Origin: a virus
Strand: one strand, 5' to 3'
Virus record (IMG/VR): IMGVR_UViG_3300017917_001524
Location: 62,001-126,000 of that record
Length of the DNA: 64,000 bases
Below the pieces are notes generated by a model. That model made no database searches. It was not told the origin of the DNA and saw only the letters and a program-made list of their open reading frames with translations. A program made the translations under genes and the position numbers. Below, piece by piece: positions 1 through 64,000 of this stretch (positions are counted from its first letter, which is position 1; each line of letters begins with the position of its first letter).

Positions 1-1
1 A

Positions 2-67
2 GATGATGGTTTACAAATAAATAAATTAAAATATACAATAGATAAAAATAGTTTGTATCTAATATAA
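2..67 (+). CDS. 3' end of an upstream gene (partial)
   Basis: A reading frame open from the window edge reads DDGLQINKLKYTIDKNSLYL-I and stops with TAA at 65-67, 21 bases before the next start codon. The composition is protein-like and the spacing fits an upstream cotranscribed gene. Only 21 residues are visible, so no function can be given; by position it is probably another tail gene. It could be a chance open frame. Confidence 0.45.
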   Translation, partial: DDGLQINKLKYTIDKNSLYLI

Positions 68-88
68 AAAAGTAAAAACAAATAAAAC

Positions 89-847
89 ATGGAAGAATAC
101 AGAATTGACCCAACAATTGCATATGATGTGGTTGAGTTACCATCAAGAGGAATTTATTACCCAAACAAAAAGAAATCAATAAAAGTTGCATATTTAACTG
201 CGTCTGATGAAAATATTTTAGCAGCACCAAACTTAGTTCAAAAAAATGGTGTTGTTGATGAATTATTAAAAAGAAAAATATTAGATAGGGATATTGAATT
301 TGATGATATTGTTAAAGAAGATAGGGAAGCGATTTTAATATTTTTAAGAAGTACCGCATTTGGTTCAGAATATAAAATATCTGAAATTGATCCAAAAACA
401 AATGAAGAATTTACCACCACAATTGATTTGTCGGTTTTAAAAATGAAAGAATTTAATTTAACACCTGATGAAAATGGTGAATTTAAATATTATATGGACA
501 TATCTAAAGTTGATATAACATTCATGTTTTTAAATAAAAAACAGGAAGATGAAATAAAAAAAATTGCAGATTCTTGGGATAAATATCCTGATGGTGTTGC
601 ACCAACAGTAACAAAACGTTTGGAAATGACCATTAAATCTGTTCAAGGTAATCGAGATCCAATGGTAATACATCAGTTTATCAACAAATTACCAATTAAA
701 GATTCACAAGATTTTAGGAAATTTGTTAATGAAAATAAACCAGGGTTAGATTTAACTCAAACAATTACTGCCCCATCAGGAGAAAAAATTCAAGTAACAC
801 TTGGATTTGGGGTAGAATTTTTTCTCCCTTTCTACGGATTACACTAA
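89..847 (+). CDS. gp26-like baseplate hub / tape-measure assembly protein (T4_baseplate family)
   Basis: 252 residues. The N-terminal part has the pattern of the T4 gp26-like family found in many marine T4-like phages: ELPSRGIYYP near residue 16, then VAYLTASDENILA followed by a DELL..KI helix. In T4 gp26 is a minor baseplate hub protein, and family members are thought to act as assembly chaperones for the tape measure. The position fits: a very small gene and the tape-measure gene follow immediately, as in the chaperone-plus-tape-measure arrangement of many tailed phages. The ATG lies behind an A-rich leader with no Shine-Dalgarno sequence. Family assignment is by recalled motif, not by a search. 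Confidence 0.7.
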   Translation: MEEYRIDPTIAYDVVELPSRGIYYPNKKKSIKVAYLTASDENILAAPNLVQKNGVVDELLKRKILDRDIEFDDIVKEDREAILIFLRSTAFGSEYKISEIDPKTNEEFTTTIDLSVLKMKEFNLTPDENGEFKYYMDISKVDITFMFLNKKQEDEIKKIADSWDKYPDGVAPTVTKRLEMTIKSVQGNRDPMVIHQFINKLPIKDSQDFRKFVNENKPGLDLTQTITAPSGEKIQVTLGFGVEFFLPFYGLH

Positions 848-851
848 AAAA

Positions 852-974
852 ATGTTAGATGAAGTTTTATTTTTAATTAAACGAGATTTCATATATTCAG
901 ATATTTTAAAGATGCCAACATATCTTAGAAGATATTTTATAGAATATTTACTTGAATTAGAAAACACTAAATAA
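852..974 (+). CDS. Small protein between gp26-like gene and tape measure (possible second tape-measure chaperone)
   Basis: A 40-residue protein, MLDEVLFLIKRDFIYSDILK followed by MPTYLRRYFIEYLLELENTK. It starts 4 bases after the stop of the gp26-like gene and ends 14 bases before the tape-measure start. The MP.YLRRYFIE segment resembles small proteins found just downstream of gp26-like genes in T4-like phages, sometimes annotated gp51 or as the C-terminal part of a chaperone pair. Contractile-tail phages often encode the second chaperone by a frameshift; here it is a free-standing gene. The existence of the gene is likely; its function is inferred from position. Confidence 0.6.
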   Translation: MLDEVLFLIKRDFIYSDILKMPTYLRRYFIEYLLELENTK

Positions 975-976
975 AC

Positions 977-984
977 TATTTATT
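977..984 (+). promoter_or_regulatory. Putative late promoter, TATTTATT
   Basis: Octamer TATTTATT preceded by C and ending 4 bases before the tape-measure ATG. The same octamer recurs before most structural units of this window. If it is a -10 element, the transcript would start at or very near the ATG. Confidence 0.55.
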
Positions 985-988
985 ACAT

Positions 989-2917
989 ATGGAACCAATA
1001 GATGTTTTTAATGATTCAAGAGGGTTAAGTGATTTTTTATCTAAAATGTATGGTAGAACAATTACTCAACAGCAAAGAACTGATGGTACTAATATGTATA
1101 ATACATTTTTAAGAATTAAAAATAATTCAAATAATAGTATTAATAGTGGTACAAGTTTTTTTAGTGGAACAAATAATTCAACAGACTCACCTAATTTTTT
1201 AACAAACGCATTTACAAAGTTAACCAACGCAATTAACGCTATAACAATTGGTAGTGCAAATGTGATACAAAATCTATATCAATCACAAATTGGACAAGGG
1301 ACATCAACACAAAATTTTGATGCGATTAATGAAACAATCAAATTAGTTCAATCCAATGGATTAATTAGTTTTAATTTGTTAAAAGATATGGGTGGATTAT
1401 TGATGAATCAGTTTTTAGATCAACTAAAAAAAGAATCAGAATTAAGATCAAAAATAAATGAACAATCATCAGTTACTGGTATTTTATCAGAAAAGATGAG
1501 AGAGGACATTGTTGAATCTTCAATATCCGCACAAAGATATGGGTTCACAATGGAAGAGATTTCTGATCTATATGTTGAATTAACAAAAGAAACTGGTAAA
1601 TTTTCCATTTTAAATAAGAAAATTTTTGATGACGCAGCACCAATTGTTAGAACATTTGTAAGTAGTTTTGGTGAGTTGTCAAAAATGATTTCAAATTTTG
1701 AAAATGTTGGTATTGGTACAAATGAAACGTTAAAAACAATTGAAAAGGCTGGTGTTAGATCTATTAGTTTAGGTTTAAATGCTAGAAAAACGACTGAATT
1801 ATTAAACACAAATATTAGTAAGTTAAATGAATTTGGGTTTCAAAACGGTGTTAAAGGTTTAGAAACCATGATACGTAAATCACTGGAATTTAAAAATAGT
1901 TTAGAATCAGTATATACCATTGCAAATAATGTTTTTGAACCCGAAAAAGCGTTAGAATTATCTGCAAATTTACAAGTATTGGGTGGTGCTATTGGTGATT
2001 TTGGTGATCCAATAAAATTAATGTACGACGCGACAAATAATGTTGAAGGATTGCAAGATGCGTTAATTGGTGCATCAAAATCGTTGGCAACATATAATAC
2101 TGAACAAGGTAGATTCGAAATTACGGGAGTTAATTTAAGAAGATTACGTGCAATGGCGGATTCTTTAGGTATTAAATACGAAGACTTAACAAAAACAGCA
2201 ATATCAGCAGCAGAAAGAATGAGTGCAACAACCGCATTAATGTCAACTGGATTAAATATCAATGATGCTGATAAAGAGTTTTTATTGAATTTGTCTAGAA
2301 TGGATGGTGGTGAAATGAAAATCATCATACCTGAATCAATAGCAAAACAATTTAATAAACCTGCTGAAATTGCTTTGGATAAACTAGATAAGAACACATA
2401 TGATGCGTTAACAGAATATCGTAAAAAAATGGAATCTTTAGATACTAAAGAGCTTGCCATGGAACAATTAACTGAAACTGAAAGAATGGCAAGAGATATT
2501 AATGTTATTGCTGCGTATTATAAAGTTAGGTCAACCCAAATGGTTAAAGGAATTGTTAGTGGTTCGGGAATAAAAAACTTATACGATAATTTAAGAAATG
2601 TTATTAGTGATGCTGCAAATGAAAAGATAAAAACACCTGAGTTTGGTTTAGATAAAAAAATGGAAACAAAAACCAAAGACTTTATCAATAACTATATTAA
2701 CATTGACGATAAGATTTTAACACCAAAATCAAATAATCAAACATCATCAGTTAAAAATAATACCGAAAATTCGTTTGTTTCAAAAGAAGTATTAATTGAT
2801 TCGTTCTCAATTGCGTTACAAAAATACGATAATATAAGAAGAAAAGATAAAATTGGTGTTCAATTAGAAATGACAAGTACTTCAGATTTTTTTAATGTTG
2901 AACAAATTATGGTATAA
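989..2917 (+). CDS. Tail tape measure protein (gp29-like role)
   Basis: 642 residues, largely helical, with a Ser/Asn-rich N-terminal stretch (residues 45-75). A long alpha-helical centre contains ALELSANLQVLGGAIGDFGD followed by NLRRLRAMADSLGIKYEDL, a pattern seen in tape-measure proteins of Bacteroidota phages. A tape measure fills the tail tube lumen and sets tail length. With about 1.5 angstrom per residue, 642 residues would give a tail of roughly 95-100 nm, close to T4 (gp29, 590 residues). It follows the gp26-like gene and precedes the baseplate hub genes, the expected place. There is no transmembrane segment, unlike many siphophage tape measures. Confidence 0.75.
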   Translation: MEPIDVFNDSRGLSDFLSKMYGRTITQQQRTDGTNMYNTFLRIKNNSNNSINSGTSFFSGTNNSTDSPNFLTNAFTKLTNAINAITIGSANVIQNLYQSQIGQGTSTQNFDAINETIKLVQSNGLISFNLLKDMGGLLMNQFLDQLKKESELRSKINEQSSVTGILSEKMREDIVESSISAQRYGFTMEEISDLYVELTKETGKFSILNKKIFDDAAPIVRTFVSSFGELSKMISNFENVGIGTNETLKTIEKAGVRSISLGLNARKTTELLNTNISKLNEFGFQNGVKGLETMIRKSLEFKNSLESVYTIANNVFEPEKALELSANLQVLGGAIGDFGDPIKLMYDATNNVEGLQDALIGASKSLATYNTEQGRFEITGVNLRRLRAMADSLGIKYEDLTKTAISAAERMSATTALMSTGLNINDADKEFLLNLSRMDGGEMKIIIPESIAKQFNKPAEIALDKLDKNTYDALTEYRKKMESLDTKELAMEQLTETERMARDINVIAAYYKVRSTQMVKGIVSGSGIKNLYDNLRNVISDAANEKIKTPEFGLDKKMETKTKDFINNYINIDDKILTPKSNNQTSSVKNNTENSFVSKEVLIDSFSIALQKYDNIRRKDKIGVQLEMTSTSDFFNVEQIMV

Positions 2918-2931
2918 TTTTTATTGACACC

Positions 2932-2939
2932 TATTTATA
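2932..2939 (+). promoter_or_regulatory. Putative late promoter, TATTTATA
   Basis: TATTTATA preceded by C, 13 bases before the ATG at 2953, in the 35-base gap after the tape-measure gene. One of the recurrent octamers upstream of structural genes. Confidence 0.55.
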
Positions 2940-2952
2940 TTAAAAAAGAATA

Positions 2953-5900
2953 ATGCCAAGTTATTTAGATTTCAATACCACTAGTAATTTTAGGGATTTT
3001 TTGATTGGTAGAACATTACAACAACCAAACGGGCCACAAACATTCACATCATCAAGTTACACATATCAAAATTTGAGTGACTTTCCGAATGTCGATCCGG
3101 GTGATGTTGAAACGGTTAGACCACAACAATTACTACAAACACAAACAAGTAATATATTTAAACCACAACAATATTTTATTGTTGATTCGATAAATACTAT
3201 CCCAAGACGTGCAAATTTATCGTTATATCCATATTTTACGGCCGAGAGACATAATTTAATTGGTATTATGTCAAATAGTACATATACCACGGAATCAGAA
3301 TTATTTAAATTCGCTGCGACATATATTAGAGATGATAAAAACGGGCCAGTACAAGCAAGAATATCACAAAACTTACAATCAACAACAAATAGACTTAGAG
3401 TTTTGGATGCTATTAATGGTAACACAAGTACCGCGTTAAATTTATTAACAGGTAGAGAATCCGTATTAGAAAGTAATTATCAAATTACTGTTCAAAAAAC
3501 CATACCGGGGAAGGCGATAGATTTTCTAAAAACAGTATCGGGTGTAGAACTACCTTTTTCGACGATTCCAGGGGATTATTTGAGTAACCCGTCCAATCCT
3601 ATTAACTTTAGACCTGAAGCGTCTACAGAGGTTGGTAGATTGCTACAAGACACTACAGGTGCGTTAGGTTCACTATTGGGTATCCCAAGAAGACCAAAAA
3701 GAGACAGAAAACCGTCAGATTTGTTTATTGAATACATGGGTGATGGACAAAAAAGACAATTATTTAATTTGTTGTCATATTCGAAGTACGCACCAAATTA
3801 TACAACAACTGCAAGATCACAAAACACATCTAAAATATTTAATTTTGTGGATAATGTTGGTCAAGGTGTAAAAAATATATTAGGTATTGAGGCACCTAAT
3901 GGTGTTGCGTATATCGGTGATGATAGGGGTGATGATGTTAGATATGCGATGAATGATTTTAATGATAGACCTGTTAGAGGAACATTTTATCTTTCATTGA
4001 TGTTTGACGAAACACAAGCAAGACTATTCCAAAAAACAAAAAATATTGGTGAGAGCGGTAAAATATCAGGTAATTTAACTTGGATCAGTAAGAATTCAAA
4101 AAATAAGTTAGGTGAAAACAATTCAAGTTATAATGATCAAAGATCTAAATTAGAAGAATCATTATCAACAAAATATGGTTTTAGAGAAGATTCTATATTA
4201 GGTGTAACACAAGAAATGTTAGACTCTATGCCATCTAATGGTGGTGAGGCGAGATCGCATATATCAAATGTTATTGATCAAACAAGTAGGGTTTTTGGTG
4301 AAGGTGACCTTAGAATTTCTAGAGGTTCTGCTGTAAAATATGTTGATAAATTTTCCGGTGAAGAAAGTGGTGTTGAGTATTGTCGTGTTTGGACAAAGGA
4401 CAGACCATATTTTACTATGGACGACACGATGAAAAGAACGTCAAATATTCGAAAATTTGATGATAGTGTTTTAGGTGGGGATAGTAGAGTTTGGAATATT
4501 AATATTGCACCAATGTCAAATGGTAATAAGTCATTTGATGGGTCGACTAATATTGTTGATAATTATGGTTTTGGTGGTGGTTATTATGCTAAAAAATATA
4601 TGTTTTCGATTGAAAATTTGGCATGGAAAACATCAAATAAAGAAGGTTTTACGGTACAAGATTTACCATATTGTGAAAGAGGTTCAAATGGTGGTAGAGT
4701 GATGTGGTTTCCACCATATGATTTAAAATTTTCAGAACAAAACAATGCTAAGTGGGAAGAAAATGTTTTTTTAGGTAGACCTGAACCAATCTATACGTAT
4801 CAAAACACAACAAGATCAGGTAGTATATCTTTCAAGGTTATTGTTGATCACCCAAGTGTATTGAATTTATTGGTTAGAGAACATTTTAAAAATATGTCAG
4901 ATGAAGAGGCTGATAACTACATTCATTCGTTTTTTGCTGGTTGTGAAGACGTTGATTTATATTCATTGGTTAGAAAATACACCACATTAGATGGAAATGA
5001 TTTGGATTTAATTACGAGATATCTAAATAATGGTGTTACTCAACAAATGATAACATCATATAAGCCGGTTATTGATAATGTAACACAAAAAAAAGAAAAC
5101 ACATCAACACAAAATCCAGTAACAACAAATAATGGTGATTCTAAAGAATCTATTAGTGTATCATTAAAATTCATTAATGATAAACCATCAAATAATTCTT
5201 CGTTCAGAAGTGATCTACCATATTCAAAATATTATGACGGATTTACAAGTAATTTTAAAACAAGTTCGGTAAACACTTTAACGTCGACATTAACAAATCT
5301 AATAAAACAATATATCACAAACCCAAATACCGTTACGGTTAAGAATGATATTGCGGTGTTATATGGTAATTCACAACAACCTATCACCACATCAACATCA
5401 GGTGACACGGTTAATAAAACTGTGACCGAATTAAATAGTGTGTATTCTGAATTAGATAATGATTATAATGTTTATGTTGATAAATTAAATAAAATCAAAA
5501 CTGATTTAGAATCAAATATTGTCCGATCAATTACAGTTAATGTTAACTCATCAACATCAGCGATTGCTGATTTATCATATAACATGAGATTATCATATCG
5601 AAGAACATTTAGTATTGTTTGGGATGTGTTAAATCGTTTATCAAAAGTGACGATTGATGAAACATTTTTAAATAAACTTAATTGGACAGGATTTTCAGAC
5701 GTGGACACACAACAAGGATCTAATGTAACCAAAAAATTATCATTAAAAGATTTGGGATATGATACAGATGGAACAATTGAATTTAGAACAATACAAAATG
5801 GTGAAAACTCTAAAGTAGATGGTAAGGATGATTGTAGCAGTAATTTTGAATTCAAATCAAAAGATAATGCAAAAAATTTAAATTTACATGCACCAATATC

Positions 5901-7749
5901 AGTTAAATGTAGGAAATCAAATGTTGATATAAGTTATGTGAAAAAATCGCAACAACCAACCGATACTGTTGTAAATGAAGATCCTGTTGTCACACCAACA
6001 ACAAGATTGGTAGAGGTACAAACACCTATTACGGTTAAACCGAAAAAACCACCAATCGATGTGATGAAAAGAATAATAATGAAAACATTGTCGGAGTGTT
6101 ATTATTTCAAAAAATTGGAAGAAAGTTCACCCGTACAGTTTTCATCATTAAAAGAGAAATTAAAATATTTCCACCCTGCGTTTCACTCAATGACACCCGA
6201 AGGATTAAACGCTCGTTTAACCTTTTTACAACAATGTTTGAGACCCGGCGATACAATACCAATTAAAGGTATTTCGGATGATGTTGATTTAACCGCTAGA
6301 AACACTTCTTTCGGTCCACCACCTGTATGTGTGATTAGAATTGGTGACTTTTATAATTCTAAGGTAATCATCAATGATATCAATATATCATATGATGATT
6401 CACCATGGGATTTAAATCCTGAAGGTATTGGTGTACAACCAATGATTGCAAATGTCACATTACAAGTTAAATTCATTGGTGGACATGGTTTATCTAAACC
6501 AATTGAAAGACTACAAAATGCATTATCATCAAATTTTTATGCTAATACTGAGATGTATGATGAGAGATCAATATCTACAAACGAAAAAATTGGTGGTAAA
6601 AAAAGTGATGATTACACTAAAGAATTTTTAGAATCATTAAATAAACAACAAGAAAAACAAGTTAAACCATCACCATCAACAAACGATAACGGTAAACCTG
6701 TTGAAGGATATATCGGTACACTTAATGAAAGTACAAGTACGTTGTCATATACAACATTAATAAGTGATACATACACAAAAATCGATTCATATTTTAAATC
6801 ATATACGAAATCGATAAATGACATAAATAAAAAATATGGTCAACATATCACAAATTTAGTGTTCTCACCAAATTATAGGACTATAAATCAATTTGATGTT
6901 TATGAGTCAGCAAATGGTACACAAACAACCACAATCAATTTATTTGGTGTATATCCTAATGGTAAAGATTATGAAAATTATGTTAGAGGGTTGAAATCGG
7001 TATTATTAAAAAACATCGAATTTGACATCAGTAGTGTATCAAATGAGGTGTTCAACTTTAATATTGTTCCTGCTAAAATTCCGAATTCGGATAATATTTT
7101 AAAACCATATTTACTAACTAAAATTGGTGAACTTGTTGATGAAATTGGTAATATTAAAGTTAATGATCTTGAGGAGATTCGAAATAATATCACCCAAAAT
7201 TTAGATAAACTAAATTATATGGTGTATTATGTTGATCATGATGCAACTATTAATAAAGACAAATATTCTAAAGCAACATTATCTGGATATACATCAACTG
7301 ATTTCTATTCAAAATATTCAAATACCGTCAATAATATTACTCAAAATGATTTGATTGTTACGAATAAAATAAGTAACATAATAAATTTCAATCAGATTTT
7401 TTCAATAACAAAACAACAAGCGATTGAAATAATTTTAAATCTATTGAGTTCAGATGAAAAATATAAGAATGAAATAATTGCGTTGTATCAACGAGATTTA
7501 TTAAACTTTAGACCAAATTTTGAACAAAAAGAAATCAAAAAATCATTAGATAAGAAATTGGTTAAAGGTTCTGAAGTAGTTTTTAAACTTAAAAAAACCC
7601 CTGTGTTTGATGGTAAAGAAGTTGCGTACAAATACATAAGTATAACGGATATTACTGATCAAACTGAGATTGACACATTGAAAAAATTAAGAAGTCAAAA
7701 TGTTGATCCAACAGGAAATAAACTTAATTATTATAAAAAACCGAAATGA
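2953..7749 (+). CDS. Giant baseplate / tail-hub structural protein (1598 aa)
   Basis: 1598 residues, Asn/Thr/Ser-rich with many beta-type segments. The N-terminal third includes an Arg/Lys-rich patch (IPRRPKRDRKP, about residue 245). The region around residues 1150-1190 (VIRIGDFYNSKVIINDINIS, then QPMIANVTLQVKFIGGHGLS) looks like the tail-tube/baseplate-tube fold that closes with a strand describing the direction of the tube. It lies between the tape measure and a gp53-like gene, and its stop overlaps that gene's start by 4 bases (ATGA). By position and size it is a central baseplate or tube-initiator protein fused to extra domains. A precise T4 equivalent (gp48/gp54 or hub) cannot be assigned from the sequence alone. 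Confidence 0.6.
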   Translation: MPSYLDFNTTSNFRDFLIGRTLQQPNGPQTFTSSSYTYQNLSDFPNVDPGDVETVRPQQLLQTQTSNIFKPQQYFIVDSINTIPRRANLSLYPYFTAERHNLIGIMSNSTYTTESELFKFAATYIRDDKNGPVQARISQNLQSTTNRLRVLDAINGNTSTALNLLTGRESVLESNYQITVQKTIPGKAIDFLKTVSGVELPFSTIPGDYLSNPSNPINFRPEASTEVGRLLQDTTGALGSLLGIPRRPKRDRKPSDLFIEYMGDGQKRQLFNLLSYSKYAPNYTTTARSQNTSKIFNFVDNVGQGVKNILGIEAPNGVAYIGDDRGDDVRYAMNDFNDRPVRGTFYLSLMFDETQARLFQKTKNIGESGKISGNLTWISKNSKNKLGENNSSYNDQRSKLEESLSTKYGFREDSILGVTQEMLDSMPSNGGEARSHISNVIDQTSRVFGEGDLRISRGSAVKYVDKFSGEESGVEYCRVWTKDRPYFTMDDTMKRTSNIRKFDDSVLGGDSRVWNINIAPMSNGNKSFDGSTNIVDNYGFGGGYYAKKYMFSIENLAWKTSNKEGFTVQDLPYCERGSNGGRVMWFPPYDLKFSEQNNAKWEENVFLGRPEPIYTYQNTTRSGSISFKVIVDHPSVLNLLVREHFKNMSDEEADNYIHSFFAGCEDVDLYSLVRKYTTLDGNDLDLITRYLNNGVTQQMITSYKPVIDNVTQKKENTSTQNPVTTNNGDSKESISVSLKFINDKPSNNSSFRSDLPYSKYYDGFTSNFKTSSVNTLTSTLTNLIKQYITNPNTVTVKNDIAVLYGNSQQPITTSTSGDTVNKTVTELNSVYSELDNDYNVYVDKLNKIKTDLESNIVRSITVNVNSSTSAIADLSYNMRLSYRRTFSIVWDVLNRLSKVTIDETFLNKLNWTGFSDVDTQQGSNVTKKLSLKDLGYDTDGTIEFRTIQNGENSKVDGKDDCSSNFEFKSKDNAKNLNLHAPISVKCRKSNVDISYVKKSQQPTDTVVNEDPVVTPTTRLVEVQTPITVKPKKPPIDVMKRIIMKTLSECYYFKKLEESSPVQFSSLKEKLKYFHPAFHSMTPEGLNARLTFLQQCLRPGDTIPIKGISDDVDLTARNTSFGPPPVCVIRIGDFYNSKVIINDINISYDDSPWDLNPEGIGVQPMIANVTLQVKFIGGHGLSKPIERLQNALSSNFYANTEMYDERSISTNEKIGGKKSDDYTKEFLESLNKQQEKQVKPSPSTNDNGKPVEGYIGTLNESTSTLSYTTLISDTYTKIDSYFKSYTKSINDINKKYGQHITNLVFSPNYRTINQFDVYESANGTQTTTINLFGVYPNGKDYENYVRGLKSVLLKNIEFDISSVSNEVFNFNIVPAKIPNSDNILKPYLLTKIGELVDEIGNIKVNDLEEIRNNITQNLDKLNYMVYYVDHDATINKDKYSKATLSGYTSTDFYSKYSNTVNNITQNDLIVTNKISNIINFNQIFSITKQQAIEIILNLLSSDEKYKNEIIALYQRDLLNFRPNFEQKEIKKSLDKKLVKGSEVVFKLKKTPVFDGKEVAYKYISITDITDQTEIDTLKKLRSQNVDPTGNKLNYYKKPK

Positions 7750-8069
7750 GTAGATCATATTATAATCGATACGATGAATTTATAAATGATGGTCAGTTTA
7801 AAATTGTTCCGGGTATTGAGTTACCAATAAAAAAAACTGATAAATACATTATTTATAAAAAAAATAAGGACAGGTTAGATAAATTATCTGACGAGAAATA
7901 TGGGTCACCATTATTTGGTTGGTTGATTTTGTTGGCAAACCCCAGTGCTGGTGGTCTTGAACATGAGATACCCGATAATTTCGTGTTAAGGATACCGTTT
8001 CCCTTATTTAGCTCTTTACAAGATTATAAAAGAGCAGTAGAATTATACTTATTATATTATGGGGAATAA
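7746..8069 (+). CDS. Baseplate wedge protein, gp53-like (LysM-like fold)
   Basis: 107 residues. The sequence has the T4 gp53 pattern: a RLDKLSDEKYGSPLFGWLIL segment followed by NPSAGG and then the hydrophobic VLRIPFPL strand, which together form a LysM-like domain. In T4 gp53 joins neighbouring wedges around the hub. It overlaps the stop of the preceding 1598-residue gene by 4 bases and the start of the following hub gene by 11, so the three are almost certainly translated together. Confidence 0.75.
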   Translation: MSRSYYNRYDEFINDGQFKIVPGIELPIKKTDKYIIYKKNKDRLDKLSDEKYGSPLFGWLILLANPSAGGLEHEIPDNFVLRIPFPLFSSLQDYKRAVELYLLYYGE

Positions 8070-11000
8070 CGATTTATTGAACAACGAGAATATTTTAGTT
8101 AAAGTGGATCAAAATAACTTAGTTTATATTGATCCAAATAGCGTTATTGATAATGGTGAAATACAATCTAGAGGTATCAAACAAGAAAATTTGGTCATGT
8201 ATGCGAATCTTGAAGCTGATATCGTACCTAGAAGTTATTTAACAAAAAATGACAACAGTAATACAATTGTTTCAATTTCAAGAACAACAATAAACCTATT
8301 ATCTAACTATACTAAAGATGGTGATACAAATGTAAAATATTTTGACACCACATGGACAAATGCGTTTAATGGTTCAGATGAAACCACATACGAAATTGAT
8401 AGTGATGGTAAGAAAAGATATACTGGACAAAAAACCGTAAATCGGGATAGTAGTGCACAAACTTTCGGTATTGATTCAATTGAGGTTAATACTAAAGGGT
8501 TTAATGGTATTCCAAGAGTTTTTATCACATTTATTGATGTTAGAGGTAAAACACTATTTGAATCCCCTGAAAATTCACCATATAAAGCGTTTTTTCATTT
8601 ACCGTGGCCAATATTTTATTTAACAATAAAAGGTTATTACGGTAAAGCAATTAAGTATAGATTACATTTAGTAAAGTTCAATTCTAAATTTAATGGTGGT
8701 ACGGGTAATTATGATATTACATGTGAATTTGTTGGTTCAACATTTGCATACTTGAATGAAATACCGTTAAATGGTATTTTAATGTCACCATACTTATATC
8801 CAATAGAAACGGTTAAAAATGAAACGGTAACATTTAATCCCGAAAACCAAACATATCAACAAGTAGTTGCCAAAACAACTAGAGGCTATGAAATTTTAAA
8901 ATCGGTATACAATGAATACAAACAAAAAGGGTTAATAGATAAAGACTTTCCTGTTAAAACATTGAGAGAGTTAATTATTGTTTCCGAAAGTTTGGACAAG
9001 ATATTAGAGAGAACTATTTTTGATCAAGTAATCGACGCAGATATTTTAAATGCAATCGTATCATATGAAAAATCATTAGTTGATTTTGAAAATATGGTAG
9101 TTTCTTGGGGAAATGTGAATCTATCAAAAAACCAAGGGTTTCCATTTGCGGGTAATCCTTTTTATTATTATTTATCGAATTCTAATAATAAAACAATCGG
9201 TATTGATAAGGTAACAGGATCGACAAAAAATGGGACACTGGAATATATTTTAGAACAAGCTAAAAACAGATTAATTAATGAAGAAAAACTAACGAAATTA
9301 ATTGCAGACAAACAAAAAAAGAAATTAGATAATTTTACATTTAATAGTATCAAAATCAACACAATAAAAAACATTAAGAATTATTATGATGTTGATCCTG
9401 ATGGTAAAATCGGTGTTGCGATCGACTTGTTGGTTAATGATATAAGAACAATTATCACGAGTTTTAATACACAAAAATCTGAAATTGAGAAACAGATTGA
9501 AATTAAAATGAATGAAGTTGTTAAAGACAAAACAAAAGGATTTGGTTTTGACCCAACAATTAGAAATATCTTTGCGGTTGTATTAGCAAATGCCGAAGTT
9601 TATGTGAGATTATTGAAAGACGTACATGAAAAGGCGTTTGAAATTGGTGCAGAAAGAGCTAAAATCATTGGTAATTTATCCGATGAGTCAACAAAAGAGG
9701 GTGCAATATATCCATGGCCTGAAATAAAAAAAACTGTTGGTGGTGGTTCAAAACACAAAGTAATAACACACCCAACTGATCCTGATTTGATAAATCAGTT
9801 AAGATCATATGATAAAAATTTATGGCCTGAAGTAGACTTTATTGAAAATTATATTAACGTAACAACGAAAGTTTTTGATCCGTTAGCAGAAAAAGAGGGT
9901 TCAATTGGAAATATTAATTATGTATTCTCATCAGATGTTGATGGAACAAAAATGAATAAAATTTCTGAGTTAGATGTGTTGATGTTTGGATTACCATATA
10001 CAAATAAAACACTATCAACAATTTTATACGAAATTTTTGAGAGGTCGTTTTACACTACATTGGTGGAAAATTATAATTCAAACACAATTACTGAGTTATC
10101 AAAAATTGAAACTGAAAATATTTTCCAATCAATTAAATTTGAATATGATATATCTGAAATTCTTAGTAAAATCTCAAATATAGATCAATTTTATGATAAA
10201 TTGAAAAGCACGTCTATTTTTGAACGTTATCCATATTTAAAAGATCAATTACCGACAATACCATACATAAATGAGATTGTGAATAAACCATATCGTTTCG
10301 AACAATATACATTGGAAAATGTGGATAGAATCACTACACCAAATAATTCATCATCTTACAACAGTTTAACCGAATTTTTACTAAACTATAAACCAGAAGA
10401 GTATCGAAAAAATCGTTATCCATTTAATTCAAATGAATACCTGAGTTATTTAAATTCACAATCAATCACAGATGATAACATATCATTTAATGGAATATTG
10501 AATGTTGACACCAAAAATGGTTTGATTACTTCTGATGTTGACGGTAAAAAATGGGTAAAAAATAATTTTACCAACTTGTTTGATAACAATATGAACATTT
10601 CAAATAAGTTAGTTAATATTTTAAATACACCGTATTTCCATAAACAACTTTATTCTGATTTCACAAATAATATAGTGTTTGGTAAATATGCTGGATCTGC
10701 TTATTTGTTGGTAAATTCGTTAGCGTTTAAAGATTTAGAAGATAACTTCTTTAACTCAACAAAAACATTCTCATTATTTAATGAGATTGGTTCAACACAT
10801 TTTTTACCATATCATTTGATTGTTAAGTGGGGTTCAATTTATCATAGATATAAAAAATATATTAATGATGGTGTTGACATATTATCAGGATTTTTAAACA
10901 CATCAAACATCACAACCAGTTTTAATGGTTCGGAATTTTTTGATAACAACACAAATACGACCTATAATGTTCTTGGAACACCAATAAAGTATTCGGATAA

Positions 11001-13821
11001 TAAAGATATTGGTATCCACCCATTCTATGATGCTATTTTCCATCAAATAATAAATGGTTATGCTCATTATAATGTATCACAAGGTAACATATCATTCGAA
11101 AATAATGTGATCAATAATACAATATTAACATCATCTAACGTAATAAATGGTGAAAGATATTGGACAACATTTGTAGATAATTCAAAATTTTCTAATACCA
11201 CATTAGAATATACCATGTTACCATCAAACGGGTATTATGGAAACACAAATAGTGTACAAGATTATTTTGTAAAGGAACAAAGATCAATGCGTGTTATTTG
11301 GGATAGGTTGGATAACACAATCGATTTTAGTGGTAAAAAGTTTTCATCATATTCGGAGTACAATCGAATTAAACAGTCAGGAACAACGTTAGATAATGAA
11401 TATGGGATTGGTGATAATTACAGAAAAATCATTGATTTAATAGGTACATTTAGTCCTAAAATACTTGATGAATTTGAGAATATTTTTTTAAGATTTGCAT
11501 CTGAAAAAATTGATGAAGAATTGGCATATAAAAGATTTAACACCGTACAATATTACTATTTCCAAGATTTATTGAAAGCAATATGTGTTGTTCCTAAGAA
11601 AACAACAGATAATATATCAAACATTGTGACATTGTTGGAGGACATTGTTAGTAGACAAAAAAATAATTTGAATAACGTTTCTAACAATCTCATTAAACCA
11701 AACAATTTAATTTCTTTTACCATTTATAACCCAAAAGAAATTGATCCACATGTTGGTTATGGTTTTATTGATGCGGTTGAAGAAAATACATTTACGTTTT
11801 CAGATTTTAATGTTTCACAGTTAACCACAAATAATTTAAAACATATTGAATTATATCTTGGTGAAGATATTGATAACGCGTACCGTCAATTTTTTATTAC
11901 GAATAATGTCGAATTAAGTCAAGAAAATGTTATTCAGTTTAGACCGTTGATACAATATTTTGCTGGTTTGCATAAAACAAGACCAACAATTACATCAAAT
12001 GAATTTAAAGAAGAACTACGAAAAAATGTATTTGTGTTAGTTGACGACGATAGAATCAAACTAACAAGGAATCATAGGGATTTTCTAAATAAATTGTTGT
12101 TAAGTCTGTCACAAAAATTAAATGACAATAAAAAGACTCAACAACGTGAACAACAAATTTATAGACCATCGTATAATGATGACCCATTAAAAAATGAATT
12201 ATACTCGTTTTTCAAAACATATAACGATAGATGGGCTGGAGGAAACTCTATCGGTCAGAGATTATTATTTGAAGAGTTTTTGTTTTTAGATAAAGCGAAT
12301 AGGGATATCGGTGATTCGGCATATTTTAATTTGTTAAGATTAATCCCATTGGGTAATAAGAATAACCAAAAGGCTTCATTATATTCAATCATTTCAATGT
12401 TAATTCAAGGAACTGGATTTGATATGAGGGTGTTACCATCATATACAAATTTTTATGGTGATACTATAAGAAATCGGAATAGAATTACACCATCAAAAAA
12501 CTTGGCACAAAATATTTTTGGAACGTATTTAGATGTTGATTATCAAGAATCAACACCAAAAGTAATTATTCAGTACACAGGTCCGACATCAAAATACTTG
12601 GATTTAAGTAAGTATAGTAAAGAATTTAAGTATTCTGACGATAGTTTCAATATCGGTAATCAAAATAATAATCCAATGATTATTACAATACCTGACGCTT
12701 TTAATAATGACATGTTGTACAAATCAAATAGGGTTGTTGCTTTTGAAGTTAGTTTGGGAGATCAGAATCAGGGTATTTTTAAGAGTTTTGAACTTGATCA
12801 ATCAAGTATTAAAAACACCACAGAATCATTTATTGCTTTAGAAAATTTAGCAAGATCAGAATCAGGATCAAACGCATATCAAGTTGATATTGGATTATAT
12901 GACATATATAGACAAGCGTCATATAAGTGTTCAGTAACATCAATGGGTAATGTTATGATTCAACCAACGATGTATTTTTATCTAAAAAATGTCCCAATGT
13001 TTAAGGGGTCATATTGGATTACAGATGTAACACATAAAATACAAAACAATAATATTGTAACAACATTTGTTGGAACTAGAATACCATCATCATCGTTACC
13101 GGATCCTAAAGATTCTTTGATGTCAAGTTATAAACCATTATTTGACACAATACTACAACGAGCCACTGCACGTGTTAGGGTACAAGATACTAATAATCTA
13201 ACCAAAAAGTGGACATTTACGGTTAATGGACAAACAAAAATGGTTGATTTAGGTACTAAACGATTGGAAGACCATAGATTGATTGTACGTGAATCAAATT
13301 ATACTGAATTTGGTGTACCATATAACGGATATGTAAATCCGGAGGGAAAATCTGAAGAGTATATACAAAAGATTAGTGTTTCGGGTTCAGGTATAGGTAC
13401 TGGTGAATGGTTAAGAGCAAACGTAGTTATGTTTGAAGGTGAAAACTATCAATTAAATGATGATACCCAAATGACACTATTCTCATATAGAACACCAAAA
13501 TCAAATGTTACGTGGAAAGATATAAAAACTGAGAATAATAAATCTAAATTTTATTCAACAAGATTTTTATTACATACCATAGATAATAACATATCCAATG
13601 CAATTGATAAATTATTTGGTGCGACAACCACATTCTATAATCCTGAAACCAAAACACAAGTCGTGTTAAAACATAATTATGACGTTAACAATAAAGTATT
13701 TAATGGTCCGATAAATGTCGGACCTAAAATCTCAGAATACGGTATTGCAATGTCTAAAAAATTGATGACAGAACTGAAATTAGAAAAGGATGGTGACGTG
13801 GTATATTTTAGAATAAATTGA
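8059..13821 (+). CDS. Giant baseplate hub protein (gp27/late-control-like), 1920 aa
   Basis: 1920 residues. The N-terminal region contains AFFHLPWPIFYLTIKGYYGK at about 175-195 followed by a LHLVKFNSKFNGGTGNYDIT segment, typical of hub-type beta domains that describe tube-like ring packing. Near residues 1610-1680, CSVTSMGNVMIQPTMYFYL is followed by GSYWITDVTHKI and FVGTRIP, the pattern of the C-terminal domain of hub proteins of the gp27/gpD type. The C-terminal 60 residues (VGPKISEYGIAMSKKLM, then LEKDGDVVYFRIN) look like a small additional domain. No lysozyme or metallopeptidase signature was seen. The hub role is inferred from these motifs and from the position beside gp53 and the tape measure. 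Confidence 0.6.
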   Translation: MGNNDLLNNENILVKVDQNNLVYIDPNSVIDNGEIQSRGIKQENLVMYANLEADIVPRSYLTKNDNSNTIVSISRTTINLLSNYTKDGDTNVKYFDTTWTNAFNGSDETTYEIDSDGKKRYTGQKTVNRDSSAQTFGIDSIEVNTKGFNGIPRVFITFIDVRGKTLFESPENSPYKAFFHLPWPIFYLTIKGYYGKAIKYRLHLVKFNSKFNGGTGNYDITCEFVGSTFAYLNEIPLNGILMSPYLYPIETVKNETVTFNPENQTYQQVVAKTTRGYEILKSVYNEYKQKGLIDKDFPVKTLRELIIVSESLDKILERTIFDQVIDADILNAIVSYEKSLVDFENMVVSWGNVNLSKNQGFPFAGNPFYYYLSNSNNKTIGIDKVTGSTKNGTLEYILEQAKNRLINEEKLTKLIADKQKKKLDNFTFNSIKINTIKNIKNYYDVDPDGKIGVAIDLLVNDIRTIITSFNTQKSEIEKQIEIKMNEVVKDKTKGFGFDPTIRNIFAVVLANAEVYVRLLKDVHEKAFEIGAERAKIIGNLSDESTKEGAIYPWPEIKKTVGGGSKHKVITHPTDPDLINQLRSYDKNLWPEVDFIENYINVTTKVFDPLAEKEGSIGNINYVFSSDVDGTKMNKISELDVLMFGLPYTNKTLSTILYEIFERSFYTTLVENYNSNTITELSKIETENIFQSIKFEYDISEILSKISNIDQFYDKLKSTSIFERYPYLKDQLPTIPYINEIVNKPYRFEQYTLENVDRITTPNNSSSYNSLTEFLLNYKPEEYRKNRYPFNSNEYLSYLNSQSITDDNISFNGILNVDTKNGLITSDVDGKKWVKNNFTNLFDNNMNISNKLVNILNTPYFHKQLYSDFTNNIVFGKYAGSAYLLVNSLAFKDLEDNFFNSTKTFSLFNEIGSTHFLPYHLIVKWGSIYHRYKKYINDGVDILSGFLNTSNITTSFNGSEFFDNNTNTTYNVLGTPIKYSDNKDIGIHPFYDAIFHQIINGYAHYNVSQGNISFENNVINNTILTSSNVINGERYWTTFVDNSKFSNTTLEYTMLPSNGYYGNTNSVQDYFVKEQRSMRVIWDRLDNTIDFSGKKFSSYSEYNRIKQSGTTLDNEYGIGDNYRKIIDLIGTFSPKILDEFENIFLRFASEKIDEELAYKRFNTVQYYYFQDLLKAICVVPKKTTDNISNIVTLLEDIVSRQKNNLNNVSNNLIKPNNLISFTIYNPKEIDPHVGYGFIDAVEENTFTFSDFNVSQLTTNNLKHIELYLGEDIDNAYRQFFITNNVELSQENVIQFRPLIQYFAGLHKTRPTITSNEFKEELRKNVFVLVDDDRIKLTRNHRDFLNKLLLSLSQKLNDNKKTQQREQQIYRPSYNDDPLKNELYSFFKTYNDRWAGGNSIGQRLLFEEFLFLDKANRDIGDSAYFNLLRLIPLGNKNNQKASLYSIISMLIQGTGFDMRVLPSYTNFYGDTIRNRNRITPSKNLAQNIFGTYLDVDYQESTPKVIIQYTGPTSKYLDLSKYSKEFKYSDDSFNIGNQNNNPMIITIPDAFNNDMLYKSNRVVAFEVSLGDQNQGIFKSFELDQSSIKNTTESFIALENLARSESGSNAYQVDIGLYDIYRQASYKCSVTSMGNVMIQPTMYFYLKNVPMFKGSYWITDVTHKIQNNNIVTTFVGTRIPSSSLPDPKDSLMSSYKPLFDTILQRATARVRVQDTNNLTKKWTFTVNGQTKMVDLGTKRLEDHRLIVRESNYTEFGVPYNGYVNPEGKSEEYIQKISVSGSGIGTGEWLRANVVMFEGENYQLNDDTQMTLFSYRTPKSNVTWKDIKTENNKSKFYSTRFLLHTIDNNISNAIDKLFGATTTFYNPETKTQVVLKHNYDVNNKVFNGPINVGPKISEYGIAMSKKLMTELKLEKDGDVVYFRIN

Positions 13822-13841
13822 GAATCTTAATAATATCAAGA

Positions 13842-13849
13842 TATTTATA
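13842..13849 (+). promoter_or_regulatory. Putative late promoter, TATTTATA
   Basis: TATTTATA preceded by A, 11 bases before the ATG at 13861. Same octamer as the other late units. Confidence 0.5.
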
Positions 13850-13860
13850 TTAAAAACAAT

Positions 13861-14061
13861 ATGAATAACAATCATAACATAAATGGTGCGATTGATAGTT
13901 TTTTAGGTAAAACTAAAACAACTCAATTAAATAGTAAAGAACAAGAAATTTGTGATTTACAAACAGGAGAATGTTACGTATTAAGATCCAAAGACGGTAT
14001 CGTAGAAAGAATAAATAAAAAATATATTACCGATGACGGTAGACAATTACTTCAAGATTAA
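13861..14061 (+). CDS. Small conserved-looking late protein, function unknown
   Basis: 66 residues with two cysteines (CDLQTGEC, about 38-45), followed by YVLRSKDGIVERINKKYITD. The C-terminal part reads like a small beta domain. It is the first gene after a late-promoter octamer and ends 5 bases before the next gene, so it is probably expressed late with the tail genes. I do not recognise a family. Confidence 0.65.
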   Translation: MNNNHNINGAIDSFLGKTKTTQLNSKEQEICDLQTGECYVLRSKDGIVERINKKYITDDGRQLLQD

Positions 14062-14066
14062 TTACC

Positions 14067-14711
14067 ATGTTAGAAAAAAAATTACAAGAAGCTCTTGATC
14101 GTTATAAAAGTATTAACAAATACACCGCAAAATTATTAAAAGAACAAGAAACACCTGCAGAGGAAATTCCACCAGCACCCGAAGGTGATACAGGAGTACC
14201 ATCTGCCCCTGAAGGTACTGATGTTCCACCAGCACCAAGTGAAGATCCTGCGGTTGCAGAACCAGTTGGGGATGTTCCACCGTTACCAGATGAAAGTGAT
14301 GTGGAAGAAATTGACATTACAGATCTTGTTAATATGACTAAGAGTATTAAAAAAGACTTAGAAAATAGTAAACAAGATAATAGTGGTGTAGAAGCTAAGA
14401 TGGATAGTCTTTTTACTAAACTTGATGAGTTGGAACAAAAGTTATCACAAATGGATAACATTATATCAAGAATCGATGAGTTAGGGTCAAAAATCGATAA
14501 TGTTAAACCTAAAACACCGGAAGAAAAATTAGAAATGAGATCATTAGACTCATATCCATTTAGTCAAAATCCAAAAGAATTTTTTAATGACAAACAACAA
14601 CAAATGAAGATGTCAGGTAAAAATGAATATGTTTTAACAAAGAACGATGTTCAAAGTTATACACCATCGGAAATAATGAAATCTTTTAATCCTTCAACAA
14701 ATGAATATTAG
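14067..14711 (+). CDS. Coiled-coil protein with Pro/Glu-rich linker, function unknown
   Basis: 214 residues in three parts. Residues 1-30 form a basic helix (LEKKLQEALDRYKSINKYTA). Residues 31-85 are an acidic linker rich in Pro, Ala and Glu with repeats of the PPAPE/VPPAP type. Residues 85-150 form a heptad-type coiled coil (MDSLFTKLDELEQKLSQMDN). The C-terminus is polar. This architecture suits a virion linker, scaffold or tail-assembly factor, but nothing identifies it. Its last 11 bases overlap the next gene. Confidence 0.65.
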   Translation: MLEKKLQEALDRYKSINKYTAKLLKEQETPAEEIPPAPEGDTGVPSAPEGTDVPPAPSEDPAVAEPVGDVPPLPDESDVEEIDITDLVNMTKSIKKDLENSKQDNSGVEAKMDSLFTKLDELEQKLSQMDNIISRIDELGSKIDNVKPKTPEEKLEMRSLDSYPFSQNPKEFFNDKQQQMKMSGKNEYVLTKNDVQSYTPSEIMKSFNPSTNEY

Positions 14712-15075
14712 TACTAATGTAAATTTTTTATTGGGTTTACAAACACAATTAAAAGTATTTCATTGGCAAACAAATGTTTTTTCAAGACATGAAGCATTTG
14801 GTAAAATATATGACGAAATTGACGGTTTAATTGATGATTTTGTTGAACAAGCAATGGGTAAATATGGTAGATTTAAATTAGATGATGAAACTAAAACAGT
14901 TACATTAACTAATTTAGATGAAATGAACATTAAAGGGTTTTTAGATACCGTGGCAGATGCTTTGGTACAATTTACCGATATTTTAGATGAAAAGGATACT
15001 AACTTATTAAATATTCGAGATGAGATATTGGGGTTAATATATAAGTTGTCCTATCTTCTCACATTAAAGAAATAG
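14701..15075 (+). CDS. DUF5856-like / Dps-like ferritin-fold protein
   Basis: 124 residues. The N-terminal pattern LGLQTQLKVFHWQTNVFSRH, then a FGKIYDEIDGLIDDFVEQAM helix, matches the phage family DUF5856, which has the four-helix arrangement of Dps/ferritin proteins (FHWQT...H...ID..ID.F.E). Those residues line the ferroxidase-type site in Dps, but whether this protein binds metal or DNA is unknown. It overlaps the upstream coiled-coil gene and is followed by a strong terminator, so it is the last gene of this late unit. Confidence 0.7.
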   Translation: MNISTNVNFLLGLQTQLKVFHWQTNVFSRHEAFGKIYDEIDGLIDDFVEQAMGKYGRFKLDDETKTVTLTNLDEMNIKGFLDTVADALVQFTDILDEKDTNLLNIRDEILGLIYKLSYLLTLKK

Positions 15076-15098
15076 AAAAAAAATTAAAAAAAAACTTG

Positions 15099-15128
15099 AA
15101 GTCAGATTTTGTATCTGACTTTTTTTTT
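15099..15128 (+). terminator. Intrinsic terminator after the first late block
   Basis: A 9-bp perfect stem AAGTCAGAT / ATCTGACTT (15099-15107 with 15113-15121) with loop TTTGT, followed by an uninterrupted run of T. It separates the tail block from the SSB gene. An upstream in-frame extension of the SSB frame begins inside this hairpin and is therefore not the real start. Confidence 0.85.
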
Positions 15129-15168
15129 ACTATATTATATTACAAACTTAAACTTTAAATTTTATAAC

Positions 15169-16017
15169 ATGTCAACATTAGATTCAGTACTTGCACAGTA
15201 CGAAAAAAACAAAAAAAAGACAACTAACACCACTTACACAAAAGTATCAGACGAAGAAAGATTAAAAAAGTATTTTAATGCGGTATTACCTAAAGGGGTA
15301 GAAACGTTGGAAAAAAGAATCAGAATTCTTCCAACAAAAGATGGTTCTACACCATTTGTGGAAGCAAATTTCCACGACATTTATGTGGATGGTAAATCAG
15401 TTAAATTGTATGATCCTGAACAGGACGGTGAAAGATCACCACTTAATGAAACAAAAGAAATTCTTGAAATGTCAACCGACCCAAAAGATGTTGAAGTTGC
15501 AAAAGATTATCGTTCAAAAAAATTCTACATCGTAAAATTGATTGACAGAGATAAAGAGAATGATGGCCCGAAATTTTGGAGATTTAAACATAATGGTAAA
15601 GGTGAAGGTACATTAGATAAAATCATCCCAATTTGGAGAAATAAGGGAGATATTACCGACCCAATTGAAGGACGTGACCTTATTTTGACTTTATCATTGA
15701 TGAAATCAAATAAAGGTAATGAATATACTGTGGTGAGCGCTGTGATTCCTGAAGATAAAGGTCCGTTACATAGTGATCCTGAGATTGCAAAACAATGGAT
15801 GGAAGATCCGATGACTTGGTTAGATGCGTTCCCTAAAAAATCTGTTGAATATCTTGAAATCATAGCTTCAGGGGATGTTCCAAAGTGGAATAACGACTTG
15901 AAAAAGTGGGTTCCAAAATCAAATGGAGAAACAGGTGAAATTAGTTTGGGATCACCAAATGTAAGTATTGAAGACCCACAATCAGATGATGATGTTAGTG
16001 ATGAATTACCCTTTTAA
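15169..16017 (+). CDS. Single-stranded DNA-binding protein, gp32-like
   Basis: 282 residues. The basic N-terminus (LAQYEKNKKK) is followed by a gp32-type core: KRIRILPTKDGSTPFVEANF, then a FYIVKLIDRDKENDGPKFWR segment. It ends in an acidic tail DDDVSDELPF, like the protein-interaction tip of SSBs. It coats ssDNA during replication and recombination and would recruit UvsX and the helicase encoded next to it. T4 gp32 has 301 residues. No zinc-binding Cys cluster is present, unlike T4 gp32. The ATG at 15169 is chosen because the frame upstream runs into the terminator. Confidence 0.85.
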   Translation: MSTLDSVLAQYEKNKKKTTNTTYTKVSDEERLKKYFNAVLPKGVETLEKRIRILPTKDGSTPFVEANFHDIYVDGKSVKLYDPEQDGERSPLNETKEILEMSTDPKDVEVAKDYRSKKFYIVKLIDRDKENDGPKFWRFKHNGKGEGTLDKIIPIWRNKGDITDPIEGRDLILTLSLMKSNKGNEYTVVSAVIPEDKGPLHSDPEIAKQWMEDPMTWLDAFPKKSVEYLEIIASGDVPKWNNDLKKWVPKSNGETGEISLGSPNVSIEDPQSDDDVSDELPF

Positions 16018-16022
16018 ATAAT

Positions 16023-16080
16023 AAGAACTTGGGTGTTTAGTATAATGAATTATCAATATTAATCATCCAAGTTCTTTTTT
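16023..16080 (+). terminator. Intrinsic terminator after the SSB gene
   Basis: Stem AAGAACTTGGGTG (16023-16035) with CATCCAAGTTCTT (16064-16076), 13 bp with one G-U pair and a 28-base loop, followed by TTTT. The loop is long but the stem is strong. It would let SSB be made in excess over the downstream UvsX. Confidence 0.75.
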
Positions 16081-16098
16081 TACAAAAAAATTAATAGA

Positions 16099-17091
16099 AT
16101 GTCAAAAAGTATAAAGAAAAAAGAGTTTAACTATAAAGAAAAGTTCTCATCAAAAACAAAATATAAAGAAACGAATTACTATTTCTGTGGTGAACCGTTT
16201 TTAAATGCGTGTGGACTCCCTGGACCTGTTATGGGTGGAATTAATATGTTTTTGGGTCACTCAAACTCATCAAAAACAACTGCACTTGTATTGGCAGCGG
16301 CTGACGCACAAAGAAGAGGACATTTACCGGTATTCATTATTACAGAAAAGAAATGGAGTTGGGAACATGCGGTTGAATTGGGTTTACAGGCAGAAAAAGA
16401 TAGTAATGGTGAATGGGATGGTGATTTCATTTTTAACGATAGTTTTGATTATATTGAACAAGCAACTGACTTTATAAATGAAGTTTTAGATGCACAGGAA
16501 AAAGGTGAGATTGACAGATCAATACTATTCTTATGGGATTCTATTGGATCTATACCGTGTAAAATGACCTTTGAAGGTAAAGGTGGTAAAATGCACAATG
16601 CTGCTGTTCTTGCGGATAAAATTGGTATGGGAATTCATTCAAGAATTTCAAAATCTAAGAAAGAAGATTATCCATTTATTAATACATTGGTTATTGTTAA
16701 CCAACCATGGGTAGATTTACCTGATAACCCATTCGGTCAACCTGAAATTAAGGCTAAGGGTGGTGAAGCGGTATGGTTGGCATCTTCACTTGTTTTCTTA
16801 TTTGGAAATCAGAAGAAAGCGGGAATCAGTCATATTGAAGCACAAAAAGATGGTAGAAAGGTGTCATACGCTATTAGAACTAAGATTTCAATTTTGAAAA
16901 ACCATGTTAATGGTCTTGGATATAAGGATGGAAAAATAATTGCGGTTCATAATGGTTATATTGACGCAACTAAAGAGGCCGAAGATGAGTATAAGAAGTT
17001 GTATTCAAGTTATTGGTCACAAAAATTGGGTGGTGATTTTAGTTTAATTGAATCAACGTCAAGTAATGAAGAAGAAGAAATCGAAGGATAA
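16099..17091 (+). CDS. uvsX: UvsX/RecA-like recombinase
   Basis: 330 residues. The P-loop is GHSNSSKT at residues 53-60, a divergent Walker A like that of T4 UvsX, with RecA-fold segments PVFIITEKKWSWEHAVELGL and SILFLWDSIGSIP (Walker B) following. The later LVIVNQPWVDLPDNPFG segment corresponds to the RecA L1/L2-side core. It forms filaments on ssDNA coated by the adjacent gp32-like protein and drives strand exchange and recombination-dependent replication. The C-terminus is acidic (SSNEEEEIEG). The last 26 bases overlap a small zinc-ribbon gene. Confidence 0.9.
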   Translation: MSKSIKKKEFNYKEKFSSKTKYKETNYYFCGEPFLNACGLPGPVMGGINMFLGHSNSSKTTALVLAAADAQRRGHLPVFIITEKKWSWEHAVELGLQAEKDSNGEWDGDFIFNDSFDYIEQATDFINEVLDAQEKGEIDRSILFLWDSIGSIPCKMTFEGKGGKMHNAAVLADKIGMGIHSRISKSKKEDYPFINTLVIVNQPWVDLPDNPFGQPEIKAKGGEAVWLASSLVFLFGNQKKAGISHIEAQKDGRKVSYAIRTKISILKNHVNGLGYKDGKIIAVHNGYIDATKEAEDEYKKLYSSYWSQKLGGDFSLIESTSSNEEEEIEG

Positions 17092-17269
17092 CGAATCCAA
17101 ATTTATTTGGGGAAAGTGTATTGACTGTGATTTTGAAGGTCATGTTGATGAATTTGAATTTGACGAGGAATACAATGAATTCAATGGTCACGTATATAAA
17201 CAACCATATTGCCCCAAATGTGGTGGTGGGGTTGAATTGAATGATGTAACAAATATTGATAACATATAA
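17066..17269 (+). CDS. Small zinc-ribbon protein overlapping uvsX
   Basis: 67 residues from the ATG at 17066; an earlier in-frame TTG is less likely. Two CxxC knuckles are visible: KCIDCDFEGH near residue 16 and YCPKCGGG near residue 50. The linker between them is very acidic (DEFEFDEEYNEF). This is a classic four-cysteine zinc ribbon, probably binding a nucleic acid or a replication protein. It overlaps the end of uvsX and lies 10 bases before the 5' nuclease gene, so it is made together with the recombination and replication proteins. No named family is recognised. Confidence 0.75.
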   Translation: MKKKKSKDNESKFIWGKCIDCDFEGHVDEFEFDEEYNEFNGHVYKQPYCPKCGGGVELNDVTNIDNI

Positions 17270-17279
17270 ATAAAGATGA

Positions 17280-18299
17280 ATGTCAACATTATTAGTTGAT
17301 GGTGATAATCTATTAACAATTGGGTTTTACGGGGTTAAAAACTACTTTTATAAGGGGCAACATATTGGGGGAATATATCATTTCCTCAATACCCTTAGAA
17401 GGTTTATAGAGCAACAAAAAATTGATAAGATTGTTGTTTTTTGGGATGGTGAAGACGGTGCGATACAAAGGAAAAGAGTTTACCCAAATTATAAGATCAA
17501 AAGAAAAGATAGGGTTAAAAGTGAACATGAAATAAATTCATATAACTATCAAAGATTTCGTGTAAAACAATATCTTGAAGAGATATATGTTAGACAGGGT
17601 GAATATTCACATTGTGAAACTGATGATTGTATTGCATACTATTCACAAAACACCCCCAATGAGCAAAAGATAATTTTTTCGTCTGATGGTGATCTAACAC
17701 AACTTGTGTCAGAAAATACAATTTTATACAATCCATCACATTCAAAATTTTACAAACCAAACGATACGTATGTGTATCGACATGAAGAAGTTTTAATTGA
17801 AAATGTTAAGATAATTAAGATACTTTGCGGTGACCCATCTGATGATATTTATGGTATTAGAAATTTTGGAATTAAAAGACTTTTGAGTATATTTCCAGAA
17901 GTGAAAACAACACCATTAACAATCGATGAAATTAGGGGAAAACTAAACATCTTATTTGAAGATGATAAGTCGAATAATATCGTCAAAAATATTATGACGG
18001 GAGTAACTAAGGAAGGTGTATTTGGGGATGAATTTTTTCAAATTAATCAGAACATAGTTAGTTTGGATGGTCAGTTTTTAACTGATGAAGCCGTTGAGGA
18101 CATAAATGTGTTAATTAACGATAATATTGATCCTGAAGGTAGATCATATAAAAACGCAATAAAATTAATGATAGAAGATGGTCTATTTCAAGTATTACCA
18201 AAAAAAGATGATGCGTGGGTAACATTTTTAAACCCATTTTTAAGATTAACAAGAAAAGAAAAGAATAAAAAAACAATTAAATTTAGAAACCATGAGTAA
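17280..18299 (+). CDS. 5'-3' exonuclease / RNase H, T4 Rnh-like (FEN/PIN fold)
   Basis: 339 residues. The acidic metal-binding residues of the FEN/5' nuclease fold appear in order: LLVDGDNL at 4-11, VVFWDGEDGAIQRKRVYPNYK at about 53-73, ETDDCIAYY near 116, SSDGDLTQLV near 138, and CGDPSDDIYGIRNFGIKR near 190, the helix-hairpin-helix segment. T4 Rnh (305 residues) removes RNA primers and flaps at lagging-strand junctions, and this protein probably does the same. The preceding stop overlaps a TATAAATA that may be chance. The last 8 bases overlap the next gene. Confidence 0.85.
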   Translation: MSTLLVDGDNLLTIGFYGVKNYFYKGQHIGGIYHFLNTLRRFIEQQKIDKIVVFWDGEDGAIQRKRVYPNYKIKRKDRVKSEHEINSYNYQRFRVKQYLEEIYVRQGEYSHCETDDCIAYYSQNTPNEQKIIFSSDGDLTQLVSENTILYNPSHSKFYKPNDTYVYRHEEVLIENVKIIKILCGDPSDDIYGIRNFGIKRLLSIFPEVKTTPLTIDEIRGKLNILFEDDKSNNIVKNIMTGVTKEGVFGDEFFQINQNIVSLDGQFLTDEAVEDINVLINDNIDPEGRSYKNAIKLMIEDGLFQVLPKKDDAWVTFLNPFLRLTRKEKNKKTIKFRNHE

Positions 18300-18741
18300 A
18301 AATCAAAAAGTAACAAAATTCGAATTTTTGTTAACGTTAGAAGGACAAATTATTTGTCAAAGATATTTTAATGTTGAAGACCATAATCCGGCCAGTAGAC
18401 GATCACTTGATTTACATGATTATGTAAAACAAATTTGTGACGAAATTTCACATGATTTGAAAATAAAAAGTTCCGATTTTATATATCACAATCAGAATTT
18501 TATATGGAATAACGATAATGTGGAAAAATCAAATGTGAATAAATATGAGAATTATTTGTTGGAAATTAAGATAGGTGATGAAGTATTTATTCAAAGAATC
18601 TTTCCGGCCCACTATTATCATCCAATGGTAAGATATACTGTTGATATTAGACCAATGTTAAAAAGATTTTTATCAGAATTGACTGATATTTTATCATCTG
18701 AAGAGGTGGTTACAACGTATTTAGATTACGAATTAAATTAA
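18292..18741 (+). CDS. Conserved-looking replication-cluster protein, function unknown
   Basis: 149 residues without recognisable enzyme motifs. The N-terminal FEFLLTLEGQIICQRYFNVE and the central IGDEVFIQRIFPAHYYHPMV segments alternate hydrophobic and charged residues like a compact alpha/beta domain. It overlaps the 5' nuclease gene by 8 bases and lies 10 bases before the helicase gene, so a role at the replication fork, for instance as a loader or adaptor, is possible. That is inferred only from context. Confidence 0.7.
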   Translation: MSKNQKVTKFEFLLTLEGQIICQRYFNVEDHNPASRRSLDLHDYVKQICDEISHDLKIKSSDFIYHNQNFIWNNDNVEKSNVNKYENYLLEIKIGDEVFIQRIFPAHYYHPMVRYTVDIRPMLKRFLSELTDILSSEEVVTTYLDYELN

Positions 18742-18751
18742 AAATAGAAAT

Positions 18752-20137
18752 ATGAAAGAAAAGAATTTTGGTCAATTAGGAATGTCGTTTCAACAATCTT
18801 TGATAAAAACAATTATTGAAGATAAGAAGTATGGTGAGAATATTATTGATGTAATTGAAAGCAAATATTTTGACAATAACTCTTTTAAGTATATAATGGA
18901 AAACTTAAAAGAGTTATATAAAAAATATGAAAAGATCCCAACGTATGATACATTACAACAAAAAATAATGTCTGAAAACATTAATAGTGATGTTGCAAAA
19001 GTTCATATTGATACGTTAGAAATTATTAAAAATCTTGAACAAAGTACCCAATATGTTAAAGACACCGCATTGAATTTTTGTAAACAACAAAATTTAAGAC
19101 GGGTAATTAAAACGGTAAACAGCATTATTGATAATGGTCAGTTTGAAGAATATTCAAAGATTGAGGAGATTGTACAAAAAGCACTTCAAGTCGGTTCAGA
19201 TGAAAATGAACCAACAGATGTTTTTGATGATATTGAAGGAGCGTTAAGAAAAGATTTTAGACATCCGATTCCAACAGGTATTGATGGAATTGACTCAGTT
19301 TTAAAGGGTGGTATTGGTAAAGGTGAGTTAGCGGTATTACTTGCACCAACTGGGGTGGGTAAAACAACATATTTAACAAAAGTTGCAAATAGTGCTTATA
19401 ACTATGGTTGTAATGTTTTACAAATCATTTTTGAGGACAATAAAGAACAAATTAAAAGAAAACACTATACAATTTGGTCAGGTATTGCACCTGATGATCA
19501 ATCAGACAATGAGGATCAAGTGTTATTTAGTGTTAGAGAAGCTCAGAATAATTCCAACGGGGTACTAAAAATCTTAAAGTTAGATAGTGATTCGTTAACA
19601 ATTTCAGGATTGAAAACGATGCTTAGAAAATACTTTTCAAATGGGTTTAACATTGATTTATTGGTGTTAGATTATGTTGATTGTGTGATTCCTGAACGTT
19701 CATATGGTGATGAATGGAAAGGTGAGGGATCGATTATGAGGGGTCTTGATGGAATTGCGAGTGAGTTTAATATTGCTATTTGGACTGCGACACAGGGTAA
19801 TCGTGAATCTATCGCATCTGAAGTCGTAACAACAAATCAAATGGGAGGATCAATTAAAAAGGCACAAGTTGGTCACGTGATAATTTCTGTTGGTAAAACA
19901 TTAGAACAAAAAGAACATAATTTGGCGACAATCACAATTTTAAAATCGAGAATTGGTCGTGATGGAATTATATTTCAAAATTGTACGTACAATAATGAAT
20001 ATTTAGATATTAATACCGATAGTCAAAATACATTATTAGGTCACGAAGAACAAAAAAATGAAGATAGAGCAAATCGAGTTAAAAATGCATTTCTGAAGAG
20101 ACAAAATATGAAAAAAGATAATAATACCGAAATATAG
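18752..20137 (+). CDS. Replicative DNA helicase, DnaB/gp41-like
   Basis: 461 residues. An N-terminal helical domain (1-150) is followed by a RecA-type ATPase. The Walker A is APTGVGKTT at about 198-206, after a GIDGIDSVLKGGIGKGELAV segment typical of DnaB/KaiC ATPases. DLLVLDYVDCV is the Walker B, and the TATQGNRES segment follows. T4 gp41 (475 residues) is the hexameric fork helicase that works with a primase, and a primase-like gene lies at 42.9 kb. The gene has a normal ATG after an A-rich leader and is separated from the reductase gene by 43 bases. Confidence 0.9.
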   Translation: MKEKNFGQLGMSFQQSLIKTIIEDKKYGENIIDVIESKYFDNNSFKYIMENLKELYKKYEKIPTYDTLQQKIMSENINSDVAKVHIDTLEIIKNLEQSTQYVKDTALNFCKQQNLRRVIKTVNSIIDNGQFEEYSKIEEIVQKALQVGSDENEPTDVFDDIEGALRKDFRHPIPTGIDGIDSVLKGGIGKGELAVLLAPTGVGKTTYLTKVANSAYNYGCNVLQIIFEDNKEQIKRKHYTIWSGIAPDDQSDNEDQVLFSVREAQNNSNGVLKILKLDSDSLTISGLKTMLRKYFSNGFNIDLLVLDYVDCVIPERSYGDEWKGEGSIMRGLDGIASEFNIAIWTATQGNRESIASEVVTTNQMGGSIKKAQVGHVIISVGKTLEQKEHNLATITILKSRIGRDGIIFQNCTYNNEYLDINTDSQNTLLGHEEQKNEDRANRVKNAFLKRQNMKKDNNTEI

Positions 20138-20180
20138 ACAAAAAATAAAAGAATAAAACAAAGAAAATACAAAAAAAAGA

Positions 20181-23100
20181 ATGCAAAAAGGAAAAAAGTT
20201 TTTGAGTGACTTGAAATTACACTCAGATTATTTTAAATGGTTGGAAAATCTTGGTCGTTATGAAACATGGGATGACGCATGTGAAGACATAATTAATGGA
20301 CATAGACTCAAATATGCGGAGTATTCAAGTGAAATCGAACCATATTTGTTATCTGCATTGGAAAGTATGAAAGAACAATCAGTTCTAGCATCACAAAGAA
20401 ATTTACAATACAGATATCCACAAATTATGAAACATAACACAAGAATGTTTAATTGTACCAGTGGACACATTGCTAGAAATCGTGTATTCCAAGAAATTTT
20501 TTATTTGGCGTTATCTGGTTGTGGTTTTGGTGGTGGATTATTAATCCCATTTGTAAACAATTTAAGTAGAATTCAAAAAAGAACATTGGGTACAAAAACA
20601 TTTGTTGTACCTGATAGTATTGAAGGATGGTCAGACGCTTTAGGGGTTTTAATGTCATCATATTTTGTTGACAAACAACCTTTCCCTGAATATGCAGGTT
20701 ATGAGGTTAAATTTGACTATTCCTTGATTAGAGAAAAGGGCGCATTTATTAGTGGTGGTTTTAAAGCCCCTGGTCCTGATGGTCTAAAACAATCCTTAGA
20801 AAGAATCGAAACATTAATTGAAAAATGGATCGATAAGGAAGGTAATAAAATAAGACCAATCTTGGCTTTTGACATTATTTGTCATTCGGCTGATGCGGTA
20901 TTGTCAGGTGGTGTTCGTCGATCTGCATTGAATATGATCGTAGATCCTAATGATGATGAAATGATTCACGCTAAAACGGGTAACTGGAGAAGTGAGAACC
21001 CACAACGTGCTAGAAGTAACAATTCCGTATTGTTATTGAGAGGAGAAGTAATCAAAGAACAATTTGAATATTTGGTTAAATTGAATGATGGTGATAATGA
21101 CATTGGTTTTGTGTTTGCAAATAGTTGGTTTGACATGTTTAACCCATGTGTTTCTAACGACACATTAATAAACACTCCAAAGGGTTTATTTTTACCATCA
21201 CAATTAAGTGATAATACATCAATTGTATTAAATTCACAAATTTTTGAATCTAAAGGTTTTAGACAAACAGGAATTAAACCTGTGTATGAAATTGAGACAG
21301 AATTTGGTCGTAAAATTAAAGTAACAGGGGAACATGTGATGTATACAAAAAATGGAATGGTAAGTGCGTCACAATTAAATATTGGTGATGTTTTAACTGT
21401 AACAAACAATGTCGATATAGATTTTACACATGATGAAAATGATGAATTTAAGAAAGGATATTTAGTTGGTGCATTATTAGGTGATGGTAATTTTTCAAAT
21501 ACTTATGCACAAATTAAATTTTGGGGTGAGAATAATAACATCTACCATAATAAAATGTTGACATATTTGAATGATTTAGGATGGTCATCAAAGAAAAAAG
21601 AAAATTTATTTTTAGAGGAAGAAAAAGATGGTTATACACTTTTCAATTCTAAAGAACTATATGAATTTATTAAAAACAAAGACTATTCCGTAATTGATGA
21701 AAAACGTTTAACTAAAAAACTTTTATCAGGTTCATTTGATTATATTAATGGTGTTATTTCAGGTTATTTTGACGCTGAAGGTACCGTGATATTGAATAAA
21801 GAAAAGGGTAATTCAATTAGAATTACGTCAACACAGTTAGAGAATCTTGAGAATTTACAAATTGCTTTAAATTCATTTGGTGTTTATTCTAAGATTTATA
21901 AATTCAGAAATAAAACATTAAATGGTGTAAACAATTTACCAGATGGTAATGGTGGAACAAAAGAATATGTTGTTAAACCATCACATGAATTAGTAATTAC
22001 GAATGTTTCAATTAAGAAGTTTAATTCATTAGGATTTTTAAACATTAAAAAACGTGAAACAATTAATTTGATATTATCATCATATGTTCGTGATTTCAAT
22101 AAAACAACATATGAAGAAGTTATAACCAGTATTAACTATATCGTTAAGTCTGAAGATGTTTATGATTGTGAAGTACAATCCGGTGTGGAATCTTTTGATT
22201 GTAATGGTTTTTATGTACATAATTGTTTTGAAATTTTAAAAATACCAGTATTGATGAATGTTGATTTTTCAAAAATTCATTATAACGATATCGAAGAGTT
22301 TGTGAGAACAAATAACGATAAATTTGGTATTCAGGGATGTAATTTGACCGAAATCAACGCTGAAAAGGCAACAACAAAAGAAAAGTTCTTTAAGGCTTGT
22401 AGAGACGCATCTATTTTGGGGACATTGCAAGCGGGTTACACTAATTTTCCGTATTTAGGTGAGACAACAAAAAAGATATTTGAAAAAGAATCTTTGTTAG
22501 GTGTTAGTATCACAGGATGGATGAATAATCCAAAATTGTTTAACGCTGAATTATTGAAAGAAGGTGCTGAAGTAGTTAAAAAAACAAATAAAGAGGTTGC
22601 ACAAATAATTAACATTAATCAAGCAGCACGTACTACTTGTGTAAAACCATCTGGTAACGCGTCTGTTGTGTTAGGAACAGCTTCGGGTATCCACCCTGAA
22701 CATTCTGAAAAATATTTTAGAATTATGCAACTTAATAAAGAAAGTAACACCGCAAAATGGTTGACAGAAAATATGCCATTCTTATTAGAAGAAAGTGTAT
22801 GGTCATCAACAAATAGTGATTATGTTGTTTTTGTTCCAGTTGAAAACCCAAAACAAGGTTTATTCAAGAAGGATATGAAAGGAATTAAACACTTGGAGTT
22901 GATTAAGTTAGTACAACAAAATTGGGTTAACGAAGGTACTAATCCTGAATTATGTACATATTCACCTGTTAACCACAATACGAGTTGCACGGTTATTATT
23001 GACGATAAGGATCAAATTGTAGATTATATTTGGGACAACAGGGAACATTTCACCGCGGTTAGTTTCTTAGGTGATTACGGTGATAAAGATTTCAATCAAG

Positions 23101-23531
23101 CACCATTTACATCAGTATTAAACCTTGAAGATATTGTTCAAGAATATGGTAAAGGTTCTGTATTGGCATCAGGTTTAGTTGTTGATGGTTTACATTATTT
23201 CAATGATAACTTATGGTTAGCGTGTGACACATTACTGAGTCAGAATACTGATAAACCAATACCTGTGACAGGAACAAGAGAACAAGTATTATTGAAAGAC
23301 TATTGGTTAAAGAGAGCGAAAAAATTTGCTAAGAATTACTTTAAAGGTGATTTGAAAAAAATGGTTTATTGTTTAAAAGATGTTCATCTTTTCCATAAAT
23401 GGGAAACCATTACTCGTCAGTTTAAAGAAGTGAATTTTGGTGAAATTTTGGATAAACCACAATTTAAAGACATATCAGATTACGCGGCACAAAGTTGTTC
23501 GGGAGGTGCTTGTGATATAACACGTATATAA
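20181..23531 (+). CDS. nrdJ: Class II (cobalamin-dependent) ribonucleotide reductase with in-frame intein
   Basis: 1116 residues as translated; about 757 remain after removal of a 359-residue intein (323-681). The extein parts match the monomeric adenosylcobalamin-dependent triphosphate reductase. They include MFNCTSGHIARN (first redox Cys), GVRRSALNM, an NP-C-FEI active-site loop rebuilt across the intein junction, GIQGCNLTEIN (second redox Cys, residue 720), CVKPSGNASVVLGTASGIHP and a C-terminal CSGGAC pair that would be reduced by thioredoxin-type donors. The enzyme supplies dNTPs for phage replication and would need host vitamin B12. It is last in the replication block apart from the small DUF5522 gene. 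No separate small subunit is expected for this class. Confidence 0.88.
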   Translation: MQKGKKFLSDLKLHSDYFKWLENLGRYETWDDACEDIINGHRLKYAEYSSEIEPYLLSALESMKEQSVLASQRNLQYRYPQIMKHNTRMFNCTSGHIARNRVFQEIFYLALSGCGFGGGLLIPFVNNLSRIQKRTLGTKTFVVPDSIEGWSDALGVLMSSYFVDKQPFPEYAGYEVKFDYSLIREKGAFISGGFKAPGPDGLKQSLERIETLIEKWIDKEGNKIRPILAFDIICHSADAVLSGGVRRSALNMIVDPNDDEMIHAKTGNWRSENPQRARSNNSVLLLRGEVIKEQFEYLVKLNDGDNDIGFVFANSWFDMFNPCVSNDTLINTPKGLFLPSQLSDNTSIVLNSQIFESKGFRQTGIKPVYEIETEFGRKIKVTGEHVMYTKNGMVSASQLNIGDVLTVTNNVDIDFTHDENDEFKKGYLVGALLGDGNFSNTYAQIKFWGENNNIYHNKMLTYLNDLGWSSKKKENLFLEEEKDGYTLFNSKELYEFIKNKDYSVIDEKRLTKKLLSGSFDYINGVISGYFDAEGTVILNKEKGNSIRITSTQLENLENLQIALNSFGVYSKIYKFRNKTLNGVNNLPDGNGGTKEYVVKPSHELVITNVSIKKFNSLGFLNIKKRETINLILSSYVRDFNKTTYEEVITSINYIVKSEDVYDCEVQSGVESFDCNGFYVHNCFEILKIPVLMNVDFSKIHYNDIEEFVRTNNDKFGIQGCNLTEINAEKATTKEKFFKACRDASILGTLQAGYTNFPYLGETTKKIFEKESLLGVSITGWMNNPKLFNAELLKEGAEVVKKTNKEVAQIININQAARTTCVKPSGNASVVLGTASGIHPEHSEKYFRIMQLNKESNTAKWLTENMPFLLEESVWSSTNSDYVVFVPVENPKQGLFKKDMKGIKHLELIKLVQQNWVNEGTNPELCTYSPVNHNTSCTVIIDDKDQIVDYIWDNREHFTAVSFLGDYGDKDFNQAPFTSVLNLEDIVQEYGKGSVLASGLVVDGLHYFNDNLWLACDTLLSQNTDKPIPVTGTREQVLLKDYWLKRAKKFAKNYFKGDLKKMVYCLKDVHLFHKWETITRQFKEVNFGEILDKPQFKDISDYAAQSCSGGACDITRI
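21147..22223 (+). other. Intein with LAGLIDADG endonuclease, inside the reductase gene
   Basis: The protein segment 323-681 has all splicing blocks: Cys1 in CVSNDTLINTPKG, a TGEH block B motif, C-terminal YVHN ending in His-Asn, and Cys as the first extein residue. The two LAGLIDADG helices are YLVGALLGDGNF (about 427) and ISGYFDAEGTV (about 526), so a homing endonuclease is embedded and looks intact. The +1 cysteine is the catalytic NP-C residue of the reductase, so the enzyme cannot act until the intein leaves. Codon use and base composition look like the surrounding phage DNA, suggesting long residence. Confidence 0.9.
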
Positions 23532-23532
23532 T

Positions 23533-23706
23533 ATGTTAGTACAGGGTGTCGATTATTATATTGATGAACATACCGGATTAATGGTATTAACGTCATATTA
23601 TCACGAGAAAAGGGGTTATTGTTGTGGTAACAAATGTAGAGAATGTTGTTACACCCCAAAACACATAAAAGGAAATACCAACATAAAAAAGTCTAGTGAA
23701 AACTAG
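23533..23706 (+). CDS. DUF5522-family small cysteine-rich protein
   Basis: 57 residues, starting 2 bases after the reductase stop. The order is VDYYIDEHTGLMVLTSYYHE, then RGYCCGNKCRECCY, which is the DUF5522 pattern (usually RGYCCGNGCRHCPY) common in Bacteroidota. The four or five clustered cysteines probably bind a metal. The usual HCPY is ECCY here. Function is unknown. The stop codon lies inside the right arm of the following terminator. It is a useful indicator of a Bacteroidota host. Confidence 0.8.
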   Translation: MLVQGVDYYIDEHTGLMVLTSYYHEKRGYCCGNKCRECCYTPKHIKGNTNIKKSSEN

Positions 23707-23715
23707 ACTTTTTTT
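23689..23715 (+). terminator. Intrinsic terminator after the reductase/DUF5522 unit
   Basis: A 9-bp perfect stem AAGTCTAGT / ACTAGACTT (23689-23697 with 23702-23710) closed by a GAAA tetraloop and followed by TTTTT. It overlaps the last codons and the TAG stop of the DUF5522 gene. The A-run on the left could also support termination on the other strand. Confidence 0.9.
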
Positions 23716-23722
23716 ATTCTGA

Positions 23723-23730
23723 TATTTATT
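23723..23730 (+). promoter_or_regulatory. Putative late promoter, TATTTATT
   Basis: TATTTATT preceded by A, 3 bases before the ATG at 23734 and just after the terminator. This marks the switch from the replication block to the late baseplate block. Confidence 0.55.
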
Positions 23731-23733
23731 AAT

Positions 23734-24063
23734 ATGAATAGAATTAGTTTTGAACAAGAACATTTGGATCACTATGATGGACAAGATAATTATGAACTTG
23801 GGGTATATGAAGATGGTGAAGTAATGGGATATGTACAATATGTCATATACAAAAATGAAATAACTATTAGTGATATTGTTGTTAGACCTACAAGAAGAAG
23901 AGAAGGGTTTGGATCTATGTTAGTTAAAAAAATGAAAGAACTACATCCTGAATCAACATATGTACCATCATATAAAACAGAATTAGGTTCTAAATTTATT
24001 CATAAAGACGTAAAAATAAACGAAGAAATAAATAGAATAATGAATTTGATGAAGTTCTTGTAG
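23734..24063 (+). CDS. GNAT-type acetyltransferase-like protein
   Basis: 109 residues. The strand pair YELGVYEDGEVMGYVQYV is followed by ITISDIVVRPTRRREGFGSM, which carries the acetyl-CoA pyrophosphate-binding signature RRxGxG of GNAT motif A, then a LVKKMKEL helix. It is shorter than a full GNAT (about 140), so the C-terminal lobe is reduced. The substrate is unknown. It stands alone between a terminator and the gp25 gene, with its own late octamer, so it is expected to be made late, perhaps modifying virion or host proteins. Relatives also occur as uncharacterised phage acetyltransferases. Confidence 0.7.
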   Translation: MNRISFEQEHLDHYDGQDNYELGVYEDGEVMGYVQYVIYKNEITISDIVVRPTRRREGFGSMLVKKMKELHPESTYVPSYKTELGSKFIHKDVKINEEINRIMNLMKFL

Positions 24064-24078
24064 ACTATCATTCACAAC

Positions 24079-24103
24079 TATTTATTTGTTTACTATATTT
24101 ATT
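24079..24103 (+). promoter_or_regulatory. Two tandem putative late promoters before gp25
   Basis: TATTTATT occurs twice, at 24079-24086 and 24096-24103, 17 bases apart. The second ends 3 bases before the ATG at 24107. Doubling of the motif before the gp25-gp6 unit is unique in this window. Confidence 0.55.
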
Positions 24104-24106
24104 AAC

Positions 24107-24544
24107 ATGGCGACAACGTATGGTATTGATTATCCATTTAGAGATAGTTTAAAAGGTGATTTTTTAAATATGACTGACACACCTGAAAAGGAAGTCAGAG
24201 CGAATTTAATACACCTATTATTAACTAAGAGAGGTAGTAGATATTTCTTACCTGATTTTGGTACAAGAATATATGAATACATTTTTGACCAAAATGATAT
24301 GACAAGTTGGAATCTTATTGAAAGTGAAATTAGAGAATCAATCAAAAAATATATCCCAAATTTAGACATTAATTCAATTGAAGTTGTATCAGCAGAAAAT
24401 GATATGACGGAAATAAATGGAAATGTGGAATCTTTTAGCTTTTCTGAACAATCGGTAAAACCATATACTGCGAAGGTGAAAATCGATTATACAGTAAATA
24501 ATGGAGCGTTTTCATCATCAGATTTTATAATTATTAATATATAA
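24107..24544 (+). CDS. Baseplate wedge protein gp25-like
   Basis: 145 residues from the ATG at 24107; an earlier in-frame TTG at 24086 would place the start between the two promoter octamers and is rejected. The family pattern is clear: GIDYPFRDSL at the N-terminus, VRANLIHLLLTKRGSRYFLP near 35-55, then DFGTRIYEYIFD. gp25 (GPW_gp25 family) forms the inner ring of the wedge and starts sheath assembly. It ends with TAATG, so gp6 begins in the last base of its stop codon, the usual gp25-gp6 pair of contractile systems. Confidence 0.88.
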   Translation: MATTYGIDYPFRDSLKGDFLNMTDTPEKEVRANLIHLLLTKRGSRYFLPDFGTRIYEYIFDQNDMTSWNLIESEIRESIKKYIPNLDINSIEVVSAENDMTEINGNVESFSFSEQSVKPYTAKVKIDYTVNNGAFSSSDFIIINI

Positions 24545-26376
24545 TGAGCAAGAAAATAAATTATTCGGTTAGAGATTTTGCAGGATTAAGGCAAGAATTA
24601 GTAACACTAACAAGGGAGTATTATCCCGATTTAATTAATAATACTAATGATGCGTCAATTTATTCCGTGTTATTGGATTTAAATGCGGCAATTGCGGATA
24701 ACTTACATTTTCATATTGATAGGGTTTGGCAAGAAACAATGTTAGATTTTGCACAACAAAGACAATCGTTGTTTTTTATTGCGAAAACATATGGAATAAA
24801 AATTCCGGGTAACAGACCGTCAGTTGCGTTATGTGATTTTTCAATAAATGTTCCTGTAAGAGGTGACAAAGAAGATGAAAGATATTTGGGTATATTGAAA
24901 TCAGGGGCACAAGTTTCTGGTGGTGGACAAGTATTCGAAACAGTAAACGATATTGATTTTTCTGTACCATATAATGATAGAGGCGAACCAAATAGATTAA
25001 AAATTCCAAATTTTGATAGTAATAATCAGTTGATTTCATACACCATCATTAAACGTGAACCCGTTGTGAATGGTACTACAAGAATATATCGTAGAGTAAT
25101 TACCGATTTAGACCAAAAACCATTTTTAAAATTATATTTACCTGAACAAAATGTTCTTGGTGTAACATCTGTTATCCATAAGGATGGGACAAATTTTGTT
25201 AGTAATCCAACATCGGCAGAATTCAATTCAACACAAAATAAATGGTATGAAGTAAAATCACTTATCCAAGATAAAGTTTTTGTTTCAGACCCAACATCAA
25301 TATCTGATACAGAAAATTTTAAGTCGGGAACATATATAAATGTTACAAATAAGTTCATGACAGAATATACACCTGAAAACTATTTTTCATTAACCTTTGG
25401 TTCAGGAAATGTTGATCCAATGGATAATTTGGACAACTATATGACGGGTAATTTAAAAGTCAACTTATCGAATTATTTGAACAATATTTCATTAGGTAGA
25501 ATACCAAGAGCAGGGTCAACAATTTTTGTTAAATATAGGATTGGTGGAGGTAAAAATAGTAATTTAGGTGTTAATGTTATTAATAGTGTTGACAATATTG
25601 AATTTAATGTATTAGGGCCGAATAATAGTGTTAATACACAAGTAATCAATTCATTAAGGGTGTCAAACGTCACTCCAGCAATTGGTGGGGCAGATCAACC
25701 AACAATCGAAGAAATTCGAAATATGGTTGCATATAACTTTGCGGCACAAAATAGAGCGGTAACATTAAATGATTATAAATCTATTATCGAAAATATGCCA
25801 TCAACATATGGTGCACCTGCAAAAGTTAATGTGATGGAAGAAGATAATAAAGTTAGGGTTAAGGTGTTATCATATGACGATAGAGGTAATTTATCAAGTG
25901 TGGTCTCAGAAACGTTAAAAAACAATATTATCAATTATTTGTCAGAATACAGAATGATTAATGATTATATTGACATTCTTAGTGGTGAAGTGATTGATTT
26001 GGGTTTAGAAATAGATGTTGTAATTGATAAAAATGAAACACCAACAAATATACTAACAAGTATTATTACACAAACAACAGAATTTTTTAGGATTGATAAA
26101 AGAAAAATGGGTGATCCATTATTTTTGGGTGATTTATATCGTGAATTAGGTGGTATAAATGGTGTAATCAACGTTGTCGATGTTAGAGTATTTGGTTTAG
26201 TTGGCGGTGAATATTCAGGAAACGAAGTATCACAAAGTTATGCAGATCCAGTAACAAAAGAAATACAACAAAGTGATATGGCGATATATATGAAATCAAA
26301 TCAAATTTATCAAATTAGATTCCCAAATAAAGACATCAAAGTTAGAATTAAAACATTAGGATCGACTACATTTTAA
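24544..26376 (+). CDS. Baseplate wedge protein gp6-like (baseplate J family)
   Basis: 610 residues (T4 gp6 is 660). N-terminal VRDFAGLRQELVTLTREYYP, then the J-family core ADNLHFHIDRVWQETMLDFA, and the characteristic GGADQPTIEEIRNMVAYNFA and RAVTLNDYKSIIENMPSTYG segments near residues 375-425. Gp6 forms the inner wedge ring with gp25 and gp7 and drives the sheath-contraction switch. Its start overlaps the gp25 stop by one base. The C-terminal RIKTLGSTTF ends 54 bases before the next late unit. Confidence 0.88.
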   Translation: MSKKINYSVRDFAGLRQELVTLTREYYPDLINNTNDASIYSVLLDLNAAIADNLHFHIDRVWQETMLDFAQQRQSLFFIAKTYGIKIPGNRPSVALCDFSINVPVRGDKEDERYLGILKSGAQVSGGGQVFETVNDIDFSVPYNDRGEPNRLKIPNFDSNNQLISYTIIKREPVVNGTTRIYRRVITDLDQKPFLKLYLPEQNVLGVTSVIHKDGTNFVSNPTSAEFNSTQNKWYEVKSLIQDKVFVSDPTSISDTENFKSGTYINVTNKFMTEYTPENYFSLTFGSGNVDPMDNLDNYMTGNLKVNLSNYLNNISLGRIPRAGSTIFVKYRIGGGKNSNLGVNVINSVDNIEFNVLGPNNSVNTQVINSLRVSNVTPAIGGADQPTIEEIRNMVAYNFAAQNRAVTLNDYKSIIENMPSTYGAPAKVNVMEEDNKVRVKVLSYDDRGNLSSVVSETLKNNIINYLSEYRMINDYIDILSGEVIDLGLEIDVVIDKNETPTNILTSIITQTTEFFRIDKRKMGDPLFLGDLYRELGGINGVINVVDVRVFGLVGGEYSGNEVSQSYADPVTKEIQQSDMAIYMKSNQIYQIRFPNKDIKVRIKTLGSTTF

Positions 26377-26416
26377 TTTTGTTTTTTCTTATATTAAAAG
26401 AAATTGAAATAGTTTC

Positions 26417-26424
26417 TATTTATA
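26417..26424 (+). promoter_or_regulatory. Putative late promoter, TATTTATA
   Basis: TATTTATA preceded by C, 6 bases before the ATG at 26431. The left half also belongs to a small inverted repeat AAATAG-TTT-CTATTT (26407-26421). Confidence 0.5.
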
Positions 26425-26430
26425 AGAAAT

Positions 26431-29400
26431 ATGCAAAATTATAGAATCAAAACAAATATTGGGCAAGATCATAAAGTCACGGTACAACTTAAAAATGATA
26501 TTGATTTACTTGAAATCTTGTCGTTAAAGTTTACACAAAGTGATATTTACACATCATTTTGTTCTGATTATGGTGTCGTATGTGGAAGAATATCGGTAAA
26601 TAATGGCTTTGGTGTACCAAATGCAAAAGTTTCTATTTTTGTTCCATTACAGAGTGAAGATGAGAACGATCCGGTGATATCCGGATTATATCCATATAAA
26701 TTAACAACAGATAGGAATGAAAATAACTATCGATATAATTTATTACCATCGAGAAAACAACATGGTGGTCATGAACCTACGGGAACATTTCCAGACCAAA
26801 CAGATGTTTTAGGTAGAGAAGAGGTTTTAGAGGTATATGAAAAATATTACAAGTACACGGTAAAAACAAATAGTTCAGGGGATTTTATGATATGGGGTGT
26901 CCCATTGGGTTCACAAACAATACATGTCGATTTAGATTTGTCTGACATGGGTTGTTTTTCATTAAGACCATATGACTTTATTCGTCAAGGTTTTGGTGTG
27001 GATTCATTTAAAAATAATTATTCATTCAAAGCATCTGAAGATATCGATTCTTTACCACAAATTGTTTCATTTGATAAAACAATTGAAGTATATCCATTCT
27101 GGGGTAATCAAGATATTTGTGAAATTGGTATAACACGAGCAGATTTTGATCTTTCAGATCAAGGTATTAAAGTTGAACCTAAAGCATTTTTAATTGGTGG
27201 GACATATACAGATACAAGTAAAAACTCCGTAAATAAAAATTGTGATGTTAGAAGAAAAATGGGTCGTAAATGTGACTTAACGACTAAAACAGGGTCTATT
27301 GAATCGATTAGATTTACCACAAATAAAGATGACCAAAATAGACCTATACTCCAACAACTAGAGTTAAATGAAGATATTGGTGATGATGGTGCTTTTGTTG
27401 TTCCCGTACCAATGAATATGGATTATGTTGTAACAAATGAATTTGGTGAAATAGAATATACTAACGACCCAAATAAAGGAATTCCAACATCAGGATGTTA
27501 TCGTTTTAGATTTAGTTTAAATGATTCTGGAAATGCAAGAACTAGAAAGTCGGGATCATATTTAGTACCAAATATTAGAGAATATAGTAATGATGAAGAT
27601 AAGTCATATTCCTTCACAACAAATTATGATGATTATCCATCAGATGCTATTGAACTAATTTTAGATAATCAAGATGGACAATATTACCCAAAAGATTATT
27701 TTTATAGATTACAGTATAATAAAGTATATACCGTATCATCGTTTCATAGTGCGTATTATAAAAATGATTTTTTTACAAATGATCGGTATGTTGGTATTAA
27801 AGAAATTGTACCATCAGAAGAAGAAGATTGTTCAGATGAAATTGTGACACCACCAACAAATTTCGGTTTAAAAAATTTTACGTTTTTGTTATTGGTTGCT
27901 GATGTATTACTTTTTTTTGAACACTTAATTAATATTGTTGTTTTAACCTTTTTCAATACCATTGTAACAGTATTACACGCATTTGCGGATGCGGTAAACT
28001 TTTTTCCAATTAGAAGGTTAGCAAGAAAAATTAAAAAATTCGCATATCGTACACAAGATTCGGGACAAAGAAAATTATACTTAATAACATATCCTGAATG
28101 TGAAGAATGTAATGGTGATAATGTCTTTGGTGATCCACCATCAGATACAGGTGTTGCTAATTATTGTGAAATAGGTACATTTAATATTTTTGGTAGTGAT
28201 GATCAGTTAAATAGAAATTTAACAATAACAACAGGTTACACACAACTAACAGGATGTACAGGGAACACAATTTTCACCATAGATGATTTATGGGCAAATC
28301 AAGAAGATTATTTTGTATTTAATGAAAGTGATCCTGATAATGTGTTACAATTAACTGGTATAACGGGTAATGGGTTTACAAGTATCGTAAAAGTATATGA
28401 CCCAATTACAAGTGGTTATACATATAATTTTTATGATGGTGATGAAATTTTTTCAGATTTAACAGATTATAAATTAATTGTAATTAGGTCATTAGGTATC
28501 ATTAATTCAACAACATCATTAGAATCGGGTTGTGAAATTTATGATGTACCGTATAATGAATCCATAGTTAAAGAGTATTATACCGGAACAGGTGATGATA
28601 GGACAATAATTCCATATGTACCTGGTGCGGATATTAGTGCATCAAACTTATCAAATAAAAACGAACCATTAGTAAAAAATTATAGAGGTGACATATATTC
28701 ACCAATAACACCAAGCGGTGAAACAGAATTTAGTAATGGTATGTTTTTATACGTACCGGGAACACAAACAAATGGTAGACTTTATGAAATATTGAAAGAA
28801 TATCGTAGAAGAAAACGTGTTGGTAAATTGTTTTGTGGTGGTGTGGTAAACTATTCGTTTATTGATAATTGGTTATCAGGGTCATTGTACTTTTTCCAAT
28901 TTAAGGCTAAAAAGGGTAAATATTGTGAAGATATAATTTATAAAAAACCAAATGAGGAACGATATTATTATAGATCAACATATTTTGTGAAAAATACAAA
29001 TAAATGGGGAATAACAAAAACATATTTTGGTCTTGATCGTGAAAATGGAAGACAATTGGGTAGACCAACAACAATTGTTGATCTCGGACCGAGAGACGAA
29101 TTTATTAAAGAAATTTGTGTTGATCCAACATTAGACCCTAATTGTTCAGTAGTTAGATCAATCGGAGCAACATCATTTCAAAGTTTTGGTGAAATACTTG
29201 GTTTAGCAATAAATTATAGATTAGATGTTAGTGGTAATGAATTTGAAGTTAAAGATTTTTTTGATAATGGTGGGTTTAAATTTACAAATAGGGTTTTTGA
29301 TGGGGATATTATGCAATTAATATCAATAAATAATGAGGCTGGTATTGAAGAGTTTGATTTACAAAGCCCCAAATATAATGGGTATACTTATCAAGTATTG

Positions 29401-30138
29401 GATCCTGAATTATACCCACAAGTTTTTAAACCAAATGGATATTGGGGACCATTACCAATAACGTTTGTATTAGATGAAGATGGGCAAAGAATTAGATTAT
29501 GTTTAAATGAACCAACACATGTTAATTATGATTCACAAATAGTGCAAGGTAGACTAACGGAATCATCACAACCCGTACCATTCTATTTATGGGATAAAAA
29601 GGGTTTAGGGTTTGGTGGTACAAATGAAGATACGTCTGATGACCAATCGTGGGATTATGGTTCCGTTGCGATACAACCATTACAAGGTATGTATAGTGGT
29701 TATACAATAAGCGGTGGAGATAATGATTCTTCTGATAGATATCTATTATTACCGATTACTTATACATTTAGTGGTCAAACAATTACAGGTAATACAAACG
29801 TAGAAGTACATTATGATGTAATTTCAACAACTGATGACCATACGAATTATGACACACAATATCCAGGATTTGTTTATCTATATGTGACAGGTGGAACAAT
29901 TACAAATCCAACAAGTGGGGTGATTTATACTAGATATGGGAATGCTGGTAATTGGTGGTCAACACCTTGGAACACTACAATTGATTTTATCTTACATAGA
30001 ACAGAAGACTATTATACACAAAAACAAATTTTATCAACACCATTCTTATTTTATTTTGGTTTAAGATCGGGTAAAACAGGTGTTGATAAATTTATTGATC
30101 TTTTTGGTCCTAAAAATGCGTTTATAAATGCCGAATAA
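26431..30138 (+). CDS. Large baseplate/tail structural protein with carboxypeptidase-regulatory-like and hydrophobic domains
   Basis: 1235 residues. Residues about 50-175 resemble a carboxypeptidase-regulatory-like beta-sandwich: GRISVNNGFGVPNAKVSIFV, later TNSSGDFMIWGVPLGSQTIH. Residues about 483-525 are strongly hydrophobic (FTFLLLVADVLLFFEHLINI, then VVLTFFNTIVTVLHAFADAV) followed by a basic FPIRRLARKIKKF, like two membrane helices inside an otherwise soluble virion protein. The second half is rich in TG.T/SG.T turns. It lies after gp6 and before other tail proteins and is probably a large baseplate component. The stop overlaps the next start (TAATG). T4 has no obvious equivalent. Confidence 0.65.
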   Translation: MQNYRIKTNIGQDHKVTVQLKNDIDLLEILSLKFTQSDIYTSFCSDYGVVCGRISVNNGFGVPNAKVSIFVPLQSEDENDPVISGLYPYKLTTDRNENNYRYNLLPSRKQHGGHEPTGTFPDQTDVLGREEVLEVYEKYYKYTVKTNSSGDFMIWGVPLGSQTIHVDLDLSDMGCFSLRPYDFIRQGFGVDSFKNNYSFKASEDIDSLPQIVSFDKTIEVYPFWGNQDICEIGITRADFDLSDQGIKVEPKAFLIGGTYTDTSKNSVNKNCDVRRKMGRKCDLTTKTGSIESIRFTTNKDDQNRPILQQLELNEDIGDDGAFVVPVPMNMDYVVTNEFGEIEYTNDPNKGIPTSGCYRFRFSLNDSGNARTRKSGSYLVPNIREYSNDEDKSYSFTTNYDDYPSDAIELILDNQDGQYYPKDYFYRLQYNKVYTVSSFHSAYYKNDFFTNDRYVGIKEIVPSEEEDCSDEIVTPPTNFGLKNFTFLLLVADVLLFFEHLINIVVLTFFNTIVTVLHAFADAVNFFPIRRLARKIKKFAYRTQDSGQRKLYLITYPECEECNGDNVFGDPPSDTGVANYCEIGTFNIFGSDDQLNRNLTITTGYTQLTGCTGNTIFTIDDLWANQEDYFVFNESDPDNVLQLTGITGNGFTSIVKVYDPITSGYTYNFYDGDEIFSDLTDYKLIVIRSLGIINSTTSLESGCEIYDVPYNESIVKEYYTGTGDDRTIIPYVPGADISASNLSNKNEPLVKNYRGDIYSPITPSGETEFSNGMFLYVPGTQTNGRLYEILKEYRRRKRVGKLFCGGVVNYSFIDNWLSGSLYFFQFKAKKGKYCEDIIYKKPNEERYYYRSTYFVKNTNKWGITKTYFGLDRENGRQLGRPTTIVDLGPRDEFIKEICVDPTLDPNCSVVRSIGATSFQSFGEILGLAINYRLDVSGNEFEVKDFFDNGGFKFTNRVFDGDIMQLISINNEAGIEEFDLQSPKYNGYTYQVLDPELYPQVFKPNGYWGPLPITFVLDEDGQRIRLCLNEPTHVNYDSQIVQGRLTESSQPVPFYLWDKKGLGFGGTNEDTSDDQSWDYGSVAIQPLQGMYSGYTISGGDNDSSDRYLLLPITYTFSGQTITGNTNVEVHYDVISTTDDHTNYDTQYPGFVYLYVTGGTITNPTSGVIYTRYGNAGNWWSTPWNTTIDFILHRTEDYYTQKQILSTPFLFYFGLRSGKTGVDKFIDLFGPKNAFINAE

Positions 30139-31892
30139 TGGAAAGAAAAAAAATTGTTTTACCTACTAAAAGATTTTTTGAATCACCCGAACAAGATTTA
30201 TCATTTAAAATTGATTTATCTAAAAAGGAAAATTTACTTAGAGAGGGTGATAAAAATATACAGTTGAATTTATCACAACTTTATGATAAAGAAAGAAACC
30301 AATCTAAAAATTATAGAGTATTTGGTAAAATAAAAATGGTGTTTAGGAACATGTATAGTGGTAACACATCATACACACCATTAAAACAAAATCTTTATTT
30401 GAAGGGTGACGGGACAGATGGGGATTTTACAGGGTACATACCTTATGATGAATTTGCATTTTTAAGAAGAGATGTTTTACGTGAAATAAATTTACCAAAT
30501 AACACATCAACATTAGGTGATTTTACACAAAACATATCTGTTGTTGGGTATACCGGGCACACAACGTTACCATCAATTGTTGCACCATATCAAAATTGGA
30601 ACATTTATTTATCATATGTCAATGATTCGGACAACGAATATCCAATGACATATACGTTAACGGGTAATACCTTTATTTCATTTAAATCTGGTGATGGTAT
30701 ACCATTTAGAGTGGTGGAATACCCAAAATACATTAAGTTAGTATCACCTGTTGAACATGGAATATCTGAAGGTGAATATATTGTATTATCAGGTGGTACA
30801 TTGGATAATAGTGTTGCATTATCGGGTAGAACATTTGAAATTGAAAGTGTTGGTGATGAAACATATAACTCTGAGAAATATGTTATTAACATTCTTAAAA
30901 GTGAGATACAATCGGGAGTAACATTTAACCCTATCATGTTAGGTAAAAGATGTTTAGATAAAGATGATATAACCGGAACCACATCACAATATTATGTTCA
31001 CAAACACAAATTATTAACAGATGTTAATGATTATATTTTGGATAAAGCTGGTTTTGAATCTGCGATATGGGAAGATGAGAAAAAAATCATTTTTGAGAAT
31101 AGTGAAGGTGTAAACGATATTATTGTTGAAAGAAATAGAATGGAGTCCGTGTTATTTGGGTTTAAAAATCATATAACATTAACAGGATTTACGAATAATT
31201 TGAATTACACACCAACAAATGTTTATGTTTCAATTGTTTTTAGAAATGGTAATGGTTATTTTGATTATCCACCTAAGATTGGATATAAATTTAATTTTCA
31301 TAATGATTGGGTCGACAAACATTTTGAGGGTAGTACATCAAAAGAAACAAATTTAACATACCAAACATTTACCGGAAATACACAAAGTGGTTATACGTTT
31401 TATAGTGGGCAAACATTAAATGTTGGGGACACATTAGTTGGTTCGTTTGTTGAATATAATGTTAACGAGTTAAAAGAAAGAATTATAAGTGAAAATTACC
31501 ATAAAATAACAATACCAAAAAACGTGTTTGATTATGGTCAAGATGATCCATTAATTTATTCTGGTGTGACTTCAGGTAACACTTTTGGTATGTATTATCA
31601 ACCACACTACGTTGTTAAATTAAGACAAGAATCACCATATATTGAAACATCAGACACCAATGTAATTGATGGTATACCGGAGAACAACAAATTCTTTCCA
31701 AATGAAAATATATGGAAATGGAGAGATCTATATGACCATGGGTATATAGATGATAATGGTTTCGGAACAAATTACCCATTTTTAAATAACACCCATAATG
31801 TTAAGTTAGACATCAATTTTTATTTAAGAAATGAGTATAACTATAAGAATAAGGAAGACGGTTTAAGACCATTTAAAATAATTGATTGCTGA
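30138..31892 (+). CDS. Tail/baseplate structural protein (584 aa), unknown family
   Basis: 584 residues starting in the last base of the previous stop. After a basic N-terminus (MERKKIVLPTKRFFESPEQD), the protein is beta-rich with many SGNTF, LTGFT and QSGYTF turns. KNVFDYGQDDPLIYSGVTSG and a final WKWRDLYDHGYIDDNGFGTN segment near the C-terminus resemble long thin baseplate-arm proteins of Bacteroidota phages. Its stop overlaps the next ATG (TGATG). A structural role is inferred from neighbours and composition. Confidence 0.6.
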   Translation: MERKKIVLPTKRFFESPEQDLSFKIDLSKKENLLREGDKNIQLNLSQLYDKERNQSKNYRVFGKIKMVFRNMYSGNTSYTPLKQNLYLKGDGTDGDFTGYIPYDEFAFLRRDVLREINLPNNTSTLGDFTQNISVVGYTGHTTLPSIVAPYQNWNIYLSYVNDSDNEYPMTYTLTGNTFISFKSGDGIPFRVVEYPKYIKLVSPVEHGISEGEYIVLSGGTLDNSVALSGRTFEIESVGDETYNSEKYVINILKSEIQSGVTFNPIMLGKRCLDKDDITGTTSQYYVHKHKLLTDVNDYILDKAGFESAIWEDEKKIIFENSEGVNDIIVERNRMESVLFGFKNHITLTGFTNNLNYTPTNVYVSIVFRNGNGYFDYPPKIGYKFNFHNDWVDKHFEGSTSKETNLTYQTFTGNTQSGYTFYSGQTLNVGDTLVGSFVEYNVNELKERIISENYHKITIPKNVFDYGQDDPLIYSGVTSGNTFGMYYQPHYVVKLRQESPYIETSDTNVIDGIPENNKFFPNENIWKWRDLYDHGYIDDNGFGTNYPFLNNTHNVKLDINFYLRNEYNYKNKEDGLRPFKIIDC

Positions 31893-32683
31893 TGAAAATA
31901 CTAAGAAACGATAATGACATTCGATTGGTCATCGATACTAAACAGGAGTTTAAATTAGATGCTGGATGGGAAGAAAATTTAATTGAACTTGAAGAACAAA
32001 GTTTAGAAAAGATAATTAACCCCATTGAGAATTATGAAACGGTTAGATATATACACCAACCATATTTGTCAATAAATGGTGTTGAACAAACCGATATATG
32101 GTATTATTTTTATTTCTTAAATGGTACAGGATACACAAATGGTTTAGATTATAATTTAGTTGGTATCACACCAAACGAAAATACCAAAATGTTAAAACAA
32201 TCGACAGAAAGTTTTTTTAGATTAGAATTTTTTAAAACACCAAATAATGAACCACCTGACAGAACTAATAGACGATTAGTGTTTGCAAAAAATTTGACAT
32301 TACCATTAGGTGAAAGACAGTTTTATACGGTACTTAAAGACTTAATATTTGTCCCTGTTTTTATGGGTTCAAATTATAAAAATAAAGAAAACATGTATTT
32401 GTTTTGGTTTCAAGATGATACAGCATTTGATGAAACAACCATAACAGGTAATACTTTTTGGATGACGGCAAAGTTTTATAATGGTAAAGATGGAACAATA
32501 TTAGATTTCACAAACAAACCATTATTACCAACTGACGATGTGGTGGAAAGTGATGACATGTATTATAAAATGGTAATTAATCGTGATGACTATAGTTATC
32601 AGATATTTAGATATGATGGTATTACGGATAATAGAGTTGGTGAAAGTCATGACCCAATATTGTTTTATGAAAAAATAAGTTAA
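31892..32683 (+). CDS. Tail/baseplate-associated protein (263 aa), unknown family
   Basis: 263 residues from the ATG at 31892, which overlaps the TGA of the previous gene by one base; a TTG six bases earlier is less likely. It starts MKILRNDNDIRLVIDTKQEF and contains TVLKDLIFVPVFMGSNYKNK. No enzyme motif is visible. It sits inside a run of overlapping structural genes, ends one base before the next leader and is probably a small baseplate or fibre-attachment protein. Confidence 0.6.
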   Translation: MKILRNDNDIRLVIDTKQEFKLDAGWEENLIELEEQSLEKIINPIENYETVRYIHQPYLSINGVEQTDIWYYFYFLNGTGYTNGLDYNLVGITPNENTKMLKQSTESFFRLEFFKTPNNEPPDRTNRRLVFAKNLTLPLGERQFYTVLKDLIFVPVFMGSNYKNKENMYLFWFQDDTAFDETTITGNTFWMTAKFYNGKDGTILDFTNKPLLPTDDVVESDDMYYKMVINRDDYSYQIFRYDGITDNRVGESHDPILFYEKIS

Positions 32684-32684
32684 A

Positions 32685-33590
32685 ATGAATTATAAAATAT
32701 TAAGAAAAACTAGTGGTGACACATATAACATTCCACTTTATTTAGAGTCAAATTTAGATGAAATGGGTGTGATGGTTGGATTTGATGGTGACATATCACA
32801 AGTGGAAGAATATTGTAATTTTAGTTACACACAAACAGGATCAACAATACAAGTATACGGAACAGTTTATATTGAAAAATTCAGAAAATTATTTGATGCT
32901 AATTTTACAATTAATTGGGGTGACGGGAATACCGACAATTTACCAATACACACAGGAGATATCTTATCAACAGTAACACATACATACCCACTAAATGGAC
33001 AATATCAAATAAAAATAACGTTAGATTCTCCGTGGACAAAACAAGAATTAAAAAAATTGGTCACAATTCCTATGGATGTTAGTGTGACAGATGAATTAGG
33101 TGTTTTTAGTGGGTTTACAATCCCTTATACAAACATTACAGGAACAACCTTAGAGTACATTAATGATTTTGATTACACAAATGTAACTGGTCACACAACG
33201 TTTACATATGTTGCATTTGGTAAAAGTCGAATAATTGAGAAAAAATTATATGGTACAAATTTGTATAGTGGTGTAACAACGGGTATTACGGAAAATCAAA
33301 TATATAGTGGATATACCATTGACAATTTAGAATATAGGGATTATTCTGATGGTTATACCATGATCACAGGTACAACAATTGGGTTTACCAAAGAAGAGGT
33401 GTTCAATAAACTAATAACTAGAGATGAACATTTTATTGGTTTTATTGATGAACCAACAATATACTCCGATGTATTTGTTGAAAGGGGTAAAATGGGTGTT
33501 ATGGAGAATAATCTAAGATTATGTGAAATTGATAGTATTGGTGAATTAGAAATTTATGGAAATGGATTTTTTAATGTTAAAAAACAATAA
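32685..33590 (+). CDS. Tail protein with PKD-like beta domain
   Basis: 301 residues. Residues about 60-115 read FTINWGDGNTDNLP followed by TVTHTYPLNGQYQIKITL, the WGDG...THTY..G.Y.I pattern of PKD/Ig-like beta-sandwich domains, which often mediate binding on phage tails. The centre has several ITGTT, VTGHTT and SGYT turns. It shares its N-terminal style (MNYKILRKTSGDTYNIPLYL) with its neighbour, suggesting a decoration or adaptor protein. It begins one base after the previous stop. Confidence 0.6.
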   Translation: MNYKILRKTSGDTYNIPLYLESNLDEMGVMVGFDGDISQVEEYCNFSYTQTGSTIQVYGTVYIEKFRKLFDANFTINWGDGNTDNLPIHTGDILSTVTHTYPLNGQYQIKITLDSPWTKQELKKLVTIPMDVSVTDELGVFSGFTIPYTNITGTTLEYINDFDYTNVTGHTTFTYVAFGKSRIIEKKLYGTNLYSGVTTGITENQIYSGYTIDNLEYRDYSDGYTMITGTTIGFTKEEVFNKLITRDEHFIGFIDEPTIYSDVFVERGKMGVMENNLRLCEIDSIGELEIYGNGFFNVKKQ

Positions 33591-33596
33591 AATTTA

Positions 33597-33604
33597 TATT
33601 TATT
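33597..33604 (+). promoter_or_regulatory. Putative late promoter, TATTTATT
   Basis: TATTTATT preceded by A, 12 bases before the ATG at 33617, in the short gap after the PKD-domain gene. Confidence 0.5.
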
Positions 33605-33616
33605 AAATAAAAGAAA

Positions 33617-34534
33617 ATGGCAATTGGATCATATGGTATTGTTAGACCATCAGACGTATCACCTGCAGATGTAGAAATATTCTATCATTATACACCTGAT
33701 AGAAACTTCACATCTACGGTAACACTTAAAAGACTTAATTCGGTGGATGTATTAACACCTGTTTTTCACAATAGTGAAACAACCGATGATTTGAGTGCAC
33801 CAAATACGGAAATATTAGGAGGGTTATACGATTTAAAATTAACATCAGCAGATTTTTCTGAATTAGGTGTCTACACATTACACATTAGACCGAAACAAAT
33901 TAGAACAAGTATTACTGACTGTGGTATCTTGGCTTCATTACCTTCGGTTAGGGGGCTTATAATTGATTTAAGTAATGTCCCATCGGAAGATAGAAATAAG
34001 TTCACTCCACAGGGTTTAGTGGGGTATAGAATCGAATATATCAATCCCGATAATAATGCAAAAATACCAAACTTTTACCGTATTGTAACATCGTCATTTT
34101 ATTGTACCCCGATTGTATCAAATTTAACCAATACATCACAAAAAGCAATAAGATACCAATATAGTGATCAGGCGACAAACTTAATGTTTTTAACCGTAAC
34201 ACCGTCATCTGCACCATCAAGTAAACCTAATACTGTACCATTTATTGGTCAACCATCACAAAAAATTATTTTAACAAATACGTTTGTTAACCCAACAACA
34301 ATTGAAGTTGAAATGGTTGAGCACGATGAAACAACATTGGCACACGCATTATATGGTAATCAAAGTAAAGCAGTTGCTAAAGGTATATATACCATTTACG
34401 ATAACAATAATAATATTTACAAACAATATAATTTGTTTGAAGTTAAGGATGACTTAAATGAGACATTGTTTGAGGTTAGACAAGAAAGAACTGATATTGA
34501 TCAAACATTAAATTTTAACACCATTATAGAATAA
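33617..34534 (+). CDS. Baseplate-associated structural protein (305 aa), unknown family
   Basis: 305 residues. It starts [20 protein letters not shown], and the centre holds [20 protein letters not shown] and [20 protein letters not shown], alternating strands typical of a beta-sandwich. The C-terminus is helical ([12 protein letters not shown]). Its stop overlaps the start of the gpI/gp7-like gene (TAATG), so it may bind that protein directly. There is no recognisable T4 equivalent. Confidence 0.6.
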
Positions 34535-37500
34535 TGACAAAAAGAATTGTACCAAGTCAAGCTGGAAGTGGAAGGGACACGTTTAGTGATAATTTAGTTG
34601 GGTTTCAAATAACCGATGGTTCAAGTCAGTTAACCAACACTAACTTTGATATTAATCGTGATATACCTGAAAAGGATTCTAAAAATTTTAGAACAAATCC
34701 TTTTTCAGAATTTTTCACATTAGATGAGTTGAATGGGTTAAATCAAACCACATCAACAGAAACTAACATCCAAGAAAACAACAAAAAAATTGTTTTTAAG
34801 GATGCAAAAGACGATGCTGGTAGGTCACTATACGGATCATTGACAAAAAGAATTAATGTTTCAATAAAGAATATCATATTAAAATATCCTGCAGGGTTTT
34901 TAATTGATAAATCAAATATTCGAAGTCTTTTCTCCACCACTGCAAACAACATTGTTTACAATTCAGTATATGATATAACTGATTTTGATTTTGAATTATC
35001 TAAAGTTTATAATCCTTTTGAGATTTTGTTAATAAAACCAAACTCAAATGTTTTACCTGAAACGACGAATAAAAATAGAAATTTTTACGATGAATATTCG
35101 AAATATGAATTGGTTATAAATGGTGTATCATACCCAATCACAAATTATGTTGTGAACGTGTTAACACCAAGTATGGTTAAGTTAACTGTAAAGGGGTCAC
35201 CATTTGGTAATAGTTTAACATATGACGAAAGTATTTTAATTAGACCTAACGATTCAATTGTCGAAGATTTTTATTTAGGTCTTGATGAGATCGAATCCCA
35301 ACTTTTAAATCGGGAAAGTAATCCAAAATTCACATCAAGTTTTGTAGTTCCTGATCAAGACTTAAATGCAAATACAACAAGTTTAATTACTCAACAATAC
35401 ACATGGCCAATAGATAGGGATACGTGGAACATTAAAATAAATGGTTTTACCTTTGAAAATTATATTGAAGATCTAAAAAGTGTTGCTGATGAAATCGACA
35501 ATTATAAATCAAATTTAATTGTTAGGTTTTTAACATCTCCACAATTATTTGAATTTGACTCAGAAGAAAAGAAGGCCGAATCAATATTTCAATTATATGG
35601 ACAAAGTTTCGATAGGGTTAAAAAATATATCGATAACATCGCATATATGAGAAATGTGAGTTACGATGGTATTCGTAACTTACCTGATTTGTTACTTAAA
35701 AATCTTGCAGAAACATTAGGGATGTCAACAGTAAATCTTTTTGATGAAAAAAGATTTGATGAATTGTTATTTACCAGACATAATATTGGGTATGACGGTG
35801 AATCGACAGGAAAAAATGTTTTTGAAGCAGAGTATGAGTTTTATAGACGTATATTAGTTAATTTATCGTTTATTTATAAATCTAAGGGGACAAGAAAATC
35901 TATAGAGTTTTTTCTTAAATTTTTGGGTGCTCCTGAACCATTAATATCAATTAATGAATATGTATATAAGGTAATCGACGTACCAAATACATTAACATTA
36001 CAAGAAGACATTTTTGATGTAATTGTTGGTGGTAGACAATACATTACTGCGGTTTTTGATGAAACAAATTACACGTACAATAAGGTATCAATCACAGGCA
36101 CAACAACATACACTAGAGATGGTTACCCGGTAAATTCTGTTGGACAACCAAAAAAAGCGTTGAATACTATTGATGAAATGTATTTTCAAAAAGGATCTGG
36201 TTGGTATGATGTGACAGCACAACATCGTTCAATAGATATCATCGATACGGACAATTCTATTTTAACAGGTAGAACAAAAGTTATTAAAACTAAAATGAAA
36301 CCATATACATATGGTGAAGATTATTTTGATGTTTATCGAACGCTACCTGGATTAGATGTTGGATATGAATTAGAATCTGAAATAGATAATAAAAAGGCAC
36401 ATGTATTTACTAATGGGTCTGAATTGATTTTGAATAGAAAAAATATTGACATCTTTTTAGTCCCAAGTAATGCGATTAATTTCGATATTTGGAGAAAATC
36501 GTCACAATTAGGATTAACATTTTCGAATCTAAGACCACAAACAGGTGTGACGTTTGCTGAGTTTGTTAATAAAACAATACATAAGGTAATAAACAATTCT
36601 AACTTAATAAGATATAAGAAAAACTATATTAGTTTAGAAGAAATATATCGTGCGTACTTAAATACTGCGGGTTTCACAAAGTATAATTTTTTAGATTCGT
36701 TGGAATTCATAAATAAAATGACACCATATTGGGTACAAGTTATAGAACAATTTATACCTGCAACAACTTTGTGGAGAGGGGGTAATTTAATATCAAATGG
36801 AGTTTTTGGTAGATCTAAATATCAATATAGATTAGGTTGTCAAACCAAAGAGTTTGTTGAAGAATTATATCCTGATTTTGAGTCGTTTATTTTTGATGAT
36901 GTTGAAGCGATATTGGGAGATGAAAGTAATTTACGTGGTTTGATTAGTCTTACAGGTGTAACATATTTCCCTGTCATTGAAATTGACGGACAAACATATA
37001 GAAGTAATGATTATTCAGTAACATTTAGCGGAAACACGAACACAATAAATAGTGCAAAATTATTTGACACCTTTGACATTAATGGTTGTGGGTCATTATC
37101 AACTAGTAGTGATAGGTTACCATTGATTTGTGATTATCGACAATACATGAACCCAGACTATAATAAAATAAATGAATTATGGTACGACGCGGTTATTGGT
37201 TTAGTTGATAATGTTGTGAATAAAACATTAACAGGATATACCGTTGGTAATGTTGATTATCAACCTTTTATTGACGCAACAAGTGGGATCACTGATAATA
37301 TTGAGTATTTACCAATGTTATCATATGAGATTTATGATGAAAACAATGTCGATCATATAAAATTCAGATCAATAAAATATAGTGGAAATGAATGTTCAGT
37401 AAATAATTATTTACATTTTAAATATGAATCATTATTTGCACCAATAAATCCAAAATGTGGTGAGGTTAATGTTTATACAAAAAATAATTTGTATTCAGGT

Positions 37501-38991
37501 GGCACAGAATTTTGTGATTTTGTTTCAGATATATTTATTTCTTTAACAGGTGTGACGGCAGTACAAAATACAATTGATAATTGGCCTGTATATGTTTATT
37601 CTGATTGTATATCAGATAAAACAAATGAAGACATCACACTATCGTCCGGTAGAATAATAACATATAAATCCGATTCCTGTGAATTACAAATTGAGAACAT
37701 TAAAGAAAGAGATGATATTAAATTAAACATCATTGATGGTGCTAATTGTGAAACTGTGATGAAAATTACTGGTTTACAAATGAAATGTGAAAGTTTACCA
37801 TTAAATGTTACTGGTTATACTTTACACCCAACGGTAGAATATCATAATTCATATGACCATGGTATAAAATGGGATTCATATGTTTTACGATTAGTTAATG
37901 ATGTTGAAATTAACGATAATACTACTGGCGACGACATAAAACAATATTTCTTAAATGGTGATATTGTTAGAAGTCGTGTTGTGAATTTAAGTGTGGGACA
38001 AAAACTATTAACAGCTGAATATCGAAATTGTTCAGGATTTTCAAATAACAATTTCAAAAATAGGGATGACTATTCATTTTTATTAAATTATAAAAAAGAA
38101 ACAATCTCAGATGTTAAATGTTTGGGGTCGATTAAAACATATCGTATTACAGGTTTAACATCAAATAATGATTATACATTGATCGATGTTTTACCAACAA
38201 CAAAATTAAAAGTATACACTAATAAAAAAGTTGAAAAGAGTGAAACACAAACCGCAGAGATAGTTGTTTATTCGGGCAATACTAATAATTTGTTTTCAAA
38301 AATTGAGGACACCTTTGTTTGTGGAACAAATAAAATAACAAGAACAAATTATTTTTTAGATGAAAGATACCCTGAAGATTTACAAGTTAGAGGTGTACAA
38401 ACACCTGAACCATGTTGTTATGTCGACCCAAAAACTTTTAATATCGATGGTGATTATCTAATTAATTATGACGGCGAATTAATCGAAGTGATAGACGTAG
38501 CATTATCAATTTGTGAAAGTAATTTGTATTATAATGTGTCGTTTAGTGGTGTTACGGATTATACCGATTTAATAACATTTAATGGTAATGTTAATGATAT
38601 CATATTACTTGAACATAAGTATAGTTCACACAATTCAACTATGACTTTTGATATGGATCAATATTGTGATGTACCACCAACACCGAGACCTGTTTATGGT
38701 GTTGAATGTAATAATACACCAATAGACACACCAACACCAACACCTACTCCAACTGAAGAACCAACCCCTACCCCTACTCCAACCCCTACTCCAACTGAAG
38801 AACCAACCCCTACCCCAACACCAACCGATACACCTACTCCCACCCCAACACCAACCGATACACCTACTCCCACCCCAACTCCAACTGAAGAACCAACTCC
38901 AACCCCACCATCGGTTTGTTATGAGTGTGATGGAGTTGCGGTAGCCGATTGTGGTGAATGTACTGGAAATTGTGTTTCAGTACCATGTTAA
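34534..38991 (+). CDS. gpI/gp7-like baseplate wedge protein with Pro-Thr stalk and Cys-rich tip
   Basis: 1485 residues. Residues about 375-470 carry the pattern of P2 gpI-type tail proteins: [19 protein letters not shown], then [20 protein letters not shown] followed by [14 protein letters not shown]. GpI-type proteins correspond to the T4 gp7 subunit that completes the gp6-gp6-gp7 wedge. The N-terminal part is a long arm and the region after 500 is beta-rich with TG.T turns. At 1400-1459 there is a Pro-Thr repeat. The last 24 residues hold six cysteines (CYEC, CGEC, CVSVPC), which could bind zinc or form disulphides. The stalk and tip have no counterpart in T4 gp7. Confidence 0.7.
38729..38910 (+). 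repeat. Pro-Thr-coding tandem repeat
   Basis: A low-complexity stretch coding PTPTPT, TEEPTP and TDTPTP units. Two exact 30-base copies lie head to tail at 38815-38844 and 38845-38874 (ten residues each, [10 protein letters not shown]). It is visibly richer in C than the surrounding DNA and is prone to length change by slippage. It forms an extended stalk in the encoded protein. Confidence 0.9.
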
Positions 38992-39002
38992 AATAATATA
39001 AT

Positions 39003-39227
39003 ATGAGCATAACCGTTAAAGTAACATTAAATCCCGTAGATAAAATATACGATGTGTATAGTGGGGACACGTCTAATCAAATTAACACGTTAGTGTGCCA
39101 ATCGGTAATAGATACTTGTGAATTTGATATACCGGATACCTATTTAAAACAATTTATTTGGGTTAAATTAACCACAGATAATTGTGATGATAAAATATAT
39201 CGTGTTGTTGTTGACAGGATATTATGA
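39003..39227 (+). CDS. Small tail-associated protein, unknown function
   Basis: 74 residues, MSITVKVTLNPVDKIYDVYS at the start, beta-rich, with three cysteines (LVCQSV, DTCEFD, DNCDDK). It begins 11 bases after the gpI-like gene and resembles the next small protein in size and style, so the two may be related accessory proteins that cap the Cys-rich tip or attach fibres. No family recognised. Confidence 0.6.
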   Translation: MSITVKVTLNPVDKIYDVYSGDTSNQINTLVCQSVIDTCEFDIPDTYLKQFIWVKLTTDNCDDKIYRVVVDRIL

Positions 39228-39229
39228 TC

Positions 39230-39237
39230 TATTTATT
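39230..39237 (+). promoter_or_regulatory. Putative late promoter, TATTTATT
   Basis: TATTTATT within GATCTATTTATT, 30 bases before the ATG at 39268. A weaker copy, TATTTAAT (39257-39264), ends 3 bases before the same ATG. The GATC-TATTTAT context also occurs at 51397-51407. Confidence 0.4.
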
Positions 39238-39267
39238 AAAAAAATATTTTAATTTATATTTAATGTT

Positions 39268-39519
39268 ATGAGTGCAATTGAAAAAATTAGGTTACATAAT
39301 ATAACATGTGATAATGATTTTAGTGTATATTATTCATCACAAAGTTATAAAGGACCGTTTATATACGATGATACGTACCCTGTTGGTACAACAACAGTTG
39401 TGCTAGATGATGTCGATTCATCCACACAATATTTCGTAAAAATAATCGATGAGGTGACGAAACAATACGTCATTAAAACAATACATATAAATGATAACGA
39501 ATGTTTTCAATGTATCTAA
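39268..39519 (+). CDS. Small tail-associated protein, unknown function
   Basis: 83 residues. IEKIRLHNITCDNDFSVYYS, then VLDDVDSSTQYFVKIIDEVT, looks like a compact Ig or fibronectin-type beta domain. It ends in NECFQCI, a CxxC-like pair echoing the Cys-rich tip of the nearby gpI-like protein. It lies between late structural genes, 14 bases before the 703-residue gene. Confidence 0.6.
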   Translation: MSAIEKIRLHNITCDNDFSVYYSSQSYKGPFIYDDTYPVGTTTVVLDDVDSSTQYFVKIIDEVTKQYVIKTIHINDNECFQCI

Positions 39520-39532
39520 AAACTAATATAAA

Positions 39533-41644
39533 ATGAGTTTCATAAACGATAATACGTCAGAATTTTTTACTGCTAAAATTACAAAACGAGGAAGAAATTC
39601 AATTGCGAAAGGTGATTTTAAAATTTCATTTTTTCAAATTGGCGATTCTGAGTTTGATTATAATTCACCATTTAACACATTAAATGGTTTAAACGGAACT
39701 AAGACACAAAAAGTATTTTCACCGTTCGATATTGAACCGGGAGTTAAATATCCATATAAATTAGATTCAGATAATAATACAACAACCTACGGAACACCAA
39801 TACAAAATTCATATACCGAAAGTATTAGAAATACAATTGGACCTGCTGGATTTGTTACAAATCACATTCAATTTAATGAAGATGATTGTACTGGATCTGG
39901 TGTAATGTGTGTAACAACAACATTACCGTATAGTGGTTTAACTGGCGGTACTAAAGTGGTAATAAATAGTGGTGTGACATTTACCGATTGTGAATATGTG
40001 ACATTAGTATTTGACAATTTTTGTGGGACAGATCCAGATTTTCCAATAATTTCAGGAGAAACAAATAGTTTGATTTATAAAATAGTCGGTATAACAGGAA
40101 CAACAATAGAGTTTGATCGATCAACACCTGATTTGTCATCACTTATTGGAACATATCAAATGGTGTGTAATAAATGTGTTTCCGGTAACAATATTGATAT
40201 AGGTGATTTATGTTTACCAAAACCAATTGATCCGATGGATCAGCAAGACCCGTGGACACTTAATGTTGTATGGGATCAAAACATAATTGGTTATACCGGA
40301 TTAACAAACACAAATTTAACCGGGTTTACTGGGAATAGATGGGTATCAACAAAACAATTTTTAGGTTATACAACCTCATTAGGTCAAAATAACAATACGA
40401 CTAATGGGTTTATAGATTCATTTAATGAGTTCAATTTAGTTACACCGGAGGAACAAAGATGTTTGGCTGTTATACATTATTCGGAATTAGGTGACATATA
40501 TGATCCTGAAAGATTTTTCAAATATGATGATTATATTAGTACAAACAACAATATTGACGATTCAATTATAGATGATGTTAATGGTGACCCAATAACGGAT
40601 TTAGAATATTTTGAAGTTTATATACCATTTATTTTGTACCACAGAAATACTGGTACAACAATAGGTGTGACATTTCATATGGGTACGGTTGATAAAACAA
40701 TCGTAACACCAACGGGATTTACTGATAGTAGATTTTCATTAAAATATCGTGATTTATTGGATGAACAAAATATAAAAGTAGGTAAAGTGTTTTATAACAA
40801 TAAAACAATAGTATTTGATGATCAAGAATTAGTAGCAGTTTTAGATTATCGATCAAACCGTAAACATACATTAGACGCACCAAAATTATTTTTTGTTCCT
40901 AGTGATCAACCATCAACAAATTCCTTAATTAATGGCACGTCTGACCAAGTTTTTTGGGTAACATATACGTTTTATAACTATGATCAAGGATTAAATAGTT
41001 TACCATGTAATTATTATACTAAAATTTCAAGTATTGTAAATGGTGATGATGTTTGTTCACCAAATGTTCCATCAAGCATAGGATTTAAATTAAGTGAAAC
41101 CGCGTTAAAATATATGAAAACAGAGTTAAGTGGTTTTACTGAAGGTTTTTTAGGTACGGAATTAAAAATATTAGTACAAGAAACACCAATAAACACATTA
41201 CCATCACCTGAGTTATGGAAAGAAATTGATTATACGTTTGAGGCGAATGGTGATGGAACAAATTATTTAGACCCTGATAATATTGTGAACAAAACATTTA
41301 TAATTGATTTGGATAAATATGATAGTGCTGGGTATTATTCAATTGAAGAATTTATCAGTAAAAATTATTTTGAGGGTAATAATCTTTTTGGTGATGAACA
41401 ACCATTCCCCGGTAGTATTAGAGTTGTTAGATCAACTGACATTGAGGTTATGAATTATTTAATTAATTTGCCAACAACACAATTTACCACAACACAAAAT
41501 CCAACATATTCAATTGGAAAAGATAAAATGATTACTGATGTTACACTCTTAAATAGTAATAAAGAAGTATTAGTTGTAGCGAAAACACCAAAACCAATTA
41601 AGAGAGTTGGTACACAAGTTTTTAATATTAGATTAGATTTTTAA
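39533..41644 (+). CDS. Tail/baseplate structural protein with conserved N-terminal tail-fibre-attachment motif (703 aa)
   Basis: 703 residues. The N-terminal FFTAKITKRGRNSIAKGDFK, then ISFFQIGDSEFDY, matches a motif common at the N-termini of phage tail and baseplate proteins (LT.KGR..LA.G.F.....A.GDSE.DY). The middle is beta-rich and repeatedly uses SGLTGGT, ITGTT, LTGFTGN and similar turns. Several cysteines cluster at residues 120-235 (CTGSGVMC, CNKC). The C-terminus ends in a basic strand (PIKRVGTQVFNIRLDF). It closes the wedge/tail-periphery block. The exact role is unknown. Confidence 0.65.
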   Translation: MSFINDNTSEFFTAKITKRGRNSIAKGDFKISFFQIGDSEFDYNSPFNTLNGLNGTKTQKVFSPFDIEPGVKYPYKLDSDNNTTTYGTPIQNSYTESIRNTIGPAGFVTNHIQFNEDDCTGSGVMCVTTTLPYSGLTGGTKVVINSGVTFTDCEYVTLVFDNFCGTDPDFPIISGETNSLIYKIVGITGTTIEFDRSTPDLSSLIGTYQMVCNKCVSGNNIDIGDLCLPKPIDPMDQQDPWTLNVVWDQNIIGYTGLTNTNLTGFTGNRWVSTKQFLGYTTSLGQNNNTTNGFIDSFNEFNLVTPEEQRCLAVIHYSELGDIYDPERFFKYDDYISTNNNIDDSIIDDVNGDPITDLEYFEVYIPFILYHRNTGTTIGVTFHMGTVDKTIVTPTGFTDSRFSLKYRDLLDEQNIKVGKVFYNNKTIVFDDQELVAVLDYRSNRKHTLDAPKLFFVPSDQPSTNSLINGTSDQVFWVTYTFYNYDQGLNSLPCNYYTKISSIVNGDDVCSPNVPSSIGFKLSETALKYMKTELSGFTEGFLGTELKILVQETPINTLPSPELWKEIDYTFEANGDGTNYLDPDNIVNKTFIIDLDKYDSAGYYSIEEFISKNYFEGNNLFGDEQPFPGSIRVVRSTDIEVMNYLINLPTTQFTTTQNPTYSIGKDKMITDVTLLNSNKEVLVVAKTPKPIKRVGTQVFNIRLDF

Positions 41645-41691
41645 TATTGATTATTAATCATTTAATCTTTATTATTGATTAATTATATATT

Positions 41692-42315
41692 ATGAGTACA
41701 AGAGCATTAAGTAAATTGAAAAATAACCCTAAAATATTGGGGTTAGATATTAGTACAAAAGTAATTGGGTTTGCATTATTTGATATGACAAATTCAAAAT
41801 TACTTGAGTTAACCCATTTTTCACCAAAAATTAAACCACAGCCGGAAGATAAAATTGAAGAATTAATTAAAAAAGCCGATGCGTTTAGATCACATTTGGA
41901 ACAATATAAAAATGTTGGTATTGTTAGAATTATAATTGAAGAACCATTGTTAAATTCAAATAATATTTATACCGTTGGCACTTTATTACGATATAATACA
42001 CTAATTTTGAAGGCGTGTTATGATGTTATTGGGGTATTACCAACTTTTATTTCAACATATAATGCAAGAAAATTTGCGTTTCCTGATTTGGTTGGATTAA
42101 ATGATAAAGGTAAAAGAGTCCTTTTTGGTGGGTATCCAAAAGACATTGACAAAAAACAAGTAATTTGGGATCATGTAAACGCGGTTTGTCCTGATGTAAA
42201 ATGGTTATATGATAAAAAGGGTAAACTTAAAAAAGAAAATTTTGATATGGCGGACGCAGTTACATGTATTATTGGTTATGTAAATATGAATAAACTTCAA
42301 AAAGATAATGAGTGA
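41692..42315 (+). CDS. RuvC-like Holliday junction resolvase (RNase H fold)
   Basis: 207 residues. Acidic residues of the RuvC/RNase H fold appear in order: ILGLDIST with Asp19, RIIIEEPLL with Glu near residue 83, and FDMADAVTCI near residue 190. A junction resolvase resolves branched DNA made by recombination-dependent replication, the job T4 gives to gp49, an unrelated fold. It overlaps the next gene by 8 bases, an odd pairing with a tail-tube-like protein. A small inverted repeat (TTAATCA/TGATTAA, 41654-41682) lies just upstream. Confidence 0.8.
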   Translation: MSTRALSKLKNNPKILGLDISTKVIGFALFDMTNSKLLELTHFSPKIKPQPEDKIEELIKKADAFRSHLEQYKNVGIVRIIIEEPLLNSNNIYTVGTLLRYNTLILKACYDVIGVLPTFISTYNARKFAFPDLVGLNDKGKRVLFGGYPKDIDKKQVIWDHVNAVCPDVKWLYDKKGKLKKENFDMADAVTCIIGYVNMNKLQKDNE

Positions 42316-42784
42316 TATTAAGTTTTTAAAACAAAAAAAAGAAGAAGAATTTAGTGTAGAAAAAAAACCATTGGGTAGTTTTATGACTATACCATATGAA
42401 CCAATGGTACGAAATCGTTTTCTCGTTTCTTTTCCTGAAGAACTTGGAATTCCTGGTCATTTATTGAAATCGGCACCAAGACTAACAATACGTAGTAATA
42501 ATTTTGGTTTGATGGAATGGGATGACATTGAATTTAAATTTTATGACCCGATATCATCTTCAGTACCACAAACATTCTTTAATTTAATTGATAACAATGA
42601 GCAAATTCATTATAGAAATGAAATTAAAATAAAAATGTTAGACCCAACAGGTGTGGTAATTAGTGAATGGGAGGTTAATGGTTTTATAAAGGAAATTAAT
42701 TTCGGGGACACATCTTACGACACAGATGAAATTACAGATTGTACATTAATATTTGGTGTTAATTATGCGATATTAAGATTTTAA
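42308..42784 (+). CDS. Tail-tube-like structural protein (gp19-type fold, tentative)
   Basis: 158 residues, close to T4 gp19 (163). NRFLVSFPEELGIPGHLLKS, then WDDIEFKFYDPISSSVPQTF, and later a IKIKMLDPTGVVISEWEVNG strand followed by TDCTLIFGVNYAIL follow the order of tube-type proteins, in which a basic-hydrophobic opening is followed by a polarised beta-barrel ending in a Tyr-rich strand. It may be the tail tube, a minor tube cap or a paralogue. It lies outside the tail block, translationally overlapped with the resolvase gene and followed by a strong terminator. Confidence 0.55.
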   Translation: MSDIKFLKQKKEEEFSVEKKPLGSFMTIPYEPMVRNRFLVSFPEELGIPGHLLKSAPRLTIRSNNFGLMEWDDIEFKFYDPISSSVPQTFFNLIDNNEQIHYRNEIKIKMLDPTGVVISEWEVNGFIKEINFGDTSYDTDEITDCTLIFGVNYAILRF

Positions 42785-42802
42785 AAAATATTATATTTTC
42801 AT

Positions 42803-42838
42803 AAAAAATCCACAGAATTATTTGTGGATTTTTTTTTA
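42803..42838 (+). terminator. Intrinsic terminator after the tail-tube-like gene
   Basis: A 12-bp perfect stem AAAAAATCCACA / TGTGGATTTTTT (42803-42814 with 42823-42834), loop GAATTATT, running into further T. The primase gene's upstream frame extension begins in this hairpin, which supports a later start. Confidence 0.9.
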
Positions 42839-42863
42839 TCCGATTTTTTGTTTATTATTAGTC

Positions 42864-43811
42864 ATGTTTACTAAAGAAGTTGATATTGAATACGAGCCTG
42901 TAATCGATATACTTGAAGATATTCTTGGTGATCATCAATCTCATAATGAAATGAGAGGACAGATGAGTTTTGATTGTCCTGTTTGTTCATATGAAATAAA
43001 AGGTCTGGAAGTTAGTGATGGGAAGGGTAATCTTGAAGTAAATTATAAGGAAGAGGTGTTTAAGTGTTGGGTGTGTTCTGAAACACATGGTACACATGGT
43101 TCGATATATAAATTGATAAAAAAATTTGGTAATCCAAAACAATTAAAGAATTATTTATTATTTAGACCCGAAAACGAAAATGGTGAGAAGAAAAGAATAT
43201 ATAAAAAACTCTACTTACCAAAAGAATTTATCCTCTTTAGTAATTGTAGTCAAGGATTTAAAATGACGACATATTATCGAGAAGCATGGAATTATTTGAA
43301 AAGACGAAATATAACTGATGAGATAATAAAAAAACATAATATTGGGTTTTGTTATCAGGGGAAATATTCAAATAGGATCATTATACCATCATATGATGAG
43401 TATGACGATGTTAATTATTTCGTTGCGAGATCGTATCTAAGTAAATCAAAAAAGAAATATTTAAACCCTGAAATTGATAAGGAAACATTAATATGGAATG
43501 AACATTTAATAAATTGGGATCAACCAATATACATTGTTGAGGGGGTTTTTGATAGTATATTTTTACCAAATTCAATTCCAATGTTGGGTAAATATATGAC
43601 CAAAAATCTTTTTGATAAGTTATATGATAATGCAAAAGAAATTATTATTGTATTAGATCCCGATGCATGGGATGACGCAGTGAAACTTTACCATAAATTA
43701 AATTGTGGTAAATTAATGAATAAAGTTTGGGTAATAAAATTAACGGATAATAACGATGTTGCTGATTTATGTGGAAACCTAAATAATTTTCAAAAATTTA
43801 GATTAGATTAA
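42864..43811 (+). CDS. DnaG-type primase (gp61 role)
   Basis: 315 residues from the ATG at 42864; the earlier in-frame codons lie in the terminator. The N-terminal zinc domain has FDCPVC and KCWVCSETHGTHGS, giving four Cys in CxxC pairs plus conserved His. It continues with a RNA-polymerase-core helix region (YREAWNYLKRRNITDEIIKK) and a TOPRIM segment: PIYIVEGVFDSIFLPNS, then EIIIVLDPDAWDDAVKLY with the acidic DxD. It makes RNA primers for the DnaB-type helicase encoded at 18.8 kb. The next gene starts in the last base of its stop (TAATG). Confidence 0.82.
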   Translation: MFTKEVDIEYEPVIDILEDILGDHQSHNEMRGQMSFDCPVCSYEIKGLEVSDGKGNLEVNYKEEVFKCWVCSETHGTHGSIYKLIKKFGNPKQLKNYLLFRPENENGEKKRIYKKLYLPKEFILFSNCSQGFKMTTYYREAWNYLKRRNITDEIIKKHNIGFCYQGKYSNRIIIPSYDEYDDVNYFVARSYLSKSKKKYLNPEIDKETLIWNEHLINWDQPIYIVEGVFDSIFLPNSIPMLGKYMTKNLFDKLYDNAKEIIIVLDPDAWDDAVKLYHKLNCGKLMNKVWVIKLTDNNDVADLCGNLNNFQKFRLD

Positions 43812-44662
43812 TGGATTTAAAAAAGATATCAGACGAAATTAAAGACATTCTTGAACAAAAAAGAAATGAACTTCAATTAACATTTATTGAAGAGGATCAT
43901 ATCTATTATATGAAGGATTTAGATGGGAAAGTTAAGAGTTCTTTTCCATCGGTGTCTAAAGTGGTGAAAAAATTTACGACACCATTTGACTCTACTAAAA
44001 AATCATTACAAATGTGTGATGGTAATGAAGAAGAGGCAATGAAATTAAGAGAACAATGGAGTGCAGCTGGTACATACTCAACAAATATGGGTAGTCGAGT
44101 CCATTATTTACTTGAAACTGATCTAATTTCACGATACAATAAGTATAAAGAAGTTAGACAACCAATATTCAATGTCGATGATGAACAGATATCTAAGAGT
44201 GACAATATGGTATTGGCGGGTAAGAAATATTTAGATTTAATGCACGAAAGAGGTGCTGTTCTTTTAGATACTGAAGTTGTCTTAGGACACCCATTAGAAG
44301 GATACACAGGACAACCAGATAAGGTGTGGTTAATGGTAAATAAGGAATTGACAGGTTTTGGGTTGGTGATAACCGACTGGAAAACAAATGAACCAAAAAA
44401 TTTTGAAGTTCAACCGTATAATGGTTTTTTACATAGACCATTTAGCAATTATCGTGACTATGCATTGACACACTATTATTTACAATTACCACTATATGCA
44501 AAGTTGTTGATTAGAATGTTAGAAAATAGTAAATATTCTGATTTAAAATTATTGGGGTGTGTTGTGGTGTTATTAAAAAAAGACGGAACATTTGTTGAAC
44601 ATCGTGTCCCGAAAGATATTATTCAGACGATATTATCGATGGATATTAAAAAAATCTTGTAG
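43811..44662 (+). CDS. PD-(D/E)XK nuclease (RecB/Cas4-like family)
   Basis: 283 residues. After FPSVSKVVKKFTTPF, the nuclease core is NMGSRVHYLLE (helix with His), TEVVLGHPLEGYTGQPDKVW (catalytic Asp), LVITDWKTNEPKN (D-x-K) and HYYLQLPLYAKLLIRM (Q-xxx-Y helix). This is the RecB-type PD-(D/E)XK order and all key residues are present. It probably processes DNA ends during recombination or degrades host DNA. It overlaps the primase stop by one base. A GTG in its own TAG stop opens a 42-codon frame that runs into the TnpB element (see findings). Confidence 0.75.
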   Translation: MDLKKISDEIKDILEQKRNELQLTFIEEDHIYYMKDLDGKVKSSFPSVSKVVKKFTTPFDSTKKSLQMCDGNEEEAMKLREQWSAAGTYSTNMGSRVHYLLETDLISRYNKYKEVRQPIFNVDDEQISKSDNMVLAGKKYLDLMHERGAVLLDTEVVLGHPLEGYTGQPDKVWLMVNKELTGFGLVITDWKTNEPKNFEVQPYNGFLHRPFSNYRDYALTHYYLQLPLYAKLLIRMLENSKYSDLKLLGCVVVLLKKDGTFVEHRVPKDIIQTILSMDIKKIL

Positions 44663-44728
44663 TGGTTTTTCATGAACAATTAAAACATAACAAACCATTA
44701 AATGAAGAATATTATAATATGTTAAATG

Positions 44729-44880
44729 GTGAACTACCCACCCACAGCATAGCTGATGGGTTGGGCTTCGGAGGTCATAGACTCACCTAATGGCAACGCC
44801 TTACTCCGTTTTTGTTTAGTGTCCGAGTTAGTTCCTAAACCAGACATTATTTTTAAACCTTGTTTTTTAATGTTTGTGCT
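44729..44880 (-). ncRNA. Predicted TnpB guide (omega/right-end) RNA scaffold
   Basis: TnpB nucleases use an RNA made from the 3' end of tnpB and the right end of the element, with the guide taken from flanking DNA. Here the final tnpB codons (PISYAVGG) coincide with a strong hairpin (44741-44760), followed by GGGTGGGTAGTTCACC. If the element ends near 44729, the natural guide would be the flank reading CATTTAACATATTATAATAT leftward. The limits are inferred; no RNA evidence is available from sequence alone. Confidence 0.35.
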
Positions 44881-45936
44881 TGCATTAAAATCTCTGTCGT
44901 GTACTGTATTACAACTTGGACAAGTCCATTCTCTATCTTTTAGATTTAGGTCTTGATTAATGTAATTACAATTTGAACAGGTTTTGCTACTTGGAAAAAA
45001 TCTGTCAATCTTTACAACAGTTTTATCGTTCCAATTTGCTTTATATTTAAGCATAGTGTAAAAAGTGCCCAACGAAACATCAGAAAATGCTTGTGCCAAT
45101 TTATGATTCTTCATCATATTTTTCACAGCCAAATCTTCAATACAAATTACATCGTGGTTTTTGATGATTTCTGTACTGACTTTATGCAAATAGTCTTTCC
45201 TGATATTGGTTACTTTTTCGTGTACTTTCGCAAGTTTTGATTTTTGTTTTAATCTGGAATTGCTTCCTTTTGTTTTTTTAGATAATTGTCTTTGTTCGTA
45301 TTTTAATTTCTTTAGATTGTTTTTAAGCGTTTTAACATTCTCATATACCTTACCATCAGAAAGTATTGCTAAATCTTTAATGCCAGTATCAATACCGACC
45401 TGCGAATTTATTTTTTCAAAAGGCGAATATTCTACTTCACAAGTTATACTCACATAGTAGTTTCCTGTTGTTGATTTTGATATTGTAGCAAAAAGAATTT
45501 TACCTTCAATTTCTCTATGTAAGTTTATTTCAATACCTTTTTTGAATTTGGGTATCCATAACTTACCTTCTTCAATGGTTACAAATTGGGGTACGGTGAA
45601 ACTTTGTCTATCATATTTACTTTTAAATCTTGGGAACTTGGTTTGTTTTCTAAAAAACTTATTGTAAGCAGTATCAAGATTTCTTAAAGAAGATTGCAAT
45701 GATTGACTATTGATTTCTTTTAACCAAACAAACTCTTTTTCTTTTTTGAGTTTAGTTAGGTCATTGGCATTGTCGTAATAATTTAGAGACTTCTTTTCTT
45801 CAAGATAAGTTTCCTTTCTACTATTCAGATAACGATTAAACACGAATCTACAAGCACCAAAGTGTTTGGAAAGCAATTCAACCTGTTCTTTATCAGGTGA
45901 AATTCTAAACTTGTATGACTTGTGTATTAACTTCAT
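44734..45936 (-). CDS. tnpB: TnpB RNA-guided nuclease
   Basis: 400 residues from the ATG at 45936-45934; an upstream ATG adding 33 residues is less typical, since TnpB proteins usually begin MK...YKFRI.P. Catalytic residues are all present: Asp183 in VGIDTGIKDLAIL, Glu267 in HDVICIEDLAVKNM, Asp349 in VHDRDFNAS. The zinc finger is CSNC (320-323) and CPSC (339-342). The protein is close in length and residue spacing to characterised TnpB enzymes (D191/E278/D361 in ISDra2). It is transcribed against all neighbours, with no adjacent transposase, so it depends on another element's transposase or persists by its nuclease activity. Confidence 0.92.
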   Translation of the reverse strand: MKLIHKSYKFRISPDKEQVELLSKHFGACRFVFNRYLNSRKETYLEEKKSLNYYDNANDLTKLKKEKEFVWLKEINSQSLQSSLRNLDTAYNKFFRKQTKFPRFKSKYDRQSFTVPQFVTIEEGKLWIPKFKKGIEINLHREIEGKILFATISKSTTGNYYVSITCEVEYSPFEKINSQVGIDTGIKDLAILSDGKVYENVKTLKNNLKKLKYEQRQLSKKTKGSNSRLKQKSKLAKVHEKVTNIRKDYLHKVSTEIIKNHDVICIEDLAVKNMMKNHKLAQAFSDVSLGTFYTMLKYKANWNDKTVVKIDRFFPSSKTCSNCNYINQDLNLKDREWTCPSCNTVHDRDFNASTNIKKQGLKIMSGLGTNSDTKQKRSKALPLGESMTSEAQPISYAVGG

Positions 45937-46081
45937 TCTACTATTAAATAGTCTAAACTTTTGTAAAAGTACAACATTTTTTACAAATACGCAATTTTTT
46001 TGTAAATATTTCCATCGAGTTTGAGAAACATTCACAAAAAAATTGCTTCATTATGTCTAAAAAATCACAGTACATCTCAAC

Positions 46082-46177
46082 AAACCCTAAATAATCTGCT
46101 GATTTACTTGGACCTAATTTAGGGTAATTAATCAATAACCAATCATTTTCATCGTTAGTCCATTTATGTTTTTTCAT
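46082..46177 (-). pseudogene. 5' fragment of a DNA-binding (SANT/Myb-like, HNH-endonuclease-type) gene
   Basis: Leftward ATG at 46177. The first 31 residues, MKKHKWTNDENDWLLINYP then KLGPSKSADYLG, match the N-terminal DNA-binding helix motif found on phage HNH homing endonucleases and some regulators (W..EE...L..NYP.LG...CA..L). After residue 32 the frame continues as Cys/Phe-rich sequence unlike a protein and stops at 45953. The break coincides with the predicted edge of the TnpB element, so the gene appears truncated by that insertion. Confidence 0.5.
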
Positions 46178-46189
46178 AATTAAATTTTA

Positions 46190-46223
46190 TACACATATTG
46201 TTATTCATATACAAATATGTGTA
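46190..46223. repeat. Perfect 10-bp inverted repeat before gp47
   Basis: TACACATATT (46190-46199) and AATATGTGTA (46214-46223) with a 14-base spacer, between the truncated leftward gene and the gp47 promoter. It touches the -33 region of the rightward promoter and covers the leader of the leftward gene, so it could be an operator for divergent control or a relic of an element end. Confidence 0.6.
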
Positions 46224-46226
46224 AAA

Positions 46227-46258
46227 CTTGTAAAAAACAAAAAAAAAACATATATTTG
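46227..46258 (+). promoter_or_regulatory. Host-type promoter for gp47
   Basis: CTTG at 46227-46230, then 20 bases of A-rich spacer and TATATTTG at 46251-46258. This matches the Bacteroidota consensus (TTTG, about 19-21 bases, TAnnTTTG) with a perfect -7 box. The expected start lies about 7 bases further, leaving a short leader before the ATG at 46278. Confidence 0.7.
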
Positions 46259-46277
46259 TAGTAAAAGATAATAAATT

Positions 46278-47081
46278 ATGATAAAACGCATATGCCATTT
46301 AAGTGATATTCACATCAGAACATATAATTTACATGAACAATATAAGAAACTATTTACCGATTTGATTGATCAACTTCAAATACAATTTTTGGGTACATCT
46401 AAAGACGAGGTTAGAATTTGTATTGTTGGTGATTTATTACACCAAAAAATCACAATATCTAACGAACAGATCGTATTAGTTTCTTGGTTTTTAAATGAAT
46501 TATCTAAAATTGGTAAGGTGGTTATTATACCTGGCAACCATGATTTTTTAGAAAATAATATGGAAAGATTAGATAGCATCACACCAATTATTGAATTGAT
46601 AAATAATGATGATATTGTTTACTATAAAAATAGTGGTACATATTCAGATGATAATGTAAGGTGGGTAGTTTATTCGTTATATCAACATAATGCAAGACCT
46701 GATTTTGAAAAGATTAGTGGTCAGTTACATGTGGGGTTATTCCATGGTGTTATTCAAGGTTTGTCAACCGATATTGGATACCAATTTGAAGATGGTTATG
46801 ATCGTGCAAACTTTGTTGGATTAGATCTTTTATTATGTGGTGATACACATAAGAGACAAACGTTTATGTTACCAAATAATGTGAAGGGTGTTATGGTCGG
46901 GAGTTTAATTCAACAAGACTTTTCTGAAACAGTAAAACATCACGGGTATGGTGTGTATGATGTGGAAACTAATGAGTACACGTTTCACGATTTAAGAAAT
47001 GATCAACCATATTATCATTTCTTAATTAAAGATATTAAAGACATTGAAAATGAAACCGAAGAATTACTTAATGCTGGATGA
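46278..47081 (+). CDS. Recombination nuclease subunit gp47 (SbcD/Mre11-like)
   Basis: 267 residues. All metallophosphoesterase motifs are seen: LSDIHIR (Asp10, His12), VGDLLH, IIPGNHDF, GLFHGVI and CGDTHKRQ. With gp46 it forms the Mre11/Rad50-type complex that resects DNA ends for recombination-dependent replication. It is shorter than T4 gp47 (339), lacking most of the C-terminal capping region. The gp46 partner starts 1.3 kb downstream, separated by three small genes, unlike T4 where one small gene intervenes. Confidence 0.9.
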   Translation: MIKRICHLSDIHIRTYNLHEQYKKLFTDLIDQLQIQFLGTSKDEVRICIVGDLLHQKITISNEQIVLVSWFLNELSKIGKVVIIPGNHDFLENNMERLDSITPIIELINNDDIVYYKNSGTYSDDNVRWVVYSLYQHNARPDFEKISGQLHVGLFHGVIQGLSTDIGYQFEDGYDRANFVGLDLLLCGDTHKRQTFMLPNNVKGVMVGSLIQQDFSETVKHHGYGVYDVETNEYTFHDLRNDQPYYHFLIKDIKDIENETEELLNAG

Positions 47082-47280
47082 TGAGTTTATCCAATATTGT
47101 GAATTAAATAATATTGAGAATATCGAGGTTTTTGCAAAACAAGTTTTTCAACGTGGTTTTACATTAATAAAATATGGAGATAAACCAAACATACCAATGC
47201 AACCACAAATAGAACTAAAAGTAGAACCAAAAATTGAGATTGTGAGATCACCATCATCTAAAGATTTATATGATGAATAA
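47071..47280 (+). CDS. Small protein between gp47 and gp46
   Basis: 69 residues from the ATG at 47071; an ATG at 47050 in the same frame is possible. DEFIQYCELNNIENIEVFAK, then QGFTLIKYG-like RGFTLIKYGDKP, resembles a small alpha motif found in several phage proteins near replication genes. The C-terminal half is a Pro/Glu-rich linker (QPQIELKVEPKIEIV). It overlaps gp47 by 11 bases and may be an adaptor of the gp46/47 complex; this is inferred from position. Confidence 0.6.
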   Translation: MLDDEFIQYCELNNIENIEVFAKQVFQRGFTLIKYGDKPNIPMQPQIELKVEPKIEIVRSPSSKDLYDE

Positions 47281-47331
47281 TTTTTTTTTAATTTTTTTTG
47301 CATTATGAAAAAAAAATAATATCTTTTGTTT

Positions 47332-47643
47332 ATGATTAAAATATTTGTTTGGATTTTGATTGCATACGGAATGACATCCATTGTTGTTTGGGGATCAATT
47401 TTCGAAAATTTCAGAAATTGGGTTGAAAAACGATCATCATTTTTTGGTAAATTATTCACATGTGTTTTATGTTTTTCAACTTGGACAGGATTCTTTTTAT
47501 CAATATTTCTTGGTGGTTTAACAACAAAAATATTTAACATCCATTGGGGATTAGGAATATTTTTTGACGGTATGTTTACTGCCGGAGCCGTTTGGGCATT
47601 AAACTCTCTTATCGAATTTTTTGAGGAGAGTCGTATTAAATAA
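47332..47643 (+). CDS. Small membrane protein (DUF1360-like)
   Basis: 103 residues from the ATG at 47332. Three hydrophobic segments are visible (FVWILIAYGMTSIVVWGSIF; TGFFLSIFLGGL; FTAGAVWALNSLIEF) and the motif KLFTCVLCFSTWTGFF between the first two matches the TC..C.S.W.G pattern of DUF1360 membrane proteins. The product should sit in the inner membrane. Its role in infection is unknown. A poly-T/poly-A hairpin lies just before the start. Confidence 0.65.
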   Translation: MIKIFVWILIAYGMTSIVVWGSIFENFRNWVEKRSSFFGKLFTCVLCFSTWTGFFLSIFLGGLTTKIFNIHWGLGIFFDGMFTAGAVWALNSLIEFFEESRIK

Positions 47644-47652
47644 CAATTAAAA

Positions 47653-48312
47653 ATGTATCGTGAAAGAAAAAGATTATACAATTCACCAGGTTACGAAGAT
47701 AACGACACTAAATTAATGGGAATCCAATTTATGGATGAGGTGTTCGGTTTAAAGATGATGATTAATCCCGTTGATAAAAAAATTGACCTTGTATCTGTGG
47801 ACGGAACATTTGGTCTTGATGTTGAACAACCTAGAGAACAAGGAGACGATTCGGGATGTTATATTAATTATTGGAATAAAGACAATTACTCCCGAAATAT
47901 GAAATCGGGTATGGGGTTTCCAACTGTTAACATGCCGTGGTGGAGAAAATATCAATATTACACACCAGTAAATGATTCTTTTTTATTTGACCCAAATTGG
48001 GAAAGAAATTGTTTTCTTAGATTTACTACAGATTTTTTATGTGCGATATTTGTTCCGGCAGAAGTTATTCAAAATAGAAAAAAGGCGTTAGACGCGTCAT
48101 TTAAAACGAGATATATTACAACAGGTGATGTTGAAATATTTAAAGTATTTCGTAGAGAAGATGTTCTAACATATGTTAGGAAAGACCTTAATAGTCCATG
48201 GGTTTTATTTAAACCAACGGATATACCTGAAGAACCGGTAAAGTTAACCGAAGAAGAGAAAAGAGAAAGAATTAAACAACTTAGAGAAATTCAAAAAAAT
48301 AGTCACAAATAG
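47653..48312 (+). CDS. Conserved-looking soluble protein, function unknown (219 aa)
   Basis: 219 residues. Aromatic-rich middle (YINYWNKDNYSRNMKSGMGF, then MPWWRKYQYYTPVNDSFLFD) and a charged helical C-terminus (EEEKRERIKQLREIQKNS). No catalytic motif could be assigned. It lies 9 bases after the DUF1360-like gene and 52 before gp46, so it is expressed with recombination genes. I do not recognise the family. Confidence 0.65.
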   Translation: MYRERKRLYNSPGYEDNDTKLMGIQFMDEVFGLKMMINPVDKKIDLVSVDGTFGLDVEQPREQGDDSGCYINYWNKDNYSRNMKSGMGFPTVNMPWWRKYQYYTPVNDSFLFDPNWERNCFLRFTTDFLCAIFVPAEVIQNRKKALDASFKTRYITTGDVEIFKVFRREDVLTYVRKDLNSPWVLFKPTDIPEEPVKLTEEEKRERIKQLREIQKNSHK

Positions 48313-48364
48313 GTCACAAAAAGGTAAAAAAACACATTTATTTTTACATTAAACCACGATTTTA

Positions 48365-50695
48365 ATGAGTAATCCATTTATAAAAGTATCTTGGGAAGAT
48401 ACTTCTGAAAACCTAACACAAGAAAGAATAAAACGAGTAAAAACATATTTCGAAAAAAAATATAATTCGAAAAATGTAAAAATCGTAACAAAAACATTAA
48501 CAAATGATGATAATACCAAATTAAAATCATTAGATGTTAGTGACAATATTTTAGATCCACAGTATCAAAAATTATTAGTTAAGGATTTTATTACTGAGAA
48601 TAAAATCAATGTTAACTGGGACATGATTAATCGTTTAGATGATCGTGTTAATGGTGAGATAGATAAAATCACACAAAAAAATATTAGATATAATAAATGG
48701 GAAATCAAAAAAATTGAATTTTCTAATTTTTTATCTTTTGGTGATGATAACGTAATTAACTTTGAGACATTAGATGGTATTACTGTTGTTGAATCATACC
48801 CAAAGAATTTTGGTGGTAAAACAACTGCGACTGTTGATTTATTATTGTTTTTGTTTTTTGGTATAACAACAAAAACTAAAACAAATATTGAGGTCTTCAA
48901 TCGATTTAATGATACCGAGAAATTATTTGTGAGAGGGTATATTACTATCGATGGTTATGATTATGTGATTACTCGTACATATAATAGGAAAAAAAGTAGA
49001 AGTGGTGAGTATAAAGTAGAGACCAGTTTAGAGTACAATAAAATTAATAGTGACGGAACGATTTCAAATGAATCGGGAGAACAAAGAAGTGAAACCGAAA
49101 AAATCATAACCAATGCGATTGGTGATGAAGAAGATTTTTTATCAACAATTTTAACTACAGGTAATAATTTAGAACAACTAATTGAATCCAAACCAACCGC
49201 TCGAGGTCAGATTTTAACCAAGTTTTTAGGGTTAGAAAGTTTAAAACAAAAGGAAGAAATTTGTAAAAAAATATATAGTGATTGGTCGAAAAAACTTGTT
49301 TCAAATACCAATAACATTGAGGAGCTAAAAAATAAAAATGAAGACTATCGAATTGAAATTGAAACAAGTGAAAATAGTATTACCGAAAATCAATCAAATT
49401 TAATTGAGGTTGAACATAAACTTAAAAATTATCAGAGTGAACGTGACCAACTTTTAAAATCGAGAAACGATGTTGATCAGGAGTTAATTAAGTTAAATCC
49501 CGATACACTAAAACTTGAAATTAATCAATTAGAGAAAAAAAGAGTTGAATCACAAAAATATGCCGATGAAATTGTTGTTGTTGAACCAACCAAATATTAT
49601 TTGGAAGATGAACACGAAAAATTAAAAACCGAAATAAACGGGTTAATAATTGAGAGTCGTGTTAATACTGATGCAATCAACAGATCAAAAAAATTAATTG
49701 AACAGTTGGAAAATGGTACGGTTTGCCCAACATGTAACAGAACGTTGGATGACGTTGACCATACAGATGAGATAAATAAAATCAAATTAGATGTTGATAA
49801 GTTATTGGAGATTGAAGAAACAAATAAGAGTAAACAACAAGAGTTAATTATCAAAGAACAAGAATTTTCATTACTGAAAAAAGAGTACGATGAATATGAA
49901 AAAAATAAATTGCGTAAAGCAAAATATGAACTTGAAGTTGAGCAAAGAAAACTTGAACTTGAAACCAAAAAGAATAAATTAACATATTACGAAACAAACA
50001 AATTAAAACTCGAAGAGAATCAAAAAATCGACATTAAAGTAACCAATCTAAAAACACTGATTGATAGTACTAATGGTGAGATTAGAACAATAACAACAAC
50101 AATTGAAAGAAACACAAACAACATCAAGAACTTGAATGAAAAAATTCAGATTAATGATGAGTTGATCAAAAAAATCAAATCAGAAGAAGAATTGATTTTT
50201 GTGTTTAATACATATTTAACTATTTTTGGTAAGAATGGAATTTCAAAGGTTATAATGAAAAATATGATACCATTAATAAATCAAGAATTGTATCGATTGT
50301 TGGTTGACACTTGTTATTTCACATTAGAATTAAACATCAATGATAAAAATGAACTTGAATTTTTAATGATTGATAATGAAACAAGGGTCGTTAAACCATT
50401 AAATAGTGGTTCGGGTTATGAAAAAACAATATCATCTTTAGCAATACGAAGTGTATTAACAAAAGTTTCATCATTACCAAAACCAAATATTGTTGTAATG
50501 GATGAAGTGTTTGGAAAAGTTGCAGATGAGAATTTGGAAATGGTTGGGGAATTTTTTAAAAAAATAAAAAATTATTTCGAACATATTTTCGTAATTTCAC
50601 ATAACCCATTGATTAGGAATTGGTCTGACAATGTGGTCATGGTTAGAAAAGACGATAATATCTCAAAAATTGAATTTATAACAACTAAAAATTAG
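48365..50695 (+). CDS. Recombination nuclease subunit gp46 (SbcC/Rad50-like ATPase)
   Basis: 776 residues, longer than T4 gp46 (560) because of an extra N-terminal domain of about 110 residues before the ABC-type ATPase start (WEIKKIEFSNFLSFGDDNVI). The Walker A is PKNFGGKT at 146-153, diverged from GxxGxGKS but keeping GKT. The long coiled coil carries the zinc hook CPTC at 454-457. The signature is NSGSGYEKTISSLAIR, the Walker B IVVMDEVFG (Asp713-Glu714), and the switch His is in ISHNPLI. It holds and resects DNA ends with gp47. Its stop is 4 bases before the ClpP gene. Confidence 0.9.
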   Translation: MSNPFIKVSWEDTSENLTQERIKRVKTYFEKKYNSKNVKIVTKTLTNDDNTKLKSLDVSDNILDPQYQKLLVKDFITENKINVNWDMINRLDDRVNGEIDKITQKNIRYNKWEIKKIEFSNFLSFGDDNVINFETLDGITVVESYPKNFGGKTTATVDLLLFLFFGITTKTKTNIEVFNRFNDTEKLFVRGYITIDGYDYVITRTYNRKKSRSGEYKVETSLEYNKINSDGTISNESGEQRSETEKIITNAIGDEEDFLSTILTTGNNLEQLIESKPTARGQILTKFLGLESLKQKEEICKKIYSDWSKKLVSNTNNIEELKNKNEDYRIEIETSENSITENQSNLIEVEHKLKNYQSERDQLLKSRNDVDQELIKLNPDTLKLEINQLEKKRVESQKYADEIVVVEPTKYYLEDEHEKLKTEINGLIIESRVNTDAINRSKKLIEQLENGTVCPTCNRTLDDVDHTDEINKIKLDVDKLLEIEETNKSKQQELIIKEQEFSLLKKEYDEYEKNKLRKAKYELEVEQRKLELETKKNKLTYYETNKLKLEENQKIDIKVTNLKTLIDSTNGEIRTITTTIERNTNNIKNLNEKIQINDELIKKIKSEEELIFVFNTYLTIFGKNGISKVIMKNMIPLINQELYRLLVDTCYFTLELNINDKNELEFLMIDNETRVVKPLNSGSGYEKTISSLAIRSVLTKVSSLPKPNIVVMDEVFGKVADENLEMVGEFFKKIKNYFEHIFVISHNPLIRNWSDNVVMVRKDDNISKIEFITTKN

Positions 50696-50699
50696 AATA

Positions 50700-51374
50700 A
50701 TGATAAAAAAAGAAAAGTCACCATTTAACCTTTACGCCAGAGACAAAGGAATCAGTTCATTGAGTTTGGATTACTACAACAAACGTATTGAAAATAGTAT
50801 GACACCACACATTATCGAAGAAAGACCTCTTAATATTGCACAAATTGATGTTTTTTCCAGATTGATGATGGAAAGAATTATTTGGGTTGCGGGTGTTGTT
50901 GATGATCGAATGTCAACAATCGTACAAGCACAATTAATGTTTTTGGATAGTGTAAATAATACTGATATCACAATCCATATTGATAGTCCCGGCGGAAGTG
51001 TGAAATCAGGTTTATCAATGGTCGACGTAATGGATTATATAAAATCCGACATTAGAACAATTAATACTGGTATGGCTGCGTCTATGGGTTCAGTATTATT
51101 AGGTGCAGGAACAAAAGGGAAAAGAGGGTCACTAAGGTTTTCAAGAACAATGTTACACCAATCAAGCGGTGGTTTTGAAGGGAATATTCAAGATGCTGAA
51201 ATTAGTATGTCAGAATGGAAAAAAGTTAACGAGTTATTATTTAATTTATTGGGGGAATATTGCGGTAAAGACCCCAAAAAGGTCATGAAAGACGCATCAA
51301 GAGATCTTTGGTTGTCGGCTGAAGAATCCGTAAAATATGGTATTATTGATGAAATTGTTAAGACCAAAAGGTAG
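50700..51374 (+). CDS. ClpP-family serine protease
   Basis: 224 residues. The peptidase S14 triad is intact: Ser128 in GMAASMGSVLL, His153 in TMLHQSSGG, Asp202 in SRDLWLSAEES. The spacings of 25 and 49 residues equal those of E. coli ClpP (S97, H122, D171). The ITIHIDSPGGSVKSGL strand-turn is the substrate-groove segment. An extra 30-40 residue N-terminus replaces the axial loop region. It could serve as head-maturation protease (some phages use ClpP-like ones) or work with host ClpX/ClpA. The location among recombination genes and just before a late promoter does not decide between these. Confidence 0.88.
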   Translation: MIKKEKSPFNLYARDKGISSLSLDYYNKRIENSMTPHIIEERPLNIAQIDVFSRLMMERIIWVAGVVDDRMSTIVQAQLMFLDSVNNTDITIHIDSPGGSVKSGLSMVDVMDYIKSDIRTINTGMAASMGSVLLGAGTKGKRGSLRFSRTMLHQSSGGFEGNIQDAEISMSEWKKVNELLFNLLGEYCGKDPKKVMKDASRDLWLSAEESVKYGIIDEIVKTKR

Positions 51375-51400
51375 TAAATGTAGATAAATATTTTTTGATC

Positions 51401-51408
51401 TATTTATG
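51401..51408 (+). promoter_or_regulatory. Putative late promoter, TATTTATG
   Basis: TATTTATG in GATCTATTTATGG, 12 bases before the ATG at 51421. It marks a late start for the spanin-like gene within an otherwise early/middle-looking region. The in-frame ATG at 51406 lies inside the motif and is not taken as the start. Confidence 0.5.
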
Positions 51409-51420
51409 GTAAAAACAAAT

Positions 51421-52068
51421 ATGAAATTTTTATCAAAAATAGACATCAAAACATTACTAATTTTAGTATTATTAGTGATTATTGTGTTGATGAGGGCTTG
51501 TGGGGACAATAATTATGGAATAAACACCAATCAAGGTGAAACTGTCAATGTTGATGGAAAACCACACATTGTAATAAAACATACCAGAGATACTACATAT
51601 CTGAAAAAAGATACTGTAATATATAGAAAGGGTAAAGACATTTATCGTGATTCTATTGTGTATGTTGATGTACCAATGAAAGTGGATACCACAGAAATAT
51701 TAAAGGATTATTTCGCGTCGGTGTCATATAAAGATACCATTCAACTAAATGATAGTTTAGGTTCTATATTGATTTCTGATTTAATATCCAAGAATAGGAT
51801 ACAAAATAGAAAAGTCTCTGCTAGCATCAATCAAAAAATCATTAACGATACGTTAATATTGAAGGAAAAACCAAGAAGACAACTATACGTTGGGGTTAAC
51901 ACCTCAGCAAATAAACAAGAGTTATTTAATTCTGTTGGTGCTGGGTTGTTATATAAGGATAGAAAAGATAAGATCTTTTCACTTGGTGTTGGATTACAAC
52001 AACAAAATTCAACATACATCCCATATTTACAAGGTGGTCTCTATTGGAAGATTAAGTTAAAAGATTAA
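51421..52068 (+). CDS. Membrane-anchored protein with beta-barrel-like C-terminus, possible spanin
   Basis: 215 residues from the ATG at 51421. An N-terminal membrane helix (IDIKTLLILVLLVIIVLMRA) ends in Ala-Cys, a poor lipobox. The periplasmic middle has alternating strands with repeated DTxY pairs (HTRDTTYLKKDTVIYRKGKD) and a SINQKIINDTLILKEK stretch. The last 65 residues alternate like outer-membrane strands (LYVGVNTSANKQELFNSVGA, then FSLGVGLQQQNSTYI) and end in a YWKIKL strand. An inner-membrane anchor plus an outer-membrane-like end suits a one-piece spanin that fuses membranes at lysis; the late promoter agrees. The function is inferred. The gene is probably real. Confidence 0.6.
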   Translation: MKFLSKIDIKTLLILVLLVIIVLMRACGDNNYGINTNQGETVNVDGKPHIVIKHTRDTTYLKKDTVIYRKGKDIYRDSIVYVDVPMKVDTTEILKDYFASVSYKDTIQLNDSLGSILISDLISKNRIQNRKVSASINQKIINDTLILKEKPRRQLYVGVNTSANKQELFNSVGAGLLYKDRKDKIFSLGVGLQQQNSTYIPYLQGGLYWKIKLKD

Positions 52069-52112
52069 TTTTTTTCTTCGGTATATTTTTTATTCACGTT
52101 TTTTTTTATTAT

Positions 52113-52120
52113 TATAGTTG
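52113..52120 (+). promoter_or_regulatory. Host-type -7 box before the sigma factor gene
   Basis: TATAGTTG at 52113-52120 matches seven of the eight positions of TAnnTTTG and lies 18 bases before the ATG at 52139. A clear -33 TTTG is not visible. It suggests the sigma gene is read by host polymerase before late transcription. Confidence 0.45.
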
Positions 52121-52138
52121 TAAACTGTGTACAATCAT

Positions 52139-52945
52139 ATGAGTAAAACAATTGTAGAAAATTCTGACGACCTTCAACTTTATATTAAAGACATTAAAAA
52201 AATCCCAGTAATAACACACGAAAGACAAGACCAGATTTTTAATTTATTACAAGATTCTAATATCACGAAGAGACAAAAAGAAAAGTTATTAGATGAATTG
52301 GTGACAGGTAATTTAAGATTTGTGATTTCAGTTGCTAAAATGTATCAAAATCAAGGGTTACCGTTAAATGACCTAATAAATGAGGGTAACATTGGTTTGA
52401 TAAAGGCGGCAACTCGTTTTAAACCTGAAAGTGGTTTACGATTTATCTCATATGCGGTTTGGTGGGTTAAACAGTCGATTATTGCATCTTTAAATGAGTA
52501 TTCAAGAACAATACGTGTACCATCCAACGTGTTACATGAAAATCAAAAAGAGAAGAGAGATCGATCAAATGATGAATTTAATTTTAAGGAAGACCACAAT
52601 GGGTTTACCGGTGCGTATATTCCACACTGTGTTTCATTGGATTCTGATATAAATGAGGATGGTGATCAGTTGATTGAATTAATTCCTAATCGAAATGCGG
52701 ATAATCCTGAAAGTGCGTTGGATACGAAGGAAGAAATTAAAAAAAGAGTTTCTTTGATGTTAGGTGTTTTAGATGAAAGAGAAAAAACCATTATTGAACG
52801 ATATTTTGGGTTAAATGGTATTGAATCCAATTTAGATGATTTAGGTGAAGAGTTTGGTTGTACTAAAGAAAGAATTAGACAATTAAAAGACAAAAGTCTA
52901 AAAAAATTAAGAAATGAAAGTTATTTACTATTCAAGTATTTATAA
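52139..52945 (+). CDS. RpoD-type (sigma-70 group 1/2) sigma factor
   Basis: 268 residues from the ATG at 52139; a GTG 12 bases earlier is less likely. Region 1.2/2.1 begins DDLQLYIKDIKKIPVITHER. Region 2 has NLRFVISVAKMYQNQGLPLN, then DLINEGNIGLIKAATRF and ISYAVWWVKQSI (regions 2.3/2.4, promoter melting and -10 contact). Region 3 is short. Region 4 ends LGEEFGCTKERIRQLKDKSL (helix-turn-helix for the -35 side). This is the layout of Bacteroidota primary sigma factors, shortened. It probably redirects host RNA polymerase to phage promoters, the task of gp55 in T4, and the TATTTAT octamer is the likely target. Confidence 0.85.
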   Translation: MSKTIVENSDDLQLYIKDIKKIPVITHERQDQIFNLLQDSNITKRQKEKLLDELVTGNLRFVISVAKMYQNQGLPLNDLINEGNIGLIKAATRFKPESGLRFISYAVWWVKQSIIASLNEYSRTIRVPSNVLHENQKEKRDRSNDEFNFKEDHNGFTGAYIPHCVSLDSDINEDGDQLIELIPNRNADNPESALDTKEEIKKRVSLMLGVLDEREKTIIERYFGLNGIESNLDDLGEEFGCTKERIRQLKDKSLKKLRNESYLLFKYL

Positions 52946-52950
52946 AAACT

Positions 52951-53913
52951 ATGAATTGGTTAAAAATTTTATTGGGTGTTTCTGCGATATTAATTGCTGG
53001 TTGTGCAGCATATTTCTCTGTAACAGGTTTAGCAGTATTATTTAGTGGTGCTTCGGTATCGGTAATAATTATGGCGAGTTCGTTAGAATTCGCCAAATTA
53101 GTTTCTGCTACCTACCTAAAACAAGAATGGGATAACATTAAGGGGATAAACAAATGGTATTTAACTATTGCTGTTACCATTTTAATGTTAATCACATCAG
53201 CAGGTATTTTTGGATTTTTGTCCAATGCGTTCCAACAACAAAATATTAAATTACAACAAGTTGAACGTGAAGTAAGTATTTGGGACGGTAGATTAAAATC
53301 AAATGACCAACAAATTTCTGTTTTAACAAAACAAGTTGAAGATTTACAGGTTAATCAGGGAAAGATAATTGACAAAGGGAATGTTAATCGTTCATTGTTA
53401 AGATCTGTCGATAATAGAGATAAACAAATACAGACAATCCAAAACAAGATATCATCATTACAAGATAGTTCAATACTATACACACAAAAAATCAATGAGA
53501 TTAAAACAAATAACATTGATATTGAAAGAGAAGTTGGTGGATTTAGATTTGTTGCAGAATCATTTAACCTATCTTTAAATACGGTTGTTAAATTCTTTAT
53601 TATTCTTATTGTGTTTGTTTTTGACCCATTAGCCATTGCACTTGTAATTGCGTTTAATCAATTATTGGTTGATAAGAAAAAAGATGAAACACCTGAATCC
53701 GAAACAAATTTAAAAGAGTTTGTTGACGAAACAACTCGTGCACATATCACTAATGATGATTTAGATAAGTTGGAGAAACATCTTTCAAAACACGTTAAGT
53801 ACGACACACCAACACTCCAAACTGAGGTCGTATCTGAAAATAATAAAACCATCAATAATAATTCTAATGATGAAAATATTATTGAGGATATATTTGACGA
53901 AAAAAAAAAGTAG
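52951..53913 (+). CDS. Membrane protein with periplasmic or cytoplasmic coiled coil (320 aa)
   Basis: 320 residues, starting 5 bases after the sigma gene. Hydrophobic segments: ILLGVSAILIAGCAAYFSVT, then GLAVLFSGASVSVIIMASSL, YLTIAVTILMLITSAGIFGF and a C-terminal FFIILIVFVFDPLAIALVIA. Between the third and fourth lies a 100-residue coiled coil (QQVEREVSIWDGRLKSNDQQ). The GASVSVIIMASSLEFAKLV segment recurs in phage membrane proteins of unknown role in several T4-like groups. The tail is acidic and polar, ends GACGAA-(A)9-AAG-type codons and stops at TAG 53911-53913. A -1 slip on the A-run would add 58 residues. Confidence 0.7.
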   Translation: MNWLKILLGVSAILIAGCAAYFSVTGLAVLFSGASVSVIIMASSLEFAKLVSATYLKQEWDNIKGINKWYLTIAVTILMLITSAGIFGFLSNAFQQQNIKLQQVEREVSIWDGRLKSNDQQISVLTKQVEDLQVNQGKIIDKGNVNRSLLRSVDNRDKQIQTIQNKISSLQDSSILYTQKINEIKTNNIDIEREVGGFRFVAESFNLSLNTVVKFFIILIVFVFDPLAIALVIAFNQLLVDKKKDETPESETNLKEFVDETTRAHITNDDLDKLEKHLSKHVKYDTPTLQTEVVSENNKTINNNSNDENIIEDIFDEKKK

Positions 53914-54086
53914 ATACTGAAGAAAATAATAAGGTTGTTACTGATGCGATAACAAATGTGGGAACACATTTCCCACTTTTTTACAAGTATGGTAATAATA
54001 AACCAAAACAGATCAATGATTTTGTTAATGGTAAAACAATCACAAGAAATGCTAGAGATACTCAACGTAGAAGATATCGACTATAA
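53900..54086 (+). other. Possible frameshifted extension of the membrane protein
   Basis: Ten A at 53900-53909 precede G and the stop TAG. In the -1 frame the reading continues KVDTEENNKVVTDAITNVGT, then HFPLFYKYGNNKPKQIND and a basic end RNARDTQRRRYRL before TAA at 54084-54086. The 58 added residues look protein-like and follow smoothly from the acidic tail. This could be programmed slippage on the poly-A tract, a recent frameshift mutation or an assembly error in the homopolymer. Confidence 0.5.
53958..53982 (+). terminator. Intrinsic terminator after the membrane protein gene
   Basis: Stem GTGGGAA / TTCCCAC (53958-53964 with 53970-53976), loop CACAT, then TTTTTT. If the -1 frame is used it lies within coding sequence, so the hairpin either ends the transcript or reads through. 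Confidence 0.7.
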
Positions 54087-54651
54087 AAAAATTAATATTA
54101 ATCGTCGGAAAACAAAAAAAACACAAATAATGATTTGTGACACTCATCGAAGATTTGATGATTTTATATCAAAAATAAAATATCGAAAAAATGGTAATTA
54201 TGAAGATATCCCACATTTTGTTATCACAAAATTGGGACATGTTTATCAACTTTTTGATTCCGATTACTATTCAAATACATTTGATGATGTAAAGACAAAT
54301 AAAAGACAAATAAAAATCGCAATTGAAAATCTCGGATGGTTAAGTAAAAACACCATTACGGGATTTTTATATAATTGGATTGGTGATCCATATCGTTCAG
54401 ACCCGCATGTGAGAAATTGGAGAAATAAGTTTTTTTGGGATAAATACAACGAAGAACAAATGAATTCATTGAAAAATTTGTGTAAATATCTTTGTGAAAA
54501 ACACAAGATACCATTTATGTTTGTTGGTGCTAATGGTTATTTTAAAAATTCACCCAATTTTAATGGGATCGTTTGTAAATCAAATTTCTCGGATATTTAT
54601 ATGGATATAAACCCGTCATTTAATTTTAAATTATTTCAAAAAAATGAGTAA
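54049..54651 (+). CDS. N-acetylmuramoyl-L-alanine amidase-like endolysin
   Basis: 200 residues from the ATG at 54049; longer in-frame starts have poor composition. The core reads MICDTHRRFDDFISKI, then YEDIPHFVITKLGHVYQLF with SNTF following, the order of Amidase_2/T7-lysozyme zinc amidases (first zinc His, HFVI strand, catalytic turn). The later zinc-site region is GIVCKSNFSDIYMDINPSF, with Cys where a His is more usual. Amidases cut the bond between MurNAc and the peptide. This one lacks a signal peptide and could be the endolysin. It overlaps the next gene by 8 bases. Confidence 0.6.
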   Translation: MLEILNVEDIDYKKININRRKTKKTQIMICDTHRRFDDFISKIKYRKNGNYEDIPHFVITKLGHVYQLFDSDYYSNTFDDVKTNKRQIKIAIENLGWLSKNTITGFLYNWIGDPYRSDPHVRNWRNKFFWDKYNEEQMNSLKNLCKYLCEKHKIPFMFVGANGYFKNSPNFNGIVCKSNFSDIYMDINPSFNFKLFQKNE

Positions 54652-55162
54652 AAATATCACATTTGGATATGATCAAACAAAAAGAATGTTGAATGTCTTG
54701 AGAACGTATCAAAATAAACATGAAAATAAACAATCGATTCGTGAACAAAACGAAACTAATCAGAATCCTGAAGCAACAAAAAACACTAAAAACGATATTA
54801 CCGTAATTAATGGTGTGGATGTTAACATCACGTCTACAGATGACATGGATTTAAACCTTTCTGAAGAACAAAAGGTAGAGATATCTAAAATAATCGATAA
54901 TTTTAAACAACAAGTTTCTAATTTGGTTGAATTTGAACCAGGTTTAACCATATCAACAGAACAAATTAGATTAGACGGGAAAATAACTGATTTAGATTTT
55001 AATTTTACATTGGTTGCGGGTAAGGACACTGGGTTATATGTGACATGTGGTATGACGGAGATTAATGATGAATTGATAGAAACGTTTACGAAATTCAATA
55101 GTTTCTATCAATCATATGTTGATGCAATGAATAATATTATAACCGATCGAAAAAATAATTAA
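54644..55162 (+). CDS. Conserved-looking protein, function unknown (172 aa)
   Basis: 172 residues. N-terminal MSKNITFGYDQTKRMLNVLR, then a polar Asn/Glu linker, and a C-terminal domain with LDFNFTLVAGKDTGLYVTCG followed by a helical IETFTKFNSFYQSYVDAMNN. The MLNVLR start resembles small virion-associated proteins of T4-like phages with an 'RMLETMR'-type N-terminus. Structural or scaffold function is possible but unproven. It overlaps the amidase gene by 8 bases and is followed 2 bases later by the next gene. Confidence 0.65.
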   Translation: MSKNITFGYDQTKRMLNVLRTYQNKHENKQSIREQNETNQNPEATKNTKNDITVINGVDVNITSTDDMDLNLSEEQKVEISKIIDNFKQQVSNLVEFEPGLTISTEQIRLDGKITDLDFNFTLVAGKDTGLYVTCGMTEINDELIETFTKFNSFYQSYVDAMNNIITDRKNN

Positions 55163-55164
55163 CA

Positions 55165-55404
55165 ATGTCATTAACCACACAAGATAAGAAAGAAATTGAA
55201 AAAATCGTACAGAAAGAAATGAAATCTTTCTTAGATACTACACAAGCACATAATATTGTCATAAAAGTCATCCAAAAAGAGTTAGGGACAAAAAAAATTG
55301 ACGATAAAATTGTGGATCTTTCGACAAAAGTAGTTGTTGAATTGTTTAAAACATTATGGCAAAGAAAGTCATTTTGGGAATCTTCATTAAAATCAGTTAA
55401 GTAA
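55165..55404 (+). CDS. Small helical protein, function unknown
   Basis: 79 residues, nearly all helical, with amphipathic pattern KKEIEKIVQKEMKSFLDTTQ and IVDLSTKVVVELFKTLWQRK. Similar short helical proteins occur beside structural genes in T4-like phages. The stop overlaps the next ATG by one base (TAATG). Confidence 0.65.
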   Translation: MSLTTQDKKEIEKIVQKEMKSFLDTTQAHNIVIKVIQKELGTKKIDDKIVDLSTKVVVELFKTLWQRKSFWESSLKSVK

Positions 55405-56105
55405 TGGAAAAAGTTAAAGGTGGTTTATCAGACAATAAAACATTATCACAGATCGCTAAAAAACATTCGTGTGATGTTTCCGAATTGAAGAAACAATTGA
55501 TGGTTGGTGTTAAGGTCGAAAAAGAACACACTAATAACGATAAAGTAGCAAGGGAAATTGCGTTGGATCATTTGTTTGAAGACCCAAAATATTATCAAAA
55601 ATTAAAAAAAATCGAAAAAACTGAACCAAAGGAACAGACCATGGCCAGTTCATCGGGTTCGTTTGAATCACCTGCTTTTGGGAGTGTTGTTAAACGAAAA
55701 ATCAATAAGATCCATAATATGAATGAAAATGTTGGGGAATTTAAAGAAGCTACCGACGCATCATCGTCAGGTGCTTATGATGTTCCATTATTTGGATCAA
55801 CACCTAAAGGTCGTAAAAATCCATTAAAAATTGATGGGGTTAAAAGTATTAAAAAAAGTCGTGCGGTTAAAGATAAAAATTTCCCAAAGTGGGGTGGACC
55901 TGGTGGTGTTTTCATTAAAATAAAAGATAAATGTAAAAAATTTCCATATTGTAATCAAGGTGACATAAATGCAATTGAACAACTTCGTGAAGCGATAGTT
56001 TCTGTCTCTAAGGAACGTAATATACCAACTAAAGAAATCGAAAAACTTGTGTTAAACGAAATTAAAGAAATATTTATAAAATATGAAAACAATCGAACTA
56101 AATAA
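55404..56105 (+). CDS. DUF5661-like protein with Gly/Pro-rich C-terminal module
   Basis: 233 residues in two modules. Residues 1-70 match the DUF5661 pattern: KVKGGLSDNKTLSQIAKKHS, then LMVGVKVEKEHTNNDKVARE and IALDHLFEDPKYYQKL. Residues 75-195 hold a repeated 'ASSSG.{3}P.FGS' unit (ASSSGSFESPAFGS and ASSSGAYDVPLFGS), then KDKNFPKWGGPGGVF and KCKKFPYCNQGDINAIE, a module common in large phages. Both are uncharacterised. The last 23 bases overlap the next gene. Confidence 0.7.
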   Translation: MEKVKGGLSDNKTLSQIAKKHSCDVSELKKQLMVGVKVEKEHTNNDKVAREIALDHLFEDPKYYQKLKKIEKTEPKEQTMASSSGSFESPAFGSVVKRKINKIHNMNENVGEFKEATDASSSGAYDVPLFGSTPKGRKNPLKIDGVKSIKKSRAVKDKNFPKWGGPGGVFIKIKDKCKKFPYCNQGDINAIEQLREAIVSVSKERNIPTKEIEKLVLNEIKEIFIKYENNRTK

Positions 56106-57225
56106 CATGATACACGATATCTTAACAAAACAAGCGAAAAAAACCATTATGGAATCAGTTGGTAATAAAATAGAAGTGTACCATATTAAATCTGATAACG
56201 TACCTATTGATACATTTGATACACAAGAGGATGCATATTCACATTTAAACATATATAAAAAAAATCATCCGGGTAAACAATTTATTATTGAAAAAGGAAT
56301 ATACGATTCTGAAAGTGACATGTTAGACAAATTGGATCAAATGGGTGAAAAATTAGACGAAAATAACAACGAAGATATGAATAAACCATTAAAAGTAAAA
56401 AGTCTTGCTGAGGCAATTTTACATGCAAAAGAAAACAATAAAAAGAAAATAAAGATTGGTGACGAAAGTATCGATGTGAACGAATATTGGGATAAATTAC
56501 AAGAAGAAGAAGGTGAGTGTGATGAATGTAAAAAAATGAAATCAGAATTACCTGAAGGGTTTGATGAGTATGTTAAAAAAATGGGGAATGATATGAAGAC
56601 AATTGAAAAAGATAGAATTGTTGACACACCTGATGTTACACCAAAGAAAAAACTGAAACTTAAAGAATCTGAATTTATTGGTATGATCACTAAAATTGTT
56701 ACTGAAGCAATGAAAGATCAACCTGGGACTGCTAGAATACCTGGTTTAACAATTACCAAAAAATCACAAGAAACCAGTAAAAAAGACTCTGACTCACATA
56801 TGAATGACGTATCTAAAAAAATGAAAGATTACTTATCATTTGATGGTAATGATAATCAGGAATTTCCAAACCAAAACGGTGGTGATAAAATGGCGGTAAA
56901 CAATACGGATGAACAAGATGACACCGTTGAAGATAATAGAGGTCGTGCAATGGTGGATTTAGAATATGATTTTGAACCATCAGAAACATTCAAAAAAAGA
57001 TTGAAAGATTCTTTATATGGGTCAACAAAAATGGGTAATTCACATGATGCCGCAAATGTTATTCCATCAAAATTAGGGGAAAAGATTGTAAAGGATAGTG
57101 AAAGATCTAAGAAATTAAAAAAAGAAGAACCACTATATCATAAAGAACCTGCACCGATCACAAACGTAAACGAAGAGGTGGAGAAAATGAAAAAACTTTA
57201 CAAATATAACGGTGTAACACAGTAA
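56083..57225 (+). CDS. Acidic modular protein, candidate head scaffold or virion component
   Basis: 380 residues, highly charged, with two copies of a short amphipathic helix followed by a nuclease-free linker: ELNNMIHDILTKQAKKTIME at the N-terminus and LKESEFIGMITKIVTEAMKD at about 205. Such 'ESE.I..I..IV.E' helices recur in phage scaffold/prohead-core-like proteins, often as protease-adjacent segments. The middle has CDECKKMKSELPEGFDEYVK; the C-terminal 100 residues are disordered-looking. Scaffold function and cleavage by the ClpP-type protease are speculation. There is no recognised family. Confidence 0.6.
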   Translation: MKTIELNNMIHDILTKQAKKTIMESVGNKIEVYHIKSDNVPIDTFDTQEDAYSHLNIYKKNHPGKQFIIEKGIYDSESDMLDKLDQMGEKLDENNNEDMNKPLKVKSLAEAILHAKENNKKKIKIGDESIDVNEYWDKLQEEEGECDECKKMKSELPEGFDEYVKKMGNDMKTIEKDRIVDTPDVTPKKKLKLKESEFIGMITKIVTEAMKDQPGTARIPGLTITKKSQETSKKDSDSHMNDVSKKMKDYLSFDGNDNQEFPNQNGGDKMAVNNTDEQDDTVEDNRGRAMVDLEYDFEPSETFKKRLKDSLYGSTKMGNSHDAANVIPSKLGEKIVKDSERSKKLKKEEPLYHKEPAPITNVNEEVEKMKKLYKYNGVTQ

Positions 57226-57246
57226 GACTTTTTTTTCTATCTAATT

Positions 57247-57270
57247 ATGTTTATATTATAGTATAAACAT
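57247..57270. repeat. Perfect 9-bp inverted repeat immediately before a start codon
   Basis: ATGTTTATA (57247-57255) and TATAAACAT (57262-57270) around TTATAG, ending one base before the ATG at 57272. It may be an operator or a hairpin that hides the start. Confidence 0.65.
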
Positions 57271-57271
57271 A

Positions 57272-57709
57272 ATGGAAAAAGAATTTACATCCGAAAATTA
57301 TAAACACCAATTAGATGTTTGGCTTAGAACTTATGGTATAAGTCGTGAAAAATTAAATCTTTTTCACGACTTTCTTATTTCACTATATGACCTAATCGAT
57401 TCAACATATATGGGTGCAGAATATATGTATAATGAAACTGATCAAAGGGCACATTTCAATTGGTGTTGGGACAAACAAGTTGAACAATTATCAAAAGAAC
57501 GAATATTTTTTAAGTCACGAGGTGATTGTTATGATTATTTTTGGATATTTTTTTTGGATACGTATTATATTAATCAAATTAAAAACAAAGCAATTAACAT
57601 ATCACAATATTTTAATCGATTGTTTGATTTAACAATATTTAAAACACGATCCGAATTAGATTTAATAAATCATGTGTATTTTATTTTAGACCAAAACTTG
57701 AAAAAGTGA
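57272..57709 (+). CDS. Conserved-looking protein, function unknown (145 aa)
   Basis: 145 residues rich in aromatic residues. HQLDVWLRTYGISREKLNLF, then FHDFLISLYDLIDSTYMGAE and HFNWCWDKQVEQLSKERIFF form a helical protein with a His-Phe-Asn-Trp-Cys core. Similar proteins occur in T4-like phages next to unknown early genes, but no function is known. A perfect inverted repeat covers the leader, so its expression may be regulated. Confidence 0.65.
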   Translation: MEKEFTSENYKHQLDVWLRTYGISREKLNLFHDFLISLYDLIDSTYMGAEYMYNETDQRAHFNWCWDKQVEQLSKERIFFKSRGDCYDYFWIFFLDTYYINQIKNKAINISQYFNRLFDLTIFKTRSELDLINHVYFILDQNLKK

Positions 57710-57746
57710 AAAAAATTTGGTATTTTGATATTAAAAACTGAAGTTT

Positions 57747-57929
57747 ATGGAAACTTTAAATAAAATAAAAGAGTTGGTTGAAAAAATATCGATTGACACA
57801 TATAAAGTTTACGAAAAGGGAAATCGAAGTGCATCGATTAGAGCTCGTAGAAATGCACAAGATTTGAAAGATATAATAAAAGGATTTCGAAAAGAAATTT
57901 TAACTGAAATTAAAAGACATGGTAAGTAA
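57747..57929 (+). CDS. Histone H1-like (Hc1-type) DNA-binding protein
   Basis: 60 residues. KIKELVEKISIDTYKVYEKG, then NRSASIRARRNAQDLKDIIK and GFRKEILTEIKRHGK match the Bacteroidota/Chlamydia Hc1-like pattern (KGN.AA..RARK...E...LL.EFRK.S). The basic helix-turn-helix-like hairpin binds DNA non-specifically. A phage copy could condense host or phage DNA or mimic host nucleoid protein. The usual Lys/Ala-rich tail of bacterial Hc1 is missing. It overlaps the next gene by 11 bases. Confidence 0.75.
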   Translation: METLNKIKELVEKISIDTYKVYEKGNRSASIRARRNAQDLKDIIKGFRKEILTEIKRHGK

Positions 57930-58113
57930 TATTTGTTTATTTTTTATGGTTTTAAGTGTTGTTTATCTTTTTTCTTTTTGTGTAAACATTATCATAAAAA
58001 TATTAGCCAGTAAAGAGGACATTAAACCAATTAAATTATTTTGGTGGGAAAAATTATTGTTGATTCTTTCCATATCATATCAAATAACATACGAAATTAT
58101 TAGATTATCATGA
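57919..58113 (+). CDS. Small membrane protein, function unknown
   Basis: 64 residues. An N-terminal hydrophobic helix (ICLFFMVLSVVYLFSFCVNI) and a second near the C-terminus (WWEKLLLILSISYQITYEII), with a short charged loop between. It overlaps the histone-like gene by 11 bases and the next gene by 4 (ATGA). A phage-host membrane role is possible. Confidence 0.6.
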   Translation: MVSNICLFFMVLSVVYLFSFCVNIIIKILASKEDIKPIKLFWWEKLLLILSISYQITYEIIRLS

Positions 58114-58535
58114 GTATATATAATACATTTAACGATTTTAGACCGTATTTTTTTTCATTAAGAGAAGTTAATGAAAAAGTGTGTTTGGACGTTAAAATCC
58201 CGTCAAATTGGGTGTACGATTCGGTTTTATTAGACTACCCAACAATCACATATAAAATTCAAGATTCCAAAAATAAAACAGATCTGGTTACTTTTTTCGG
58301 TAATTGTGATGAAACGGATTATTTTAATGTTTTTGAATGTGTTAAACTCATAATTAAAACCAACAAAGAAATTGAAGAAAAAGAAAGATTATTTCATGAA
58401 AAGGTTAATGAATTAAAAAAATTATTTGAGTTAGAAACTTTGGATAAGTTAAAAGAAATTAAATTAATCGATAATTATGGACACGAAACTGAAACAGGGT
58501 CTGGAGTGGTTGGAGAAGGAGATGAAGAAGGATGA
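58110..58535 (+). CDS. Unknown protein with C-terminal coiled coil (141 aa)
   Basis: 141 residues, N-terminal beta-rich half (YNTFNDFRPYFFSLREVNEK) and a C-terminal coiled coil (EIEEKERLFHEKVNELKKLF). It overlaps the membrane-protein stop by 4 bases and the next gene by 59. The last 20 residues (HETETGSGVVGEGDEEG) are Gly/Glu-rich, where the overlapping frame also codes. No family is recognised. Confidence 0.6.
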   Translation: MSIYNTFNDFRPYFFSLREVNEKVCLDVKIPSNWVYDSVLLDYPTITYKIQDSKNKTDLVTFFGNCDETDYFNVFECVKLIIKTNKEIEEKERLFHEKVNELKKLFELETLDKLKEIKLIDNYGHETETGSGVVGEGDEEG

Positions 58536-58680
58536 TGCTGAAATTATTGTTCACAAACAGAAATTGATTGACGAAATATTAAAAATAGATAAATCAAAAA
58601 TGTTTGAACCACCTAAACCAAAAAAGAAATTAACCTTCTTTCAACGACTATTAATATTTATTGGGTATGGAAAAAAATAA
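58477..58680 (+). CDS. Small protein with hydrophobic C-terminus
   Basis: 67 residues, starting inside the previous gene. A helical charged N-terminus (KLKQGLEWLEKEMKKDDAEI) and a C-terminal PKPKKKLTFFQRLLIFIGYG that looks membrane-associated. It overlaps the following gene by 14 bases. The 59-base overlap with the upstream gene is unusual for this phage, but the frame reads well across it. Confidence 0.5.
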   Translation: MDTKLKQGLEWLEKEMKKDDAEIIVHKQKLIDEILKIDKSKMFEPPKPKKKLTFFQRLLIFIGYGKK

Positions 58681-58900
58681 GGAATTATTAACTAAGATTG
58701 CAATTATTTCCGACAATATTGAAAAGTTACCATTAACACCTAAATCTGTAACCGTTACCCTAAATTTAAGTGAAACCGAATATGATAAAGTATTTCAAAC
58801 AATACAATCATCATATAATAATAAATTAGTAAAACCTAAAAATTCATTTAATATCACTATTGGTGGTGTTGATTTTGTGATTAATATGAGTAATGTCTAA
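58667..58900 (+). CDS. Small protein, function unknown
   Basis: 77 residues from the ATG at 58667; a TTG six bases earlier is less likely. KNKELLTKIAIISDNIEKLP, then a beta segment VTVTLNLSETEYDKVFQTIQ and SFNITIGGVDFVINMSN. Its last 20 bases overlap the end of the leftward 212-residue gene, so transcription converges here. Confidence 0.6.
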   Translation: MEKNKELLTKIAIISDNIEKLPLTPKSVTVTLNLSETEYDKVFQTIQSSYNNKLVKPKNSFNITIGGVDFVINMSNV

Positions 58901-59519
58901 ATAATTCGGTTCGTTTATATCCTTTACTTTCAAGTAAATTATAAAGGTTTTTTCTTTGTTGTGTCGATATATCCTTCACATAAATGAAATTACCTTTTTT
59001 CTTTTTTAATAGATCTTCTTTTAGAATTTCAATAAGTCTATTTGCATCATTAATATTTTTATTCCCGTACAAATCTATTTGATCATCCACTTGAACAAAT
59101 AGTTTATTATTTAAAGTAAAAATTTGTGCGATTTCAGATATTGTTAATACTTTTTCAAGTAACTCGTGATATCTGATTCTTTTTTTAATTTGATAATCAT
59201 ACACTAACTCTTCTTCCCAATATGGGATAATTTCTTTAATCCTGAATTTATTATCTTCGATTTTTGCTTCAACGTTTCTACCTAAACTATCTTTTACGTA
59301 TGTTTTAGTTGCCCATCTATTGTTGGGAAATATTAAAGCTAACTCATAAAATAATTCTTGTTTTCTTTTGTATCCTTGTACCTTTAAAAATCTTGGTGGT
59401 TTTTGTGTTTTATATTCTCTCCAATATTCATAAACCGTTGTTCTTTTTTGACAACGGTACAATGTTTTTACTCTTTTTTTATTACAAAAAAGGACTATAA
59501 AGTATTTACCATTTTTCAT
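58881..59519 (-). CDS. Leftward protein of unknown function (212 aa)
   Basis: 212 residues. After a basic start (MKNGKYFIVLFCNKKRVKTL), YRCQKRTTVYEYWREYKTQK and FYELALIFPNNRWATKTYVK make a mixed alpha/beta domain, followed by KRIRYHELLEKVLTISEIAQ and LLKKKKGNFIYVKDISTQQR. No catalytic motif is obvious. It starts inside the stop of a 50-residue upstream gene (ATGA), so both form one leftward unit. Reverse orientation within a rightward genome suggests an early or acquired module. Confidence 0.7.
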   Translation of the reverse strand: MKNGKYFIVLFCNKKRVKTLYRCQKRTTVYEYWREYKTQKPPRFLKVQGYKRKQELFYELALIFPNNRWATKTYVKDSLGRNVEAKIEDNKFRIKEIIPYWEEELVYDYQIKKRIRYHELLEKVLTISEIAQIFTLNNKLFVQVDDQIDLYGNKNINDANRLIEILKEDLLKKKKGNFIYVKDISTQQRKNLYNLLESKGYKRTELFRHYSY

Positions 59520-59668
59520 AGGAATTTACTAATAAGGGAATATATACCATATAACGAAAATAATGACCAAATAATAACAAACACTACAGTTGATCGACTA
59601 ATAAAGTCACCACTTTCATTCATTTTTTCATTAAAGGATTTTCTTTTTTTACAACTTTCACACGCCAT
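59516..59668 (-). CDS. Small zinc-knuckle plus membrane-helix protein
   Basis: 50 residues starting at the reverse ATG 59668-59666. It opens MACESCKKRKSF, a CxxC pair, and continues NEKMNESGDFISRSTVVF then the hydrophobic VFVIIWSLFSLYGIYSLISK, which looks like a single membrane helix. Its stop overlaps the start of the 212-residue gene (ATGA, 59519-59516), a strong sign of a real translated pair. A single CxxC is too little for a full zinc site unless it dimerises. Confidence 0.6.
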   Translation of the reverse strand: MACESCKKRKSFNEKMNESGDFISRSTVVFVIIWSLFSLYGIYSLISKFL

Positions 59669-59760
59669 ATATCAATATAATTATTATCTTAATAATATTC
59701 AATAGATTTTGTTTTTTCAAGATTTTTAAGTATTATTTTTTATTCAAACAATTATAAAAA

Positions 59761-60603
59761 ATGATAAGTTATATTGGTGGTAAGGCTCGTATTGGTAAGT
59801 GGATTGTACCTTTTATTCCAACAGACATTGAAACGTATGTAGAGGGGTTTTCGGGGATGTTTTGGGTGTTTTTTAATATGGATCTATCCAAGTATCCGAA
59901 TCTAAAAACAGTCGTTTATAACGACTTTAATGGTCTTAACGCAAACCTTATGAAATGTGCTAAAAACTATGATCGTTTATGGGACGAATTATTAAAATAC
60001 CCCTGCCAACAATTGGGGGTAGTTGACACACCTCCTGAGTATCAAGAATTATTTATTCAATGTCAAAAAGAAGTGTTTGACCCCAACTTTGTTATCGGAT
60101 CTGAACCAAATTACGATGCTGCAGCAAAATATGTTTATGTTTTGACACAAGTATTTTCAGGTTCAAAACCTGAAACATCAGCATATACCGATTATAAAGG
60201 GAAATATCGATGTAAAGTTTTGATTTTTATGGATAAATTAAAAAACAAAAAATATCAAGAACATTTCGACAAAATCACATTTATTGAAAATATGGATTTT
60301 CAAGATGTTGTTTTGAAATATGATTCATCAACAACATATTTTTATATGGATCCACCATATTGGAAAACCGAAAATTATTATTCAAATCATGACTTCGATA
60401 GTAAAGACCATGAAAGATTATCAAATGTAATCAAAAACATACAGGGTAAGTTTAGTTTATCTTATTATGATTTCCCACAATTAAATGAATGGTATCCAAA
60501 AGAACAATATAGATGGGAATCTAAAAATTTTAAGAAAGCCGCGGCGGCAAAGAAAAATGTATCACAAAATGAAGGAACTGAACTTTTAATTATGAATTAT
60601 TAG
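59761..60603 (+). CDS. dam: Dam-type (D12 class) DNA adenine N6-methyltransferase
   Basis: 280 residues. The SAM-binding motif is YIGGKARIGKWIVPFIP with a later ETYVEGFSGMFWVFFNM (F-x-G type), and the catalytic motif is YFYMDPPYW (Asp197-Pro-Pro-Tyr) followed by DHERLSNVIKN. It methylates adenine, most likely in GATC, and may protect phage DNA or affect packaging or gene control. It has an A-rich leader and is divergent from the leftward two-gene unit. A terminator follows 22 bases after its stop. Confidence 0.87.
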   Translation: MISYIGGKARIGKWIVPFIPTDIETYVEGFSGMFWVFFNMDLSKYPNLKTVVYNDFNGLNANLMKCAKNYDRLWDELLKYPCQQLGVVDTPPEYQELFIQCQKEVFDPNFVIGSEPNYDAAAKYVYVLTQVFSGSKPETSAYTDYKGKYRCKVLIFMDKLKNKKYQEHFDKITFIENMDFQDVVLKYDSSTTYFYMDPPYWKTENYYSNHDFDSKDHERLSNVIKNIQGKFSLSYYDFPQLNEWYPKEQYRWESKNFKKAAAAKKNVSQNEGTELLIMNY

Positions 60604-60625
60604 TGTTTTTTGGTTATTTGATATG

Positions 60626-60655
60626 AAAGGGAAGAGTAAAATCTTCCCTTTTTTT
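60626..60655 (+). terminator. Intrinsic terminator after dam
   Basis: A 10-bp perfect stem AAAGGGAAGA / TCTTCCCTTT (60626-60635 with 60642-60651), loop GTAAAA, then TTTT. It ends the dam unit before the tail-fibre block. Confidence 0.9.
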
Positions 60656-60686
60656 ATTTGAGTATGATGACATAATAAAAACATAC

Positions 60687-60694
60687 TATTTATT
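60687..60694 (+). promoter_or_regulatory. Putative late promoter, TATTTATT
   Basis: TATTTATT preceded by C, 16 bases before the ATG at 60711 and 1 base before an in-frame ATG at 60696. It starts the tail-fibre unit after the dam terminator. Confidence 0.55.
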
Positions 60695-60710
60695 AATGAA
60701 TATTTTTATT

Positions 60711-61286
60711 ATGTCAGGTGGTTTACAAAGAATAGATTGGACACAAATATTATCGGAATATGTTACAACTGGTTACACCGTTAATATCGGTAGTTGTAAC
60801 ACACCTGTTAATGCGGTATATAGTAAAACATTTTATTCAGGTTGTACACAATTAGATGATTTATTAATTAGTTCAGGATCATTTGATGATGGTGTTTTAA
60901 CATTATCGAGTGTTAGTGGTAACACAATTACTATTGATGGATTTGCAATCGAAACTGAACAGATTACTGGTGGTACGTTTAATGGTACTGAACTTATATT
61001 GATAACCAATTCAGGAACAACTATCACAATAACAGGATTCACACCAGTTCCATTCATGAAGAAAGTTACGGATGGAACAAATATAATTAGAATAAACGAA
61101 TCAATTTTTAATCCAGATAACTTACTAATTAATTCGGGTGATATATTTATAGTTGATACCAACGCTAGTTATTATGTACTCGGAGACATCATAAATAACG
61201 GTCAAATTGATGTTAGGGGGACACTAAAAATTGGTGGAAATTTAATAAATAATGGTTCCGTAATTGGATCAGGAATAATAGAATAA
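60711..61286 (+). CDS. Tail-fibre-type protein, beta-helix-like
   Basis: 191 residues from ATG 60711 (MSGGLQRIDWTQILSEYVTT); the in-frame ATG at 60696 is one base after the promoter octamer and less likely. It is composed of short strands with many turns of the ITGGTFNGTELILITNSGTT kind, and ends in a repeated IINNGQIDVRGTLKIGGNLI N-type right-handed beta-helix pattern. This composition is typical of receptor-binding fibres of Bacteroidota phages. The same ITGGTF motif opens domains in the last gene of the window. Confidence 0.65.
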   Translation: MSGGLQRIDWTQILSEYVTTGYTVNIGSCNTPVNAVYSKTFYSGCTQLDDLLISSGSFDDGVLTLSSVSGNTITIDGFAIETEQITGGTFNGTELILITNSGTTITITGFTPVPFMKKVTDGTNIIRINESIFNPDNLLINSGDIFIVDTNASYYVLGDIINNGQIDVRGTLKIGGNLINNGSVIGSGIIE

Positions 61287-61296
61287 ATAATAAACA

Positions 61297-62136
61297 ATGC
61301 CAAGTTATATTGAATTTGAAAAAAGTCAGTTAGAAAAATCAAGTGATGTTAGTCGAGTTGTTTTTGGAATAAATGAAAATAGTGAACCAATATTAGTAGA
61401 TAGTGAGGGTAATCAAACAAAAATTGGTGGGTCAGGTATCGAATTACCGCAACCAATAGTTAATTTTGATGGTGATGGGTTAGTAATTCATTTTATGGAC
61501 ACAGGTTTTGATTTCACAACATCACAAAATCCTGAGATTTTTTTATTTAGATGGAAAAACACCAAAAAAAAGACCAATAGAAAAAAGGGATCTGGTTGGG
61601 TACACCCAAGCACAACTAATGCAACAATAAAATGGGAAGGATGGAAATTCTTTAATGGTGAACATAAATATAATATTTTTATTGATGGTCAGTTAGTGTT
61701 GGATGGTGTAATAAATAGGGAAACAGAATGGGGTATACCAACAAATATCTTACCATATGAAAACATTAATATCACATTTAATCGGCATATGTTTTGGAGA
61801 TTATTTGATAATAACAAATTTTCACCAAATATCATATTTGATGAAAATTTTGTAAATGAATCCGATGGATATACAGATATAACAAATTTACCGTCAAATA
61901 TAAAAATCGCTAGTAATAGACCAAACTCAAAAGTTGTTAAATATTGTGTTGCGTTAGCGGTTGATAACCCATCAGCAACAAAAACAAATGGTTTATGTCC
62001 AAAAATATTTGGTCCCTTTTCTGAACCATTTTATAGTGTTGTTAATAAATTTAATGGTATTTATGGTGAAATTAAATTAATAAAACAAAATCATTTTAGA
62101 AAAAATAAAGTGGTTTCAAAAAGAAATTTTTTATAA
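61297..62136 (+). CDS. Tail-fibre-associated protein, unknown (279 aa)
   Basis: 279 residues, MPSYIEFEKSQLEKSSDVSR at the start, then VVFGINENSEPILVDSEGNQ. The middle holds a beta domain (HKYNIFIDGQLVLDGVINRE) and a basic patch (NTKKKTNRKKGSGWVHPST). The C-terminus is basic. It shares its opening MPSYIEF style with the large baseplate protein at 2953. It lies 10 bases after the previous fibre gene and is followed by the structured intergenic element. It is probably a fibre or connector. Confidence 0.6.
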   Translation: MPSYIEFEKSQLEKSSDVSRVVFGINENSEPILVDSEGNQTKIGGSGIELPQPIVNFDGDGLVIHFMDTGFDFTTSQNPEIFLFRWKNTKKKTNRKKGSGWVHPSTTNATIKWEGWKFFNGEHKYNIFIDGQLVLDGVINRETEWGIPTNILPYENINITFNRHMFWRLFDNNKFSPNIIFDENFVNESDGYTDITNLPSNIKIASNRPNSKVVKYCVALAVDNPSATKTNGLCPKIFGPFSEPFYSVVNKFNGIYGEIKLIKQNHFRKNKVVSKRNFL

Positions 62137-62251
62137 AATTATGGGTGGGGTTACAAGTAATAATTCAAACGTCAGTTGTTGGTGTTAATATAGGTTAAGA
62201 GTTACATGGCCACTCGTGGTTATAAGTCGTAGTTGCCCCGCCCATAATTTT
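62135..62251 (+). ncRNA. Structured intergenic RNA element between tail-fibre genes
   Basis: A 16-bp stem AAAATTATGGGTGGGG (62135-62150) with CCCCGCCCATAATTTT (62236-62251), one G-U pair, enclosing 85 bases. Inside, ATGGCCA-CTCG-TGGTTAT forms a 7-bp hairpin (62206-62223), and GTAAT (62157-62161) can pair with GTTAC (62201-62205), giving a branched fold. G+C is far above the surroundings. T-runs follow the stem, so it may also terminate transcription. A 15-codon frame starts at 62141. No known RNA family was recognised. Confidence 0.6.
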
Positions 62252-62261
62252 TTATTATAAA

Positions 62262-64000
62262 ATGAAAACAATATTAACAACAGATAAAGCATATGTACCT
62301 TATGGTTACCCACGATTGAACTCACAACGTGGGTTAGATGAGTTATATATTAATAGTTTAAGTGGTGACACAATTAATCTATTTGCATCCGTACCGTTAA
62401 AATTAGAAAATATACAAACACAAACACATTCACATATCTTATCAATTAACAATGTTGGTGAAGTGTTTAAAATGGATGTGAATTCATTAGTTAGTGAACA
62501 AATAACAGGTGGAACATTTTTTGATAATAGTTTATTATTAACAACGAATTCGGGTAATACAATAACAATACCCAATTTTAACACTTTTTACAATAGTGAT
62601 GGTGAATTGAATTTTGATAGAACTGTTAGTCTCTTAGACAACTCCTTAACATTTTCATCATTATATAACAATAATACATTAATTATTAAAAATGGTAACG
62701 TTGGTATTGGACATTCACAACCACAAACATTATTACACGTTTCTAACGGACAAACAGGTAACATGTCAAAAGATCAGTATGAAAGTGCTGTCATAGAAAA
62801 CGTTAGTGATACAAAATTCGGAATATACACATCTGCAGATGTCTTCCCAACTGGTGGGGTATCAGTTTTATTGGGGCATAGCAATATAATAAATAATGAT
62901 GGTTTTTATCCTGGATTTGAAATACAATATTACACACCTAATGAAGACCCATCAAGTTCATTACTTAGGTTTAATTACACACAAAGAGAAGTAAATGGTG
63001 TTGTGCAATCTTTTGTTGTTGATTTATTTAAAGTAGAATCTACGGGAACTGTAACAATAAATCCAAACAACAATAATACATCAATAGTTACAAAACCAAA
63101 ATTGGGTATCGGAACATCAACACCAAGACCAAATTCAATATTAGATTTAACGGCAACCGATAGTGGGTTATTATTACCAAGATTATCAACAACACAAAGA
63201 AATAGTGTTATATGGACATTATTGGATGCTGGTACGTTGATTTATAATAACACAACCAATTCGTTAAATTATAGAAATCAAAATAGTTGGGTTGATTTAA
63301 CAGGTATCGATAATAACATATACATTACTGGTGGTACATTTAATGATTCAACATTATCACTTTTTTCGAATAGTGGGACTACAGTTAATGTTAGTGGATT
63401 CACATCACCACCACCAGCATGGTCATTGACTGGTAATACAGGTACAACACCAACGAGTGATTTTATTGGTACTATTGATAACCAAGATTTAGTATTTAGG
63501 ACAAATAATACTGAAAGAATAAGGATTACTAGTTCAGGTTACACTACAACTAATACAAATGGTTTTGGTACGGATTTTCTACAACTTAATTTAACACCAA
63601 CAAATGTTGGTGGTAGTGTTGGTAAAATGATTTGGAATAATGTTGACGGTACGATTGATTTGGGGTTAAAAGGTGGGTCGGTAACATTACAATTAGGTCA
63701 AGAACAAGTTTTAAGAGGGGTGAATAAATCATCTATAGATTTGTTAGAATCGGATTATCAAGTTGTTAAAATAGTTGGTGCCACTGGACAAAGAGTATCA
63801 ATTGACTTAGCGCAAGCAGATAACAATTTGAACTCTCAAACAACAATTGGTGTTGTAACCGAAACAATATTGAAAAACCAAGAAGGTTTTATAACCACGT
63901 TAGGGCAAGTAAAAGAAATTAATACAACGGGTTCGTTGCAAGGTGAAACTTGGGTTGATGGTGATATTTTATACTTATCAACAAGTATTGCTGGTGGATT
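62262..64000 (+). CDS. Tail fibre / receptor-binding protein, 5' part (runs off window)
   Basis: At least 579 residues, open to the window end. Sections include an N-terminal attachment domain (MKTILTTDKAYVPYGYPRLN), repeated ITGGTF-type turns, and the motif LGIGTSTPRPNSILDLTATD followed by SGLLLPRLSTTQRNS, which is a hallmark of fibre proteins of Bacteroidota phages and their hosts (LD..A...GLLLPR). Later segments (TGNTGTTPTSDFIGTIDNQD, then NTERIRITSSG) are of the repeated-display-domain type. A C-terminal intramolecular chaperone might follow beyond the window. It is very likely the main host-range fibre. Confidence 0.75.
   Translation, partial: MKTILTTDKAYVPYGYPRLNSQRGLDELYINSLSGDTINLFASVPLKLENIQTQTHSHILSINNVGEVFKMDVNSLVSEQITGGTFFDNSLLLTTNSGNTITIPNFNTFYNSDGELNFDRTVSLLDNSLTFSSLYNNNTLIIKNGNVGIGHSQPQTLLHVSNGQTGNMSKDQYESAVIENVSDTKFGIYTSADVFPTGGVSVLLGHSNIINNDGFYPGFEIQYYTPNEDPSSSLLRFNYTQREVNGVVQSFVVDLFKVESTGTVTINPNNNNTSIVTKPKLGIGTSTPRPNSILDLTATDSGLLLPRLSTTQRNSVIWTLLDAGTLIYNNTTNSLNYRNQNSWVDLTGIDNNIYITGGTFNDSTLSLFSNSGTTVNVSGFTSPPPAWSLTGNTGTTPTSDFIGTIDNQDLVFRTNNTERIRITSSGYTTTNTNGFGTDFLQLNLTPTNVGGSVGKMIWNNVDGTIDLGLKGGSVTLQLGQEQVLRGVNKSSIDLLESDYQVVKIVGATGQRVSIDLAQADNNLNSQTTIGVVTETILKNQEGFITTLGQVKEINTTGSLQGETWVDGDILYLSTSIAGG

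Follow-up and report, generated by a model that had tools for sequence, protein, structure and literature searches.

The window (64,000 nt) spans positions 62001-126000 in a virus record of 310,542 bp and carries copies of a TATTTAT(A/T) octamer, TATTTATW, shortly upstream of a series of genes that includes a gp25 baseplate-wedge gene and an acetyltransferase-like gene (phrog_3810, ATG 23734). It also encodes a SigA-like sigma factor, while a gp55-like gene lies elsewhere in the record (Table 1). The eleven octamers listed by an earlier, sequence-only reading were all found at exactly the coordinates given and on the + strand, one of them (51401) being the variant TATTTATG and not TATTTATW; two further good + strand boxes (52937 and 56071) were absent from that list. 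The 51401 box overlaps the ATG of a longer ORF and the likely start is the downstream one, as orthologous starts usually lie 15-24 nt downstream of the longest-ORF ATG. The nominal start at 60696 was probably mis-called as well, the in-frame ATG at 60711 being likelier; no orthologues of this gene were found among related loci. The box at 56071 sits within the 3' end of the preceding ORF, and the one at 52937 covers the final codons and the stop of the sigma gene, which ties the C-terminus of this protein and its stop codon to the putative promoter of the next gene.

Table 1. Candidate late boxes and sigma-factor-like genes (window coordinates unless stated; orthologue counts refer to upstreams that keep the box).
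Feature	Position	Strand	Distance to start, or product	Orthologues or matches
Late box TATTTATT	977..984	+	4 nt to ATG 989	2/2 orthologues found
Late box TATTTATA	2932..2939	+	13 nt to ATG 2953	33/33 non-redundant, gap 10-16
Late box TATTTATA	13842..13849	+	11 nt to ATG 13861	9/9
Late box TATTTATT	23723..23730	+	3 nt to ATG 23734	3/3, gap 4 in all
Upper second box TATTTATT	24079..24086	+	20 nt to ATG 24107	
Late box TATTTATT	24096..24103	+	3 nt to ATG 24107 (gp25 baseplate wedge)	49/49, gap 3-4 in 45
Late box TATTTATA	26417..26424	+	6 nt to ATG 26431	44/47, gap mostly 5-9
Late box TATTTATT	33597..33604	+	12 nt to ATG 33617	12/15
Late box TATTTATT	39230..39237	+	30 nt to ATG 39268	
Late box variant TATTTATG	51401..51408	+	12 nt to likely ATG 51421	TATTTATW in 9/11
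SigA-like sigma-70 family gene	52127..52945	+	regions 2 + 4	phrog_351 6e-48, PDB SigA 1e-36, PF04542, PF04545
Late box TATTTATA	52937..52944	+	6 nt to ATG 52951	7/10
Late box TATTTATA	56071..56078	+	4 nt to ATG 56083	28/30, gap 4-7
Late box TATTTATT	60687..60694	+	1 nt to nominal ATG 60696, 16 nt to in-frame ATG 60711	
gp55-like gene	record 31149-31847 (outside window)	-	232 aa	weak Sigma70_r2

The octamer shows a strand bias, TATTTATA occurring 10 times on the + strand of the window and once on the - strand. TATTTATW as a whole is found at 22 sites on the + strand and 12 on the - strand, and 12/22 of the + sites versus 2/12 of the - sites fall within 40 nt upstream of one of the 50 plus-strand starts. 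The string alone is not the signal, since 10/22 + strand sites lie more than 40 nt from any start. Enrichment over shuffled sequence, on which the earlier proposal depended, was present at both scales: TATTTATW precedes 11/50 starts in the window (mean 1.9, maximum 6, in 1000 dinucleotide-preserving shuffles) and 51 genes in the whole 310,542-bp record (mean 11.2, maximum 21, in 300 such shuffles). Additionally, TATTTATA is about 32 times commoner just upstream of ATG than in the coding sense strand, and most of its single substitutions are much less enriched before ATG than TATTTATA itself; the element was therefore defined as TATTTAT(A/T) on the strength of the substitution and enrichment tests. 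With an A+T content of 70% and many internal copies of the string, coincidence in an AT-rich genome might be thought sufficient, but it is rejected by the shuffles, by anagrams and by the opposite strand, and refuted by orthologue footprinting (63-100% versus 0-7%, see below), which leaves it a negligible probability. Motif finding by EM converged on poly-T/A when a zero-order background was used, and k-mer, substitution and footprint tests took its place.

For the footprinting, about 250 related IMG/VR loci were gathered with four window proteins, the orthologous start was located for each window gene and non-redundant upstreams were counted (2 to 49 per motif-headed gene). Eleven motif-headed genes were tested; the gene at 39533 was counted among them from the relatives, in which the box stands 4-9 nt before this gene in 19/30 cases, the box of the present genome lying upstream of 39268. 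For ten of these genes the box is kept in 63-100% of orthologue upstreams, with 100% in four (33/33, 9/9, 3/3 and 49/49), and for the eleventh (989) in both of the upstreams found; for every other window gene tested the figure is 0-7%. Variation of the box among relatives is mainly in its last base. Conservation across diverged contigs is the pattern expected of a promoter under selection, and base composition is thereby excluded. The set of genes that had been noted as lacking the octamer also stands: the UvsX, exonuclease, helicase and primase genes carry no box, and orthologues of the UvsX, helicase, primase, gp47/46-like and sigma genes show it in 0-3% of upstreams. Elsewhere in the record, the terminase, a gp21-type protease, a scaffold-like gene and the genes for head completion, sheath and tube are also headed by the box, which lies 34 nt (sheath) and 38 nt (tube) from the ATG in the last two. 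On the other hand, the statement that it heads nearly every late unit was too strong, for no canonical box lies within 60 nt of the record's portal and major capsid genes, and the 39230 box is 30 nt off. The box is thus found before virion or presumably late genes and is absent from replication genes.

A de novo k-mer analysis of 448 upstreams recovered TATTTAT and, as a separate motif, TATCTTTG/TATATTTG, which corresponds to the Bacteroidota sigma-A box TAnnTTTG. This host-type class is concentrated at 180-260 kb of the record, which would be an early region and where late boxes are nearly absent. Shine-Dalgarno-like sequences were seen in just 2/448 upstreams, in line with the TAnnTTTG class that points to a bacteroidete host; both observations agree with the earlier suggestion of a host that makes little use of Shine-Dalgarno sequences. 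The Bacteroidota sigma-A promoter resembles the late box in its leaderless spacing of about 4 nt, and it is used by the same phage for another class of genes, but it differs in its consensus, in the presence of an upstream element and in the genes that it heads. It could be argued that TATTTATW is a variant of this host -7 element read by the host holoenzyme, given that both start with TA, are T-rich and can stand 3-4 nt before an ATG. However, positions 3-4 are fixed in TATTTATW and the TTTG end is missing, and the two classes are found in separate parts of the record (18 host-type boxes versus 0 late boxes at 240-260 kb). They also differ further upstream: a -35 signal is seen in the host-type class, where information content reaches 0.28-0.37 bit over adjacent -35 positions, whereas the late class shows no consistent one, with at most 0.28 bit scattered from -34 to -2. 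The late box has neither the TAnnTTTG consensus nor the upstream element of a Bacteroidota sigma-A promoter, and its reading by the host holoenzyme appears improbable. A side observation concerns a ClpP/prohead-protease-like gene in the window (50700-51374), which has a host-type TAnnTTTG box in 31/44 of its relatives' upstreams; a separate gp21-type protease at record 17775 carries a late box, and the two probably differ in timing.

The distance between box and start codon is itself informative. Among relatives, 4 sites end 0-2 nt from the ATG, 98 at 3 nt, 71 at 4 nt and 30 at 5 nt, and the distance, which is cut off sharply at its lower end, extends from 3 nt up to about 35 nt. For the host-type boxes of the record, most distances cluster at 18-20 nt, with one short peak at exactly 4 nt. 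The Bacteroidota sigma-A box has been mapped at -12 to -5 (PMC9723704), and the 4-nt peak would therefore place the start site on the A of the ATG. The 3-nt floor of the late box is best read in the same way, any closer position costing the message its AUG. Late mRNAs are thus probably leaderless where the box lies 3-5 nt from the ATG, as the floor and the peak at 3-4 nt suggest, and the earlier proposal of nearly leaderless late messages gains support from this spacing. Leaderless genes with a TANNNT signal near the start have been described (PMC3160421); the reasoning is the same, in that a -10 box some 10-12 nt before the start codon implies the absence of a leader, but they are bacterial genes read by sigma-70. 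Upstream of gp25, more than one box is found in 30/49 orthologues; the upper box stands 30-31 nt from the ATG, and its distance to the lower box is always 27 nt. Such pairs could therefore yield both leaderless and leadered gp25 messages. In the present genome the two boxes are 17 nt apart, versus 27 nt in relatives. The proximity of the box to the ATG in many genes might also suggest a signal acting in the RNA, at the level of translation. Nevertheless, such a signal should hold a fixed spacing, whereas the distance varies above its floor, and it should mark internal cistrons, whereas the box is missing before genes inside transcription units; nor would two boxes 27 nt apart be expected before one gene. 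A translational role is accordingly given a very low probability.

In T4, a late promoter lacks a -35 element and consists of an 8-bp box that lies about one turn before the start (PMC2988020); gp55 opens the promoter, and gp45 and gp33 act as its activators (PMC7892883). The octamer had been dismissed as a lookalike on the ground that it is the reverse complement of the T4 box, a conclusion that is not supported. Both TATTTATA and TATAAATA are nearly palindromic and agree at 6/8 positions when read on the same strand, and the reverse-complement match would be a coincidence of this near-palindromy. Since the late box also lacks a -35 element, as in T4, and the phage encodes a gp55-family protein, TATTTATW is more likely a diverged version of the T4 late element than a lookalike. 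In both, virion genes are headed by one AT box of 8 bp, which occupies the -10 position. They differ in the two central bases, AA in T4 being replaced by TT in TATTTATW, and in spacing, T4 boxes (in 49 kb of T4) lying 14 nt or more from the ATG and those described here down to 3 nt, a contrast that the sequence-only reading had drawn correctly. Additionally, TATAAATA itself is not the enriched string in the upstreams, which departs from the T4-type 8-bp consensus. Late promoters of KVP40, 44RR, S-PM2 and Aeh1, identified in silico (PMC2988020), likewise represent a late box that varies among relatives of T4, but they are close to TATAAATA or altered at -13/-12, none of them being described there with a central TT. 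The box appears to behave like a T4 late promoter, strict membership failing on the consensus, and recognition by gp55 is predicted. A description of the TATTTATW box was not found in the open literature searched (most subscription journals lie outside it), and megablast against named phages gave no match.

Two phage proteins are candidates for reading the box. An HMM of ten known gp55 proteins ranked the record ORF at 31149-31847 first of 1111 ORFs (E 5.5e-4), and hhalign of this ORF against known gp55s gave P=1.3e-4, collinear from residue 1, compared with P=0.59 for the SigA-like protein against the same gp55 alignment as a control. Homology to known gp55s is thus detectable over the sigma-2 region. 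The pairwise match to T4 gp55 (PDB 7d7c_F) by phmmer is collinear but weak (E 0.067); a profile search of the PDB with a deep alignment missed gp55, and the single sequence matched it weakly. The AF2 model has a pLDDT of 80 and a pTM of 0.43 (77 sequences), versus a pLDDT of 50 with a shallow alignment. Foldseek with this model returned mostly sigma factors as top PDB/BFVD matches, none at E<=0.001, including gp55 7d7c (TMt 0.52) and a KPV15 sigma-like protein (0.60), both above E 0.001. At its C-terminus the protein also has a helical region with no counterpart in T4 gp55. A PF02916 search for a gp45 clamp gave no match, the control set being silent as well.

The SigA-like sigma of the window would be an alternative reader, complete with regions 2 and 4 and conserved through the window clade. 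However, a sigma with region 4 predicts a -35 element, which is not seen in the late class, and the cultured Flavobacterium phage immuto has the same box and a gp55-like protein (gp118, 5e-17) while a SigA-like sigma is absent from it by phmmer and PF04545. As the box is common to immuto and the window clade while immuto lacks the SigA-like sigma, the shared gp55-like protein is the better candidate. Recognition by the SigA-like sigma is unlikely, though less so than the other alternatives considered, and the box is probably read by another protein.

Taken as a whole, the orientation, conservation and enrichment of the octamer support the earlier proposal of a directional -10-type late element. 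The best explanation, with about three chances in four of being correct, is that TATTTATW is the -10-type late promoter element of a clade of large T4-like Bacteroidota phages, most likely read by a gp55-family sigma. Host RNA polymerase carrying the phage gp55-family sigma would recognise TATTTATW without a -35 element and start transcription about 4 nt past the octamer. Where the box lies 3-5 nt from the ATG, the 5' end of the mRNA would fall on or beside the A of the start codon and the message would be leaderless; where it lies 10-20 nt away, a short leader would result. Several points stand against this explanation, namely the weak pairwise gp55 homology, the portal and capsid genes without a canonical box within 60 nt, the C-terminal region unlike T4 gp55, and LR756508, a distant 484-kb uncultured phage that encodes a gp55-like protein but has hardly any TATTTATW in 42 kb of its sequence; in this phage the box and the gp55-like protein may have diverged further. 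TATTTATW is read as a variant of the T4-type late promoter, and the evidence that its late messages are leaderless is strong but indirect.

Leaderless mRNAs make up just 5.5% in F. psychrophilum (PMC9723704). A more doubtful extension, offered tentatively, is that the gp55-family sigma evolved a start-codon-fused promoter, so that infection would move from host-type mRNAs that mostly have leaders to virion mRNAs that largely lack them, perhaps favouring another mode of ribosome entry at the late stage.

Immuto, which grows on Flavobacterium sp. LMO8, is just 27% identical in gp6. In the 97 kb of immuto that were read first, TATTTATW stands before 21 genes, among them those for terminase, portal, sheath, tube, hub and tape measure, and the distance from box to ATG in the immuto clade also peaks at 3 nt. 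The element is not general to AT-rich Bacteroidota phages, since no TATTTATW box was found in the 50 kb examined of Tenacibaculum phage PTm1, a large Bacteroidota phage. T4 late transcription was worked out in one host lineage, and the Bacteroidota have their own sigma-A code and make little use of Shine-Dalgarno sequences. Phages of this phylum are now seen to combine a gp55-like gene with a late box that is conserved among them but divergent from that of T4, and the presence of the box in a cultured phage makes it testable. In hundreds of large phages known only from uncultured material, the box can serve as a simple marker of late genes, and the 3-nt limit, with the matching 4-nt peak of the host-type class, makes leaderless phage mRNA in Bacteroidota directly testable.

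Some additional features were observed in these genomes. The other strongly repeated upstream motif of immuto, TATTTAGGTA with ATCAATAATTAAAA, is likely its early promoter. ATACATA is over-represented before genes in PTm1 (10 versus 1.0 expected) and is perhaps that phage's own promoter box. Outside the window, the terminase large subunit (record 10453-13458, 1001 aa) and the portal (13516-16290, 924 aa) contain long insertions between or before their homologous parts; the portal insertion carries an HNH domain, and these insertions are possibly inteins.

Follow-up and report, generated by a model that had tools for sequence, protein, structure and literature searches.

Why should an intein interrupt a phage ribonucleotide reductase (RNR) directly before the cysteine on which catalysis depends: does splicing time the enzyme, or is the position an ordinary one for inteins of this kind? 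The question is raised by a reading frame of 1116 codons on the plus strand, 20181–23531, in a 64,000-nucleotide stretch of viral DNA ('the window', by which we mean the whole stretch analysed). The frame has no internal stop and is that of a monomeric B12-type (class II) ribonucleotide reductase, predicted to be 757 aa long once spliced, with the junction ...FDMFNP-CFEI.... Its parts, with the basis for each, are these:

20181..21146 (+), N-extein of the class II RNR, residues 1–322, ending ...MFNP (TIGR02505 match; alignment chain to 1L1L)
20454–20456 (+), Cys92 codon, equivalent to Cys119 of RTPR, within the N-extein (alignment chain to 1L1L)
21147..22223 (+), intein, 359 aa, class 1 (Cys1 ... 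His-Asn), with a LAGLIDADG endonuclease inside (Pfam, empty sites, AlphaFold, Foldseek)
21324..21335 (+), block B TGEH (intein T60–H63), which activates the N-terminal splice junction (alignment)
21441..21485 (+), first LAGLIDADG helix, ending in the catalytic Asp, intein D113 (model helix 99–113)
21735..21779 (+), second LAGLIDADG helix, FDAEG, with terminal acid Glu, intein E211 (model helix 197–211; alignments)
21936..21956 (+), LPDGNGG motif (intein 264–270), signature of the RNR intein family at NP/C and NL/C, the slash marking the insertion (alignment)
22158..22223 (+), blocks F and G, VYDCEV...ESFDCNGFYVHN, with Glu where block F usually has His (alignments)
22224..22226 (+), Cys682 codon, where Cys+1 of the splicing reaction is also the thiyl-radical cysteine, equivalent to RTPR Cys408 (alignment chain to 1L1L)
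22224..23531 (+), C-extein of the class II RNR, with the C-terminal SCSGGAC pair (alignment chain to 1L1L)
22338–22340 (+), Cys720 codon, equivalent to Cys419 of RTPR, within the C-extein (alignment chain to 1L1L)

Against TIGR02505, the family of adenosylcobalamin-dependent triphosphate reductases, the exteins score 112 bits where the cut-off is 340, a shortfall that we put down to the interrupting intein and to divergence. With equivalents of Cys119, Cys408 and Cys419, a C-terminal cysteine pair and this family match, the enzyme is, to judge from its sequence, a distant member of the NrdJm/RTPR family. Its neighbours (14067–26376) are replication and baseplate genes: a gp32-like SSB, a RecA-like protein, a 5'–3' exonuclease and a DnaB-like helicase precede the reductase, in that order, and a GNAT protein, gp25 and a weak baseplate J match follow it.

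Which cysteine the intein abuts was settled by a chain of alignments. Direct profile alignment of the window's clade to the Lactobacillus leichmannii enzyme (1L1L) stopped short of the NPC region, and we therefore went from the window to the extein of Thermus phage G20c, and from there to 1L1L by phmmer against PDB sequences. With 1L1L residues counted from the printed alignment coordinates, the G20c extein places NPC at 406–408, CNL from 419 and NC at 118–119, and the window reductase aligns with G20c in identical columns. Since the two alignments agree, Cys682 corresponds to Cys408 of L. leichmannii RTPR, the thiyl-radical cysteine of that enzyme; by the same route Cys92 corresponds to Cys119 and Cys720 to Cys419, the redox pair. 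The insertion lies directly before the radical cysteine, and the sequence-only reading was right that splicing rebuilds NP-C-FEI around it. An uninterrupted relative (L007) yields a structural model (pLDDT 88) whose first structure match is 1L1L, with TM 0.63/0.66.

The intein itself is exactly where that reading had placed it, at 21147–22223, as Pfam domains, canonical splice residues and base-exact empty sites agree, the last giving the strongest check. Two Pfam families score above their cut-offs in the frame: Intein_splicing (43.2 bits against 35.8) and LAGLIDADG_3 (PF14528; 60 bits against 22.5). Cys1 is residue 323 (codon 21147–21149), the C-terminal His-Asn is residues 680–681 (22218–22223), and with the TxxH of block B and HN/C at the downstream junction the residues are those of a class 1 intein. 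Among 25 aligned inteins, T60 and H63 are invariant, as are P265, D266, G267, G269 and G270 of the signature motif, and D113 is conserved at 90% or more. Block F has Glu for His in the window intein and in its counterparts from L093 and L285; that His is common in class 1 inteins, not universal, and hence not decisive. Both of the LAGLIDADG helices that had been described are present, each with an acidic end (D113, E211), the second acid being Glu rather than the usual Asp found in L093 and L285. In the AlphaFold model (pLDDT 90.4), helices 99–113 and 197–211 carry the LAGLIDADG motifs, and Foldseek matches the model to the endonuclease-bearing inteins TliVMA, PI-PfuI and PI-SceI. PI-PfuI of Pyrococcus (1DQ3) has the same Hint plus LAGLIDADG fold (E 2e-14), but it is archaeal, 454 aa long and 15% identical, and presumably sits at a different RNR site from NP/C.

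Between the window intein and that of L093, dN is 0.25 and dS about 1.2, near saturation. With dS so close to saturation, dN is nonetheless well below it in the endonuclease and splicing parts alike, and on these sequences the endonuclease part, like the splicing parts, is under purifying selection. An attempt to date intein against extein by dS was dropped, since dS was saturated. The window intein is real and, from its sequence, probably functional, and its predicted homing endonuclease, with both helices present, is plausibly active, in keeping with the earlier suggestion of active homing. Glu for the block F His, or Glu for the second catalytic Asp, could in either case lower activity.

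Relatives without the intein are many. Both extein halves are present in 77 of 80 viral relatives, which are 82–89% identical over the C-extein, and in all 77 the two halves are exactly 0 nt apart; in the other three the reductase is cut by the end of the contig. In a wider search a further 69 matches proved uninterrupted, some of them on contigs already represented, and a few were interrupted. Only two independent contig groups among the close phage relatives have an allelic intein: L093, on the same contig as L283, and L285/L286, with inteins respectively 64% and 66% identical to the window's. In a tree of 46 exteins, grouping the three carriers as one clade is rejected (AU p 4e-64), and the carrier L093 and the empty L017 are sisters. 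Repeated gain or loss would be needed, between which the tree does not separate, and this suits homing. From the empty relatives and the scatter of the carriers it follows that the insert is dispensable and, it appears, mobile.

We consider it very likely (probability about 0.92) that the locus harbors a mobile class 1 intein at the RNR catalytic-cysteine site, one that splices to leave an intact reductase and spreads by homing. The 1116-aa precursor would be made whole, and the intein would then fold. Judging from the residues present, Cys1 would take the N-terminal junction despite the proline at –1, the chain would pass to Cys682, and Asn681 would cyclize; the product would be a scarless class II reductase of 757 aa, with Cys682 then serving as its thiyl-radical cysteine. 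The unspliced precursor would presumably be inactive. The LAGLIDADG endonuclease would cut the conserved codons around NP/C in intein-free copies, and homing would carry the intein from phage to phage and, in the longer run, from one RNR subclass to another. We detected no benefit of the intein to the phage in the present analyses; it may persist, we propose, because an inexact deletion, falling on an active-site codon, would leave the enzyme dead.

Is the insertion point, then, peculiar to this phage? Searching viral contigs with the window intein as a single protein gave no matches, because its peptide patterns are lineage-specific; searching with an intein alignment succeeded, and returned 71 viral loci and 80 of 156 GTDB genome loci, marked by [LM]PDG[NK]GG. 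With one exception, all 145 inteins with readable ends lie directly before the catalytic cysteine, at NP/C in class II enzymes and NL/C in class I, the 145 being members of a single family, found by its conserved motif and with ends read by the expected flanks, rather than all RNR inteins. The exception (L117, 3998–5113) apparently lies one codon downstream, NPC/S with Ser+1, in register with the split intein NrdJ-1, and so avoids the proline at –1. Hosts include SPbeta bnrdE, SPbeta-like NrdE of Staphylococcus, G20c NrdJm, archaeal reductases and those of many bacterial phyla; 19 of 20 matched phage records are RNRs by annotation or reading, or unannotated copies of the SPbeta type. The inteins most closely related to the window's likewise interrupt RNRs at the catalytic cysteine. 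In three loci (L161, L162, L163), an intein of the same family with the motif LMPDGKGG lies outside the site, in what looks like NrdB.

By sequence comparison, then, the site is not new: phages, bacteria and archaea all use it, and the sequence-only reading's question whether the point was already known is answered by SPbeta bnrdE, G20c NrdJm and the other RNR inteins that share it. Allele rir1-b is an RNR large-subunit intein of Halobacteria and many Bacteria (PMC4071816), and our NP/C hosts match its taxa: Halobacteria, beta-, gamma- and zeta-Proteobacteria, and Synergistetes (PMC4071816). NP/C is probably rir1-b, the letter b being inferred from these taxa. Both are RNR large-subunit sites common to bacteria and archaea, but the hosts of rir1-b are cellular RNRs (PMC4071816) whereas here the intein sits in a monomeric class II enzyme encoded by a phage. 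Closer in that respect is Thermus phage G20c NrdJm, in which a likely intein has been noted (PMC6459318): phage, monomeric class II, and identically inserted (NP/C...N/CAEI), although its intein is about 27% identical to the window's, shorter, and has Gly for the penultimate His. The SPbeta/SPBc2 bnrdE intein, 26–31% identical within the group, shares the homologous catalytic cysteine (NL/C) and an LPDGKGG motif, and differs in its class Ib host, its penultimate Gly and its –1 Leu. NrdJ-1 occupies the same reductase motif, with native exteins NPC and SEI, but it is split and is used with Ser+1, one codon downstream at NPC/S (PMC13123727).

The lineage has also crossed between RNR subclasses, repeatedly as far as the sequences tell. 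The intein tree (63 rows) requires 10 subclass changes where the minimum is 2, by labels assigned from motifs, ten of them checked with NCBIfam, so that single labels may be wrong; in the same tree, the class I inteins as one clade are rejected (AU p 1e-5). The inteins of L158 (monomeric class II) and L148 (dimeric class II) are 46% identical, whereas their exteins are 23% identical over a short stretch (E 0.005). Likewise, the inteins of the window and L096 are 34% identical, and their exteins have no significant match to one another.

Proline is native at –1 in 101 of the 145 readable inteins, and in 89 of the 108 non-redundant ones at NP/C or NL/C, and yet –1 Pro disrupts the splicing of NrdJ-1 (PMC13123727). 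This is the one real biochemical puzzle at NP/C.

Other active-site cysteines are occupied as well. In L285/L286 (frame from 1434), a second intein precedes the Cys419 equivalent (GIQG/C...KQ/CNLTEIN) and ends in Gln, so that one reductase carries two, before its Cys408 and Cys419 equivalents; in L279 (about 3777–4571), an intein precedes the Cys119 equivalent (MFN/C...GN/CTSTHI). The window's phage clade thus has, as we read the sequences, inteins at all three active-site cysteines. Among other RNRs, an intein occupies the Cys419 site in L101 and the Cys119 site in L095; three class I relatives (L090, L111, L128) have one at a conserved N-terminal cysteine that we take for the redox cysteine. 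Splicing requires Cys, Ser or Thr at +1, and the codons where homing endonucleases endure are the most conserved ones. Catalytic cysteines satisfy both constraints, which is why they serve as intein sites, and why the splicing nucleophile and the catalytic residue come to be the 'same atom'. That intein sites are conserved, active centers included, is established generally (PMC2814812, PMC5050341).

Several further inserts came to light in passing. L094 (frame from 3014) has a second intein at KPEG/TSSS, with Thr at +1, beside the one at NP/C. One 310.5-kb phage record (L002, L003, L004) holds three more intein genes, in apparent catalytic motifs: a terminase, before CDVSRGD; an SNF2-like helicase, at the Walker A GVGK/T, where the intein begins with Ala; and a DNA polymerase B, in the D/TD motif. 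In phage KLEP7 (L092, about 1150–1390), some 200 nt split the reductase into two annotated frames within or beside the catalytic-cysteine codon. We suspect a group I intron, which the exon ends would suit; Rfam gave no match at this split locus at E 0.1, and only a chance match over 361 bases.

Might splicing nevertheless act as a switch, responsive to redox state, temperature or stage of infection, that times both dNTP supply and the gain of the radical cysteine? Cys+1 is the catalytic cysteine; –1 Pro and the block F Glu could make the junction a difficult one and slow its splicing; two additional cysteines in the intein, 341 and 352, could join a redox trap; and slow splicing is known for phage inteins whose catalytic residues are altered (PMC5050341). 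Against this, the 77 close relatives do without an intein, the empty L017 stands beside the carrier L093, and carriers are scattered in the manner of a parasite. We found nothing to link dNTP timing to splicing, as had been suggested, and nothing supports a special or regulatory placement, the residue being the same in 144 of 145 readable family members, in RNR classes I and II; a switch is accordingly very improbable. That the intein is a decaying relic, its splicing lost, or its splicing kept and its homing lost, we hold hardly credible: Glu stands at the second LAGLIDADG acid and block F has lost its His, but the frame is open, the essential residues are all kept, both domains show a dN far smaller than dS, three carriers share the block F Glu despite their divergence, I-DmoI uses Glu (E117) as a catalytic acid in that second position, and an intein unable to splice would abolish the reductase.

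The mobile intein of the window, taken singly, is thus an ordinary one, a further example of a known RNR intein site. Its family is of wider interest: one lineage appears to have moved between RNR subclasses that can hardly be aligned, by way of the catalytic-cysteine codon. The native –1 Pro, which is reported to spoil splicing in another intein, is of practical use. And RNR offers a clean test of the view that what draws inteins to catalytic cysteines is the rule of the +1 nucleophile together with conservation of the site, and not regulation.
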